From Siphonodentalium dalli (lineage: Eukaryota; Mollusca; Scaphopoda; Gadilida; Siphonodentaliidae), in the NCBI GenBank assembly GCA_032622095.1, contig CP136065.1, forward strand, positions 20,074,134-20,138,133: DNA of 64,000 nt. Direction: 5' to 3'. Shown one piece after another: positions 1 through 64,000 of this stretch (position 1 is the first letter of the stretch; every line of letters begins with the position of its first letter). Made by a program: the position numbers and the translations under genes. The notes below the pieces were generated by a model, which made no database searches, had not been told where the DNA came from, and saw only the letters and a program-made list of their open reading frames with translations.

Positions 1-190
1 CTTGAAGTTATTGTGTATTATTTCTGTTATTATTTCGTCTTCAGTTAAAGGTTTCAAACAGATGAATTAAACCTATACCACACTCTACTTCAGAAACGGC
101 GTGCTCTTGTTTACATTTGTCTTGATTTCTGATAGAATATTGAAAACAATTTGTTGACGGGGTTTCAGTAACACAGTTGACATAACTGCG

Positions 191-265
191 TACCATTCAG
201 CACACGTTAGCAAACGATATGAGCACCGTTCAGCACATGTTCAAAACCTGTGTACCATTCGGCAC
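191..265. repeat. degenerate ~30-bp tandem repeat, 3 copies
   Basis: The word ACCATTCAGCAC or a near variant starts near 191, 224 and 253, with 29-33 bp spacing and diverged sequence between. It looks like the decayed remnant of a short minisatellite. No function can be seen. Confidence 0.6.
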
Positions 266-294
266 TTCGTGTGGATGTGAGTGACCCCTTCATC

Positions 295-395
295 TATAGT
301 AATGCTGAATTGTTAATATAGTAATGCTGAATTGTTAATATAGTAAAGCTGCATCGGTCATATGGTAATGCTGAATTTGACATATGGTAATTCAA
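295..395. repeat. 22-bp tandem repeat, about 4.5 copies
   Basis: The word TATAG or TATGG recurs at 295, 317, 339, 361 and 383, an exact 22-bp period. The core is TAATGCTGAATTGTTA; the first two copies are identical and later copies drift. The core word TAATGCTGAAT appears again on both sides of the AT microsatellite at 924-941. Confidence 0.9.
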
Positions 396-923
396 ATAAA
401 CAAGCTGTACTATAATAAATAATAGAAACACGAGTATGAAAATGAACCATAAATGTATACCTCTCCACCCCCCAACCCGTAAACAAACCGCACACCCCTC
501 CCCAATTCAACATCCCTCTCCAGATGTATCAACTCCACTGATTCAACCCAGATCGACATGTATACATGTAATACAAGCAACAAGCAAATACTGAATTAAT
601 ATATCCATATATGTATTTAACGCTACGTCGGTAATCGATTAACTTGTAGCGGTGCGTGCCCGTTTGACGTATGCGTAAATTTATTGTGTATACACTGGTA
701 GCCCCAGCCCCACACCTGGCAGGTGACATGAACTATACATTCGCTCTTTTTGTATAACACTATTTAAGGTTGCCATTTCATGTTTATATATGTTTTGTTA
801 TTATTGGGAAGGGCAGCCAATGTATAATCATGCTGTACTTTTCTTGAAATACCGTTGTAGAATGGTGATGAGAAATACAAGTATTTGATATTTGATTGTT
901 CATGCATTAATGCTGAATTGTAC

Positions 924-941
924 ATATATATATATATATAA
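924..941. repeat. (AT)n microsatellite
   Basis: About nine AT dinucleotides in a row. They are bracketed by two copies of TAATGCTGAAT (near 909 and 940), the core of the 22-bp repeat at 295-395, so the microsatellite may have grown inside an outlying copy of that repeat. Confidence 0.9.
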
Positions 942-1631
942 TGCTGAATGAGTAGTAGTAATGCAAATAAATCAAATACCCTGCAAATGGCTGCAAAAAA
1001 ACTAAAATATGCAATGAAAAATGTTTTATTTGTTTTCTCGCAGAGTCAGGCAGAGTCATGATATCAGATGGTAGACTGAGCGCATACCCTAATTCGGTTC
1101 ATAGTTTAGATAATTCAGTGTGTTTATTTTATAATATTGCCTGTAAAACTCTATCGACCTACATAAAAAAAGATTTTTTTTTTTTTTTACATAATTCGAA
1201 CATATATCTCATATGGTGAGGTCAAATACGTATGTTTATAATACTATAGCATACATTGGTTATAAAGGATAATGATATTCCCTTCAAATTGTTTGAAATA
1301 TGTGTTGAGATGCTTCTAGTGGCTCACATTTTACCACGTATATGGTAATTGAAAAACATTAATTTAAAAATGTCTTCAGTATGGAATAATAAAGTGCATG
1401 CGTTCCGTAATTGTTAGCATATACCTGATGTATATGTAAATATGAAGAGCGTGTTTGTGCACGCTATATACCAACAAAAATGAATAGATCTGAAAAATAG
1501 CTATGGCATCAGCTGATGACATTTTTATTCAGAGCTATGTACACAAAGCATATCCATTGGTATATCGTGTATCGGCCTATCTTATCCCTCCTTATAAATT
1601 ACGTATGTTCAAATGAGCCGTATTCGCTTAA

Positions 1632-2189
1632 AGGGGGACTGTACACTAAATCCAGTCAATTATTGGGCCATATGCATCAAATGAATGTATTTTAGCCAGG
1701 GATGAGTGAAAAATACATTCAAGCGCTCAGGACCGATGCAAACATCATGGTAATTGTGATGATAATGTGTGTATAGCTCAAGCCATAAACTCATTATCAC
1801 CATAATTACCATCGGATGTTTAGATCGATCATTGAGCTCATGAGTGAATTGTGCACTCATCTCTCGCTCATATTCATTCGTTTGTTGCTTATATTCTGTT
1901 GAGTAATTGAAAAAGTGTATCTGTCATTTGCAGAATGAGGTTCCCAGAGGGTGAATTTAGTTATGCTACCCCGCATAGCGGGCTAGCATCACCAAATTCA
2001 CCCTCTGGGAACCTCATTCTGCTGAGATGTAAGCAGAATGAGGTCCCCAGAGGGTAAATTTGGTGATGCTAACCCGCTATGTGGGGTAGCATCACTAAAT
2101 TCACCCTCTGGGGACCTCATTCTGCAAATGACAGGCACACTATTTCAAGGCTTGCCCCATACATGGCTGGATTTGGTGTAAGTCCCCCT
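1632..2189. mobile_element. TTAA-flanked MITE with AGGGGGACT ends
   Basis: A non-autonomous DNA element of 558 bp. TTAA lies immediately outside both ends (1628-1631 and 2190-2193). The ends are inverted: the left reads AGGGGGACTGTACACTAAAT and the right, reverse-complemented, reads AGGGGGACTTACACCAAAT, then both continue into TCCAG. The interior holds a hairpin built on TGGTAATTGTGATGATAATG (arms about 1737-1766 and 1792-1824) and the double foldback at 1922-2132. No coding sequence is seen. TTAA targets are used by piggyBac and Kolobok families. The end sequence is not piggyBac-like here, so a Kolobok-type MITE is my preferred but unproven reading. Confidence 0.85.
1922..2132. repeat. double foldback, two 93-bp hairpins in one larger palindrome
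   Basis: Hairpin 1 (1930-2022) and hairpin 2 (2033-2125) each begin GCAGAATGAGG and end CCTCATTCTGC, with arms of about 40 bp around a GC-rich centre (CCCCGCATAGCGGG or its complement). The pair is enclosed by TGTCATTTGCAG and its complement CTGCAAATGACA, so the whole block is itself palindromic. The same structure recurs at 2764-2995. Confidence 0.95.
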
Positions 2190-2193
2190 TTAA

Positions 2194-2763
2194 CTGGATA
2201 CCTGAAGGTCGTGGCCCCGCCCCATTAAGGAACTCTCATAGCTTTGGTAAATTATGGGACCTATATGTAACAATCAGCCATACATATTTATCTTGATATG
2301 AATGCAATTTAAATGACTGCCTAAAATCTAATTTCAATTCCGCGGTAACATATTTTTGTGAATCCCGCCCATCCCTCTATACCAGAATAAGGACACCACC
2401 CTATTTGTTACATTGGAATTCACAGTGAATGGAAGCCCATATGTTTTCTCAATTTAGTATACGCCCCAACATTAGCAAAATGTCATTATGGTGGCGGTTG
2501 GTATAGTGAAATCCAAAATCAATCTCGGTTAAACCTAAACTAAATCGATTTGCATTACGCTGAAGTTATATGTCATTAACTGTGTATTAAAATTTGTCAT
2601 CTAAGCATTTGCGTTTACATCGCTTTCAACCGCGGCAGTTTCTCTCAGAAAGCTATTGATTGTTGCATTATATACGTGCGAATCATATATATACGAGATA
2701 TAGCTCGGATGTCTCTATAAGGCTGTGTCAGAATTTGAATTTCCATCCGCACCCATCTTGAAG
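2194..2763. other. no feature seen
   Basis: About 570 bp of AT-rich sequence between two foldback elements. I find no repeat, conserved motif or believable coding frame. Confidence 0.6.
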
Positions 2764-2995
2764 CAAGCCTTGAAATAGGGTGTCTGTCATTTGCAGAATG
2801 AGGTCCCCATAGGGTGAATTTAGTGATGCTACCCCGCATAGCGGGCTAGCATCACCAAATTCACCCTCTGTGAACCTCATTCTGCTGAGGTGTAAGCAGA
2901 ATGAGGTCCCCAGAGGGTGAATCGGGGTAGAATCACTAAATTCACCCTCTGGGGACCTCATTCTGCAAATGACAGACACCCTATTTCAAGCCTTG
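2764..2995. mobile_element. second copy of the double-foldback element
   Basis: The outer inverted ends read CAAGCCTTGAAATAGGGTGT on the left and, reverse-complemented, CAAGGCTTGAAATAGGGTGT on the right. Inside are a full hairpin (2793-2885) and a shortened one (2896-2966) that has lost about 22 bp of its centre. It is the same family as the core at 1922-2132, here without the AGGGGGACT outer ends. No clear TSD is visible. The foldback therefore exists both alone and inside a TTAA-type MITE. Confidence 0.85.
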
Positions 2996-3035
2996 ATTGA
3001 AAGTCCATTTTCAGTGTTACAATTGAATTGTGTTA

Positions 3036-3641
3036 GTGCCACCGCAGACGCTGCGATTTAAATCCTAGATGTGGGGAATCCGTAGGTGGGGGGAATTCGT
3101 ATGTGGGGGGATTCGTAGGTGGGGGGATTCGTAGGTGGCAAGCCCGCGGACGCAGCGATGAGCATTGCGATTTAAGGGAGAGACGCACGATTTGCATACA
3201 TTCAGCCAAACTTGGCAAGAGATTTTCAATATAGAATTTCTCTGGATTTATGTGGCGATAAATTTTGAATTTCACATATCATCTTTATTATATAATAATC
3301 TGAGCAATTATTAAGAGATAATGAAAAACAAAATGTATTTTAATAGATTTGAGGGGTTGAAAATATTTTGTCCCTTTAGGTACCAACTTCTAGAATATAA
3401 TTAATAATTTCAGATAACACTCCACTCAACAAATAGCTTATTGTCTTGGTTCTATGAGAGGAGACTCAACCCATGGATTGAATTTGTTGTTGGCATGTGT
3501 TGTCAAGGACGCGTCACGATTTTCCTGGTAACATAAAACATTTTTTGATCGCTACGATTTGCCTGCGGTCTAATCGTGTGCATGCGCAGTGGGTGCTCCA
3601 TCTGTGACCCCCCATTTAAATCGCAGCGTCTGCGGTGGCAC
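3036..3641. mobile_element. TIR element with TTA target duplication
   Basis: A 606-bp element. The left end GTGCCACCGCAGACGCTGCG, continuing into ATTTAAAT, is matched perfectly in inverted orientation at the right end. The 3-bp word TTA flanks both sides (3033-3035 and 3642-3644). A 3-bp TTA/TAA duplication is the PIF/Harbinger habit, but the end sequence is not diagnostic, so the superfamily is inference. The interior holds a G-rich minisatellite (3071-3138) and no recognisable transposase. It is likely non-autonomous. Confidence 0.85.
3071..3138. repeat. 16-18-bp G-rich minisatellite, about 4 copies
   Basis: Four copies of a unit close to GTAGGTGGGGGGATTC, with G runs of 4-6 in each. It lies inside the TIR element at 3036-3641. 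The repeated G runs could form a G-quadruplex on the plus strand. Confidence 0.85.
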
Positions 3642-4140
3642 TTACCTGCATGAGCACTTGTAGTTAATTTGCGACAAATGGTTAATCGGTGTCATTTGGT
3701 GATGAATTTCATCACATAATGGAAATGGCCGAAAATGAATTCCATGAGGAGATTCTTACGAAAGCAACTGACTGAACAGAGAAACATCAATCATTTTAAA
3801 GACATATTATGGACTTGTTGTGGTGCGTGAAACTGAGAAGTTAGCTAGTATTCAGGTGCTATGCCAACTGGAGGAATGTAACATTCTACTAACATCGCCG
3901 AAAATCTCAAACAAGTCGACCGTACCACTCCATAGAAAACATCGTCTGAACTACGCTCAATCGTCAAAAATTACTTCTCGATTCGGGATGCAACTATCTG
4001 CGATAAACTAAAGAACACAATTTGACCACCGAGGGTCACTGCATTTAATTAATACATAAGAATAACGATGCATGCTGTCAATTTGGATACAATAGTTATA
4101 AAGATATTGATTAACCCTTTACCCAACAGAACGGCCCTGT

Positions 4141-4209
4141 GCCAATGCATTCTCTTATATATGCGAGTCGACCATAGGTCGCCTCGCATATATAAGAGAA
4201 TGCATTGGC
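4141..4209. repeat. 69-bp palindrome, copy 1
   Basis: Begins GCCAATGCATTCTC and ends GAGAATGCATTGGC, with arms of 33 bp and a centre of about 3 bp. Only one arm mismatch is present (GCGAGTCG against GCGAGGCG), and it gives the palindrome an orientation. It could extrude as a cruciform or fold as a long RNA hairpin if transcribed. Confidence 0.97.
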
Positions 4210-4250
4210 TTAACACATTAAAAATTATTTTTTTAAAAGATTATTTTTAG

Positions 4251-4319
4251 GCCAATGCATTCTCTTATATATGCGAGGCGACCTATGGTCGACTCGCATA
4301 TATAAGAGAATTCATTGGC
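4251..4319. repeat. 69-bp palindrome, copy 2 (inverted)
   Basis: The reverse-complement orientation of copy 1, judged by its centre GCGACCTATGGTCGACT, with one extra mismatch in the right arm (TTCATTGGC). Together with copy 1 it makes a palindrome of palindromes. Confidence 0.97.
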
Positions 4320-4768
4320 ACAGGGCATAACTGTAACCATCACAATGTGGTCAATGAGCCGGTTCCAATGATATCCATATATGTATGGTTCTATTGAGAC
4401 AGACCGAAGATATTTTAGGCTGTTGAAGCTTTATTTGGCCGGTTTTGGCCGGTTTGTTGGGTAAAGGGTTAATCTCCATTCTATATATTTGTTCACCCTA
4501 CCGGAGTGTTTCACATCACTTTAAGGCTACGTTCATACGCTGGCAATATTGAACTGCAAACTTCAAAAATGCCAGCTGCAAAGGTTGTTTTGTTTTGTTT
4601 TGTCAGCTGGCATTTTTGCAAGCTATCGACTAGCTCGTGCTGGGTCGTGGCTGGTCGTCAACAATCAACGGTGATTTGTGATAACGGCGTATACCTCACT
4701 GCCGGTGGTCACAACACAAGGCCACTAACAATAATTGATTGTGTCTCTACCGTCCTTGATACGATCGA

Positions 4769-5137
4769 ATGGGATCGGGGTGTGTTCTCTGTGATTCTCA
4801 TACACACATAATTATACATCTGTACGGATCTCCGTTATATGAGGATATGATGATATGGTGTGATACAAAGAGTACCAAAAACGATGCTTCCCGAGTCATA
4901 AATGTGGGAGCTATAGGGGAGATGGTGGCAGGAATCACTATGAGTATCCGGCCATGCATTGCTTCAAATGTGCTTACTTCAGTGAGCGTGTACAAATTCT
5001 CAATTGTTATCGAAATGGTCATGTGTCGATCAGAATGGCATATTGAGATATCACTCAATTCAGATCAAGCTGGGGTTCGAATACGTGCCAACACCATCTA
5101 CCCAGACTGCGATATCGATGTAATTGTAGTGGTTTAA
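4769..5137 (+). other. unrecognised 122-codon open frame in the Harbinger-like element
   Basis: This is the longest open frame of the non-satellite part. Its start is an ATG at 4769 and it ends with a hydrophobic DIDVIVVV tail. No domain or motif is recognisable, and the opposite strand is also open over much of the span (4798-5058), which weakens the case for coding. It could be a remnant of a transposon gene or chance. I would not treat it as a gene. Confidence 0.15.
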
Positions 5138-5349
5138 AGGTGACTGCTTGTGTCGTGATGGTGGGGGCGATCTAACAGTAGGGATAATGGGATGTTAGTC
5201 TTTGGCATTGATAAAGCATATATGGGCCTATATAATTATTCATGCCATTTGAATAACAATATATTGTGTGCTTTTGATTAACTTGTGTTACTATTTATTT
5301 GATTTCTTTGTTTTGTTTAGCATCAGTACCACGTCGCCCCCAGTGTTCA

Positions 5350-5440
5350 CGCTGTCGGTAGCCAAATTAGCCAATGGCTAATCTTTTTCGAATTTGGCTA
5401 ATAAAAATTTCATTTGGCTAAACTTTTGGCTAAGCTTTTT
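5350..5440. repeat. left subterminal TTGGCTAA cluster of the hAT element
   Basis: Four or more copies of TTGGCTAA or its complement within about 80 bp, ending in ACTTTTGGCTAAGC. An almost identical run with the same strand orientation (ATTTGGCTAATAAAA then ACTTTTGGCTAAAG) lies at 6619-6665. The two subterminal blocks are therefore partly direct repeats rather than mirror images. In hAT families such clusters bind the transposase. Confidence 0.8.
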
Positions 5441-5714
5441 TTTTACCCCAAATGGAGACTGAAAGCATGGAGTCAGAAAGCTAATTCATAAAAGCGCTCA
5501 ATAGATCGACATTCAAGACGAAGTTAGGTGACGAAAGTATTTCATTAATTTCGTACTTATGAAATATCGTTCCGTAACAGCAAAAGGTAAGCTCTAACAT
5601 TTAGTGTACAGTAAACATATTTTTATTTCCAAATCTAACATAAATTTTGGCAAGTGGGTTTTCAATTCTGTGATGTGAACGATCTAGTCCGAAAATATCG
5701 AAAGTGGGAATATA

Positions 5715-6130
5715 TTGCCGACTGTACAAAGGGAAACCCGATCGCGGACAGTACAAAGGGAAACCCGATCGACAACTCTATCAACCAAGCGATCACACAG
5801 TGATATGCAATCATCTTTAGTTTTCACAAGACGGACATTCAAATACGCATGGACATTAAACCGACCGTGGTTGAATCATGACAATGTGAAGAAAGCAATA
5901 TTTTGTAAAGTGTGCATTGACGCTGGTATATAAGCAATTTGTTCGTAACAGGCTGTTTTAATCTGGAGAAAAATTACGTCATTCTGCACGAAACAGCAAA
6001 AGGTTATTATTTTACATTTAATCCCCTAATCCCCCATTGTCTGTCTGGTCACTCACGGGACTCCCGCACAATGCATGTTTATGATGACATTGTATTTATG
6101 TCGGTCGAGGTTTATGAGCATAAAGTGTAA
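5715..6130 (+). pseudogene. hAT transposase N-terminal zinc-finger remnant, frameshifted
   Basis: Frame one (5715-5933) contains KYAWTLNRPWLNHD followed by IFCKVC. Frame two (from about 5939) continues FVTGCFNLEK and then LHE. This order (W, PWL, FCxxC, F-x-x-G, a downstream H) is that of the TTF-type/BED-like zinc finger at the N-terminus of ZNF862-type hAT proteins. The two pieces are in different frames with a stop between, and the catalytic part is missing. The frames start at TTG rather than ATG. It belongs to the hAT element around it, and two near-identical copies of a 27-30 bp stretch (about 5718-5772) lie at its beginning. The family call is from recalled pattern, not a search. Confidence 0.6.
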
Positions 6131-7181
6131 GACAATAGATTAATCAGCCAAATGTGAATCACGACAGATATTTTGTGGCTATTTGTCGTCAATACCGATA
6201 CGGACAAAATAATATGCATGCTATTATGACAGATTGTAATTTGATAATGGCGTAACAATATTAAGTTATTAGTTTCCAGATGTCACTTAGATATTTTCGC
6301 AAGGATAAATATTTAATGATTTAAAAAATGATATTGATATAAAACAAAAAAATAATGACATTAAGAAGGACAATCTCGGGTTACCCCCCCCCCCTCCCAA
6401 TCACTCTTTCACATAAAGATTAATAAATTTGTAATAAATGATATATATAAAAATACTTCTAGTTCATAAAAATTATTTAAATTATTGTGTATTTTACCTG
6501 TGTCTGTTCGATTTTACGTTTTAGTCATTAATTGTGAACCGACCAGAAAACGATGATTTAATTTGGCCAATGTTTTTTTTAATTTGGCCAAAAAACATTT
6601 GGCTAAAGTTTTTTTCATTTGGCTAATAAAATTTTCATTTGGCTAAACTTTTGGCTAAAGTTTTTTTCGGTCCAGCGTGAACACTGGTCGCCCCCCCCCC
6701 CCCGTTTTTACCACGTCCCCCCCAGTTTTTCTTAACTTATTGTTTTGCTTAACATGAAGACCAACGAGTTTGTGACTAAAATTATTGGAATGACAAGTTT
6801 TTAGTTTGAGATGATACCCGGGAAGATTTGAATTCGTCGGTTATCTTCGTTGAGCCAAGTGCGGACCCACCATCTCCTGTCTATATGTGACGTTTATTGT
6901 ACTCATATATGAGCAGCATCCCAGCGAGAGAGCTGGCCATGGCGATATCACATTCCAACATGTCAAGTGAAATTATTTTGACTGCCTTAAGGATACCAAC
7001 ACGCACCGTGTTCCAATATATTGCAAACAGCTCATCAATCACGCAAAACGGCTGTCGTTCATTGATCACTACTAACGCTGATTTGTTGACAGCGGGCAGA
7101 AATTAATCCGTTTTGGCAATTTTGCAGCTGGCATTTTTGCAGTTTGCAGTGCAATGTTGCCAGCGTATGAACGTACCCTAA

Positions 7182-8404
7182 AGGCACGGGCGGCGTTCGT
7201 TGCATAAATATTCATATTTGTTCAAATCCCCATCAACGGAAGGAATATTAAAAAATATATAGTTTTGTTCATATGCCAAACATAATCAGCGCGTAATTAG
7301 TATATTGTCGTCAAGACGTACGATGGTGTACGTAAACATGAGCCTGCTCGTGTTGCAGAAGTTGTGCTTCTGTTTACATAACACAGCGCAATTCTATTGG
7401 TTAATCACTCAACAAATATATAAACGCTCTGTATTATTTCCATATCAGGAAAACAGTAACAAATAATGCTCTTTATGTTTACCATATCCGGTTCTAAACA
7501 AAAGCCAGGTAACGTAACGTTTTTTGCGTTTGTTTACACAACAAAGGGAACAAAATTGACAATAACATACTGTTTGTGTCATATTTCTGATTGGCATAAG
7601 AACAAGTTCTGTCTATATCTTACTATTCCTTCTGTTTATGGCGGTTTTTGACGGAGGTGAATATTTTAACAGCATACCCACCGCCAACACCGCCCGTATC
7701 TTTAATCAATTGATGAACCATTACAATGCATGTGGTATTTATAGTAAACTCTGTTCGTACGAACCCTCAGCATACTTGTCATACTTGCTGCTAATTTACC
7801 TTTTCGTGATTCTAGTTTATTTTAGTATGTTGTTTATAATGGTCTAATATACATATTATTGCAGAAGAAACATTGTGTTCCAATTAGTTTCCCATGAGAC
7901 CATAAATGTATCGACTATTGTAATGAATATTACAGTTCAATTGAGTCAGTTTCAAAGATTGATTGTGTAACTCGCTTAGACCGACCGAAGAACGCCGATC
8001 AATCCCAAATAAGAATGTTGCGTTTTCATTTATTATATCAGTATGGAATTTCTCTGGACTGGAATCGCTGTTGAATCAGATTCGGTATAGCTGACATCTT
8101 AACGCAAATACAAGAACCGATTGAAGGCACATATTTACAGACAAGCGTGGATCAATGACTATACCATCCCTAACAATATACATGTATATTCTATTAATAT
8201 TATATGTATTTGTAATTGTACTTTTCATGTGTGTATATTGCAAATACAATTATCCTATCATATCCTATATATACACTGGCCTAGTTATGTACATGTACCC
8301 CAACCGTGATCACACACTCATGATTCATGAACTGAGATCGTGCTGGCAGCAATAGAGACAAATCAGGCTTACTATATATCACATTTATTGACTTGTGACT
8401 GCAC
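7182..8404. other. segment inside the large inverted repeat, no firm gene
   Basis: This stretch lies between the Harbinger-like element and the right arm. It contains the first copy of the segment shared with 23389-24050, preceded by an ATTGG box at 7396-7400 and a TATA-like ATATATAAAC around 7416-7426, a believable but unproven promoter arrangement. A 66-codon frame at 8155-8355 has a run of hydrophobic residues that AT-rich sequence can give by chance. Confidence 0.4.
7629..7705 (+). pseudogene. frameshifted copy of a signal-peptide-like segment
   Basis: About 93% identical by eye to 23433-23509, while the flanks are much more diverged. It has one extra T in GCGGTTTTTGACGG, which breaks the frame. 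Apart from that the peptide would read MAVLTEVNILTAYPPPT, and two of the remaining differences (TAC/TAT and CCG/CCT) are silent. I read it as a disabled paralogue of the candidate exon at 23389-23538. Homology resumes downstream at about 7862-7915 against 24000-24050. Confidence 0.4.
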
Positions 8405-8780
8405 ATTAAAGTGATGTGAAACATTCCGGTAGGGTTATCAAATAGAAATGGGGAATAATTTTGCTCATAGATCTTCTTTTTACAAATATTATATCCAAAT
8501 TGGCAACACACAACGTCATTCTTATATATTTATTAATTGCAGTGATTCTCGAAGGTGAAATCGTTTTCGTTAGTTTGTCACCAATAGTTGCGTCCCGATT
8601 CGAGAAGTAAATATTTACAATTGAGCGTATATAGTACAGACGATGTTTTCTATGGAGTGGTACGGTCGATTTTGATTTTCTGCAATGTTACTAAAATGCT
8701 ACATTCCCCCAGTTGACATAGCGCCTGAATGCTAACTTGTCAGTTTAACATACCCGAACAAGTCCATAATATGTCTTTAA
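8405..8780. repeat. right arm of the ~5-kb inverted repeat
   Basis: The reverse complement of 3796-4524 without the piggyBac-like MITE. Colinear blocks include TTAAAGTGATGTGAAAC (with 4507-4524), the GGAGTGGTACGGTCGA block (with about 3917-3935) and GTCCATAATATGTCTTTAA (with 3796-3814). By eye the arms share roughly 80% of positions, so the duplication is not recent. Confidence 0.85.
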
Positions 8781-9881
8781 CTTATAATATGTCTCGGCAA
8801 ACTACATGCAGGGTTTATCTCCCTTGATGCCTCGGTAAGACCGCTGCTACCCGGCGGCATTTACCCACATTTGGTGGACTTCCGCGATATTAAAATATAT
8901 ACTAAGCTAGCAGAGCAACATGCTGCCCTTGTTAAATACACAAAATATCGAACAAAATTTGTGTAAATTTTGAACCTTAAGTTTGGAAAGTCCCACTAGA
9001 AGCAAAGAACTATATTTCGAAACGGTGTGATTTGGTTCTCCGGTTATTTTATCAGCACAAAAGTCAAAACGCACACGGGCGACAATGTCACGACAACACG
9101 CGTGGCAAGTCAAATACAAAAGTTCTAATTTGCTCCAATTTTGATTTGTAGCTTGCGAAAATCGTCACCAAACCACCTCTCTGATCCTCCGTTCTGTCAT
9201 TAAAAAGCACGTAGGAAATTTGACTTTCAGGCGATCTGTTTCGCCATTTTTGATGGGAAAACCCCGCGCTAAATATAGAAACCACAGACTAGTGTACCCA
9301 GTCGGTGACAGAGTCAGAAAGGAAGTATATATGACTGGTGCGCTCTGGTAAAGATTGATGTCTCGGTACCAGTGGCTGCACAGTAACTCACAAGCAAACC
9401 ATAGTCAGAAATGGTAACGCCACAAAGATAATATTATTAGCCATAAATATAAATTATAATATAAAATATATTGGCCTCAGAATTCCGTTAAAACAACTAA
9501 TCCTTCAAATTATTACAAAAAACTACGGCTTATTACTGCAGGTTTCTCATTCACCACACCAGAAGCTTCTAAATGCGGATAAAAAATCGGAGGTATTGTG
9601 TTCCCGTCGAGAGTGCATGGCCCAGCCATTGTTCATACCTAATCGTCGAAAGCAGTTAACGCGGTCATAATAGTTACATACTGCAACTATAAGACATCCC
9701 GCGAATACACACCCCACGAAACCCCGAAATGTGTTGTCCTGCGAGATATCCCATCATTATAGCTCAATTTGACACGGCCAGATTAGCCTTTCTACAATAT
9801 CCTAAAACAATAAAGCTTCTCAAATCATTGGCATAGTCAATAGAACTTTCACGAACTTGGACATTCCAACTACAGCTTTTA
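8781..9881. other. no gene seen; mollusc-type motif at 8814-8824
   Basis: TTTATCTCCCTT at 8814-8824 is the complement of AAGGGAGATAAA, a motif I recall as common in mollusc repeats. On the minus strand an ATGGCGAAACAG near 9255 sits in good start context but stops after six codons. Two overlapping minus-strand frames (8907-9285) show no known domain. I see nothing else. Confidence 0.4.
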
Positions 9882-9964
9882 CCGGATTCGGGATCGCAGT
9901 ACAACTTTAACGCGTCCCAAAATAACCGCATTCGGGATAGCACTACAGCTTTTAAAGCGACCCA
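9882..9964. repeat. 44-bp direct duplication
   Basis: The stretch starting CCGGATTCGGGATCGCAGTA is repeated with drift starting CCGCATTCGGGATAGCACTA at 9926. Both end in a GCGNCCCA word. Two copies only. Confidence 0.8.
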
Positions 9965-10938
9965 ATCTATTTATAAAACCTACATAGGACCATGACATTT
10001 TATAATTTGGCCCACAGTATACACCGTTGGCGTTAATAACTCGGCATCAGTCAATGGCCAGGTGCAGCCACACGTACGTGTAACTTCTGATGAGTGTTGA
10101 CATTGCCCACGGAGGTCACCCGACTCACATGATCATTTCGCAATATCCGTGCAATATATATAACCGAAATAGCGATCAATGCTATGCAGGGACGTGTTTC
10201 CTTGCGCGGAAAGATCTTAATTTGATTGAAGCAAATTAAGCGTATCGCTGGTCCCATTATGGAAGCTTTTCCTCGATACCGACTCATTTACAAGTTTCGC
10301 TAGACGTTGGCCGATATCTATACGTGGATGTTTAGCGCCTTAACTCATTTGATGGTTCCTGCCATGTGCATATCCATGATGCCATAGCATCACCATAGTA
10401 ACACATGTTACAAGTTACACGTACGTGGCTGAACTTGGCTATTATCTGACTTCAATTTATATGTTATGTCATTGTGTGGTTATTATCATCGATTTTAAAT
10501 TGGGCGTTTAAGTAGTATACACAAGTGTTGACAATAGTATTGGTCCATATAGATACCAGTTCAAACAAACAATGTTTATCTTGTCATACATTTAATCAAA
10601 AGTAAGTATAATTAATTTTGTCTGTATAACTCAGAATGAGTCAGGAGAAATGGGTATTTTCGATTCTGCATTGACATTTGACTTTCATGAAAAATTCAAT
10701 GTCATGACCTTACGCAAAAGTCATTAACAAATAACGGTTGAAATAAGTACTTGTCTTGAACATAATAAAGGTCACATTCTGTTAGTAAATTGCAAGAAAG
10801 TGTGAAAAATTAACACTTTGTTAACCCTACCACCAGTATTTAGGCATCTCATATTATGTTAAGAGTAGTGGTACCTCCGCCCATAGTTGAGGTATTAAGC
10901 CGTGGAATCTAACTTGCTTTCATGCGTTTTCTAAGGCC
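9965..10938. other. no feature seen
   Basis: AT-rich sequence with CACGTACGTG-type short palindromes near 10067 and 10418 and no supported gene, element edge or tandem repeat. Confidence 0.5.
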
Positions 10939-11280
10939 AGAGATAGGATAGGATAATTTATTTCCAATATACTCATATACATACATTACATAGAAAGAAC
11001 TAGATAAACAATAACAAATTTATGTGGTATATTGAGAGGGGACGGCTTAGTCCAATATAGACTCTCTTCCTGCCACCCCATATTTAATGAGTGTAATTAA
11101 TATTAGATGGCCAGAGATACATTTACCAGACTTTCTAAAAAAATACAATGGCAATTTCCCCGCAAGTTTGGTACCAACGGATTCATATTTGCTACATTGG
11201 CCCATTGACTGGTTCGAATCTGGACTACGTCCGATGAATTTAGCGTGTCGTGATTTATAATTTGAGAATACATCCAATGA
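10939..11280 (-). mobile_element. possible 3' end of a non-LTR retrotransposon (minus strand)
   Basis: On the minus strand a short open frame (11047-11277, ending KYGVAGRESILD) is followed after about 85 bp by AATAAA (complement at 10957-10962) and then TCCTATCCTATC. A short tandem tail after a polyadenylation-like signal is typical of LINE 3' ends. No reverse transcriptase motif is visible, so this is a tentative reading. It could equally be ordinary AT-rich DNA. Confidence 0.25.
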
Positions 11281-11715
11281 ATATTGCGTCCGTCATTGCG
11301 TGATTCAGAAATATTTAACATAGATAGTTGGAAGCAATGTTTGATTCAATAGTCGTTCCTAGACTTTTTCCTTTCAGAACTTTTTCATTTCCAAAAAACC
11401 ACCGGTCAAATAAAGACAATTTATTTGGGGGATATGTGGCATAGTGGCCTTTTGTTAAGTCTGTTATCTGGTTTTATTACCTGAACACTCCTCCAAATGA
11501 ATAATAGACCATTCTAACGTGTTAAATTAAATTAATCTGAATGTATTAGTTTGAATTGAAGATCCAGCTTCCTTTCCTATCAGTACAGGAAAAAAACAGT
11601 TTTTGCTGACATAAGCCACCCATACGTTGCCATAACCTATGCTGCTCACCTCAGACATGGTGCAACATCATGACTAGGTACATGATAGGGGTCTCCGTTC
11701 GTGTGTGCGTGGGAA
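11281..11715. other. no feature seen
   Basis: AT-rich sequence with no tandem repeat, element edge or believable coding frame that I can support. Confidence 0.5.
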
Positions 11716-11850
11716 GGGGTGGGGTCCAACTTTTCAAATGCACCCCTTGAACCAGACGAATATTCCCAAAGTCAGGAAAATTCCATTTGCACCCTCTTGT
11801 GTTGGATTTTCTAACTGGTACATCAAACTGTCTAAATGATATAAAGTTAT
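11716..11850. repeat. dispersed repeat family, copy 1
   Basis: TCCAACTTTTCAAATGCACC, then CCCAAAGTC, AATTCCATTTGCACCC, TGTTGGA and CTAACTGGTAC are matched in the same order and strand at 24430-24565, and in part at 27420-27560. Copies are clearly diverged. The family is not identified; a decayed retrotransposon 3' region or a SINE-like repeat is possible. Confidence 0.6.
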
Positions 11851-13506
11851 TACCAAACACCATGTTTGTAAAGTTTCCATTTGGGTGTCAGTTCAGTCCC
11901 ATAATATGACCGAATGTAGAAAATTTCGACTTTGGTCCAATAACAAGTTTTACACTAATTACTGGTTGGAAACTCAAACTATCAGAACAATTTCATCATA
12001 TTTTAGGCCTGGATGGTTCCAACAGATGCTGTGTCGGGCATAAAATTTTCGACCGTTGAAGATTTTGACAAAATATGGGGAAGATGAATCACCAATAACA
12101 CTGTGTGCAAACCTTGGAGTAGAACAGAGGAGACAATCCAAGATGACAGAGATGGAAAGTCGCGACAGGTAAGTGGTTCAAAATTACATTTTTTCTGTAA
12201 GCGTGACGGATTTTTCGAACCAGTTACCTAGGCCTGATGCTTTATATTACACCAGAGGACATTTATGTAACATACTTTCAGTGGATAAAATTGTCTGATA
12301 GGCGGATATAGTATCAGTTATGTTGCATGTTAGTTATTTTAAATTTTCTATTGGATTCAAAGGATATACACTGTGTTCCAATGATATTCTCCAAAAGGTG
12401 GGTAATCCAATCAGACAGGGCAACGCTACATAGAAAGTTAATCTCTGAGCGGTATTTTGACAAAATTATGAAAACATGACAAATGGAACATGACCGAGTA
12501 GACACTGCAAATGTCAGTCAAAATTAGAATAAAACATGGCAGACAGGCGGGGTAGACATGCCGGAGTGAAATATTCACATATTCGACATGTATGGGATTG
12601 CGCCCATCACGCAGACTGTTGTCTTTACTTATAACTGTACTTTCTGATCATAGCTTTGTTCAATATACATACACTGATAACTGGCAATCATGTTAAATTT
12701 CTATTTGGGTAAATAGTTTGAATGGTCTCGACATTAATTAAATAGTGTATTACTTCACTGAACATAGTTGACTGGCGCGATAATAATATTGTGCCTTTGA
12801 ATTTCTTGTATGCAGACGATTCATTGATTGATTTATTTTGACAATGGCATAATGAATATAATGTACAGAAATTCATAACATATGAATGTGGTAATGTTAT
12901 ACTAGTGTATACAGTTTTATATAAATATATGTATTCATAATATGTTACTATTAAAGATGATGATATTGGAGTCATATCCGTCAGTCAAAAGCTTATACAC
13001 TAAATACTGTGTAGGGGAACCTGATAATTCATACTCAATTGTCATATTGAAATCATGGAATGGTATATTGTATCAATATTGGAGTATTGAATCTTGCTAC
13101 GCCTATGGCTACAGTAGATTTATGGCATGATCGATCTTTAATCCAACTTTGCACAAGTATATAGTAACGTGATTGCACACATTGAGGCTGGTTGAATAAC
13201 TGCGGTATGATGGATCACTTCCATCCTCAAGCTACTTATATTCCATTTAATGACGGTTTTTTCTAATGTGAAGGGGTACGTGGGCTTGAGACCCCACCGC
13301 AGTTCAATTCAAAGCAGGTTCCTAGCTTATATGTTATTTTATCATTTTTGAACCAATTGATATTTTATTGTTTCGATACTAGTAGTATATAGTCAGCTGC
13401 AGTGTGCACATGAGTGTATTATGTGCATATAAATGGTTCCAGGTTGTCTGGGCAGAATCAATCATATATACAAGGGAGGCACCTTTGTTTACATTTATTC
13501 CTTATG
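11851..13506. other. no feature seen
   Basis: About 1.65 kb of AT-rich sequence. Open frames at 12314-12505, 12688-12975 and 12942-13130 are short, carry no motif and have AT-driven residue content. Confidence 0.5.
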
Positions 13507-13548
13507 TGTGCTTCAGCGCAAATATTTGTGCTTCAGTGCAAATATTTG
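13507..13548. repeat. 21-bp direct duplication
   Basis: GTGCTTCAGCGCAAATATTTG is followed directly by the same word with GTG in place of GCG. It is a simple tandem doubling. Confidence 0.9.
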
Positions 13549-13999
13549 ATTATCAATTTATAATTCAGACGCAGAATAAGTAAGTCCATATCATAGTATG
13601 GTTGATTCTGCTTCCAACAAGTCATGCTTTGCATATGGATGTAGTCGACAGTAATTGCGAGTTATATATCCAAGTTTCACTGTTGTCACACCTTTAACCT
13701 CATAATTAAAGATTCGTGTTGTAGTGTCGTGTGATATAAGGCTTTCTTGAAATTGTCATTCGAAAATGGACTGAGAAACGTTGGTTCGTTGTGCACTGAG
13801 ATATTTATAGGATAATGCAGACAATGACACACAAATATGATTCAACACATACCGCATTAAACTGAATTGAAATTACAATTATCTAGAGTATATGATACAC
13901 TGGGGTGGCAAATTGTGATATACATGTAGGGTACATTTCATAATGTAAGCACCAAACTAATTTAGTCTATTAACCCTTTACCCAACAGAACGGCCCTGT

Positions 14000-14068
14000 G
14001 CCAATGCATTCTCTTATATATGCGAGTCGACCATAGGTCGCCTCGCATATATAAAAGAATGCATTGGC
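14000..14068. repeat. 69-bp palindrome, copy 3
   Basis: Same sequence and orientation as 4141-4209 except for one arm change (ATATAAAAGAAT). It ends directly at the TTAA used by the insertion at 14069-14072. Confidence 0.97.
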
Positions 14069-14659
14069 TTAAAGGATTTATTCGGTCTAGAAACTACATA
14101 ACGCAATCGGAAAGCCCTCCCTGTTGTGATTAAAATGATCCAAGTCCCATTCCGATCGCAAAATAAATAACCCGTAAAATAAATAAATAATACCACCACC
14201 GGTATTCGGAGATTTCCGTGACTAAACTACGAGTGACGTACTTGTGGGGAGCAAATTAAAAACACAGATTCGGAGCCGGAGTTTATTATGCTGACTGCGA
14301 TGACGTAATCGTAAGTCAGCCGATACTAAAATGCGGAGTCGTATGTGCGCGTGTGGTGTATAGATTACGTTACGCTTTGGTCGTTTATCTGGAATAGAAG
14401 GCAATAACTATGTGAATAAAGTAATTAATAACGCCTAGAATGGTTGTTGTTTTTGTAGCCATTAATAACATGCCGGCACGTGTCTGCTTTGGTGAATAGA
14501 TGGCAGTAATTAGTGCTTTGATTGTCTCGCGTATTCAATCGGTGATTTGTAATCACTCAGTGACTATTCATCAGTGTCAGTCGCGAACTTGTTTGCACTC
14601 TAAAATGCCACAAAGTGAATAGAAAGAACATTATCTCTCTGGTCATACACATATAAGAA

Positions 14660-14710
14660 GCGCCCAAATTAATATGGGCTGAATAATGTTAACTCTATTT
14701 AGGCGCTTTT
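14660..14710. repeat. inverted repeat AAGCGCC...GGCGCTT
   Basis: AAGCGCC near 14660 pairs with GGCGCTT near 14702, and CCCAAATTAATATGGG near 14666 is itself a near palindrome. It lies about 70 bp upstream of the THAP-like start codon. Function is unknown. Confidence 0.5.
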
Positions 14711-14770
14711 GTTTGTTGTTTTACTTTCGATATAATATCCCGAGTATCTGTCATCTCCACATATTTCAAG

Positions 14771-14860
14771 ATGCCTAGTAGATGTAGTGTGTTCAGTTGT
14801 GGGCGGGCTAGCGATCCATTATTTAGTACCTCAAAAAAGACAACACAGTGCGTAATTTAG
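14771..14860 (+). pseudogene. THAP-domain start fragment of a transposase
   Basis: The 29-codon frame begins MPSRCSVFSCGRASDP and stops at TAG (14858-14860). Met-Pro near the start, followed by Cys-x4-Cys, is the usual opening of THAP zinc fingers, and the spacing here is C5-x4-C10. The later C-x2-H part and the AVPTIF box are missing, and the sequence runs into the direct repeats at 14860-15033. It lies inside the TTAA element and supports its Kolobok assignment. The fragment is short, so chance remains possible. Confidence 0.4.
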
Positions 14861-15033
14861 AACGCTCTTTATTGTCTACCGCTTTCGTGAGACGGAAGCA
14901 TGGACGCTCTTTATATTTAATTGTCACAATACCATATACAAAATCACCCATGGCATATCGAAATAGAGCACGTTCATAATTGAGAACGCTCTTTATTGTC
15001 TACACCGCGACGAAAACATGGACGTTCTTTATT
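14860..15033. repeat. direct duplication, 124-bp offset
   Basis: GAACGCTCTTTATTGTCTAC starts at 14860 and again at 14984. In both copies it is followed by a CG-rich bit, then CATGGACG(C/T)TCTTTAT. CTCTTTAT-type words recur four times, suggesting an older internal repeat of about 50-60 bp. Confidence 0.85.
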
Positions 15034-15940
15034 AGAGCATTAACAGCTAATTAAGTCGTCCAACGGTGCACCTACAGCCAAATCAAGGCTACTACATACA
15101 GATACAGATAGAGGCAATCATTGGATTTTTTCTATGCTAACAATTCAAAATAATCCTCTCTAGAAAGTCAATATGTGCCATCAAAACGTAAAATAAAACG
15201 AACAACAAACACAAACTGAAAAAAATGCCAGGCTAACCTTCAATTACAAAAAAATGTCGTTATGCCAAACTGCAGCCTAACTAATAATTATTGTAGTTTC
15301 AACAGTCTGTTGTGTATTCGAGTTAATTATTTTGTTTACTCACTTATCGATCTTGACTGGAAGGATTTTAGCAAGCTGTTCACAGTCGTGCACTTCTCCA
15401 CACAAAATGTTTCGTGTGATGAAACAGACAGGAACATTATTATGACGAATATCAGCCATCATGATACATGTACTAGTACAATAACCACCAACTTTTTAAT
15501 CACACCCCATTTGTATTTATTTGTACGCATATAGCGCACAACGGGATGACACTAGTGTGTAAACTAGCTTCCGAAATTGGTACCATACAACGAAGAATGA
15601 AGTACCGGTATATGGCGTAACTTGTATTCTTTCAGAAACAGTTAAATTAGTTTCGCACGATATTCCGCTCGCTCATTGCATTTCTGCATAAATTAATCTC
15701 ATTTCAAACAACTGTTATCGCCTCAAAGTGCATTTTAGCCATCATTATTCGTTATATAATCCAACATTCTAGCAAATCCAGTTCATAATTCAGCACATTC
15801 AAACAGTTTTATTCCGTAATCGCTATTTATCGTAAAGGCGTAGGTAATTAACCAGCGTAATTTATCAACTCGTTACGCGATTGGCGGATTATTTAAAGCT
15901 CCACCCACCGCTGTCATCGGTAAGCGTCGATGCAGATGAT
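15034..15940. other. interior of the Kolobok-type element, no recognisable product
   Basis: A 90-codon frame (15262-15534) has no known motif and would encode a Cys/Asn/Thr-rich peptide of AT-rich type. I see no DDE transposase motif in it. I treat it as decayed transposon interior. Confidence 0.4.
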
Positions 15941-15943
15941 CGG

Positions 15944-15984
15944 TCATGTGACCGAGTTGTGGTCATGTGATCGCACTCACGTGA
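15944..15984. promoter_or_regulatory. cluster of three TCAYRTGA E-boxes
   Basis: TCATGTGA at 15944-15951 and 15963-15970 and TCACGTGA at 15977-15984 lie within 41 bp. These are the extended E-box form bound by MiT/TFE-type bHLH-zip factors in animals. They lie near the right end of the TTAA element, so they may be a transposon-borne regulatory cluster. No transcription unit is linked. Confidence 0.35.
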
Positions 15985-16257
15985 CTGACTTCGGATATTT
16001 CCGCGATTTTTTTAATATCATAATAATAAAAATACTATCTGCTCGATTTTGAATTTTCTTGGCGAAATGGGTCTGTTAGACATATATTATTAGTATTATG
16101 ACGATAAAAAATATATTTTTTTGACAGACTAATTCCTTTAACACATATTAAAAATGATAAAATTGTCAAAGAATGTAGAAAAATATTATAAAATTGTTAA
16201 AAAATGTAAGACAAAATTATAAAAATGTTAAAGAATGTAAGAACAAATGGTAAAAAG

Positions 16258-16295
16258 CCTATGGCCGACTCGCATATATAAGAGAATGCATTGGC
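16258..16295. repeat. 69-bp palindrome, right half only
   Basis: CTATGGCCGACTCGCATATA and the following GAGAATGCATTGGC match the right half of palindrome copy 2. The left half is missing and replaced by an A/T-rich run of degenerate AAATTGTTAAAGAATGTAAG repeats (16150-16255). Confidence 0.9.
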
Positions 16296-16445
16296 ACAGT
16301 GCATAACTGTAACCATCACAAAGTGGTCAATGAACCGTTTCCAATGATATCCATATTTGTATGGTGTTATTGAGACAGACCGAAGACATTTTAGGCTGTT
16401 GAAGGTTTATTTGGGCGTTTTTAGCCGTTTTGTTTGGGTAAAGGG

Positions 16446-17003
16446 ATAAAGCACGCAGCTTGATACTAACTCTAACATGTGGAATTTTATCGATGTCTAG
16501 TAAACATCATAACATCATCTACTTCGTAAAATGTGTTTTTTTAACCTGGAATTTAAACATATTTTCAGCAGGGATCCACGCGTTTTGGTCACTCCATATA
16601 TGAATTGACATGTTAGCAACACTATGGAAGAGAATAACACCATTGTTTATAGTTTAAGAGATAATCAGCTAAAACAAATTGTGATACGACTCAACGGTCA
16701 CTTTCTGACGAGTACCCATTTCAGACTGCAATACAGAACGATATTTTCAGAAATTGACCCATAATCTGATACACATATGATCACCAATCATTACTGGTCA
16801 GAAAGAAACCCAATCCAATTATGAATAATTTATATCGAGCCAGTCGCCGCACAATTTACAGCACACATACTCATCCGAATAATCCATCTCCGCCATCTTG
16901 AATTTCTACTTCTTGTTCTATTCCAAGGTTTGTATACCTTGGATAACCCCCCTACCATGTCCCTGATATTCACGACCATGGCGATACACGTATCCGGACG
17001 ATA
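16446..17003. other. no firm gene; short minus-strand frame at 16819-16896
   Basis: The minus strand holds AAGATGGCGG (start codon at 16896) and a 25-residue frame beginning MAEMDYSDEYVCCKLCGDW before a stop at 16819. The start context is good and a GTAAAT donor-like word follows the TGC of residue 12, so a first coding exon is possible. There is no second exon I can recognise. The remaining sequence shows nothing. Confidence 0.2.
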
Positions 17004-19650
17004 TATCCCATAGGAAATGTTCAGATAATAAGTTAAACGTTTCTATAATAAAGCATCTTTGATGAGCAGTTATCCCATAGGAAATGTTCAGATAATAAGT
17101 TAACGCTCTCTATACTAAAGCATCATTGATGAGTAGTTATCCGATAGGAAATGTTCAGATAATAAGTTAACCCTCTCTATACTAAAGCATCATTGATGAG
17201 TAGTTGTCCCATAATAAATGTTCAAATAATAAGTTAAACCTTTCTATACTAAAGCATCTTTGATGAGTAGTTATCCCATATGAAATGTTCAGATAATAAG
17301 TTAACCCTTTCTATGCTAAAGCTCCATTGTCGAGTAGTTATCCCATAGGCAATGCTCAGATAATAAGTTAAACCTTTCTATACTAAAGCATATTTGATGA
17401 GCAGTCATCCCATATTAAATGTTCAGATAATAAGTTAAACCTCTCATTGACGAGTAGTTATCCCATGGGAAATGTTCAGATAATAAGTTAAACCTGTCAG
17501 TACTAAAGCATCTTTGATGAGTAGTTATCCCGTATGAAATGTTCAGATAATAAGAGAACCCTTTCTATACTAAAGCATCATTGATGAGTAGTTATCCCAA
17601 AAGGAAATGTTCAAATAATAAGTTAAACCTTTCTATACTAAAGCATATTTGATGAGCTGTTACCCCATATTAAATGTTCGTATAATAAGTTAACCTTGTC
17701 ATTGACCATTAGTTATCCCATGGGAAATGTTCAGTTAATAAGTTAATCCCCTCTATACTAAAGCTTCATTGCCGAGTTGTTTTCCCATAGGAAATGTTCA
17801 GATAATAAGTTAAACCTTTCTATACTAAAGCATATTTGATGAGCTGTTGCCCCATATTAAATGTTCATATACTAAGATAACACTCTCATTCAGATAATAA
17901 GTTAAACCTGTCAGTACTAAAGCATGTTTGGTGAGTAGTTATCCCATATGAAATGTTCTGATAAAAAGTTAACCCTCTATACTAAAGCATATTTGATGAG
18001 TAGTTAACCCATAGGGAATGTTCAGAGAATAAGTTAAACCTTTATTTACTAAGGCATCTTTGGTGAGTAGTTATGCCATAGGAAATGTTCAGATCATAAG
18101 TTTAACCATTTTTATACTAAAGTATCATACATGAGTAGCTATCCCATAGAAAATGTTCAGGTAATAAGTTTAACCCTTTCTATACTAAAGCATCAGTGAC
18201 GAGTAGTTATCCCACAGGAATTGTTCAGATAATAAGTTATACCTTTCTATACTAAAGCATCTTTGACAAATAGTTATCCCATAGGAAATGTTTAGATAAT
18301 AAGTTAAACCTTTCTATACTAAAGCATATTCGATGAGAAGTTATCCCATATTAAATGTTCGTATAATTAGTTAACCCTCTCATTGACGAGTAGTTATCCC
18401 ATATGAAATGTTCAGATAATATGTTAAACCTTTCTATACTAAAGTATATTTGATGAGTAGTTATCCATATGAAATGTTTAGATAATAAGTTAACCCTCTC
18501 TCTACTAAATCATCATTGATGAGTATTTATCCCATAGGAAATGTTCAGATAATAAGTTAAACCTTTCTATACTAAAGCATCTTTGATGAGTAGTTATCCC
18601 ATATTAAATGTTCAGATAATAAGTCAAACCTTTATTTACCAAAGCATCTTTGATGAGTAGTTATCCAATAGGAAATTTTCAGATAATAAGTTTAACCCTT
18701 TCTATAATAAAGCATCATCGATGAGTAGTTATCCCATAGGAAATGTTGAGATAATAAGTTTAACCCGTTCTATACTAAAGCATCATTGATGAGTATTTAT
18801 CCCATAGGAAATGTTCAGATAATAAGTTTAACCCTTTCTATACTAAATCATTATTGATGAGTAGTTATCCCATAGGAAATGTTCAGATAATAAGTTTAAC
18901 CCTTTCTATACTAAATCATCATTGATGACTAGGTATCACATTGGACATTTTCAGATAACAAGTTTAACCCTTTCTATACTAAAGTATCATTGATGGGTAG
19001 TTATCCCACAGGAAATGTTCAGATAATAAGATTAACCCTTTCTATACTAAAGCATCATTGGTGAGTAGTTATCCCACAGGAAATGTTCAGATAATACGTT
19101 TAACCCTTTCTATACTAAAGCATCATTGACGACTTGTTATCCCACAGGAAATGTTCATATAATAAGTTTAACCCTTGCTATACTAAAGCATCATTGATGA
19201 GTAGTTATCCCATATGGAATGTTGTGATATAAGTTAACCCTTTCTATACCAAATCATAATTGATGAGTAGTTATCCCACAGGACATGTTAAGATAAGTTT
19301 AACCCTTTCTATACTAAAGCATCATTGACTAGTAGATATCCCACATGAAATGTTCAGATAATAAGTTTAACCCTTTTTATACTAAAGCATCATTGACGAG
19401 TAGTTATCCCACATGAAATGTTCAGATATAAGTTTAACCCTTTCTATACTAAAGCAATTTTGATGAGTAGTTGTCCCACAGAAAATGTTCACATAAAAAG
19501 TTTAACCCTTTCTATACTAAATCATCATTGACGAGTAGTTATGCCATATGAAATGTTCAGATAATAAGTTTAACTGTTGTTCTATACTAAAGCATCATTG
19601 ACGAGTAGTTATCCCATAGAAAATGTTTAGATAATAAGTTTAACCCTTTT
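17004..19650. repeat. 67-bp minisatellite, about 39 copies
   Basis: The unit contains TTATCCCATAGGAAATGTTC, AGATAATAAGTT, CTATACTAAAGCAT and TGATGAGTAG; TATCCC recurs every 67 bp (for example 17071 and 17138). Copies are 80-95% alike by eye, with scattered deletions. Two subfamilies occupy blocks: GTTAAACC units dominate to about 18650, and 68-bp GTTTAACCC units, often with CCCACAGG, dominate after. Nearly every unit has in-frame stops, so no protein is implied. Confidence 0.97.
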
Positions 19651-20990
19651 AGTAGAGTCCCTTATGTGTTTAATTGTGACTTTAGTGACTAAAGAATGAA
19701 ACTTTAAAGATATGTTGTTTATTCATTGGGAAAACGTTTAGGATGGGGGTGCCTGGGTGTGGTATCCTGTGTGGGGATAAAATCATGTTTCCATGGCAAC
19801 TATGGCCAAATATTTGGAGAAAAATCAAAAAGGCCACTGTGGAGAACCAACGAGCCTTGTGTAATGAAAAAAATACGTTAACTCATAGTGCCCATAATGT
19901 TCCATCAAACAGACTGAGCCACTATGACATATAGGGTCAAGGTCAATTAGTAAGGTCACCATAATGCACAAACAGAAGGGCGCAATAACGGTGTTCAATT
20001 TGGTGTATGATGCATCTGTATACTACAGTAACTGTCAACATGTGACAGCATTTAGTTGATACATAATCACATTTTAAGTACTAGTTTTTATAGTATTTGC
20101 GGCAGTACATAAGTCACGATACATTACCCTTAAGAGCCCATCAGACCAAATAAAGATAATTTTGTGACTTTAGCAACTAAAGCTTGACACTTAACCATAT
20201 GTGTTGCTTAGTTATAGTGGAAACGTTTTGGAGAGGGGTGCCCAGGTGAGGGAATATGTATCAGGATAAAATCTGGTTTACATGGCAACGGCATCAAATA
20301 TTTGGAGAAAAGTTGAAAAGGCCCACTGTTGGTAACCCGATGAGCCTTGTGTTTGAAGAAATTATGTGAATTCATTGTGCCATTAATGGTCCATCAAATA
20401 GACTAGGCAATAATATATATAGGATCAAGGTTAACTGCTAAGGTCAAGGCCATTGGGAAAGGGTAATTGTATATATATTTTTTAGAAATTGTCTCATATT
20501 CCGCTACACCTAGCACATGTGTTAGTCTTAAAAGCAAACCCATTTCATAATACACAAACATTTGGACAGCATCACCGCGTTCAATTCGTATCATATACAT
20601 GTCACAACATTTATATTTTATATTTAATCATATTTTAAGTCACGATAAATGACCCTTTAGAGACCATCAGACCAAAATAAACACGTTTTTGTGACTTTAT
20701 TAACTAAAGCACTATACTTCACAAATATGTTGCTTAGTTATAGTGGGAACATTTTGTTTGGCGGGTGGCTGCATGTGTCTTGATAAAATATGGTTTCCAT
20801 GGCAACGGCATAAAATATTTGGACAAAATTTTGAAAAAACCCACTGTGGAACCACAATGAGCCTTGTATTTATTCTAATACAAACGGCACGATCCAACTC
20901 CGAATTAAGTGGCCATCATCAGTTCATGCACCAATGCCACTATGATGTAGGCTGGCCATGGGCAGTGTGTCGTATGCCATGAGCAGGTGT
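19651..20990. repeat. ~500-bp tandem repeat, about 2.6 diverged copies
   Basis: TGTGACTTTAGNNACTAAAG begins copies near 19675, 20163 and 20691. Each is followed by TATGTTG, a GGGTG-rich bit, GATAAAAT, CCATGGCAAC, AAATATTTGGA, CCACTG and GAGCCTTGT. The third copy is cut after the GAGCCTTGT word. Copy one follows the 67-bp array with no gap. Copies one and two carry AAGGTCA words near their 3' ends (19934-19960 and 20427-20450). No coding frame is shared by the three copies. Confidence 0.85.
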
Positions 20991-21973
20991 CTAAATGTTT
21001 TGCATGGACCCAGTCCCTTATACATCGCTATATCTACACCATGGACCCAGAAACGTTTGTTGACGATGGTGTGGAAGAAAAATACCGTTAACAGTAATGA
21101 GTGGTTTTGGCTAAGGGTACGTGCAAAAACACTCGCAAATTTGCCATATATTCTTTTGCAGGCATTTAGCATGTATCGTGCACCATAGCTGTTACTTTTG
21201 TGTATGAACCAGACGCACTATATACCGTTAGTGGACCACAAGATGCATTGTTGAGACCACTGGGAACTAATAGTGCAATAATTTTCTCAAATGTGAGGCT
21301 ACTTTAATCCCATAATTATGTAAGCTTGGTGCTTGTTTAATATGAAACAGATTTCACGGAACTTACAATAATCTGACTCTGAGAACATGTAGTTAGGCTG
21401 ATGGCTGTTGCCTTTTTTGAAACTATAATGATTAATATACCCCAAGCTGCATTGCTATAGCTCTTATTAGCGGAAGTCTCCCTCTCATCGCTATATTTAA
21501 GTTAGACGGCTAAATATATGGACAGCCATTTGATCAAAACATATGTCACAAGAAAATCAATATGTGTTTACTAATTAACTGGTAGAATAATCCATCGGTT
21601 TACTCAGAACAGTGCTCGAACACTTCATGTCAACAGCATCTACCGTAAACACATGTGAGCGGTTGACTCGATTACGCAAATCCTGACTACGCGGTGAAGT
21701 TTTTTACGCTCGTTGTCATGTAGTGACAAATATTGAACTTAAATTACAATGATAAATATTTGAAAGAAATCAGGGTGGGTACCACATTGGTAGTTCGGCA
21801 CATATTCTTTGCGTTGTACAACATAACTAATTCAAAAGGTGTCACTCAGACGTCTATTAATTTTGCGCACAAACCATATCAAATAGTTGTTCTCTATTTA
21901 AAAATAATGTCTGATAGCATTTTTCCGCTTTGATTAATATTGGCAGAGGTGTCTATTCATTTAGAAAAGACGA
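20991..21973. other. no gene seen
   Basis: About 1 kb without a supported feature. Two overlapping frames on opposite strands (20924-21188) are shadows of each other and carry no motif. Confidence 0.5.
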
Positions 21974-22165
21974 ATATTGATTTTGAAATGACTTCTGCTA
22001 AGTTGGAACTAACTTATTGGCCTTTATTAATTTCATTTGACGTCTATTAATTTTAAATTACTTTTGTTAAGTTGGAATTGACATACCGAGTGTTATTCAA
22101 CATTTTTTAAATTTCATGTTAGTCGATGTGACTTCTATTGAGTTGGAATTTACTTATCGGTTATT
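21974..22165. repeat. degenerate ~70-bp tandem repeat, 3 copies
   Basis: ACTTCTGCTAAGTTGGAACT near 21989, ACTTTTGTTAAGTTGGAATT near 22060 and ACTTCTATTGAGTTGGAATT near 22130 are each followed by a short TTA(T/C)NGG-like word. GACGTCTATTAATTTT words (21850 and 22040) suggest the array once reached further left. Confidence 0.75.
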
Positions 22166-23388
22166 TAGTAAACGCATATTGATTTGATAATAATAAAAAC
22201 TTTTATTTGACGTATTATTTTTACCAATTAGCCGCCCATATAAATCACTTGCACATATAGTTCAAGGACATATAAACGAGACATATACATACCAAAAACA
22301 GTGTCAATTTATTATTGAAAACTCATGCGGCCATCGCGGTGGGTATATTCTGTAAATCCATCAACATCAAGTAGACATGTTTTTTAACAATGACCTTGAC
22401 CTTTATACATGACCTGGATATGTCAAGGTCACTATTGATAAGCGCTAATGTCCGCCAATACGTACGTGTTTCCATAAACCAATGAAACGTTTAGGTAGTT
22501 ATTCAATTATTCACGATACGTACAATTTAATGTAACATTTCCAATAGTTAGCCACCGTTGCCATGGATACACAAATTTATCAAATATGTGCCAATTAGAT
22601 TTTCCTACAAAAAATCAGCTATCTAGTATACCAAGAGGCATTTTTTGTTACTACTCCGGACTGACCAAGGTTGATCCCATTTCTCGGCTAGATCGATCGC
22701 CTGTACTATTTAAGCATAACAGAATTACGCATACTTCAGGGGGCCAATACTATAGAACCCTAGCTTTGTAATGCCAGCGTTCCTCTGTAATTTCCTAATT
22801 TTGTAAAACGAGACTTGTGTAGTGCTCGAATAACTCCATTCAATTTAAATGGTTGAAAGTAATTATGTTCCTCAAGTTAAGGTCTATGTGGTGACAATAG
22901 TTTATAAGAAAACAAATATTAAAACTAAAGAATGAAAAAAAAATTATGTAAAACATTTCAGCCCTAAGTGAGCAGTAGTGTTAGAATAAATGAAATACAT
23001 AAAGGGGCTCAAGGAATTCGACTTGGGGTTTATGCGAATTACCATATAGTTTATAAACGTCTGTAAAACAACTATCATCAACAAGTACATGTAAACTATG
23101 TCAATTTTGTTTTTATTTTAATAATTAATAACTCCAATAATGATATTTTCGCATATTGAAGTCGTTGTTATGCAATCATTACTATTACAGTGGCATTACC
23201 GATCAAAGTCAAAATAGATAGCAAAGTTTCATAAAAACTGGATGGTAAACCTTGGAAAATGTCAAAGCATTGAAAAATAATATGAAAATAATATTTAGAC
23301 TAAAAGATATTTTTTGACAAATCACTGTAACAGTTTTGTTTACATAACAATTGCTACCATATTGAATCCATCCATCCCCCATACGCAG
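22166..23388. other. no gene seen apart from the receptor-type sites
   Basis: AT-rich sequence. The frame at 22586-22771 has no recognisable motif. I see no element edges. Confidence 0.45.
22391..22432. promoter_or_regulatory. paired TGACCTTGA / TCAAGGTCA sites
   Basis: TGACCTTGACC at 22391-22401, TGACCT at 22410-22415 and TCAAGGTCAC at 22423-22432 form an inverted arrangement of extended nuclear-receptor half-sites of the ERR/FTZ-F1 type. The same AAGGTCA word occurs in the ~500-bp tandem units. No gene start is nearby, so function is speculative. Confidence 0.3.
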
Positions 23389-23538
23389 TTTAAGAGGAAC
23401 AGGTCAAAGTTCCGGACCAGCATTTTACTAGTCTTTCTGCTTATGGCGGTTTTGACGGAGGTGAATATTTTAACAGCATATCCACCTCCAACATCGCCCG
23501 TATCTTTAAGTGATTATGAGAAATACAGGGAAAATTGA
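23389..23538 (+). CDS. candidate exon of a secreted peptide precursor
   Basis: A splice-acceptor-like tract (TCCATCCCCCATACGCAG) ends at 23388 or so. The frame after it reads a basic stretch (KRNRSKFRTS), a hydrophobic core (ILLVFLLMAVL), TEVNILTA, then YPPPTSPVSLSDYEKY, ending at TGA (23536-23538). This has the layout of a signal peptide followed by a mature peptide starting Tyr-Pro. The only in-frame ATG is at 23443, inside the hydrophobic part, so an upstream exon would have to supply the start. The core 23433-23509 is conserved at 7629-7705, with silent changes. The A-Y-P start and Y-x2-Y recall NPY-like peptides, but no amidation or RxRF/Y end is present, so I do not name it. It may be chance or part of a repeat. 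Confidence 0.25.
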   Translation, partial: FKRNRSKFRTSILLVFLLMAVLTEVNILTAYPPPTSPVSLSDYEKYREN

Positions 23539-24057
23539 TATATATTTATTGAGTTGTATGACCTTAAATATGCTATATCATCACGCCGGTTCTGTACCAC
23601 TGGCAAATTTGGCTAAGTCCATACAATGGTGGAACACACATTTTGTTTAATAATAATTTTGTCATCTCAATCATAGATGCGTAATGAAATCATATTTTGT
23701 ACCTAGAGAGGAAATGACTAAAACAGCAAGATATCCCTTAATTTTTCTTTAGTTTTTAAAATACAAGTTTATAAAAATAGGATTATAACTAATTTTAAGA
23801 AATTGAGGCTCCGAAATTAGATAAACTCCAAATTTTGGAGGCACATAACTAAAAGAAATACTCAACGTATCTGGGAAATGTTTTCTGTTCTGTAATCATG
23901 TTTGTGTACTCTACAGAATGGATATAAATATGGAAGGCCTTGTTTACAAATTTATTTCACAAAATGTTGTTTGTGATGGGTACTTATTCCCACTGAGAAC
24001 CTTTGTGTTGCAATTAGTTTGAGGAGAAACCATAAATACACTGTACTATATGGGGAC
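23539..24057. repeat. downstream part of the segment shared with 7590-7920
   Basis: Homology with the first copy resumes at about 24000-24050 (TTGTGTTGCAATTAGTTT and ACCATAAAT words, against 7870-7912). The middle is unmatched, so the copies differ by a large indel. The reading frame is not conserved in this block. Confidence 0.5.
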
Positions 24058-24088
24058 ACTCACATATATAATAGAATGCATTGGCACA
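24058..24088. repeat. 69-bp palindrome, right-half remnant
   Basis: ACTCACATATATAATAGAAT followed by GCATTGGCACA matches the right half of the 69-bp palindrome and the start of its GGCACAGGG border. A GGGTTAA at 24127-24133 looks like a piggyBac-type right end, so a truncated MITE is likely. Confidence 0.75.
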
Positions 24089-24133
24089 TGATTTTCGCCA
24101 AAATTCAGGAAGACCCAGCCATGGAAGGGTTAA

Positions 24134-24429
24134 TAGATAACAAAATACAGCTATTGTGTTTTCATGCAATATTTATTACAAAAATACACCAATGCCATTA
24201 CATGCACAAACTCACAAATTTTGTATCCAGATTTATATATAATATACCCGTTCAAATGACTCCTAATTATGGTCGGTATTCTGTCTTCCACACATATTGA
24301 CACAGTTTCACTTAAATATAATAATATTGAAAGTTTAACTGGAATTTCGTTCGTGCAATATCTAAATCATGTGGTATTAAAATGCACGTGGCCATGTGGT
24401 CTTAGTTGGGTGTGAGGAGACCATTGAAA
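24134..24429. other. no feature seen
   Basis: Just under 300 bp with no element edge or tandem repeat. A frame overlapping it (24019-24300) runs through the palindrome remnant and is unlikely to be real. Confidence 0.4.
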
Positions 24430-24565
24430 TTTCCAACTGCACATCCTCTTTGAATCAGGCCAAACGCCAAAGTTCGCGAATTCCATGTTCACACCCCATT
24501 TTGTTGGAATTTTCCAACTGGTACCTCACACTTCCCAACTGTTGAAAATGTCCAACCTGGCACCC
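24430..24565. repeat. dispersed repeat family, copy 2
   Basis: Shares ordered blocks with 11716-11850: TCCAACTGCAC, TTTGAATCAGGCC, CCAAAGTTCG, AATTCCATGTTCACACCCC, TGTTGGAATTTTC and CAACTGGTACCTCA. It ends near the TIR element at 24646. Confidence 0.6.
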
Positions 24566-24645
24566 TAAGGTTGGGAATGGATCTTCATACAATCCAAAAT
24601 TTTGACAAAAAGTTGGAAAATATAATGCGACTGTTGAAACTGAAT

Positions 24646-25140
24646 CCAGTCTCACTCAAGCTAGACCTATATCTCATTATACATATTATAGATAGGGTAT
24701 TTATGGTCGGGTCGCCTAGATTTTCAGGGTCAAATTTTACATGTTTTTAGTAAATATTTTGTATTGCATTTCCAATAATTTCTTCATATTTTCTTCAAAA
24801 TGTGAGATTCCTATTATGTTGGTATAAAACACCAGTATTTACTTGATTGCTCGAAGTTGCCCATAAATGTACCCAGTTCTTCAGATGCAGCAACTTTTTA
24901 ATTTTTTCTGGTTCAACATTTGTTACTCAGACTTGAAAGGCAGGTTTGAGTGGACTTATGTTGGGCGCATATACTAGACAATTGAGACAGAACGGTCAAA
25001 AACAGATGACGTAAAACATTGTATCTTTGACCCACATTTATTAAAGGCAATTATATGTTAAAATAAAACAAAATTACATAAAAAAGATCTCATTATACTT
25101 AGCTTGTAATGTGATATTGGTCTAGCTTGGGTGAGACTGG
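24646..25140. mobile_element. TIR element with CCAGTCTCAC ends
   Basis: The left end CCAGTCTCACTCAAGCTAGA is matched by the inverted right end, which reads CCAGTCTCACCCAAGCTAGA. Homology extends about 35 bp to a CATTA word, with a small insertion on the right side. The element is about 495 bp with no coding frame. I see no convincing TSD, so the superfamily is open. Confidence 0.75.
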
Positions 25141-25386
25141 TCTAAAGCTACACATTACCGCCATTTAACAATTAATGTAACATCTGTAACCAGAGCTTTC
25201 ATTTCACTAAATGAGTAAAAACAATTTATTGTCATAATTACCTCAACTACCATTCTACGAGCATTGTATGTTCCAGAAAGATGCATTCAAGTCATAACAA
25301 ATACCAATTTGAACTCATTTTGGTGATATTTCCCCCAATAATGTTGTGCATGACATTTGCAACTTTTGAAAATTTTGACCAATATT
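25141..25386. other. no feature seen
   Basis: A short AT-rich gap between the TIR element and the 60-bp repeats. Confidence 0.4.
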
Positions 25387-25566
25387 GGGGGTGTGGGTAT
25401 ATATGTATAAGGTTCCGCAGGCTACGATCCACTTATCCACACGATTAGGGGTGTGGGTATATATGTATAAGGTTTCGCAGGCTACGATCCACTTATCCAC
25501 ACGATTAGGGGTGTGGGTATATATGTATAAGGTTTCGCAGGCTACGATCCACTTATCCACACGATT
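25387..25566. repeat. 60-bp tandem repeat, 3 near-identical copies
   Basis: The unit starts GGGGTGTGGGTATATATGTA and ends CACTTATCCACACGATTA. Copies 2 and 3 are identical and copy 1 differs by one C/T change (GGTTCCGC against GGTTTCGC). Since 60 is a multiple of three, both strands stay open and give 20-residue peptide repeats (25315-25708). These are a by-product, not evidence of a gene. The near identity points to a recent tandem expansion. Confidence 0.97.
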
Positions 25567-25880
25567 AACACACCCACGCATGACATTTTCATCCAAATTC
25601 GTTCAACAACAATTAAAAAAAAACAGTTCAAACAATTGTATGGTTGATTGTCAATTATCTCCAAAAGGGTGTGCCCACCTGGGTCTGCATGGGATACAGT
25701 CAATATAGAGATATGAAACTTGCGTATCAGCTAAGAAAATACTGCATAATATGGAAACTTCCAGACAGTAGTATGATTGTTTCCACACAATTCCCATGCC
25801 TTTAAGACACCATAAAGTATGATGAATTTGCACGAAATAATCAAAAGTGTCGAAATTTAATGGCATAACAGCTTATTGTG
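25567..25880. other. no feature seen
   Basis: AT-rich sequence following the 60-bp repeats, with no supported feature. Confidence 0.4.
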
Positions 25881-26140
25881 AGCTCACATTCAGTTGTGTA
25901 CTGACACATACAGCGAGCTAATCGTATATCGAGCTCACACACAGTTGATTGTGGCCCATACACATATCCATTTGTTTTCTAGTCGATGTAGGGCTATATC
26001 ACATACAGTTGTGTTCTGGTCCATCCCGGGCTATGTATGCATGTGCATATTGCTCATAGTCACTTGTGTCCTGATCCATGTCGGGTATCTATATATCTCA
26101 CTTTCAGTTCTGTTTTGGTCCATGTCGGACTATGTGTAGA
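25881..26140. repeat. decayed 50-70-bp tandem repeat, about 5 copies
   Basis: Words of the form CTCACA-TTCAGTTGTGTTCTG-GTCCATGTCGGGCTATGTAT recur from 25881, 25931, 26001, about 26055 and 26098, with drift and small indels. Open frames across this block come from the repeat. Confidence 0.7.
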
Positions 26141-26649
26141 GCTTACAGCAGTTGTCTACTCCTCGTTCGTATGAAACCCTCTTGCATCCTGTGGTCCTCA
26201 TGCATATTGCAAGACAGTCTTCAAATAAGTAGCTGTTTCTCCTCACCCCACCGTTTTGGGCAACCCTTATGAAGCCTTCCTCGGAGAGAACCCCGGTTTC
26301 GTAATTGTAGTGTATTTGAGGTTTTCCGGAAGCTGAAACTGAATATGAATAATTAATAATAATGGCTTTCCAATTAATATTCTATAATAATTTACCATTA
26401 GTTTCCAAACAAAGCTAATTTATTTAAAGGCACACTTAATTTTCGATTCACCGATTAGTTTTTTATATTGCCTTGATATACGGTTTTAATAACAATTTAT
26501 GCCATAAAATAGTATTAAAATACTATAAATCATCACCATGTGGAACGTCTGTGTCTCGGAATGTGCACATAGAGTAATAGACAATAGCTGAAATCATAAA
26601 ATCATTTCCCCCGTTATGGCTCCCAGAATGCAACAGAAATCCAATTATG
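26141..26649. other. no feature seen
   Basis: AT-rich sequence with no recognisable element or coding frame. Confidence 0.45.
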
Positions 26650-26722
26650 GTTTATTTTCAATAGAACGGGAATAACACTATATCCAAATATATAGAGTTA
26701 TTCCCCTTCCATTGAAAATAAT
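26650..26722. repeat. 73-bp foldback
   Basis: TATTTTCAATAGAACGGGAA pairs with TTCCCCTTCCATTGAAAATA around an ATATCCAAATATAT centre. There are a few mismatches in arms of about 30 bp. Confidence 0.85.
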
Positions 26723-27187
26723 ATACTTTGTGCAGAAACTTGACAACGGACCAGACGTCTGCATCGCAACAAAAACAACATGTTCACAGTGTATCGTTCA
26801 CATCGAATAAGTTGAAAATAAAATGTTTTAGAGCTTCCTCTTTCAAGTTCATAATAAGGAATGATATGTCCAACTAAACAAATGCATTTTTAGGTTTATG
26901 TGAATTGAATAATAAGAAATAACATTCATTCCTGATATAATTGCACAGTATATATACATGTAGACGGGTGTAGTTGTGCCGATCACAAATGTGATTAGGC
27001 CCATTATAGTGTGTAATTATACAATGTGTAATTACATGCAGGAAATGAAGTTTATTCCATTAATTATTATACATATAGCTGAAATGGTCAACTGCATGCA
27101 CGCTCTTTATGTGAACACGTATACGGAAGAGTATACAACATCCATTTAAAATTCACTGAAAAAAACAAGTATTGGAATTATACAGTT
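26723..27187. other. no feature seen
   Basis: AT-rich; an ATCACAAATGTGAT palindrome near 26980 is the only visible item. Confidence 0.4.
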
Positions 27188-27230
27188 AAGGCGCGTTCAC
27201 ATGGGGCTGCAAGATAATGCAAAATTGTAT
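27188..27230. mobile_element. possible solo Harbinger-type terminal repeat
   Basis: TTAAGGCGCGTTCACATGGG followed by GCTGCAAGATAATGCAAAATTG has the same layout as the left end at 4525 (TAA, GG, CGTTCA, TGCAA). No inverted partner was found nearby, so it may be one end of a broken element or a chance resemblance. Confidence 0.3.
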
Positions 27231-27419
27231 CCATGTGCTCGTGGATTGATTCCTGAAGGATGGTTGTTTGTTCAGTGTGGCGTCCATGCGGTTTTATCGA
27301 GGCAAACAATCTAAATGAAGTCTGTATTGGAATATTGAACCGATGTATGAATAGCCATGCATGGACGTAACTATAGGGCCTTAGTTCGCTGTTCGCGTGC
27401 CCATGCACACAACTTGAAA

Positions 27420-27560
27420 TTTCAAATTGCAGACAAAAAATTTCCAAAGTGCAAGAAATTCCATTGCCCTTCTGTGGGCTGGAAATTTATATTGATTACC
27501 AGTGCAGTCCAAGCAGTTGACTTATAAAGAGGAAAACGTTCGATTTTTGGTCTAAAACAC
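27420..27560. repeat. dispersed repeat family, copy 3 (partial)
   Basis: TTTCCAAAGTGCAAGAAATT, CCATTGCCC, TGTGGGCTGGAAATT and the later TTTTTGGTCTAAAACACTGA follow the order seen at 11760-11960. It is more diverged than copies 1 and 2. Confidence 0.45.
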
Positions 27561-28230
27561 TGATTGCACACTGAGTATATGGACTCGTTCCTAGCGCTCC
27601 GCCTCCTCTACGCTAAGGCGCAACGTTCCAGCATGATTGCGGAATCGTTACATCATGGAGTTGCACGGAACAGTCACATACGAGACTAACTAAGTATACT
27701 TCATGGTTGGATTATCAAACTAGCAATGCCGAAAATGCGAATATATGGCGTATGGATGACCAGCAAAGAACGAGGATTGGGTTTCTTCACAGTTACATGT
27801 AAGCCGACAGGATCGAAATTCATACTTCTAGAATAGACTTCCATCACATTGTGGGTTATTATTGAAATGTATAGGACTACAACAGTGCATGCCGTCTTCG
27901 ATAGTAGTTATGTGATCTTTGTAATCTCACTATATTTGTATAAGTCTTATCTACCAGAAAACCACTCATTATTGTTGTAGAAATTGACAAAGTGCTAAAT
28001 AAACGCTACAGTCCAGCGCCATGGCGGTCGATAATGTGGACGGGAATATGCAAGGCAACATATATTAATGGAGAACAACATTGCCGCTTCAGTAGCGGGA
28101 CACGCTTTGTTTTCATTTTGTAGCGAAAGATAAACTTAGGTCCACATAATAAGCTGCCGATATAAAAGCGACGTACTATATAGAAAGTAAAAGTTGACCA
28201 TACACCAATACAATGTTTTCACTGGAGATA
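27561..28230. other. no firm gene; short frame near 28020
   Basis: GCGCCATGGCGGTCG at about 28016-28030 has a strong start context, but the frame (MAVDNVDGNMQGNIY) stops after 15 residues. A small CCGCTTCAGTAGCGG hairpin lies near 28084. I see no element edge until the MITE at 28231. Confidence 0.35.
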
Positions 28231-28282
28231 TGTGACCCGCCATATCAAATCCAGTCGTAAGTCGGGATTTTATTTACCCTGT

Positions 28283-28351
28283 GCCAATGCATTCTCTTAT
28301 ATATGCGAGTCGACCATAGGTCGCCTCGCATATATAAGAGAATGCATTGGC
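28283..28351. repeat. 69-bp palindrome, copy 4
   Basis: Identical in sequence and orientation to 4141-4209, but inside a different MITE type. Confidence 0.97.
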
Positions 28352-28569
28352 CTAACAATTTTTTACAATTTTAATAATTTTTTCTTGTATTCTTTAACAA
28401 TTTTATAATTTCACCCACACAGAGCCCCAGACAAACATGAGCAGACGACACTATTCTATATGCTTCTATATATATGTGGGGCTGCCTGTAGGGTAATGGA
28501 TGTTTTTTATTTTATGTCCTAAAAATTGTAAGAAACATTTATTTAAAAAAAATGATAAAAAATTGTTAG

Positions 28570-28638
28570 GCCAATGCATTCTCTTATATATGCGAGGCGA
28601 CCTATGGTCGACTCGCATATATAAGAGAATGCATTGGC
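28570..28638. repeat. 69-bp palindrome, copy 5 (inverted)
   Basis: The reverse-complement orientation of copy 4, as in the TTAA-flanked MITE. Followed by CACAGGGTAAAC. Confidence 0.97.
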
Positions 28639-28722
28639 ACAGGGTAAACAAAATCCCGACTTACGACTGGATTTTATATGGCGGGTCACATATCCTACAG
28701 AGCAATCGATACATAGATGATT

Positions 28723-28852
28723 CACAACGAGTCCAAAGTTTATAGCGGAATTTACAAAACGAGTCCAGTAAATTAGGTCTGGTGAGGTCCAGATTCAATT
28801 TACTGGACGAGTTTTTGTAAATTCCGCTATAAACTGGGGACGAGTTGTAGAT
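28723..28852. repeat. 130-bp foldback
   Basis: ACAACGAGTCC, AGTTTATAGCGGAATTTACA and CGAGTCCAGTAAATT pair with the inverted right arm over about 50 bp, around a GGTCTGGTGAGGTCC centre. Only a few mismatches are present. It begins about 30 bp after the MITE's right end, and no TSD is clear. Confidence 0.9.
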
Positions 28853-29167
28853 TATATTTATTACATGATCCAAAAACTCGACAAAACATACTTACATCTA
28901 CAAATAGAACGCGAAACTAACATCGGCATGCGACGACGTTTAACGTAACTATGCGTTGTTTACCCACGTAAAGAAATAGTCCCAGATAGATAATTTGTCG
29001 TTGAGGGATATACATAAAATATGCGATAAATTTCTTGTAAAATGAGATTGAAGCAAGATTCCTTAAACATTTCGGCAAGTGACTCTACAACTGACGATTG
29101 ACCGAATAAGGCTCAAAAATTCAAATATCTGTAATTCTCTGTAATTTTGTAATCTATCACACGAAGG
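28853..29167. other. no feature seen
   Basis: About 315 bp of AT-rich sequence leading into the 38-bp minisatellite. Confidence 0.4.
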
Positions 29168-30040
29168 AACTAGCCATCGTGGGCTTCGTGGCTCATATCA
29201 TGAACAACTAGCCATCGTGGGCTTCGTAGCTCATATCATGAACAACTAGCCATCGTGGGCTTCGTGGCTCATATCATGAACAACTAGCCATCGTGGGCTT
29301 CGTGGCTCATATCATGAACAACTAGCCATCGTGGGCTTCGTAGCTCATATCATGAACAACTAGCCATCGTGGGCTTCGTGGCTCATATCATGAACAACTA
29401 GCCATCGTGGGCTTCGTGGCTCATATCATGAACAACTAGCCACCGTGGGCTTCGTGGCTCATCATGAACAACTAGCCATCGTGGGCTTCGTGGCTCATAT
29501 CATGAACCAGTAGCCATCGTGGGATTCGTGGCTCATATCACGAACAACTAGCCACCGTCGGCTTCGTGGCTCATATCATGAACAATTAGCCATCGTGGGC
29601 TTCGTGGCTCATATCATGAACAACTAGCCATCGTGGGCTTCGTGGCTCATATCATGATCAACTAGCCATCGTGGGCTTCGTGGCTCATATCATGAACAGC
29701 TAGCCATCGTGGGCTTCGTGGTTCATATCATGAACAACTAGCCATCGTGGGCTTCGTGGCTCATATCATGAACAACTAGCCACCTTGGGCTTCGTGGCTC
29801 ATATCATGAACAACTAGCCATCGTGGGCTTCGTGGCTCATATCATGAACAACTAGCCACCTTGGGCTTCGTGGCTCATATCATGAACAACTAGCCATCGT
29901 GGGCTTCGTGGCTCATATCATGAACAACTAACCATCGTGGGCTTCGTGGCTCATATCATGAACAACTAGCCATCGTGGGCTTCGTGGCTCATATCATGAA
30001 CAACTAGCCATCGTGGGCTTCGTGGCTCATATCATGAACA
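29168..30040. repeat. 38-bp minisatellite, about 23 copies
   Basis: The unit contains CATATCATGAACAACTAGCC followed by ATCGTGGGCTTCGTGGCT; GCTTCG recurs every 38 bp (29221 and 29259). Most copies are identical. Single changes (CACCGTGGG, CACCTTGGG, GTAGCTC) recur in several units, a sign of ongoing exchange. Each unit carries AGCCA and TGGCT that can pair around CGTGGGCTTCG. Edges are sharp. Confidence 0.97.
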
Positions 30041-30802
30041 AATTTGCATGCGTGCGAGCGAACGATTCATTAATGTGTACAAGTGCGTAAAAGAATATGT
30101 CTAAATCCTCACTATAACTGTAAAGGTACAGTCTTATATGTGTTTTATAATATCATGATACAACTTGCATTTTGTGTTAAGATTCGACATATTCATTGGG
30201 GAAATCAATGCATTAAAGGTACTTAATCCGATACGATGGTCCCCATATCATCATATTCCAACAAAAACGTTGTTTCAAATTCCGATCCAGTTATCACAAT
30301 CGATTAATTCCCCAAAAATAATGCTAACCACAGTTAACTATAGTATAAAATTGCCCAACATTGCATCAACATTTTGTTCAACGATATTTTGCCGGTTTGT
30401 CCAATATCTGACACAAAAAAGTCACTTGATTTAGAGTTATCTATCTTCAACCGCAATGTGGTCCGAGACCGTCTTCTCGTCGACCATTTACCGGGCCACC
30501 TAAAAAATTATCGGTGGTGAAAAATAATAGATTTCAAAAATCGATATCTGTCACTCTGAACGTTGATGGGCGGTTCATCGAATCAGATATTTGTTACCCC
30601 CGAAGCCAAGGAAATAGTAATTTGCGAGCGTTAATTAGGATTTTGCGTCTTTAATTTTAATATGGGAACTATATTTCTCTATGACATGCAATGAAGTAAG
30701 ACTGAGTAAGTACACAGCGGACCAGCTGCGGGATGTGATGCATAGATTGAAAGTGGTTATGAAAAGAAATTATTGTTAAGCGCATATAATACAAACAATC
30801 TA
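30041..30802. other. no gene seen
   Basis: An 89-codon frame (30165-30434) has no recognisable motif and AT-biased content. I see no repeat or element edge. Confidence 0.45.
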
Positions 30803-30890
30803 GTGCTTTTGAGTGGATACCAAGCCATTGGCGAAAATCAATATTTATCTCGTTCACATGAGATCATTTACGGTATCCACCCAAAAGCAC
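30803..30890. repeat. 19-bp inverted repeat with 50-bp spacer
   Basis: GTGCTTTTGAGTGGATACC at 30803-30821 pairs with GGTATCCACCCAAAAGCAC at 30872-30890 with one mismatch. It could be the ends of a tiny MITE or a hairpin. Confidence 0.85.
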
Positions 30891-31222
30891 AAGATATATA
30901 TTCAAGAAAACCAATTTGTTAGACTTCCATTTATATTAAGAGTATAATATACCAGTTAGTCCACCATGTTTAGCTTTCGCCACGAACAGCTGATTTGTGT
31001 TGGAGCTGCTGGTGTTCTGAAACATTTCGATGGCAGGACCAGAGAGATAAGTCGCATCTGAAAACGGTATAATGGATTACATGTAGTCTATGTTGGCATT
31101 TATAATGCTATCCTTGTATACATGCCACCAGATCCATTTGCCGCCAGATATATGAACGTCCAATTGCATAAACATGCTGTCAGACAGATTTTCCTGCGCG
31201 TGAATACACACTTATGATGGTA
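30891..31222. other. no feature seen
   Basis: AT-rich sequence with no supported feature. Confidence 0.4.
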
Positions 31223-31660
31223 TCAGCCCCCCCCTTCGGTACGCGGGATTCAGGGTGTTTTGAAGCCGTACGCGGGATTCATACCCCGGAATTAACTGGT
31301 ATTCGGGTTCAAGCAAAACATCTTGGACGCAGGTTTTGATGGCGCAAAATAATATTTTGTGCTAGTTATCTGTATGAATGAGTGGGTAGAATAGCTTCTT
31401 GGGCATATTCGACCACCATGCCATCCTAAAGTATCATTAATCGTATCATAACGGCCTCATAACGCCCATAATACTTTACTCCAATATCATGTCAGGTAAA
31501 ATGGATCATAATGTGGCTATGTAACTTCTGCTTGTATATGCCTGATATTAAAACAGTCAATTTGCATGTCATTTATATCATATTATTTCTTATCATGTAT
31601 TCAGGATTCACCCCCCAAAATTAACTGGTATTCAGGATTCAGGGGGGGGGGGGTCACAAG
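31223..31660. repeat. related pair of C/G-run segments
   Basis: A C run at about 31227 and a G run at about 31640 face each other. AATTAACTGGTATTC followed by GG(G/A)TTCA occurs at about 31290 and 31618 as direct repeats, and GTACGCGGGATTCA is doubled at 31239 and 31269. It looks like a decayed local duplication. The long C and G runs may be miscounted in the assembly. Confidence 0.6.
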
Positions 31661-31697
31661 CATTTGGAATCACTTCGAATAACCCACACCCTTCCGC

Positions 31698-31740
31698 GAG
31701 TCACTACGACTAACTCTGGTTTTAGTCATATTGTGACTAA
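31698..31740. repeat. two TTAGTCA...TGACTAA dyads
   Basis: AGTCACTACGACTAAC and TTAGTCATATTGTGACTAA are short palindromes of the kind found again at 32642-32859. They form the left part of the cluster, now separated by the MITE at 31952-32415. Confidence 0.7.
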
Positions 31741-32005
31741 GTTACACCAAGAATAACTCTAATTTCAACACTGCCTTAAATTATGCTTAATATTCATTTA
31801 TAAATATTAAATTTCCATTGCATCGCAGTTCTATTGGATCTATAATGAACGAATTGATGTGAGGATGGCATATATATAAGAAAATCACCTCTCGTATCAA
31901 ATTCTACACTATTTGGATAAACTGTTCTTATTCCATGACACTATAGACATATGTGACCCGCCATATCAAATCCGGTCGTAAGTCGATATTTTTTTTTTAC
32001 CCTGT

Positions 32006-32074
32006 GCCAATGCATTCTCTTATATATGCGAGTCGACCAAGGGTCGCCTCGCATATATAAGAGAATGCATTGAC
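32006..32074. repeat. 69-bp palindrome, copy 6
   Basis: Same orientation as copy 4, with two changes (CCAAGGGTC in the centre, CATTGAC at the end). Confidence 0.95.
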
Positions 32075-32294
32075 CTAACAAATTTTTATCATTTTTTTAA
32101 TATAAATGTTTCTTACAATTTTTAGGACATAAAATAAAAAACATCCATTACCCTGCAGGGAGCCCCACACATATATATATAAACATATAGAAGAGTGTCG
32201 TCTGCTCATGTTTGTCTGGGGCTCTGTATGGGTGAAATTGTAAAATTGTTAAAGAATACAAGAACAAATTATTAAAATTGTAAAAAATTGTTAG

Positions 32295-32363
32295 GCCAAT
32301 GCATTCTCTTATATATGCGAGGCGACCTATGGTCGACTCGCATATATAAGAAAATGCATTGGC
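32295..32363. repeat. 69-bp palindrome, copy 7 (inverted)
   Basis: Orientation as copy 5, with one change in the right arm (AGAAAATGC). Confidence 0.95.
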
Positions 32364-32641
32364 ACAGGGTAAACAAAATCCCGACTTACGACTGGATTTG
32401 ATATGGCGGGTCACATTTGGGAAAAAATAAACGAGTTAAACAGACCTATACCACAAAATATTGTTAGACCTCTCAACAGACCAGTTTTGAAATCTTTATT
32501 TTAGAGAATGGATTGAAAGTTTGTCCTGTTTTCAATTCGGTCTCGGATTATGGATAATACACCATAGGGTTGAGTAATGAAATTATTTGGACACAATTTC
32601 CACCAAATAACATATAACATGTTCACATCCCCAGTGATCCA

Positions 32642-32859
32642 GTTAGTCATTATGACTCGATCCTGGTTAATTTGACTAACACACTTGTAGTCTATATAAT
32701 AGCCTTATTAGTCGCTTTGAGTAACCATTTCTTAGTCGTTATGACTAGCATCACCCTAGTCATTGCGACTAATTACCTGCCTTAGTCATTATGACTTAGC
32801 TATATTAGTCATCATGTGGACAAACATTTGACTATCCTAAGTTAGTCATACGGACTAAC
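32642..32859. repeat. cluster of TTAGTCAT-ATGACTAA palindromes
   Basis: At least six dyads occur in 218 bp, at about 32642, 32707, 32731, 32756, 32781 and 32841, plus single half-sites at 32672, 32805 and 32829. The half-site TGACTAA resembles AP-1 sites. Spacing is about 24-26 bp in the middle, so the cluster may be a decayed tandem repeat. Its biological role is unknown. Confidence 0.75.
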
Positions 32860-33134
32860 TTATTTTCTTCAGTGTAATGCTTTGTTTCCGTCCCTGGAAT
32901 ACTAACTATGTCGAAAATACATACACACCTATTATTTTGCCACAGAAAGGCTTTTTCCACAGAACACAGACGATCTTTATTTTACATAGAATACATACGA
33001 ACGAAATAACTAGCAGTCAACAGACATACAGACAGAAACTACCAATTGAATACGATAGTCCTCTTGGAAAAACACTTTATCACGCACTGATTTATAAGGA
33101 ATTCTCGGTGAATTAAAAGTGATAAGTATGGGTT
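32860..33134. other. no gene seen
   Basis: A 79-codon frame (32877-33116) has no recognisable motif. I see no repeat or element edge. Confidence 0.4.
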
Positions 33135-33224
33135 ATACCCGCTTGGGTATCTGTACAAGAAATACATATCAAGGTGCTTTAGCGCCGCGATTTGTATTTC
33201 TTGTACAGATACCCAAGCGGGTTA
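33135..33224. repeat. 90-bp hairpin with a ~31-bp perfect stem
   Basis: TACCCGCTTGGGTATCTGTA followed by CAAGAAATAC pairs perfectly with GTATTTCTTGTACAGATACC and the rest of the right arm, around a 28-bp loop containing GGTGCTTTAGCGCCGCG. The stem has no mismatch, and the loop has its own GGCGC-type pairing. It is about 440 bp from the satellite edge. It could be a tiny foldback element or, if transcribed, a pre-miRNA-sized hairpin. Confidence 0.9.
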
Positions 33225-33666
33225 TGACATATTTATAAACCGATTCACACCCAGAGGAAAGAGGAATTGAGCCACATTCAATACGATGATTACCTATCAA
33301 TTACCATTCAATCAAAGGTTAATTGAATGGTTTGTGGTGTTACATATTCCTGTTGATTAATTAGTCAAATGCTCGTTGACAATCGGATCACTTGCGTCTG
33401 CATTATATATCAGCATTGGTAAACTATTTTGTCTCCGAATTTGAGAACGTTTTTATACTGATAATGTGTTTCTTGATAAAAACAGATTCTTCCTTGTGAT
33501 AATAAACTGTTCCGGCTGTTAAGGTTACTTTTCGCCTTGTCATAATGGAATTATTGTTCAGAACACATGAGACAATGTTCCGGTAGTGTTCGGACTCCGA
33601 AGTGAAACTATTCCACATTGCATGAAGTTTGTGTGATGAAATATCCCCGGCATTCACCACAAAAGA
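33225..33666. other. left flank of the satellite, no firm gene
   Basis: A 78-codon minus-strand frame (33424-33660) ends its upstream side exactly at the satellite. It has no recognised motif and a length that chance can give. The last unique word before the array is CCACAAAAGACTTAAAGC. Confidence 0.4.
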
Positions 33667-34940
33667 CTTAAAGCAACCCTGTGTATAGTGCCTGTATTAA
33701 AGCAAACCTGTGTATAGTGCATGTATTAAAGCAACCCTGTGTATAGTGCCTGTATTAAAGCCACCATGTGTATAGTGTCTGTATTAAAGCAAACCTGTGT
33801 ATAGTGCCTGTGTATAGTGCCTGTGTATAGTGCCTGTATTAAAGCAACCCTGTGTATAGTGCCTGTATTAAAGCAAACCTGTGTATAGTGCCTGTATTAA
33901 AGCCACCATGTGAATAGTGCCTGTATTAAAGCCACCATGTGTATAGTGTCTGTATTAAAGCCACCATGTGTATAGTGCCTGTATTAAAGCAAACCTGTGT
34001 ATAGTGCCTGTATTAAAGCCACCATGTGTATAGTGTCTGTATTAAAGCCACCATGTGTATAGTGCCTGTATTAAAGCAAACCTGTGTATAGTGCATGTAT
34101 TAAAGCAACCCTGTGTATAGTGCCTGTATTAAAGCCACCATGTGTATAGTGTCTGTATTAAAGCAAACCTGTGTATAGTGCCTGTGTATAGTGCCTGTGT
34201 ATAGTGCCTGTATTAAAGCAACCCTGTGTATAGTGCCTGTATTAAAGCAAACCTGTGTATAGTGCCTGTATTAAAGCCACCATGTGTATAGTGCCTGTAT
34301 TAAAGCCACCATGTGTATAGTGTCTGTATTAAAGCCACCATGTGTATAGTGCCTGTATTAAAGCAAACCTGTGTATAGTGCCTGTATTAAAGCACCCCTG
34401 TGTATAGTGCCTGTGTATAGTGCCTGTATTAAAGCAAACCTGTGTATAGTGCCTGTATTAAAGCAACCCTGTGTATAGTGCCTGTATTAAAGCAAACCTG
34501 TGTATAGTGCCTGTATTAAAGCAACCCTGTGTATAGTGCCTGTGTATAGTGCCTGTATTAAAGCAACCCTGTGTATAGTGCCTGTGTATAGTGCCTGTAT
34601 TAAAGCAAACCTGTGTATAGTGCCTGTATTAAAGCAACCCTGTGTATAGTGCCTGTGTATAGTGCCTGTATTAAAGCAACCCTGTGTATAGTGCCTGTGT
34701 ATAGTGCCTGTATTAAAGCAAACCTGTGTATAGTGCCTGTATTAAAGCACCCCTGTGTATAGTGCCTGTATTAAAGCAAACCTGTGTATAGTGCCTGTAT
34801 TAAAGCAAACATGTGTATAGTGCCTGTATTAAAGCAACCCTGTGTATAGTGCCTGTGTATAGTGCCTGTATTAAAGCACCCCTGTGTATAGTGCCTGTAT
34901 TAAAGCAACCCTGTGTATAGTGCCTGTATTAAAGCAACCC
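33667..34940. repeat. proximal satellite block with 42-bp and CCACCATG units
   Basis: Units with the 13-bp part doubled or tripled (near 33800-33830 and 34170-34210) and CCACCATG units are concentrated here. A 374-bp segment is repeated: the sequence from 33719 reappears from 34093 with a single change seen (TGAATAG against TGTATAG). Confidence 0.9.
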
Positions 34941-37900
34941 TGTGTATAGTGCCCTGTATTAAAGCATACCCTGTGTATAGTGCCTGTATTAAAAGCAACC
35001 CTGTGTATAGTGTCTGTGTATAGTGCCTGTATTAAAGCACCCCTGTGTATAGTGCCTGTATTAAAGCAAGCCTGTGTATAGTGTCTGTGTATAGTGCCTG
35101 TATTAAAGCACCCCCTGTGTATAGTGCCTGTGTATAGTGCCTGTATTAAAGCACCCCTGTGTAAAGTGCCTGTATTAAAGCAACCCTGTGTATAGTGTCT
35201 GTGTATAGTGCCTGTATTAAAGCAAACCTGAATATAGTGCCTGTATATAAAGCACCCCTGTGTATAGTGCCTGTATTAAAGCACCCCTGCGTATAGTGCC
35301 TGTATTAAAGCAACCCTGTGTAATAGTGCCTGTATTAAAGCACCCCTGTGTATATTGCCTGTATTAAAGCCACCATGTGTATAGTGCCTGTATTAAAGCA
35401 ACCCTGTGTATAGTGTCTGTGTATAGTGCCTGTATTAAAGCACCCCTGTGTATAGTGCCTGTATTAAAGCAACCCTGTGTATAGTGTATGTGTATAGTGC
35501 CTGTATTAAAGCACCCCTGTGTATAGTGCCTGTGTATAGTGCCTGTATTAAAGCACCCCTGTGTATAGTGCCTGTATTTAAAGCAACCCTGTGTATAGTG
35601 TCTGTGTATAGTGCCTGTATTAAAGCAAACCTGTGTATAGTGCCTGTTATTAAAGCACCCCTGTGTATAGTGCCCTGTATTAAAGCACCCCTGTGTATAG
35701 TGCCTGTATTAAAGCACCCCTGTGTATAGTGCCTGTATTAAAGCAACCCTGTGTATAGTGCCTGTGGTATAGTGCCTGTATTAAAAGCACCCCTGTGTAT
35801 AGTGCCTGTATTAAAGCACCCATGTGTATAGTGCCTGTATTAAAGCAACCCTGTGTATAGTGCCTGTATTAAAGCACCCAATGTGTATAGTGCCTGTATT
35901 AAAGCAACCCTGTGTATAGTGCCTGTATTAAAGCACCCCTGTGTATAGTGCATGTATTAAAGCACCACTGTGTATAGTGCCTGTATTAAAGCAAACCTGT
36001 GTATAGTGCCTGTATTAAAGCACACCTGTGTATAGTGCCTGTATTAAAGCAACTCTGTGTATAGTGCCTGTGTATAGCGCCTGTATTAAAGCACCCCTGA
36101 GTATAGTGCCTGTATTAAAGCACCCATGTGTATAGTGCCTGTATTAAAGCAACCCTGTGTATAGTGCCCTGTATTAAAGCACCCCTGTGTATAGTGCCTG
36201 TATTAAAGCAACCCTGTGTATAGTGCCTGTATTAAAGCAAACCTGTGTATAGTGCCTGTATTAAAGCAACCTTTGTATAGTGCCTGTATTAAAGCACCCC
36301 CTGTGTATAGTGCCTGTATTAAAGCAACCCCTGTGTATAGTGCCTGTATTAAAGCAACCCTGTGTATAGTGCCTGTATTAAAGCAAACCTGTGTATAGTG
36401 CCTGTATTAAAGCACCCCTGTGTATAGTGCCTGTATTAAAGCACCCCTGTGTATAGTGCCTGTATTAAAGCACCCCCTGTGTATAGTGCCTGTATTAAAG
36501 CAACCCCTGTGTATAGTGCCTGTATTAAAGCAACTCTGTGTTATAGTGCCTGTATTAAAGCAAACCTGTGTATAGTGCCTGTATTAAAGCAACCCTGTGT
36601 ATAGTGCCTGTATTAAAGCAACCCTGTGTATAGTGCCTGTATTAAAGCAAAACCTGTGAATAGTGCCTGTATTAAAGCACCCCTGTGTATAGTGCCTGTA
36701 TTAAAGCAAACCTGTGTATAGTGCCTGTATTAAAGCACCCCTGTGTATAGTGCCTGTATTAAAGCAACCCTGTGTATAGTGTCTGTATTAAAGCAAACCT
36801 GTGTATAGTGCCTGTATTAAAGCAAACCTGTGTATAGTGCCTGTATTAAAGCAAACCTGTGTATAGTGCCTGTATTAAAGCAACCCTGTGTATAGGTGCC
36901 TGTATTAAAGCACCCCTGTGTATAGTGCCTGTATTAAAGCAACCCTGTGTATAGTGCCTGTATTAAAGCAAACCTGTGTATAGTGCCTGTATTAAAGCAA
37001 ACCTGTGTATAGTGCCTGTATTAAAGCAAACCTGTGTATAGTGCCTGTATTAAAGCAAACCCTGTGTATAGTGCCTGTATTAAAGCAACCCTGTGTATAG
37101 TGCCTGTATTAAAGCAAACCTGTGTATAGTGCCTGTATTAAAGCAAACCTGTGTATAGTGCCTGTATTAAAGCACCCCTGTGTATAGTGCCTGTATTAAA
37201 AGCAAACCTGTGTATAGTGCCTGTATTAAAGCAAACCTGTGTATAGTGCCTGTATTAAAGCAACCCTGTGTATAGTGCCTGTATTAAAGCAAACCCTGTG
37301 TATAGTGCCTGTATTAAAGCAAACCTGTGTATAGTGCCTGTATTTAAAGCAAACCTGTGGTATAGTGCCTGTATTAAAGCAACCCTGTGTATAGTGCCTG
37401 TATTAAAGCAACCCTGTGTATAGTGCCTGTATTAAAGCAAACCTGTGTATAGTGCCTGTATTAAAGCACCCCTGTGTATAGTGCCTGTATTAAAGCAAAC
37501 CTGTGTATAGTGCCTGTATTAAAGCAAACCTGTGTATAGTGCCTGTATTAAAGCAAACCTGTGTATAGTGCCCTGTATTAAAAGCAAACCTGTGTATAGA
37601 TGCCTGTATTAAAGCACCCCTGTGTATAGTGCCTGTATTAAAGCACCCCTGTATATAGTGCCTGTATTAAAGCCACCCCTGTGTATAGTGCCTGTATTAA
37701 AGCACCCATGTGTATAGTGCCTGTATTAAAGCACCCCTGTGTATAGTGCTTGTATTAAAGCAAACCTGTGTATAGTGCCTGTATTAAAGCACCCCTGTGT
37801 ATAGTGCCTGTATTAAAGCAAACCTGTGTATAGTGCCTGTATTAAGCAAACTAAGCAAACCTGTGTATAGTGCCTGTATTAAAGCAACCCTGTGTATAGT

Positions 37901-39980
37901 GCCTGTATTAAAGCAAACCTGTGTATAGTGCCCTGTATTAAAGCAAACCTGTGTATAGTGCCTGTATTAAAGCAAACCTGTGTATAGTGCCTGTATTAAA
38001 GCACCCCTGTGTATAGTGCCTGTATTAAAGCAAACCTGTGTATAGTGCCTGTATTAAAGCACCCATGTGTATAGTGCCTGTATTAAAGCACCCCTGTGTA
38101 TAGTGCCTGTATTAAAGCACCCCTGTGTATAGTGCTTGTATTAAAGCAAACCTGTGTATAGTGCCTGTATTAAAGCACCCCTGTGTATAGTGCCTGTATT
38201 AAAGCAAACCTGTGTATAGTGCCTGTATTAAAAGCAAACCTGTGTATAGTGCCTGTATTAAAGCAACCCTGTGTATAGTGCCTGTATTAAAGCAAACCTG
38301 TGTATAGTGCCTGTATTAAAGCAAACCTGTGTATAGTGCCTGTATTAAAGCAAACCTGTGTATAGTGCCTGTATTAAAGCACCCCTGTGTATAGTGCCTG
38401 TATTAAAGCCAAACCTGTGTATAGTGCCTGTATTAAAGCAAACCTGTGTATAGTGCCTGTATTAAAGCAACCCTGTGTATAGTGCCTGTATTAAAGCAAA
38501 CCTGTGTATAGTGCCTGTATTAAAGCAAACCTGTGTATAGTGCCTGTATTAAAGCAACCCTGTGTATAGTGCCTGTATTAAAGCAAACCTGTGTATAGTG
38601 CCTGTATTAAAGCACCCCCTGTGTATAGTGCCTGTATTAAAGCAAACCTGTGTATAGTGCCTGTATTAAAGCAAACCCTGTGTATAGTGCCTGTATTAAA
38701 GCAACCCTGTGTATAGTGCCTGTATTAAAGCAACCCCCTGTGTATAGTGGCCCTGTATTAAAGCAAACCTGTGTATAAGTGCCTGTATTAAAGCAAACCT
38801 GTGTATAGTGCCTGTATTAAAGCAAACCCTGTGTATAGTGCCTGTATTAAAGCAAACCTGTGTATAGTGCCTGTATTAAAGCAAACCTGTGTATAGTGCC
38901 TGTATTAAAGCACCCCTGTGTATAGTGCCTGTATTAAAGCAAACCTGTGTATAGTGCCTGTATTAAAGCAAACCTGTGTATAGTGCCTGTATTAAGCAAA
39001 CCTGTGGTATAGTGGCCTGTATTAAAGCACCCATGTGTATAGTGCCTGTATTAAAGCACCCCTGTGTATAGTGCCTGTATTAAAGCAAACCTGTGTATAG
39101 TGCCTGTATTAAAGCACCCCTGTGTATAGTGCCCTGTATTAAAGCAAACCCTGTGTATAGTGCCTGTATTAAAGCAAAACCTGTGTATAGTGCCTGTATT
39201 AAAAGCAAACCTGTGTATAGTGCCTGTATTAAAGCACCCCCTGTGTATAGTGCCTGTATTAAAAGCACCCATGTGTATAGTGCCTATATTAAAGCACCCC
39301 TGTGTATAGTGCCTGTATTAAAGCACCCCTGTGTATAGTGCCTGTATTAAAGCAACCTGTGTATAGTGCCTGTATTAAAGCAACCCTGTTGTATAGTGCC
39401 TGTATTAAAGCACCCCTGTGTATAGTGCCTGTATTAAAGCACCCCAGTGTATAGTGCCTGTATTAAAGCACCCCCTGTGTATAGTGCCTGTATTAAAGCA
39501 CCCCTGTGTATAGTGCCTGTATTAAAGCACCCCTGTGTATAGTGCCTGTATTAAAGCAACCCTGTGTATAGTGCCTGTATTAAAGCACCCCCTGTGTATA
39601 GTGCCTGTATTAAAGCACCCCTGTGTATAGTGCCTGTATTAAAGCACCCCTGTGTATAGTGCCTGTATTAAAGCACCCCTGTGTATAGTGCCTGTATTAA
39701 AGCAACCCTGTGTATAGTGCCTGTAGTATAAAGCAACCCTGTGTATAGTGCCTGTATTAAAGCAACCCTGTGTATAGTGCCTGTAGTAAAGCACCCCTGT
39801 GTATAGTGCCTGTATTAAAGCACCCCTGTGTATAGTGCCTGTATTAAAGCACCCCTGTGTATAGTGCCCTGTATTAAAGCACCCATGTGTATAAGTGCCT
39901 GTATTAAAGCACCCCTGTGTATAGTGCCTGTATTAAAGCACCCCTGTGTATAGTGCCTGTATTAAAGCAGCACCCCTGTG
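34940..39980. repeat. satellite block with many one-off indels
   Basis: Single-base insertions such as GTGCCCTG (34949), TTAAAAGC (34986), TATTTAAAG (35574), GTGGTATAG (35765), CAACCCCCTG (38730) and GTGGCCTG (39013) are frequent here. They are not seen before about 34940 or after about 39980. Most duplicate a neighbouring base and do not recur in adjacent units. This pattern is that of uncorrected long-read error rather than of satellite evolution. Confidence 0.8.
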
Positions 39981-41349
39981 TATAGTGCCTGTATTAAAGC
40001 AACTCTGTGTATAGTGCCTGTATTAAAGCACCCCTGAGTATAGTGCCTGTATTAAAGCAACCCTGTGTATAGTGCCTGTATTAAAGCAACCCTGTGTATA
40101 GTGCCTGTATTAAAGCAAACCTGAGTATAGTGCCTGTATTAAAGCAACCCTGTGTATAGTGCCTGTGTATAGTGCCTGTATTAAAGCAACCCTGTGTATA
40201 GTGCCTGTATTAAAGCACCTCTGTGTATAGTGCCTGTATTAAAGCACCCATGTGTATAGTGCCTGTATTAAAGCAACCCTGTGTATAGTGCCTGTATTAA
40301 AGCACCCCTGTGTATAGTGCCTGTATTAAAGCAACCCTGTGTATAGTGCCTGTATTAAAGCACCCATGTGTATAGTGCCTGTATTAAAGCAAACCTGTGT
40401 ATAGTGCCTGTATTAAAGCACCCCTGAGTATAGTGCCTGTATTAAAGCAACCCTGTGTATAGTGCCTGTATTAAAGCAAACCTGTGTATAGTGCTTGTAT
40501 TAAAGCAACCCTGTGTATAGTGCCTGTATTAAAGCACCCCTGTGTATAGTGCCTGTATTAAAGCAACCCTGTGTATAGTGCCTGTGTATAGTGCCTGTAT
40601 TAAAGCAAACCTGTGTATAGTGCCTGTATTAAAGCACCCCTGTGTATAGTGCCTGTATTAAAGCAAACCTGTGTATAGTGCCTGTAAAGCAAACCTGTGT
40701 ATAGTGCCTGTATTAAAGCAAACCTGTGTATAGTGCCTGTATTAAAGCAACCCTGTGTATAGTGCCTGTAAAGCAAACCTGTGTATAGTGCCTGTATTAA
40801 AGCAACCCTGTGTATAGTGCCTGTATTAAAGCAACCCTGTGTATAGTGCCTGTATTAAAGCAACCCTGTGTATAGTGCCTGTATTAAAGCAAACCTGTGT
40901 ATAGTGCCTGTATTAAAGCACCCCTGTGTATAGTGCCTGTATTAAAGCAAACCTGTGTATAGTGCCTGTATTAAAGCAAACCTGTGTATAGTGCCTGTAA
41001 AGCAAACCTGTGTATAGTGCCTGTATTAAAGCAAACCTGCGTATAGTGCCTGTATTAAAGCACCCCTGTGTATAGTGCCTGTATTAAAGCAAACCTGTGT
41101 ATAGTGCCTGTATTAAAGCACCCCTGTGTATAGTGCCTGTATTAAAGCACCCCTGAGTATAGTGCCTGTATTAAAGCACCCCTGTGTATAGTGCCTGTAT
41201 TAAAGCACCCCTGTGTATAGTGCCTGTATTAAAGCACCCCTGAGTATAGTGCCTGTATTAAAGCAACCCTGTGTATAGTGCCTGTATTAAAGCACCCCTG
41301 AGTATAGTGCCTGTATTAAAGCACCCCTGTGTATAGTGCCTGTATTAAA

Positions 41350-42960
41350 GCACCCCTGAGTATAGTGCCTGTATTAAAGCACCCCTGTGTATAGTGCCTG
41401 TATTAAAGCACCCCTGTGTATAGTGCCTGTATTAAAGCACCCCTGTGTATAGTGCCTGTATTAAAGCAAACCTGTGTATAGTGCCTGTAAAGCAAACCTG
41501 TGTATAGTGCCTGTATTAAAGCAAACCTGTGTATAGTGCCTGTATTAAAGCACCCCTGTGTATAGTGCCTGTATTAAAGCAACCCTGTGTATAGTGCCTG
41601 TATTAAAGCAACCCTGTGTATAGTGCCTGTATTAAAGCAAACCTGTGTATAGTGCCTGTATTAAAGCAAACCTGTGTATAGTGCCTGTATTAAAGCACCC
41701 CTGTGTATAGTGCCTGTATTAAAGCAACCCTGTGTATAGTGCCTGTATTAAAGCAACCCTGTGTATAGTGCCTGTATTAAAGCAACCCTGTGTATAGTGC
41801 CTGTATTAAAGCAAACCTGTGTATAGTGCCTGTATTAAAGCAAACCTGTGTATAGTGCCTGTATTAAAGCAAACCTGTGTATAGTGCCTGTATTAAAGCA
41901 CCCCTGTGTATAGTGCCTGTATTAAAGCAACCCTGTGTATAGTGCCTGTATTAAAGCAACCCTGTGTATAGTGCCTGTATTAAAGCAACCCTGTGTATAG
42001 TGTCTGTATTAAAGCAAACCTGTGTATAGTGCCTGTATTAAAGCAAACCTGTGTATAGTGCCTGTATTAAAGCAAACCTGTGTATAGTGCCTGTATTAAA
42101 GCAAACCTGTGTATAGTGCCTGTATTAAAGCACCCCTGTGTATAGTGCCTGTATTAAAGCAAACCTGTGTATAGTGCCTGTATTAAAGCACCCCTGTGTA
42201 TAGTGCCTGTATTAAAGCAACCCTGTGTATAGTGCCTGTATTAAAGCAACCCTGTGTATAGTGCCTGTATTAAAGCAAACCTGTGTATAGTGCCTGTATT
42301 AAAGCAACCCTGTGTATAGTGCCTGTATTAAAGCAACCCTGTGTATAGTGCCTGTATTAAAGCAACCCTGTGTATAGTGCCTGTATTAAAGCAACCCTGT
42401 GTATAGTGCCTGTCTTAAAGCAAACCTGTGTATAGTGCCTGTATTAAAGCAAACCTGTGTATAGTGCCTGTATTAAAGCAAACCTGTGTATAGTGCCTGT
42501 ATTAAAGCACCCCTGTGTATAGTGCCTGTATTAAAGCAACCCTGTGTATAGTGCCTGTATTAAAGCAACCCTGTGTATAGTGCCTGTATTAAAGCAACCC
42601 TGTGTATAGTGTCTGTATTAAAGCAAACCTGTGTATAGTGCCTGTATTAAAGCAAACCTGTGTATAGTGCCTGTATTAAAGCAAACCTGTGTATAGTGCC
42701 TGTATTAAAGCAAACCTGTGTATAGTGCCTGTATTAAAGCACCCCTGTGTATAGTGCCTGTATTAAAGCAAACCTGTGTATAGTGCCTGTATTAAAGCAC
42801 CCCTGTGTATAGTGCCTGTATTAAAGCAACCCTGTGTATAGTGCCTGTATTAAAGCAACCCTGTGTATAGTGCCTGTATTAAAGCAAACCTGTGTATAGT
42901 GCCTGTATTAAAGCAAACCTGTGTATAGTGCCTGTATTAAAGCACCCCTGTGTATAGTGC
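41350..42960. repeat. 609-bp higher-order repeat in the satellite
   Basis: The GTGTCTG unit at 42001 and its neighbours recur at 42610, 609 bp (21 units) later. The order of CAAACC, CAACCC and CACCCC variants around both is the same for more than a dozen units. A third, shorter match follows at about 46321. Borders are approximate. Confidence 0.8.
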
Positions 42961-43019
42961 CTGTATTAAAGCAACCCTGTGTATAGTGCCTGTATTAAAG
43001 CAACCCTGTGTATAGTGCC

Positions 43020-44120
43020 TGTATTAAAGCAACCCATGTGTATAGTGCCTGTATTAAAGCAACCCTGTGTATAGTGCCTGTATTAAAGCAAACCTGTGTA
43101 TAGTGCCTGTATTAAAGCACCCCTGTGTATAGTGCCTGTATTAAAGCAACCCATGTGTATAGTGCCTGTATTAAAGCACCCCTGTGTATAGTGCCTGTAT
43201 TAAAGCAACCCATGTGTATAGTGCCTGTATTAAAGCAACCCATGTGTATAGTGCCTGTATTAAAGCAAACCTGTGTATAGTGCCTGTATTAAAGCAAACC
43301 TGTGTATAGTGCCTGTATTAAAGCACCCCTGTGTATAGTGCCTGTATTAAAGCAACCCTGTGTATAGTGCCTGTATTAAAGCAACCCTGTGTATAGTGCC
43401 TGTATTAAAGCACCCCTGTGTATAGTGCCTGTATTAAAGCAACCCATGTGTATAGTGCCTGTATTAAAGCAACCCTGTGTATAGTGCCTGTATTAAAGCA
43501 AACCTGTGTATAGTGCCTGTATTAAAGCACCCCTGTGTATAGTGCCTGTATTAAAGCAACCCATGTGTATAGTGCCTGTATTAAAGCACCCCTGTGTATA
43601 GTGCCTATATTAAAGCAACCCATGTGTATAGTGCCTGTATTAAAGCAACCCATGTGTATAGTGCCTGTATTAAAGCACCCCTGTGTATAGTGCCTGTATT
43701 AAAGCAACCCATGTGTATAGTGCCTGTATTAAAGCAAACCTGTGTATAGTGCCTGTATTATAGCAAACCTGTGTATAGTGTCTGTATTAAAGCAACCCTG
43801 TGTATAGTGCCTGTATTAAAGCAACCCATGTGTATAGTGCCTGTTTTAAAGCAACCCTGTGTATAGTGCCTGTATTAAAGCAAACCTGTGTATAGTGCCT
43901 GTATTAAAGCAACCCATGTGTATAGTGCCTGTATTAAAGCAACCCATGTGTATAGTGCCTGTATTAAAGCACCCCTGTGTATAGTGCCTGTATTAAAGCA
44001 ACCCATGTGTATAGTGCCTGTATTAAAGCAAACCTGTGTATAGTGCCTGTATTATAGCAAACCTGTGTATAGTGTCTGTATTAAAGCAACCCATGTGTAT
44101 AGTGCCTGTATTAAAGCAAA
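43020..44120. repeat. satellite block rich in 30-bp units
   Basis: Units with CAACCCATG (one base longer) are clustered here and nearly absent elsewhere. Rare TATTATAGC units also appear near 43757, 44050 and 44140. Local spread of one variant points to unequal exchange or gene conversion over about 1 kb. Confidence 0.85.
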
Positions 44121-47100
44121 CCTGTGTATAGTGCCTGTATTATAGCAAACCTGTGTATAGTGCCTGTATTAAAGCAACCCTGTGTATAGTGCCTGTATTA
44201 AAGCAACCCTGTGTATAGTGCCTGTATTAAAGCAAACCTGTGTATAGTGCCTGTATTAAAGCCACCCTGTGTATAGTGCCTGTATTAAAGCAAACATGTG
44301 TATAGTGCCTGTATTAAAGCAACCCTGTGTATAGTGCCTGTATTAAAGCAACCCTGTGTATAGTGTCTGTATTAAAGCACCCCTGTGTATAGTGCCTGTA
44401 TTAAAGCAACCCTGTGTATAGTGCCTGTATTAAAGCAACCCTGTGTATAGTGCCTGTATTAAAGCAACTCTGTGTATAGTGCCTGTATTAAAGCAAACCT
44501 GTGTATAGTGCCTGTATTAAAGCAAACCTGTGTATAGTGCCTGTATTAAAGCACCCCTGTGTATAGTGCCTGTATTAAAGCAACCCTGTGTATAGTGCCT
44601 GTATTAAAGCAACCCTGTGTATAGTGCCTGTATTAAAGCACCCCTGTGTATAGTGCCTGTATTAAAGCAACCCTGTGTATAGTGCCTGTAAAGCACCCCT
44701 GTGTATAGTGCCTGTATTAAAGCAAACCTGTGTATAGTGCCTGTATTAAAGCACCCCTGTGTATAGTGCCTGTATTAAAGCAACCCTGTGTATAGTGCCT
44801 GTATTAAAGCAACCCTGTGTATAGTGCCTGTATTAAAGCACCCCTGTGTATAGTGCCTGTATTAAAGCAAACCTGTGTATAGTGCCTGTATTAAAGCAAC
44901 CCTGTGTATAGTGCCTGTATTAAAGCACCCCTGTGTATAGTGCCTGTATTAAAGCAAACCTGTGTATAGTGCCTGTATTAAAGCAAACCTGTGTATAGTG
45001 CCTGTATTAAAGCAAACCTGTGTATAGTGCCTGTAAAGCAAACCTGTGTATAGTGCCTGTATTAAAGCACCCATGTGTATAGTGCCTGTATTAAAGCACC
45101 CCTGTGTATAGTGCCTGTATTAAAGCACCCCTGTGTATAGTGCCTGTATTAAAGCAAACCTGTGTATAGTGCCTGTATTAAAGCACCCCTGTGTATAGTG
45201 CCTGTATTAAAGCAAACCTGTGTATAGTGCCTGTATTAAAGCAAACCTGTGTATAGTGCCTGTAAAGCAAACCTGTGTATAGTGCCTGTATTAAAGCAAA
45301 CCTGTGTATAGTGCCTGTATTAAAGCAAACCTGTGTATAGTGCCTGTATTAAAGCAACCCTGTGTATAGTGCCTGTATTAAAGCACCCCTGTGTATAGTG
45401 CCTGTATTAAAGCACCCCTGTGTATAGTGCCTGTATTAAAGCACCCCTGTGTATAGTGCCTGTAAAGCAAACCTGTGTATAGTGCCTGTATTAAAGCACC
45501 CATGTGTATAGTGCCTGTATTAAAGCAAACCTGTGTATAGTGCCTGTATTAAAGCAAACCTGTGTATAGTGCCTGTATTAAAGCAAACCTGTGTATAGTG
45601 CCTGTATTAAAGCAACCCTGTATATAGTGCCTGTATTAAAGCAAACCTGAGTATAGTGCCTGTAAAGCAAACCTGTGTATAGTGCCTGTATTAAAGCAAA
45701 CCTGTGTATAGTGCCTGTATTAAAGCACCCATGTGTATAGTGCCTGTATTAAAGCACCCATGTGTATAGTGTCTGTATTAAAGCACCCATGTGTATAGTG
45801 TCTGTATTAAAGCAAACCTGTGTATAGTGCCTGTATTAAAGCACCCATGTGTATAGTGTCTGTATTAAAGCACCCATGTGTATAGTGTCTGTATTAAAGC
45901 AAACCTGTGTATAGTGTCTGTATTAAAGCACCCATGTGTTTAGTGCCTGTATTAAAGCACCCCTGAGTATAGTGCCTGTATTAAAGCACCCATGTGTATA
46001 GTGCCTGTATTAAAGCACCCATGTGTATAGTGCCTGTATTAAAGCACCCCTGAGTATAGTGCCTGTATTAAAGCACCCCTGTGTATAGTGCCTGTATTAA
46101 AGCAACCCTGAGTATAGTGCCTGTATTAAAGCACCCCTGTGTATAGTGTCTGTATTAAAGCAACCCTGTGTATAGTGCCTGTATTAAAGCAAACCTGTGT
46201 ATAGTGCCTGTATTAAAGCAACCCTGTGTATAGTGCCTGTATTAAAGCAAACCTGTGTATAGTGCCTGTATTAAAGCAACCCTGTGTATAGTGCCTGTAT
46301 TAAAGCAACCCTGTGTATAGTGTCTGTATTAAAGCAAACCTGTGTATAGTGCCTGTATTAAAGCAAACCTGTGTATAGTGCCTGTATTAAAGCAAACCTG
46401 TGTATAGTGCCTGTATTAAAGCAAACCTGTGTATAGTGCCTGTATTAAAGCAACCCTGTGTATAGTGCCTGTATTAAAGCAACCCTGTGTATAGTGCCTG
46501 TATTAAAGCAACCCTGTGTATAGTGCCTGTATTAAAGCAAACCTGTGTATAGTGCCTGTATTAAAGCAAACCTGTGTATAGTGCCTGTATTAAAGCAACC
46601 CTGTGTATAGTGCCTGTATTAAAGCAAACCTGTGTATAGTGCCTGTATTAAAGCAAACCTGTGTATAGTGCCTGTATTAAAGCACCCCTGTGTATAGTGC
46701 CTGTATTAAAGCAACCCTGTGTATAGTGCCTGTATTAAAGCACCCCTGTGTATAGTGCCTGTATTAAAGCAAACCTGTGTATAGTGCCTGTAAAGCAAAC
46801 CTGTGTATAGTGCCTGTATTAAAGCACCCCTGTGTATAGTGCCTGTATTAAAGCAACCCTGTGTATAGTGCCTGTATTAAAGCAACCCTGTGTATAGTGC
46901 CTGTATTAAAGCAACCCTGTGTATAGTGCCTGTATTAAAGCACCCCTGTGTATAGTGCCTGTATTAAAGCAACCCTGTGTATAGTGCCTGTATTAAAGCA
47001 CCCCTGTGTATAGTGCCTGTATTAAAGCAAACCTGTGTATAGTGCCTGTAAAGCAAACCTGTGTATAGTGCCTGTATTAAAGCACCCCTGTGTATAGTGC

Positions 47101-49620
47101 CTGTATTAAAGCAACCCTGTGTATAGTGCCTGTATTAAAGCACCCCTGTGTATAGTGCCTGTATTAAAGCAACCCTGTGTATAGTGCCTGTAAAGCAAAC
47201 CTGTGTATAGTGTCTGTATTAAAGCAACCCTGTGTATAGTGCCTGTATTAAAGCACCCCTGAGTATAGTGCCTGTATTAAAGCAACCCTGTGTATAGTGC
47301 CTGTATTAAAGCACCCCTGTGTATAGTGCCTGTATTAAAGCAAACCTGTGTATAGTGCCTGTATTAAAGCACCCCTGTGTATAGTGCCTGTATTAAAGCA
47401 AACCTGTGTATAGTGCCTGTATTAAAGCACCCCTGAGTATAGTGCCTGTATTAAAGCACCCCTGTGTATAGTGCCTGTATTAAAGCACCCCTGTGTATAG
47501 TGCCTGTATTAAAGCAACCCTGTGTATAGTGCCTGTATTAAAGCAAACCTGTGTATAGTGCCTGTATTAAAGCACCCCTGTGTATAGTGCCTGTATTAAA
47601 GCAAACCTGTGTATAGTGCCTGTATTAAAGCGAACCTGTGTATAGTGCCTGTATTAAAGCACCCCTGTGTATAGTGCCTGTATTAAAGCACCCCTGTGTA
47701 TAGTGCCTGTATTAAAGCAACCCTGTGTATAGTGCCTGTATTAAAGCAAACCTGTGTATAGTGCCTGTATTAAAGCAACCCTGTGTATAGTGCCTGTATT
47801 AAAGCACCCCTGAGTATAGTGCCTGTATTAAAGCACCCCTGTGTATAGTGCCTGTATTAAAGCAATCCTGTGTATAGTGCCTGTAAAGCAAACCTGTGTA
47901 TAGTGTCTGTATTAAAGCACCCCTGTGTATAGTGCCTGTATTAAAGCACCCCTGAGTATAGTGCCTGTATTAAAGCACCCCTGTGTATAGTGCCTGTATT
48001 AAAGCAACCCTGTGTATAGTGCCTGTATTAAAGCACCCCTGTGTATAGTGCCTGTATTAAAGCACCCCTGTGTATAGTGCCTGTATTAAAGCAAACCTGT
48101 GTATAGTGCCTGTATTAAAGCAAACCTGTGTATAGTGCCTGTATTAAAGCAAACCTGTGTATAGTGCCTGTATTAAAGCACCCCTGTGTATAGTGCCTGT
48201 ATTAAAGCAAACCTGTGTATAGTGCCTGTAAAGCAAACCTGTGTATAGTGCCTGTATTAAAGCACCCCTGTGTATAGTGCCTGTATTAAAGCACCCCTGT
48301 GTATAGTGCCTGTAAAGCAAACCTGTGTATAGTGCCTGTATTAAAGCACCCCTGTGTATAGTGCCTGTATTAAAGCACCCCTGTGTATAGTGCCTGTATT
48401 AAAGCACCCCTGTGTATAGTGCCTGTAAAGCAAACCTGTGTATAGTGCCTGTATTAAAGCAAACCTGTGTATAGTGCCTGTATTAAAGCAAACCTGTGTA
48501 TAGTGCCTGTATTAAAGCACCCCTGTGTATAGTGCCTGTAAAGCAAACCTGTGTATAGTGCCTGTATTAAAGCACCCCTGTGTATAGTGCCTGTAAAGCA
48601 AACCTGTGTATAGTGCCTGTATTAAAGCAAACCTGTGTATAGTGCCTGTATTAAAGCAACCCTGTGTATAGTGCCTGTATTAAAGCAACCCTGTGTATAG
48701 TGCCTGTATTAAAGCAACCCTGTGTATAGTGCCTGTATTAAAGCAACCCTGTGTATAGTGCCTGTATTAAAGCAAACCTGTGTATAGTGCCTGTATTAAA
48801 GCAAACCTGTGTATAGTGTCTGTATTAAAGCACCCCTGTGTATAGTGCCTGTAAAGCAAACCTGTGTATAGTGCCTGTATTAAAGCAACCCTGTGTATAG
48901 TGCCTGTATTAAAGCAACCCTGTGTATAGTGCCTGTATTAAAGCAACCCTGTGTATAGTGCCTGTATTAAAGCACCCCTGTGAATAGTGTCTGTATTAAA
49001 GCACCCCTGTGTATAGTGCCTGTATTAAAGCACCCCTGTGTATAGTGCCTGTAAAGCAAACCTGTGTATAGTGCCTGTATTAAAGCAACCCTGTGTATAG
49101 TGCCTGTATTAAAGCAACCCTGTGTATAGTGCCTGTATTAAAGCACCCCTGTGAATAGTGTCTGTATTAAAGCACCCCTGTGTATAGTGCCTGTATTAAA
49201 GCACCCCTGTGTATAGTGCCTGTAAAGCAAACCTGTGTATAGTGCCTGTATTAAAGCACCCCTGTGTATAGTGCCTGTATTAAAGCAACCCTGTGTATAG
49301 TGTCTGTATTAAAGCACCCCTGTGTATAGTGCCTGTAAAGCAACCCTGTGTATAGTGCCTGTATTAAAGCACCCCTGTGTATAGTGCCTGTAAAGCAAAC
49401 CTGTGTATAGTGCCTGTATTAAAGCAACCCTGTGTATAGTGCCTGTATTAAAGCACCCCTGTGTATAGTGCCTGTATTAAAGCAACCCTGTGTATAGTGC
49501 CTGTATTAAAGCAACCCTGTGTATAGTGCCTGTAAAGCAAACCTGTGTATAGTGCCTGTATTAAAGCACCCCTGTGTATAGTGCCTGTATTAAAGCAACC
49601 CTGTGTATAGTGCCTGTATT

Positions 49621-50165
49621 AAAGCAACCCTGTGAATAGTGCCTGTAAAGCAAACCTGTGTATAGTGCCTGTATTAAAGCAACCCTGTGTATAGTGCCTG
49701 TATTAAAGCAACCCTGTGTATAGTGCCTGTATTAAAGCAACCCTGTGAATAGTGCCTGTAAAGCAAACCTGTGTATAGTGCCTGTATTAAAGCACCCCTG
49801 TGTATAGTGCCTGTATTAAAGCACCCCTGTGTATAGTGCCTGTATTAAAGCAACCCTGTGTATAGTGCCTGTATTAAAGCAACCCTGTGAATAGTGCCTG
49901 TAAAGCAAACCTGTGTATAGTGCCTGTATTAAAGCAACCCTGTGTATAGTGCCTGTATTAAAGCACCCCTGTGTATAGTGCCTGTATTAAAGCAACCCTG
50001 TGAATAGTGCCTGTAAAGCAAACCTGTGTATAGTGCCTGTATTAAAGCAAACCTGTGTATAGTGCCTGTATTAAAGCACCCCTGTGTATAGTGCCTGTAT
50101 TAAAGCAACCCTGTGTATAGTGCCTGTATTAAAGCAACCCTGTGAATAGTGCCTGTAAAGCAAAC
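49621..50165. repeat. 255-bp higher-order repeat in the satellite
   Basis: The rare word TGTGAATAG followed by a 26-bp unit occurs at 49631, 49744, 49886, 49999 and 50141. The intervals 113, 142, 113 and 142 give a 255-bp period of nine units (seven of 29 bp and two of 26 bp). Confidence 0.9.
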
Positions 50166-53100
50166 CTGAGTATAGTGCCTGTATTAAAGCACCCCTGTGT
50201 ATAGTGCCTGTAAAGCAAACCTGTGTATAGTGCCTGTATTAAAGCAACCCTGTGTATAGTGCCTGTATTAAAGCACCCCTGTGTATAGTGCCTGTATTAA
50301 AGCAACCCTGTGTATAGTGCCTGTATTAAAGCAACCCTGTGTATAGTGCCTGTAAAGCAAACCTGTGTATAGTGCCTGTATTAAAGCACCCCTGTGTATA
50401 GTGCCTGTATTAAAGCAACCCTGTGTATAGTGCCTGTATTAAAGCAAACCTGTGTATAGTGCCTGTATTAAAGCACCCCTGTGTATAGTGCCTGTATTAA
50501 AGCAACCCTGTGTATAGTGTCTGTATTAAAGCACCCCTGTGAATAGTGCCTGTAAAGCAAACCTGTGTATAGTGCCTGTATTAAAGCACCCCTGTGAATA
50601 GTGCCTGTAAAGCAAACCTGTGTATAGTGCCTGTATTAAAGCACCCCTGTGTATAGTGCCTGTATTAAAGCAACCCTGTGTATAGTGTCTGTATTAAAGC
50701 ACCCCTGTGTATAGTGCCTGTAAAGCACCCCTGTGTATAGTGCCTGTATTAAAGCACCCCTGTGTATAGTGCCTGTATTAAAGCAACCCTGTGTATAGTG
50801 CCTGTATTAAAGCACCCCTGTGAATAGTGTCTGTATTAAAGCACCCCTGTGTATAGTGCCTGTAAAGCAAACCTGTGTATAGTGCCTGTATTAAAGCACC
50901 CCTGTGTATAGTGCCTGTATTAAAGCAACCCTGTGTATAGTGCCTGTATTAAAGCAACCCTGTGTATAGTGCCTGTAAAGCAAACCTGTGTATAGTGCCT
51001 GTATTAAAGCACCCCTGTGTATAGTGCCTGTATTAAAGCAACCCTGTGTATAGTGTCTGTATTAAAGCACCCCTGTGTATAGTGCCTGTAAAGCAAACCT
51101 GTGTATAGTGCCTGTATTAAAGCACCCCTGTGTATAGTGCCTGTATTAAAGCAACCCTGTGTATAGTGCCTGTATTAAAGCAACCCTGTGTATAGTGCCT
51201 GTATTAAAGCACCCCTGTGTATAGTGCCTGTATTAAAGCAAACCTGTGTATAGTGCCTGTATTAAAGCACCCCTGTGTATAGTGCCTGTATTAAAGCAAC
51301 CCTGTGTATAGTGCCTGTATTAAAGCACCCCTGTGTATAGTGCCTGTATTAAAGCAAACCTGTGTATAGTGCCTGTATTAAAGCACCCCTGTGTATAGTG
51401 CCTGTATTAAAGCAAACCTGTGTATAGTGCCTGTATTAAAGCACCCCTGTGTATAGTGCCTGTATTAAAGCAAACCTGTGTATAGTGCCTGTATTAAAGC
51501 ACCCCTGTGTATAGTGCCTGTATTAAAGCAAACCTGTGTATAGTGCCTGTATTAAAGCACCCCTGTGTATAGTGCCTGTATTAAAGCAACCCTGTGTATA
51601 GTGTCTGTATTAAAGCACCCCTGTGTATAGTGCCTGTAAAGCAAACCTGTGTATAGTGCCTGTATTAAAGCACCCCTGTGTATAGTGCCTGTAAAGCAAA
51701 CCTGTGTATAGTGCCTGTATTAAAGCACCCCTGTGTATAGTGCCTGTATTAAAGCAAACCTGTGTATAGTGCCTGTATTAAAGCACCCCTGTGTATAGTG
51801 CCTGTATTAAAGCAACCCTGTGTATAGTGCCTGTATTAAAGCAACCCTGTGTATAGTGCCTGTATTAAAGCAACCCTGTGTATAGTGCCTGTAAAGCAAA
51901 CCTGTGTATAGTGCCTGTATTAAAGCACCCCTGTGTATAGTGCCTGTAAAGCAAACCTGTGTATAGTGTCTGTATTAAAGCAACCCTGTGTATAGTGCCT
52001 GTATTAAAGCAACCCTGTGTATAGTGTCTGTATTAAAGCAAACCTGTGTATAGTGTCTGTATTAAAGCAACCCTGTGTATAGTGCCTGTATTAAAGCAAC
52101 CCTGTGTATAGTGCCTGTATTAAAGCAAACCTGTGTATAGTGTCTGTATTAAAGCAAACCTGTGTATAGTGTCTGTATTAAAGCAACCCTGTGTATAGTG
52201 CCTGTATTAAAGCAACCCTGTGTATAGTGTCTGTATTAAAGCAAACCTGTGTATAGTGTCTGTATTAAAGCAAACCTGTGTATAGTGCCTGTATTAAAGC
52301 ACCCCTGTGTATAGTGCCTGTATTAAAGCACCCCTGTGTATAGTGCCTGTATTAAAGCAACCCTGTGTATAGTGCCTGTATTAAAGCACCCCTGTGTATA
52401 GTGCCTGTATTAAAGCAACCCTGTGTATAGTGCCTGTATTAAAGCAACCCTGTGTATAGTGCCTGTATTAAAGCACCCCTGTGTATAGTGCCTGTATTAA
52501 AGCAACCCTGTGTATAGTGCCTGTATTAAAGCAAACCTGTGTATAGTGCCTGTATTAAAGCAACCCTGTGTATAGTGCCTGTATTAAAGCACCCCTGTGT
52601 ATAGTGCCTGTATTAAAGCAACCCTGTGTATAGTGCCTGTATTAAAGCACCCCTGTGTATAGTGCCTGTATTAAAGCAACCCTGTGTATAGTGCCTGTAT
52701 TAAAGCAAACCTGTGTATAGTGCCTGTATTAAAGCAACCCTGTGTATAGTGCCTGTATTAAAGCACCCCTGTGTATAGTGCCTGTATTAAAGCAACCCTG
52801 TGTATAGTGCCTGTATTAAAGCAAACCTGTGTATAGTGCCTGTATTAAAGCAACCCTGTGTATAGTGCCTGTATTAAAGCACCCCTGTGTATAGTGCCTG
52901 TATTAAAGCAACCCTGTGTATAGTGCCTGTATTAAAGCACCCCTGTGTATAGTGCCTGTATTAAAGCAACCCTGTGTATAGTGCCTGTAAAGCAAACCTG
53001 TGTATAGTGCCTGTATTAAAGCAACCCTGTGTATAGTGCCTGTAAAGCAAACCTGTGTATAGTGCCTGTATTAAAGCACCCCTGTGTATAGTGCCTGTAT

Positions 53101-56100
53101 TAAAGCAACCCTGTGTATAGTGCCTGTATTAAAGCACCCCTGTGTATAGTGCCTGTATTAAAGCACCCCTGTGTATAGTGCCTGTATTAAAGCAAACCTG
53201 TGTATAGTGCCTGTATTAAAGCAACCCTGTGTATAGTGCCTGTAAAGCAAACCTGTGTATAGTGCCTGTATTAAAGCACCCCTGTGTATAGTGCCTGTAT
53301 TAAAGCAACCCTGTGTATAGTGCCTGTATTAAAGCACCCCTGTGTATAGTGCCTGTATTAAAGCAACCCTGTGTATAGTGCCTGTATTAAAGCAAACCTG
53401 TGTATAGTGCCTGTATTAAAGCACCCCTGTGTATAGTGCCTGTATTAAAGCAAACCTGTGTATAGTGCCTGTATTAAAGCACCCCTGTGTATAGTGCCTG
53501 TATTAAAGCAACCCTGTGTATAGTGCCTGTATTAAAGCAACCCTGTGTATAGTGCCTGTAAAGCAAACCTGTGTATAGTGCCTGTATTAAAGCACCCCTG
53601 TGTATAGTGCCTGTATTAAAGCAACCCTGTGTATAGTGCCTGTATTAAAGCAACCCTGTGTATAGTGCCTGTATTAAAGCAACCCTGTGTATAGTGCCTG
53701 TATTAAAGCAAACCTGTGTATAGTGCCTGTATTAAAGCAAACCTGTGTATAGTGCCTGTATTAAAGCAACCCTGTGTATAGTGCCTGTATTAAAGCAACC
53801 CTGTGTATAGTGCCTGTATTAAAGCACCCCTGTGTATAGTGCCTGTATTAAAGCAACCCTGTGTATAGTGCCTGTATTAAAGCAACCCTGTGTATAGTGC
53901 CTGTATTAAAGCAACCCTGTGTATAGTGCCTGTATTAAAGCAAACCTGTGTATAGTGCCTGTATTAAAGCAACCCTGTGTATAGTGCCTGTATTAAAGCA
54001 ACCCTGTGTATAGTGCCTGTATTAAAGCACCCCTGTGTATAGTGCCTGTATTAAAGCAACCCTGTGTATAGTGCCTGTATTAAAGCAACCCTGTGTATAG
54101 TGCCTGTATTAAAGCAACCCTGTGTATAGTGCCTGTATTAAAGCACCCCTGTGTATAGTGCCTGTATTAAAGCAACCCTGTGTATAGTGCCTGTATTAAA
54201 GCAACCCTGTGTATAGTGCCTGTATTAAAGCAACCCTGTGTATAGTGCCTGTATTAAAGCAACCCTGTGTATAGTGCCTGTATTAAAGCAACCCTGTGTA
54301 TAGTGCCTGTATTAAAGCAACCCTGTGTATAGTGCCTGTATTAAAGCAACCCTGTGTATAGTGCCTGTATTAAAGCACCCCTGTGTATAGTGCCTGTATT
54401 AAAGCAACCCTGTGTATAGTGCCTGTATTAAAGCAACCCTGTGTATAGTGCCTGTATTAAAGCAACCCTGTGTATAGTGCCTGTATTAAAGCAAACCTGT
54501 GTATAGTGCCTGTATTAAAGCAACCCTGTGTATAGTGCCTGTATTAAAGCAACCCTGTGTATAGTGCCTGTATTAAAGCACCCCTGTGTATAGTGCCTGT
54601 ATTAAAGCAACCCTGTGTATAGTGCCTGTATTAAAGCAACCCTGTGTATAGTGCCTGTATTAAAGCAACCCTGTGTATAGTGCCTGTATTAAAGCACCCC
54701 TGTGTATAGTGCCTGTATTAAAGCAACCCTGCGTATAGTGCCTGTATTAAAGCAACCCTGTGTATAGTGCCTGTATTAAAGCAACCCTGTGTATAGTGCC
54801 TGTATTAAAGCAACCCTGTGTATAGTGCCTGTATTAAAGCAACCCTGTGTATAGTGCCTGTATTAAAGCACCCCTGTGTATAGTGCCTGTATTAAAGCAA
54901 CCCTGTGTATAGTGCCTGTATTAAAGCAACCCTGTGTATAGTGCCTGTATTAAAGCAACCCTGTGTATAGTGCCTGTATTAAAGCAAACCTGTGTATAGT
55001 GCCTGTATTAAAGCAACCCTGTGTATAGTGCCTGTATTAAAGCAACCCTGTGTATAGTGCCTGTATTAAAGCACCCCTGTGTATAGTGCCTGTATTAAAG
55101 CAACCCTGTGTATAGTGCCTGTATTAAAGCAACCCTGTGTATAGTGCCTGTATTAAAGCAACCCTGTGTATAGTGCCTGTATTAAAGCAAACCTGTGTAT
55201 AGTGCCTGTATTAAAGCACCCCTGTGTATAGTGCCTGTATTAAAGCAACCCTGTGTATAGTGCCTGTAAAGCAAACCTGTGTATAGTGCCTGTAAAGCAA
55301 ACCTATGTATAGTGCCTGTAAAGCAAACCTGTGTATAGTGCCTGTATTAAAGCAACCCTGTGTATAGTGCCTGTATTAAAGCAACCCTGTGTATAGTGCC
55401 TGTATTAAAGCAACCCTGTGTATAGTGCATGTATTAAAGCAACCCTGTGTATAGTGCCTGTATTAAAGCACCCCTGTGTATAGTGCCTGTATTAAAGCAA
55501 CCCTGTGTATAGTGCCTGTAAAGCAAACCTGTGTATAGTGCCTGTAAAGCAAACCTGTGTATAGTGCCTGTATTAAAGCAACCCTGTGTATAGTGCCTGT
55601 ATTAAAGCAACCCTGTGTATAGTGCCTGTATTAAAGCACCCCTGTGTATAGTGCCTGTAAAGCAAACCTGTGTATAGTGCCTGTAAAGCAAACCTGTGTA
55701 TAGTGCCTGTATTAAAGCAAACCTGTGTATAGTGCCTGTATTAAAGCAACCCTGTGTATAGTGCCTGTATTAAAGCAACCCTGTGTATAGTGCCTGTATT
55801 AAAGCACCCCTGTGTATAGTGCCTGTATTAAAGCACCCATGTGTATAGTGCCTGTATTAAAGCAACCCTGTGTATAGTGCCTGTATTAAAGCAACCCTGT
55901 GTATAGTGCCTGTATTAAAGCAAACCTGTGTATAGTGCCTGTATTAAAGCAAACCTGTGTATAGTGCCTGTATTAAAGCAAACCTGTGTATAGTGCCTGT
56001 AAAGCAACCCTGTGTATAGTGCCTGTATTAAAGCAACCCTGTGTATAGTGCCTGTATTAAAGCAACCCTGTGTATAGTGCCTGTATTAAAGCAACCCTGT

Positions 56101-59100
56101 GTATAGTGCATGTATTAAAGCAACCCTGTGTATAGTGCCTGTATTAAAGCACCCCTGTGTATAGTGCCTGTATTAAAGCACCCCTGTGTATAGTGCCTGT
56201 ATTAAAGCACCCCTGTGTATAGTGCCTGTATTAAAGCACCCCTGTGTATAGTGCCTGTAAAGCAAACCTGTGTATAGTGCCTGTATTAAATCAAACCTGT
56301 GTATAGTGCCTGTATTAAAGCAAACCTGTGTATAGTGCCTGTATTAAAGCACCCCTGTGTATAGTGCCTGTAAAGCAAACCTGTGTATAGTGCCTGTATT
56401 AAAGCACCCCTGTGTATAGTGCCTGTATTAAAGCACCCCTGTGTATAGTGCCTGTAAAGCAAACCTGTGTATAGTGCCTGTAAAGCAAACCTGTGTATAG
56501 TGCCTGTATTAAAGCAACCCTGTGTATAGTGCCTGTATTAAAGCAAACCTGTGTATAGTGCCTGTATTAAAGCACCCCTGTGTATAGTGCCTGTAAAGCA
56601 AACCTGTGTATAGTGCCTGTATTAAAGCACCCCTGTGTATAGTGCCTGTATTAAAGCACCCCTGTGTATAGTGCCTGTATTAAAGCACCCCTGTGTATAG
56701 TGCCTGTATTAAAGCACCCCTGTGTATAGTGCCTGTAAAGCAAACCTGTGTATAGTGCCTGTATTAAATCAAACCTGTGTATAGTGCCTGTATTAAAGCA
56801 AACCTGTGTATAGTGCCTGTATTAAAGCACCCCTGTGTATAGTGCCTGTAAAGCAAACCTGTGTATAGTGCCTGTATTAAAGCACCCCTGTGTATAGTGC
56901 CTGTATTAAAGCACCCCTGTGTATAGTGCCTGTAAAGCAAACCTGTGTATAGTGCCTGTATTAAAGCAACCCTGTGTATAGTGCCTGTATTAAAGCAAAC
57001 CTGTGTATAGTGCCTGTATTAAAGCACCCCTGTGTATAGTGCCTGTAAAGCAAACCTGTGTATAGTGCCTGTATTAAAGCACCCCTGTGTATAGTGCCTG
57101 TATTAAAGCACCCCTGTGTATAGTGCCTGTAAAGCAACCCTGTGTATAGTGCCTGTAAAGCAAACCTGTGTATAGTGCCTGTAAAGCAAACCTGTGTATA
57201 GTGCCTGTATTAAAGCAAACCTGTGTATAGTGCCTGTATTAAAGCACCCCTGTGTATAGTGCCTGTATTAAAGCACCCCTGTGTATAGTGTCTGTATTAA
57301 AGCACCCCTGTGTATAGTGCCTGTAAAGCAACCCTGTGTATAGTGCCTGTATTAAAGCAAACCTGTGTATAGTGCCTGTATTAAAGCAACCCTGTGTATA
57401 GTGCCTGTATTAAAGCAAACCTGTGTATAGTGCCTGTATTAAAGCAACCCTGTGTATAGTGCCTGTATTAAAGCACCCCTGTGTATAGTGCCTGTAAAGC
57501 AAACCTGTGTATAGTGCCTGTATTAAAGCACCCCTGTGTATAGTGCCTGTAAAGCACCCCTGAGTATAGTGCCTGTATTAAAGCACCCCTGTGTATAGTG
57601 CCTGTATTAAAGCAAACCTGTGTATAGTGCCTGTATTAAAGCAAACCTGTGTATAGTGCCTGTATTAAAGCAAACCTGTGTATAGTGCCTGTAAAGCAAA
57701 CCTGTGTATAGTGCCTGTATTAAAGCACCCCTGTGTATAGTGCCTGTATTAAAGCAACCCTGTGTATAGTGCCTGTATTAAAGCACCCCTGTGTATAGTG
57801 CCTGTAAAGCACCCCTGTGTATAGTGCCTGTATTAAAGCAAACCTGTGTATAGTGCCTGTATTAAAGCAAACCTGTGTATAGTGCCTGTATTAAAGCAAA
57901 CCTGTGTATAGTGCCTGTAAAGCAAACCTGTGTATAGTGCCTGTATTAAAGCACCCCTGTGTATAGTGCCTGTATTAAAGCAACCCTGTGTATAGTGCCT
58001 GTATTAAAGCACCCCTGTGTATAGTGCCTGTAAAGCACCCCTGTGTATAGTGCCTGTATTAAAGCAAACCTGTGTATAGTGCCTGTATTAAAGCAAACCT
58101 GTGTATAGTGCCTGTATTAAAGCAACCCTGTGTATAGTGCCTGTAAAGCAAACCTGTGTATAGTGCCTGTATTAAAGCACCCCTGTGTATAGTGCCTGTA
58201 TTAAAGCAAACCTGTGTATAGTGCCTGTATTAAAGCAACCCTGTGTATAGTGCCTGTATTAAAGCACCCCTGTGTATAGTGCCTGTATTAAAGCACCCCT
58301 GTGTATAGTGCCTGTATTAAAGCACCCCTGTGTATAGTGCCTGTATTAAAGCAAACCTGTGTATAGTGCCTGTATTAAAGCACCCCTGTGTATAGTGCCT
58401 GTATTAAAGCACCCCTGTGTATAGTGCCTGTATTAAAGCAAACCTGTGTATAGTGCCTGTATTAAAGCAAACCTGTGTATAGTGCCTGTATTAAAGCAAA
58501 CCTGTGTATAGTGCCTGTAAAGCAAACCTGTGTATAGTGCCTGTATTAAAGCACCCCTGTGTATAGTGCCTGTATTAAAGCAACCCTGTGTATAGTGCCT
58601 GTATTAAAGCAACCCTGTGTATAGTGCCTGTATTAAAGCACCCCTGTGTATAGTGCCTGTATTAAAGCAACCCTGTGTATAGTGCCTGTATTAAAGCACC
58701 CCTGTGTATAGTGCATGTAAAGCACCCCTGTGTATAGTGCATGTAAAGCACCCCTGTGTATAGTGCCTGTATTAAAGCACCCCTGTGTATAGTGCCTGTA
58801 TTAAAGCAACCCTGTGTATAGTGCCTGTATTAAAGCAACCCTGTGTATAGTGCCTGTATTAAAGCAACCCTGTGTATAGTGCCTGTATTAAAGCAAACCT
58901 GTGTATAGTGCCTGTATTAAAGCAACCCTGTGTATAGTGCCTGTATTAAAGCACCCCTGTGTATAGTGCATGTATTAAAGCAACCCTGTGTATAGTGCCT
59001 GTATTAAAGCACCCCTGTGTATAGTGCCTGTATTAAAGCAAACCTGTGTATAGTGCCTGTAAAGCAAACCTGTGTATAGTGCCTGTATTAAAGCAAACCT

Positions 59101-61584
59101 GTGTATAGTGCCTGTATTAAAGCAAACCTGTGTATAGTGCCTGTATTAAAGCAAACCTGTGTATAGTGCCTGTATTAAAGCAACCCTGTGTATAGTGCCT
59201 GTATTAAAGCACCCCTGTGTATAGTGCCTGTAAAGCAAACCTGTGTATAGTGCCTGTATTAAAGCACCCCTGTGTATAGTGCCTGTAAAGCAAACCTGTG
59301 TATAGTGCCTGTATTAAAGCACCCCTGTGTATAGTGCCTGTAAAGCAAACCTGTGTATAGTGCCTGTATTAAAGCACCCCTGTGTATAGTGCCTGTATTA
59401 AAGCACCCCTGTGTATAGTGCCTGTATTAAAGCAAACCTGTGTATAGTGCCTGTAAAGCAAACCTGTGTATAGTGCCTGTATTAAAGCACCCCTGTGTAT
59501 AGTGCCTGTATTAAAGCAAACCTGTGTATAGTGCCTGTAAAGCACCCCTGTGTATAGTGCCTGTATTAAAGCAAACCTGTGTATAGTGCCTGTAAAGCAC
59601 CCCTGTGTATAGTGCCTGTAAAGCACCCCTGTGTATAGTGCCTGTATTAAAGCAAACCTGTGTATAGTGCCTGTATTAAAGCACCCCTGTGTATAGTGCC
59701 TGTATTAAAGCAACCCTGTGTATAGTGCCTGTATTAAAGCAAACCTGTGTATAGTGCCTGTATTAAAGCACCCCTGTGTATAGTGCCTGTATTAAAGCAC
59801 CCCTGTGTATAGTGCCTGTATTAAAGCAAACCTGTGTATAGTGCCTGTATTAAAGCAAACCTGTGTATAGTGCCTGTATTAAAGCAAACCTGTGTATAGT
59901 GTCTGTATTAAAGCAACCCTGTGTATAGTGCCTGTATTAAAGCAACCCTGTGTATAGTGCCTGTATTAAAGCAACCCTGTGTATAGTGCCTGTATTAAAG
60001 CAAACCTGTGTATAGTGCCTGTATTAAAGCAAACCTGTGTATAGTGCCTGTATTAAAGCAAACCTGTGTATAGTGTCTGTATTAAAGCACCCCTGTGTAT
60101 AGTGCCTGTATTAAAGCAAACCTGTGTATAGTGCCTGTATTAAAGCAAACCTGTGTATAGTGCCTGTATTAAAGCAAACCTGTGTATAGTGCCTGTAAAG
60201 CAAACCTGTGTATAGTGCCTGTATTAAAGCACCCCTGTGTATAGTGCCTGTAAAGCAAACCTGTGTATAGTGTCTGTATTAAAGCACCCCTGTGTATAGT
60301 GCCTGTAAAGCACCCCTGTGTATAGTGCCTGTATTAAAGCACCCCTGTGTATAGTGCCTGTAAAGCAAACCTGTGTATAGTGCCTGTATTAAAGCACCCC
60401 TGTGTATAGTGCCTGTATTAAAGCAAACCTGTGTATAGTGCCTGTATTAAAGCACCCCTGTGTATAGTGCCTGTATTAAAGCAACCCTGTGTATAGTGCC
60501 TGTATTAAAGCACCCCTGTGTATAGTGCCTGTAAAGCAAACCTGTGTATAGTGCCTGTATTAAAGCACCCCTGTGTATAGTGCCTGTATTAAAGCAAACC
60601 TGTGTATAGTGCCTGTATTAAAGCAAACCTGTGTATAGTGCCTGTATTAAAGCACCCCTGTGTATAGTGCCTGTATTAAAGCAAACCTGTGTATAGTGCC
60701 TGTATTAAAGCACCCCTGTGTATAGTGCCTGTATTAAAGCAACCCTGTGTATAGTGTCTGTATTAAAGCACCCCTGTGTATAGTGCCTGTAAAGCACCCC
60801 TGTGTATAGTGCCTGTATTAAAGCAAACCTGTGTATAGTGCCTGTATTAAAGCACCCCTGTGTATAGTGCCTGTATTAAAGCAACCCTGTGTATAGTGCC
60901 TGTATTAAAGCACCCCTGTGTATAGTGCCTGTAAAGCAAACCTGTGTATAGTGCCTGTATTAAAGCACCCCTGTGTATAGTGCCTGTATTATAGCAAACC
61001 TGTGTATAGTGTCTGTATTAAAGCAACCCTGTGTATAGTGCCTGTATTAAAGCAACCCTGTGTATAGTGCCTGTATTAAAGCACCCCTGTGTATAGTGCC
61101 TGTAAAGCAAACCTGTGTATAGTGCCTGTATTAAAGCACCCCTGTGTATAGTGCCTGTATTATAGCAAACCTGTGTATAGTGTCTGTATTAAAGCAACCC
61201 TGTGTATAGTGCCTGTAAAGCACCCCTGTGTATAGTGCCTGTATTAAAGCAAACCTGTGTATAGTGCCTGTATTAAAGCAAACCTGAGTATAGTGCCTGT
61301 ATTAAAGCAAACCTGTGTATAGTGCCTGTATTAAAGCAAACCTGTGTATAGTGCCTGTATTAAAGCAAACCTGTGTATAGTGCCTGTATTAAAGCACCCC
61401 TGTGTATAGTGCCTGTATTAAAGCAAACCTGTGTATAGTGCCTGTATTAAAGCACCCCTGTGTATAGTGCCTGTATTAAAGCAACCCTGTGTATAGTGTC
61501 TGTATTAAAGCACCCCTGTGTATAGTGCCTGTAAAGCAAACCTGTGTATAGTGCCTGTATTAAAGCACCCCTGTGTATAGTGCC

Positions 61585-62490
61585 TGTAAAGCAACCCTGT
61601 GTATAGTGCCTGTAAAGCAACCCTGTGTATAGTGCCTGTATTAAAGCAACCCTGTGTATAGTGTCTGTATTAAAGCACCCCTGTGTATAGTGCCTGTATT
61701 AAAGCAACCCTGTGTATAGTGCCTGTATTAAAGCACCCCTGTGTATAGTGCCTGTATTAAAGCAACCCTGTGTATAGTGTCTGTATTAAAGCACCCCTGT
61801 GTATAGTGCCTGTAAAGCAACCCTGTGTATAGTGCCTGTAAAGCAACCCTGTGTATAGTGCCTGTATTAAAGCAACCCTGTGTATAGTGTCTGTATTAAA
61901 GCACCCCTGTGTATAGTGCCTGTATTAAAGCAACCCTGTGTATAGTGCCTGTATTAAAGCACCCCTGTGTATAGTGCCTGTATTAAAGCACCCCTGTGTA
62001 TAGTGTCTGTATTAAAGCACCCCTGTGTATAGTGCCTGTAAAGCAAACCTGTGTATAGTGCCTGTATTAAAGCACCCCTGTGTATAGTGCCTGTAAAGCA
62101 CCCCTGTGTATAGTGCCTGTATTAAAGCAAACCTGTGTATAGTGCCTGTATTAAAGCACCCCTGTGTATAGTGCCTGTATTAAAGCAAACCTGTGTATAG
62201 TGCCTGTATTAAAGCAACCCTGTGTATAGTGTCTGTATTAAAGCACCCCTGTGTATAGTGCCTGTAAAGCAACCCTGTGTATAGTGCCTGTAAAGCAACC
62301 CTGTGTATAGTGCCTGTATTAAAGCAACCCTGTGTATAGTGTCTGTATTAAAGCACCCCTGTGTATAGTGCCTGTATTAAAGCAACCCTGTGTATAGTGC
62401 CTGTATTAAAGCACCCCTGTGTATAGTGCCTGTATTAAAGCACCCCTGTGTATAGTGTCTGTATTAAAGCACCCCTGTGTATAGTGCCTG
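61585..62490. repeat. 226/452-bp higher-order repeat in the satellite
   Basis: The doublet of 26-bp CAACCC units starts at 61585, 61811 and 62263, and a 26-bp CAAACC unit sits at 62037. All fall on multiples of 226 bp (six 29-bp and two 26-bp units). The full match is strongest at 452 bp. Confidence 0.85.
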
Positions 62491-63401
62491 TAAAGCAAAC
62501 CTGTGTATAGTGCCTGTATTAAAGCACCCCTGTGTATAGTGCCTGTAAAGCACCCCTGTGTATAGTGCCTGTATTAAAGCAAACCTGTGTATAGTGCCTG
62601 TATTAAAGCAAACCTGTGTATAGTGCCTGTATTAAAGCAAACCTGTGTATAGTGCCTGTATTAAAGCACCCCTGTGTATAGTGCCTGTATTAAAGCAAAC
62701 CTGTGTATAGTGCCTGTATTAAAGCACCCCTGTGTATAGTGCCTGTATTAAAGCAACCCTGTGTATAGTGTCTGTATTAAAGCACCCCTGTGTATAGTGC
62801 CTGTAAAGCAAACCTGTGTATAGTGCCTGTATTAAAGCACCCCTGTGTATAGTGCCTGTAAAGCACCCCTGTGTATAGTGCCTGTATTAAAGCAAACCTG
62901 TGTATAGTGCCTGTATTAAAGCAAACCTGTGTATAGTGCCTGTATTAAAGCACCCCTGTGTATAGTGCCTGTAAAGCAAACCTGTGTATAGTGCCTGTAT
63001 TAAAGCAACCCTGTGTATAGTGCCTGTATTAAAGCACCCCTGTGTATAGTGCCTGTAAAGCACCCCTGTGTATAGTGCCTGTATTAAAGCAAACCTGTGT
63101 ATAGTGCCTGTATTAAAGCAAACCTGTGTATAGTGCCTGTATTAAAGCAAACCTGTGTATAGTGCCTGTATTAAAGCACCCCTGTGTATAGTGCCTGTAT
63201 TAAAGCAACCCTGTGTATAGTGTCTGTATTAAAGCACCCCTGTGTATAGTGCCTGTATTAAAGCAAACCTGTGTATAGTGCCTGTATTAAAGCAACCCTG
63301 TGTATAGTGCCTGTAAAGCAAACCTGTGTATAGTGCCTGTAAAGCAAACCTGTGAATAGAGCCTGTATTAAAGCACCCCTGTGTATAGTGCCTGTATTAA
63401 A

Positions 63402-63923
63402 GCCACCATGTGAATAGTGCCTGTATTAAAGCAACCCTGTGTATAGTGCCTGTATTAAAGCAACCCTGTGTATAGTGCCTGTATTAAAGCCACCATGTGA
63501 ATAGTGCCTGTATTAAAGCAAACCTGTGTATAGTGCCTGTATTAAAGCAACCCTGTGTATAGTGCCTGTATTAAAGCAACCCTGTGTATAGTGCCTGTAT
63601 TAAAGCAACCCTGTGTATAGTGCCTGTATTAAAGCACCCCTGTGTATAGTGCCTGTATTAAAGCCACCATGTGAATAGTGCCTGTATTAAAGCAACCCTG
63701 TGTATAGTGCCTGTATTAAAGCAACCCTGTGTATAGTGCCTGTATTAAAGCCACCATGTGAATAGTGCCTGTATTAAAGCAAACCTGTGTATAGTGCCTG
63801 TATTAAAGCAACCCTGTGTATAGTGCCTGTATTAAAGCAACCCTGTGTATAGTGCCTGTATTAAAGCAACCCTGTGTATAGTGCCTGTATTAAAGCAACC
63901 CTGTGTATAGTGCCTGTAAGGCA
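63402..63923. repeat. 261-bp higher-order repeat in the satellite
   Basis: CCACCATGTGAATAG units occur at 63402, 63489, 63663 and 63750. The offset between pairs is exactly 261 bp (nine units). The two copies differ in one variant position by my reading (CACCCC against CAACCC in the last unit). Confidence 0.9.
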
Positions 63924-64000
63924 AACCTGTGTATAGTGTCTGTATTAAAGCACCCCTGTGTATAGTGCCTGTATTAAAGCAAACCTGTGTATAGTGCCTG

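Follow-up and report, generated by a model that had tools for sequence, protein, structure and literature searches.

A hairpin-pair core carried by at least four families of non-autonomous DNA elements with differing ends

The closest precedent for the elements described here is the CMITEs of Acropora corals, whose families I-VI are described as TTAA MITEs with different terminal repeats around one shared internal region (PMC2872659). They are portrayed as elements of about 100 bp, all with TTAA, with a 75-base interior that is more conserved than the ends and whose origin is given as unknown, and their number in A. millepora was estimated at 1,600 copies (PMC2872659). The same source gives CC(C/T)T as the terminal motif of piggyBac-type TTAA MITEs (PMC2872659). 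A conserved non-coding domain is described in both V-SINE and a mariner-derived MITE (MER6 / V-domain exchange; PMC6887750), AgaP2-P12MITE of Anopheles is presented as a MITE built from two subfamilies of one superfamily (PMC1562414), and the pearl / DTC84 MITEs of bivalves are characterized as modular, combining internal repeats with a conserved palindrome close to the repeat junction (PMC5139131).

We studied a 64-kb stretch of DNA (the window) in which an initial annotation had placed seven complete 69-bp palindromes and two halves; all of them were found where it had placed them, confirming that the observation is real (Table 1). A 27-base palindrome arm had 16 matches in the window at three or fewer mismatches, and none in each of 100 shuffles. 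As single DNA strands, the palindromes at 4141-4209 and 28283-28351 were predicted to form hairpins with one stem mismatch (-35.4 kcal/mol, z -15.6), and the region 4100-4360 to fold into one long foldback stem (z -23.3). The part common to A and B is wider than the palindromes, comprising 142 bp at 89%, and that of A and C comes to 141 bp at 87%, the A/T-rich spacer being included in both cases. No C ends were found within the window, and an Rfam search of it gave no match.

The first type A MITE has the TTAA flanks and the ends originally ascribed to it. The second element that had been read as bounded by TTAA (13974-16445) is likewise of type A, but a nested insert splits it and its right outer flank is ATAA. 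The 2,065-bp insert is a separate element with short inverted ends (AGGATTTATTCGGTC and AGGAATTAGTCTGTC), in which the longest stop-free run is 104 codons. The half palindrome near 24,060 is present, but had been missed as part of a third outer type, D, whose end there has 3 mismatches in 26 (0 in 100 shuffles). The inner segments of the two type B MITEs lie in opposite orientations.

Table 1. Positions of the elements and palindromes in the window
Feature	Position	Strand	Details
Type A MITE (copy A1)	4115-4468	+	TTAA at 4111-4114 and 4469-4472; core 4135-4325
Palindrome 1 of copy A1, 69 bp	4141-4209	.	
Palindrome 2 of copy A1, 69 bp	4251-4319	.	inverted copy of palindrome 1
Type A MITE interrupted by nested insert	13974-16445	+	
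Complete palindrome in split type A MITE	14000-14068		
Separate nested element, 2,065 bp	14073-16137	.	TTAA duplication 14069-14072, 16138-16141
Half palindrome in split type A MITE	16263-16295		
Type D element fragment	24059-24129	-	D end 24108-24133 including TTAA
Half palindrome in type D fragment	24059-24085		
Type B MITE	28231-28690	.	flanks ATA / TAT; core 28277-28644
Two palindromes in this type B MITE	28283-28351, 28570-28638		
Type B MITE	31952-32415	.	flanks ATA / TTT; core 32000-32369
Two palindromes in this type B MITE	32006-32074, 32295-32363		

Exact-word counts in the 2.23-Gb source genome gave 123,995 occurrences of the core's 33-base start, 37,386 of the A-left end word, 34,383 of the A-right end word, 20,026 B ends and 11,506 of the C end word, with 0 for the reversed-pattern control in each case. 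For D, a first look yielded 5,774 candidates genome-wide, and the 40 scored were 87-100% identical to the query. These counts bear out the proposal that the core lies inside MITEs whose ends and target duplications differ altogether, with at least four end types; the alternative that all copies have a single flank type fails because four were counted genome-wide, and copies with neither of the two flank types originally described were found as well. In a hand tally of 100 listed places of the core 33-mer, all in the first 6 Mb of C1 and many of those of C and A in large tandem blocks, 43 were A, 28 C, 19 B, 4 D and 6 neither, these 6 representing three independent loci only. The 40 core loci and the 35 end-less candidates (see below) were hand-picked among the matches listed on C1, part of the latter choice favoring pairs, so that type proportions among them are not rates. 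We also picked 20 B, 20 A and 20 D loci from the 100, 100 and 40 matches listed. Paralogous pairs (L048/L049, L053/L054, L052/L057, L063/L082, L068/L073 and L070/L075) were kept and, where used, stayed in the empty-site, identity, arm-change and divergence comparisons.

The ends of A, C and D differ from one another, yet all begin CCCTT, and their consensus ends (CCCTTTACCC, CCCTTTGAGTGCC and CCCTTCCATGAC, respectively) carry the terminal motif CC(C/T)T. TTAA was present on both sides of 28 of 32 A, 5 of 8 C and 16 of 20 D copies. Tc1/mariner-type MITEs have a strict TA duplication as a defining feature. Type B, originally described as TA-flanked, departs from this, as the 2-bp duplication in 17 two-ended copies was TA in 10, TT in 4, AA in 1 and unequal in 2 (equal in 15 of 17; 0.49 expected from base composition alone). 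By eye its flank context is A-[A/T]-[A/T]-T, or AWWT, with A always before and T always after the duplication. As far as the core edge, one B end is the inverted copy of the other.

Every type's consensus has the core beginning at one and the same base, CCCTGTG (CCTGTG on one side of D). Over the first 81 bp from this point, A is 98.8% identical to B, 98.8% to C and 92.6% to D, whereas the flanks outside the edge are unrelated between types. Among the copies chosen by the exact core, L012 and L013, and from the C set L024, L031 and L036, were left out as duplicated segments. A very large complex of non-autonomous DNA elements has the palindrome pair as its inner core: a core with a fixed start base is carried by at least four families with differing outer ends and two kinds of target duplication. 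Since this genome has placed it inside at least four sets of transposon ends that are unrelated to one another, several different mobility systems appear to have spread a single inner sequence. The original interpretation, of a foldback element inserted into two kinds of MITE or of cores swapped between two superfamilies, is partly supported.

A piggyBac-type transposase gave 128 matches in the genome, intact genes among them, and some copies were 99.9% identical. Reading 28 transposase loci brought to light no autonomous element bounded by A, C or D ends; C or D end words were absent from these loci and A ends were approximate at best. A-like words with 1-3 mismatches occurred in 11 of the 28, preceded by TTAA only in L160, L162 and L163, and the closest A-like left end was that of L163 (CCCTTTACCCATCACATCGG).

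Conservation was measured on copies selected through their outer ends or through similarity of the whole element, as choice by exact core biases the estimate. Pairwise identity was 97.3 and 98.6% for the A palindromes versus 94.7 and 96.6% for the A outer ends, 91.5 and 90.3% versus 87.0 and 88.6% for D, and 98.8% (first palindrome) and 94.6% (second) versus 94.5 and 92.7% for B (18 of 20 A, 15 of 20 B and 19 of 20 D loci, all samples being small and those of A and B anchored on exact outer words). D was the most diverged type, at 87-91% pairwise versus 93-99% within A and B. The arms of the resident palindromes carried 169 single-arm changes and 5 double changes, 1 of the 5 complementary, against 5.6 doubles expected under independence (16 rows for the second A palindrome, 12 for the first B palindrome). 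The close similarity of the arms had been attributed to constraint or to repeated copying from the partner arm. Arm-to-arm copying is unsupported because the arms in resident palindromes mutate independently, and the same count gave no signal of a pairing constraint in resident copies.

A rarer form, which we refer to as end-less, has a B-type core from which the B end is missing on one side or both; a pattern built on the B-type core, which itself demanded TTTTA on one side, matched 1,729 sites genome-wide. Sixteen two-sided end-less copies were a median of 1.5% (0-7%) from the B core, the corresponding median for 22 B copies being 2.1% (p 0.06 for the whole core and 0.37 for its inner part; 16 of 17 end-less and 22 of 30 B loci were alignable). 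Since this divergence is like that of B copies, the end-less copies read are not old, decayed B copies; they are as young as normal ones, and the unit therefore still reaches new places without B ends. Inverted or direct repeats are not a general feature of this form, as repeats of 8 bp or longer were absent from 24 of 29 loci with 40-bp flanks (the 29 include L115 and L142, with B ends on both sides; L119 and L121, both D, and L122, B, were dropped). With 60-bp flanks, weak inverted matches also appeared at L105 (8) and L110 (9), scores reached by 7.7% and 2.6% of mismatched pairs. Direct repeats of 8-13 bp lay near the junctions of L108, L111, L114 and L126 (4 of 29 loci versus 1.1 expected). 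After clipping they measured 13 bp in L108, 12 bp in L114 and 11 bp in L126, where by eye AACAAGAGCATGAGGAT stands on both sides. The empty sites lacking only the core that had been sought were not seen, by eye, in any of the 20 B-anchored or 20 A-anchored copies, several of which are duplicated segments.

We propose that the core was acquired ready-made and is a passenger multiplied by each family's transposase, a reading on which our judgement is evenly balanced. Each family's founder would have taken up the core as a finished unit, most likely copied or captured while a break, or the gap that an excised transposon leaves behind, was being repaired; the base of the long foldback stem would then have set the core edge. 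Bursts from these founders would have followed, a transposase that reads the family's own outer ends multiplying each family, presumably a piggyBac-type enzyme for A, C and D, the families with TTAA, and some other for B. Some results sit less easily with this proposal: the copies read yielded neither a switching event nor an empty site, the transposase loci read yielded no autonomous partner for A, C or D, the shared sharp core edge equally fits insertion of a real transposon, and the 8-13-bp direct repeats in 4 of 29 loci are not required by repair capture. A foldback (FB-like) element moves by itself and makes its own target duplication. That the core is or was such a transposon, with ends CCCTGTGCC and GGCACAGGG, inserted into four founders and still making end-less copies, would suit the identical sharp edge in all consensus types, the low divergence of the end-less copies and, by eye, the T-run plus A and TA plus A-run that bracket the unit in B and in 13 of 17 two-sided end-less loci, the pattern expected from TA duplication. 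We nevertheless consider it unlikely: TTTTA on one side was built into the end-less pattern, the core edges in the A and D consensus sequences are without duplicated bases, only L108 and L126 of the 17 loci have direct repeats of at least 11 bp, at unequal distances from the core, and no anchored copy lacked the core, though one-founder bursts would mask empty sites. We also consider it unlikely that the hairpin-pair core is itself a mobile unit and a parasite of MITEs, entering unrelated founders, being multiplied by their transposases and still moving without them.

It is doubtful that the core has been kept as a helper of transposition, as a hairpin or host-factor site through which MITEs carrying it outgrow others. 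The palindromes are somewhat less diverged than the outer ends in A, in D and in the first palindrome of B, and between the A/B/C and D consensus sequences there are two paired changes in the loop-adjacent stem with one mismatch kept; against this, the second B palindrome is no better conserved than the outer ends, the arms change independently within copies, and the samples are small. Reverse transcription of B transcripts by a LINE, primed on A-runs, would make the end-less copies and spread the core partly as RNA. Of 29 loci, 3 have direct repeats of at least 11 bp adjoining the junctions, compared with none of 812 mismatched pairs, and the opposite end of L114 is a complete B end, but 26 of the 29 loci are without such a repeat and that of L108 may stem from the neighboring short tandem repeats, which can yield direct repeats; we regard this origin as improbable. 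Even less probable is that a break beside the foldback core lets a strand bend back on itself and copy the opposite flank, creating inverted ends such as those of B. The mutual inversion of the B ends up to the core is in its favor, as are a 44-bp inverted repeat (2 differences, no other genome match) flanking L104 and an 11-bp inverted flank abutting the core of L108, with inverted matches of at least 11 in 2 of 17 two-sided loci versus 0 of 272 mismatched pairs. However, 15 of the 17 have no such match, the A and D flanks are not mutually inverted inside their short ends, and at L104 the core may just as well have inserted into an inverted repeat that was already there, the 2 differences in 44 and the core's 1.1% from consensus giving no dating. 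Descent of all types from a single ancestral MITE through point mutations that drove its ends apart, to which the CCCTT start and TTAA common to A, C and D would point, is close to refuted because the core edge is sharp: the flanks are unrelated up to one base while the adjoining core is 93-99% alike, and B differs in both ends and duplication.

The origin of MITEs, and why a few of them reach enormous numbers, is an old question. Here one genome holds a core in unrelated end types, three of which each number about ten thousand copies or more. With the core shared, what the ends contribute (which transposase) can be told apart from what the interior contributes (success, capture or structure), and both are testable by part swaps in a transposition assay.

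Among described systems, pearl / DTC84 are, by description, similarly modular MITEs with a palindrome, although their internal repeats are given as satellite-like, unlike the core here (PMC5139131). AgaP2-P12MITE is described as having two ends from two subfamilies, whereas here a core is common to unrelated ends (PMC1562414). As in the MER6 / V-domain case, a conserved non-coding part occurs in different kinds of mobile element; MER6 as described involves a SINE and a DNA element, in contrast to the several DNA-element end types around one hairpin core seen here (PMC6887750). The likeness to the CMITEs, again by description, extends to several families of different ends around one shared, more conserved interior, to piggyBac-type transposases and to tandem copies (PMC2872659). 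The core here differs from the CMITE interior in its length of about 190-370 bp, its palindrome pairs and its 123,995 exact core words, and, whereas CMITEs are described as all TTAA, family B has a different duplication and unrelated ends (PMC2872659). Distinctive relative to the CMITEs are the sharing of a core across two duplication types, the hairpin pairs and the very high copy number.

One core, which starts with CCCTGTG and is built around an inverted pair of 69-bp palindromes, was found inside MITEs with several different ends and two kinds of target duplication; its edge is fixed, and it also exists in copies without those ends. The palindrome was present, whole or in part, at every place where the initial annotation had claimed it, and the arm pattern gave 16 matches in the window versus 0 in 100 shuffles. 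The second type A copy owes its length to a separate 2,065-bp element, flanked by TTAA, in its spacer. This nested element has ends AGGATTTATTCGGTC / AGGAATTAGTCTGTC, and a long reading frame was absent from it.

Palindrome-bearing elements and other repeats in the window
Feature	Window position	Remarks
Type A element	4115-4468	carries palindrome
Type A element	13974-16445	carries palindrome; interrupted by nested element
Nested TTAA-flanked element	14073-16137	interrupts a MITE
Tandem arrays	17004-19649 and 29168-30041	units 67-68 bp and 38 bp
Type D fragment (third type)	about 24059-24129	part of palindrome
Type B element	28231-28690	carries palindrome
Type B element	31952-32415	carries palindrome
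29-bp satellite TTAAAGCAACCCTGTGTATAGTGCCTGTA	33668-64000	~1,056 copies, 92% matches; occupies final 30 kb

In the source genome (2.23 Gb), the two strands carried 62,106 and 61,889 occurrences of the initial 33 bases of the core, and the reversed control of this word had 0 matches genome-wide. Words joining the core to neighbouring bases numbered 37,386 (A-left), 34,383 (A-right), 11,506 (C) and 20,026 ends (B), all of which, like the count of the 33-base word, are lower bounds because exact matches were demanded. For type D there were 5,774 first-look candidates, 40 of which were scored. A hand tally of 100 listed core places, all from the first 6 Mb of one contig (C1) and including some large tandem blocks, assigned 43 to A, 28 to C, 19 to B and 4 to D; the 6 belonging to neither represent three independent loci (the paralogous pairs L037/L118 and L040/L120, and the two sides of L021). 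At ~0.73-0.92 Mb of C1, core copies were spaced ~14,558 bp and then ~11,175 bp apart, pointing to large tandem repeats bearing A and C elements.

The outer ends distinguish the four types. The consensus end of A is CCCTTTACCCAACAG, with outer sequence of 20 bp on one side and ~140 bp on the other; that of C is CCCTTTGAGTGCCAGG, with a single palindrome (8 loci); D has two different ends, CCCTTCCATGACTGG and CCCTTTCATGACGGG; and B has TGTGACCCGCCATATC on both sides alike. TTAA was found on both sides in 28/32 A, 5/8 C and 16/20 D copies. A 2-bp duplication was equal in 15 of 17 B copies, where base composition alone would give 0.49, and by eye all 17 had a preceding A and a following T. A strict TA flank for B did not hold, as the duplication was TA in 10 copies, TT in 4 and AA in 1. 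It can be read as 2 bp within AWWT or as a 4-bp AWWT duplication with ends GTGACCC, two readings that the sequence cannot distinguish. Whichever way it is read there are two kinds of integration, and the proposal that the core lies in MITEs with different ends and duplications was borne out (TTAA for A, C and D; a duplication in AWWT context for B).

In the consensus sequences, the core starts at the identical base on both sides of A and B and in C and D, and its orientation relative to the nearer end is alike in all four types, the D core being one base shorter on one side. Over the first 81 bp from CCCTGTG, identity was 98.8% for A-B and A-C and 92.6% for A-D. With the adjoining part of the A/T-rich spacer, the shared stretch is 142 bp at 89% between A and B and 141 bp at 87% between A and C. 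The single-strand fold of the region around the first type A copy was one continuous stem terminating at the CCCTGTG edge, with only four extra pairs past it, beyond a small loop. B cores contain an inner second segment around GAGCAGACGACACTC, which L037 shares; L050 has it too, next to the end of a different element. Within B cores, GAGCCCC..GAGCAGACGACACTC..GGGGCTC forms a second hairpin-like module, diverged forms of which lie beside or inside other elements (L037, L050 and L118).

The pattern of a core after TTTTA and not after a B end had 1,729 sites in the genome. We hand-picked 35 end-less candidates among 100 listed matches, preferring pairs, so that the proportions are not rates: 15 had no recognisable B end on either side, 10 had one B end, either whole or truncated, 2 were bounded by B ends at each side, and only a single side was visible in the other 8. 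Those 15, with L021 and L120 from the first sample, formed a two-sided set of 17, of which 16 could be aligned. Their median distance from the B core was 1.5%, versus 2.1% for 22 B copies, and one (L126) was identical to the B core over 368 bp, which rules out that these end-less copies are worn-out old B copies.

The junctions of end-less copies were mixed. At L104 (C1:38117920-38118720) the core lies within an inverted repeat of 44 bp whose arms differ at 2 positions; no second genomic match to this repeat was found at the sensitivity of the search used, and either the repeat or the core may have arrived first. Alignment revealed direct repeats of 11-13 bp at L108, L114 and L126, compared with 0 among 812 mismatched pairs, and L111 had an 8-bp direct repeat. 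The other 24 of 29 tested loci had no direct or inverted repeat of at least 8 bp. This looks like more than one insertion route.

We infer that the founders of each family acquired the core as a ready unit, and that each family would then have been amplified by its own transposase. Capture during repair is the favoured route of uptake, since duplications at the core edge are missing from A and D as well as from most of the end-less loci examined, and this edge lies at the base of the foldback stem. That the core is a foldback transposon in its own right is a serious rival to repair capture, and copying of the flank by the folded core is a possible alternative for L104 and L108.

PiggyBac-type transposase genes, with intact copies present (128 matches to PF13843), were up to 99.9% identical, and thus an enzyme of the required type is active now or was recently. 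The 28 transposase loci read contained no end words of C or D. A-like words with 1-3 mismatches occurred in 11 of the 28, preceded by TTAA only in L160, L162 and L163, the last of which starts CCCTTTACCCATCACATCGG, nearest to A. The piggyBac-type transposase loci L152-L156 and L144-L148 had copies ~99% or more identical, one group having the end TTAACCCTTTATCTGCTATACGCG.

The initial annotation had suggested that a constraint or repeated arm-to-arm copying keeps the palindrome arms alike. Among A and B copies chosen by outer words and D copies chosen by whole-element similarity, there were 169 single-arm changes and 5 double-arm pairs, 1 of them complementary, where independent arms would give 5.6. 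The arms therefore change independently, and their likeness reflects youth and a common master rather than one resident arm being copied from the other. Two loop-adjacent stem pairs differ on both arms in the consensus sequences (CGACC/GGTCG in A, B and C versus CTCCC/GGGAG in D), a single comparison that would be compatible with a hairpin constraint on the masters; one stem mismatch, at position 28, is kept across the consensus sequences. Palindromes at L045, L069 and L076 carried an internal duplication or were reduced to a short remnant, an outcome that slippage in hairpins would be expected to give.

Our literature search did not find a core common to TTAA and non-TTAA MITE types or a hairpin-pair core at such copy number, though either may still be in print; PMC8227079 is relevant only to families common to several species. 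TTAA families with unlike ends around one conserved interior are already known from the CMITEs of corals, whose common interior is more conserved than the ends and of unknown origin (PMC2872659), and here too TTAA families with different ends have one interior.
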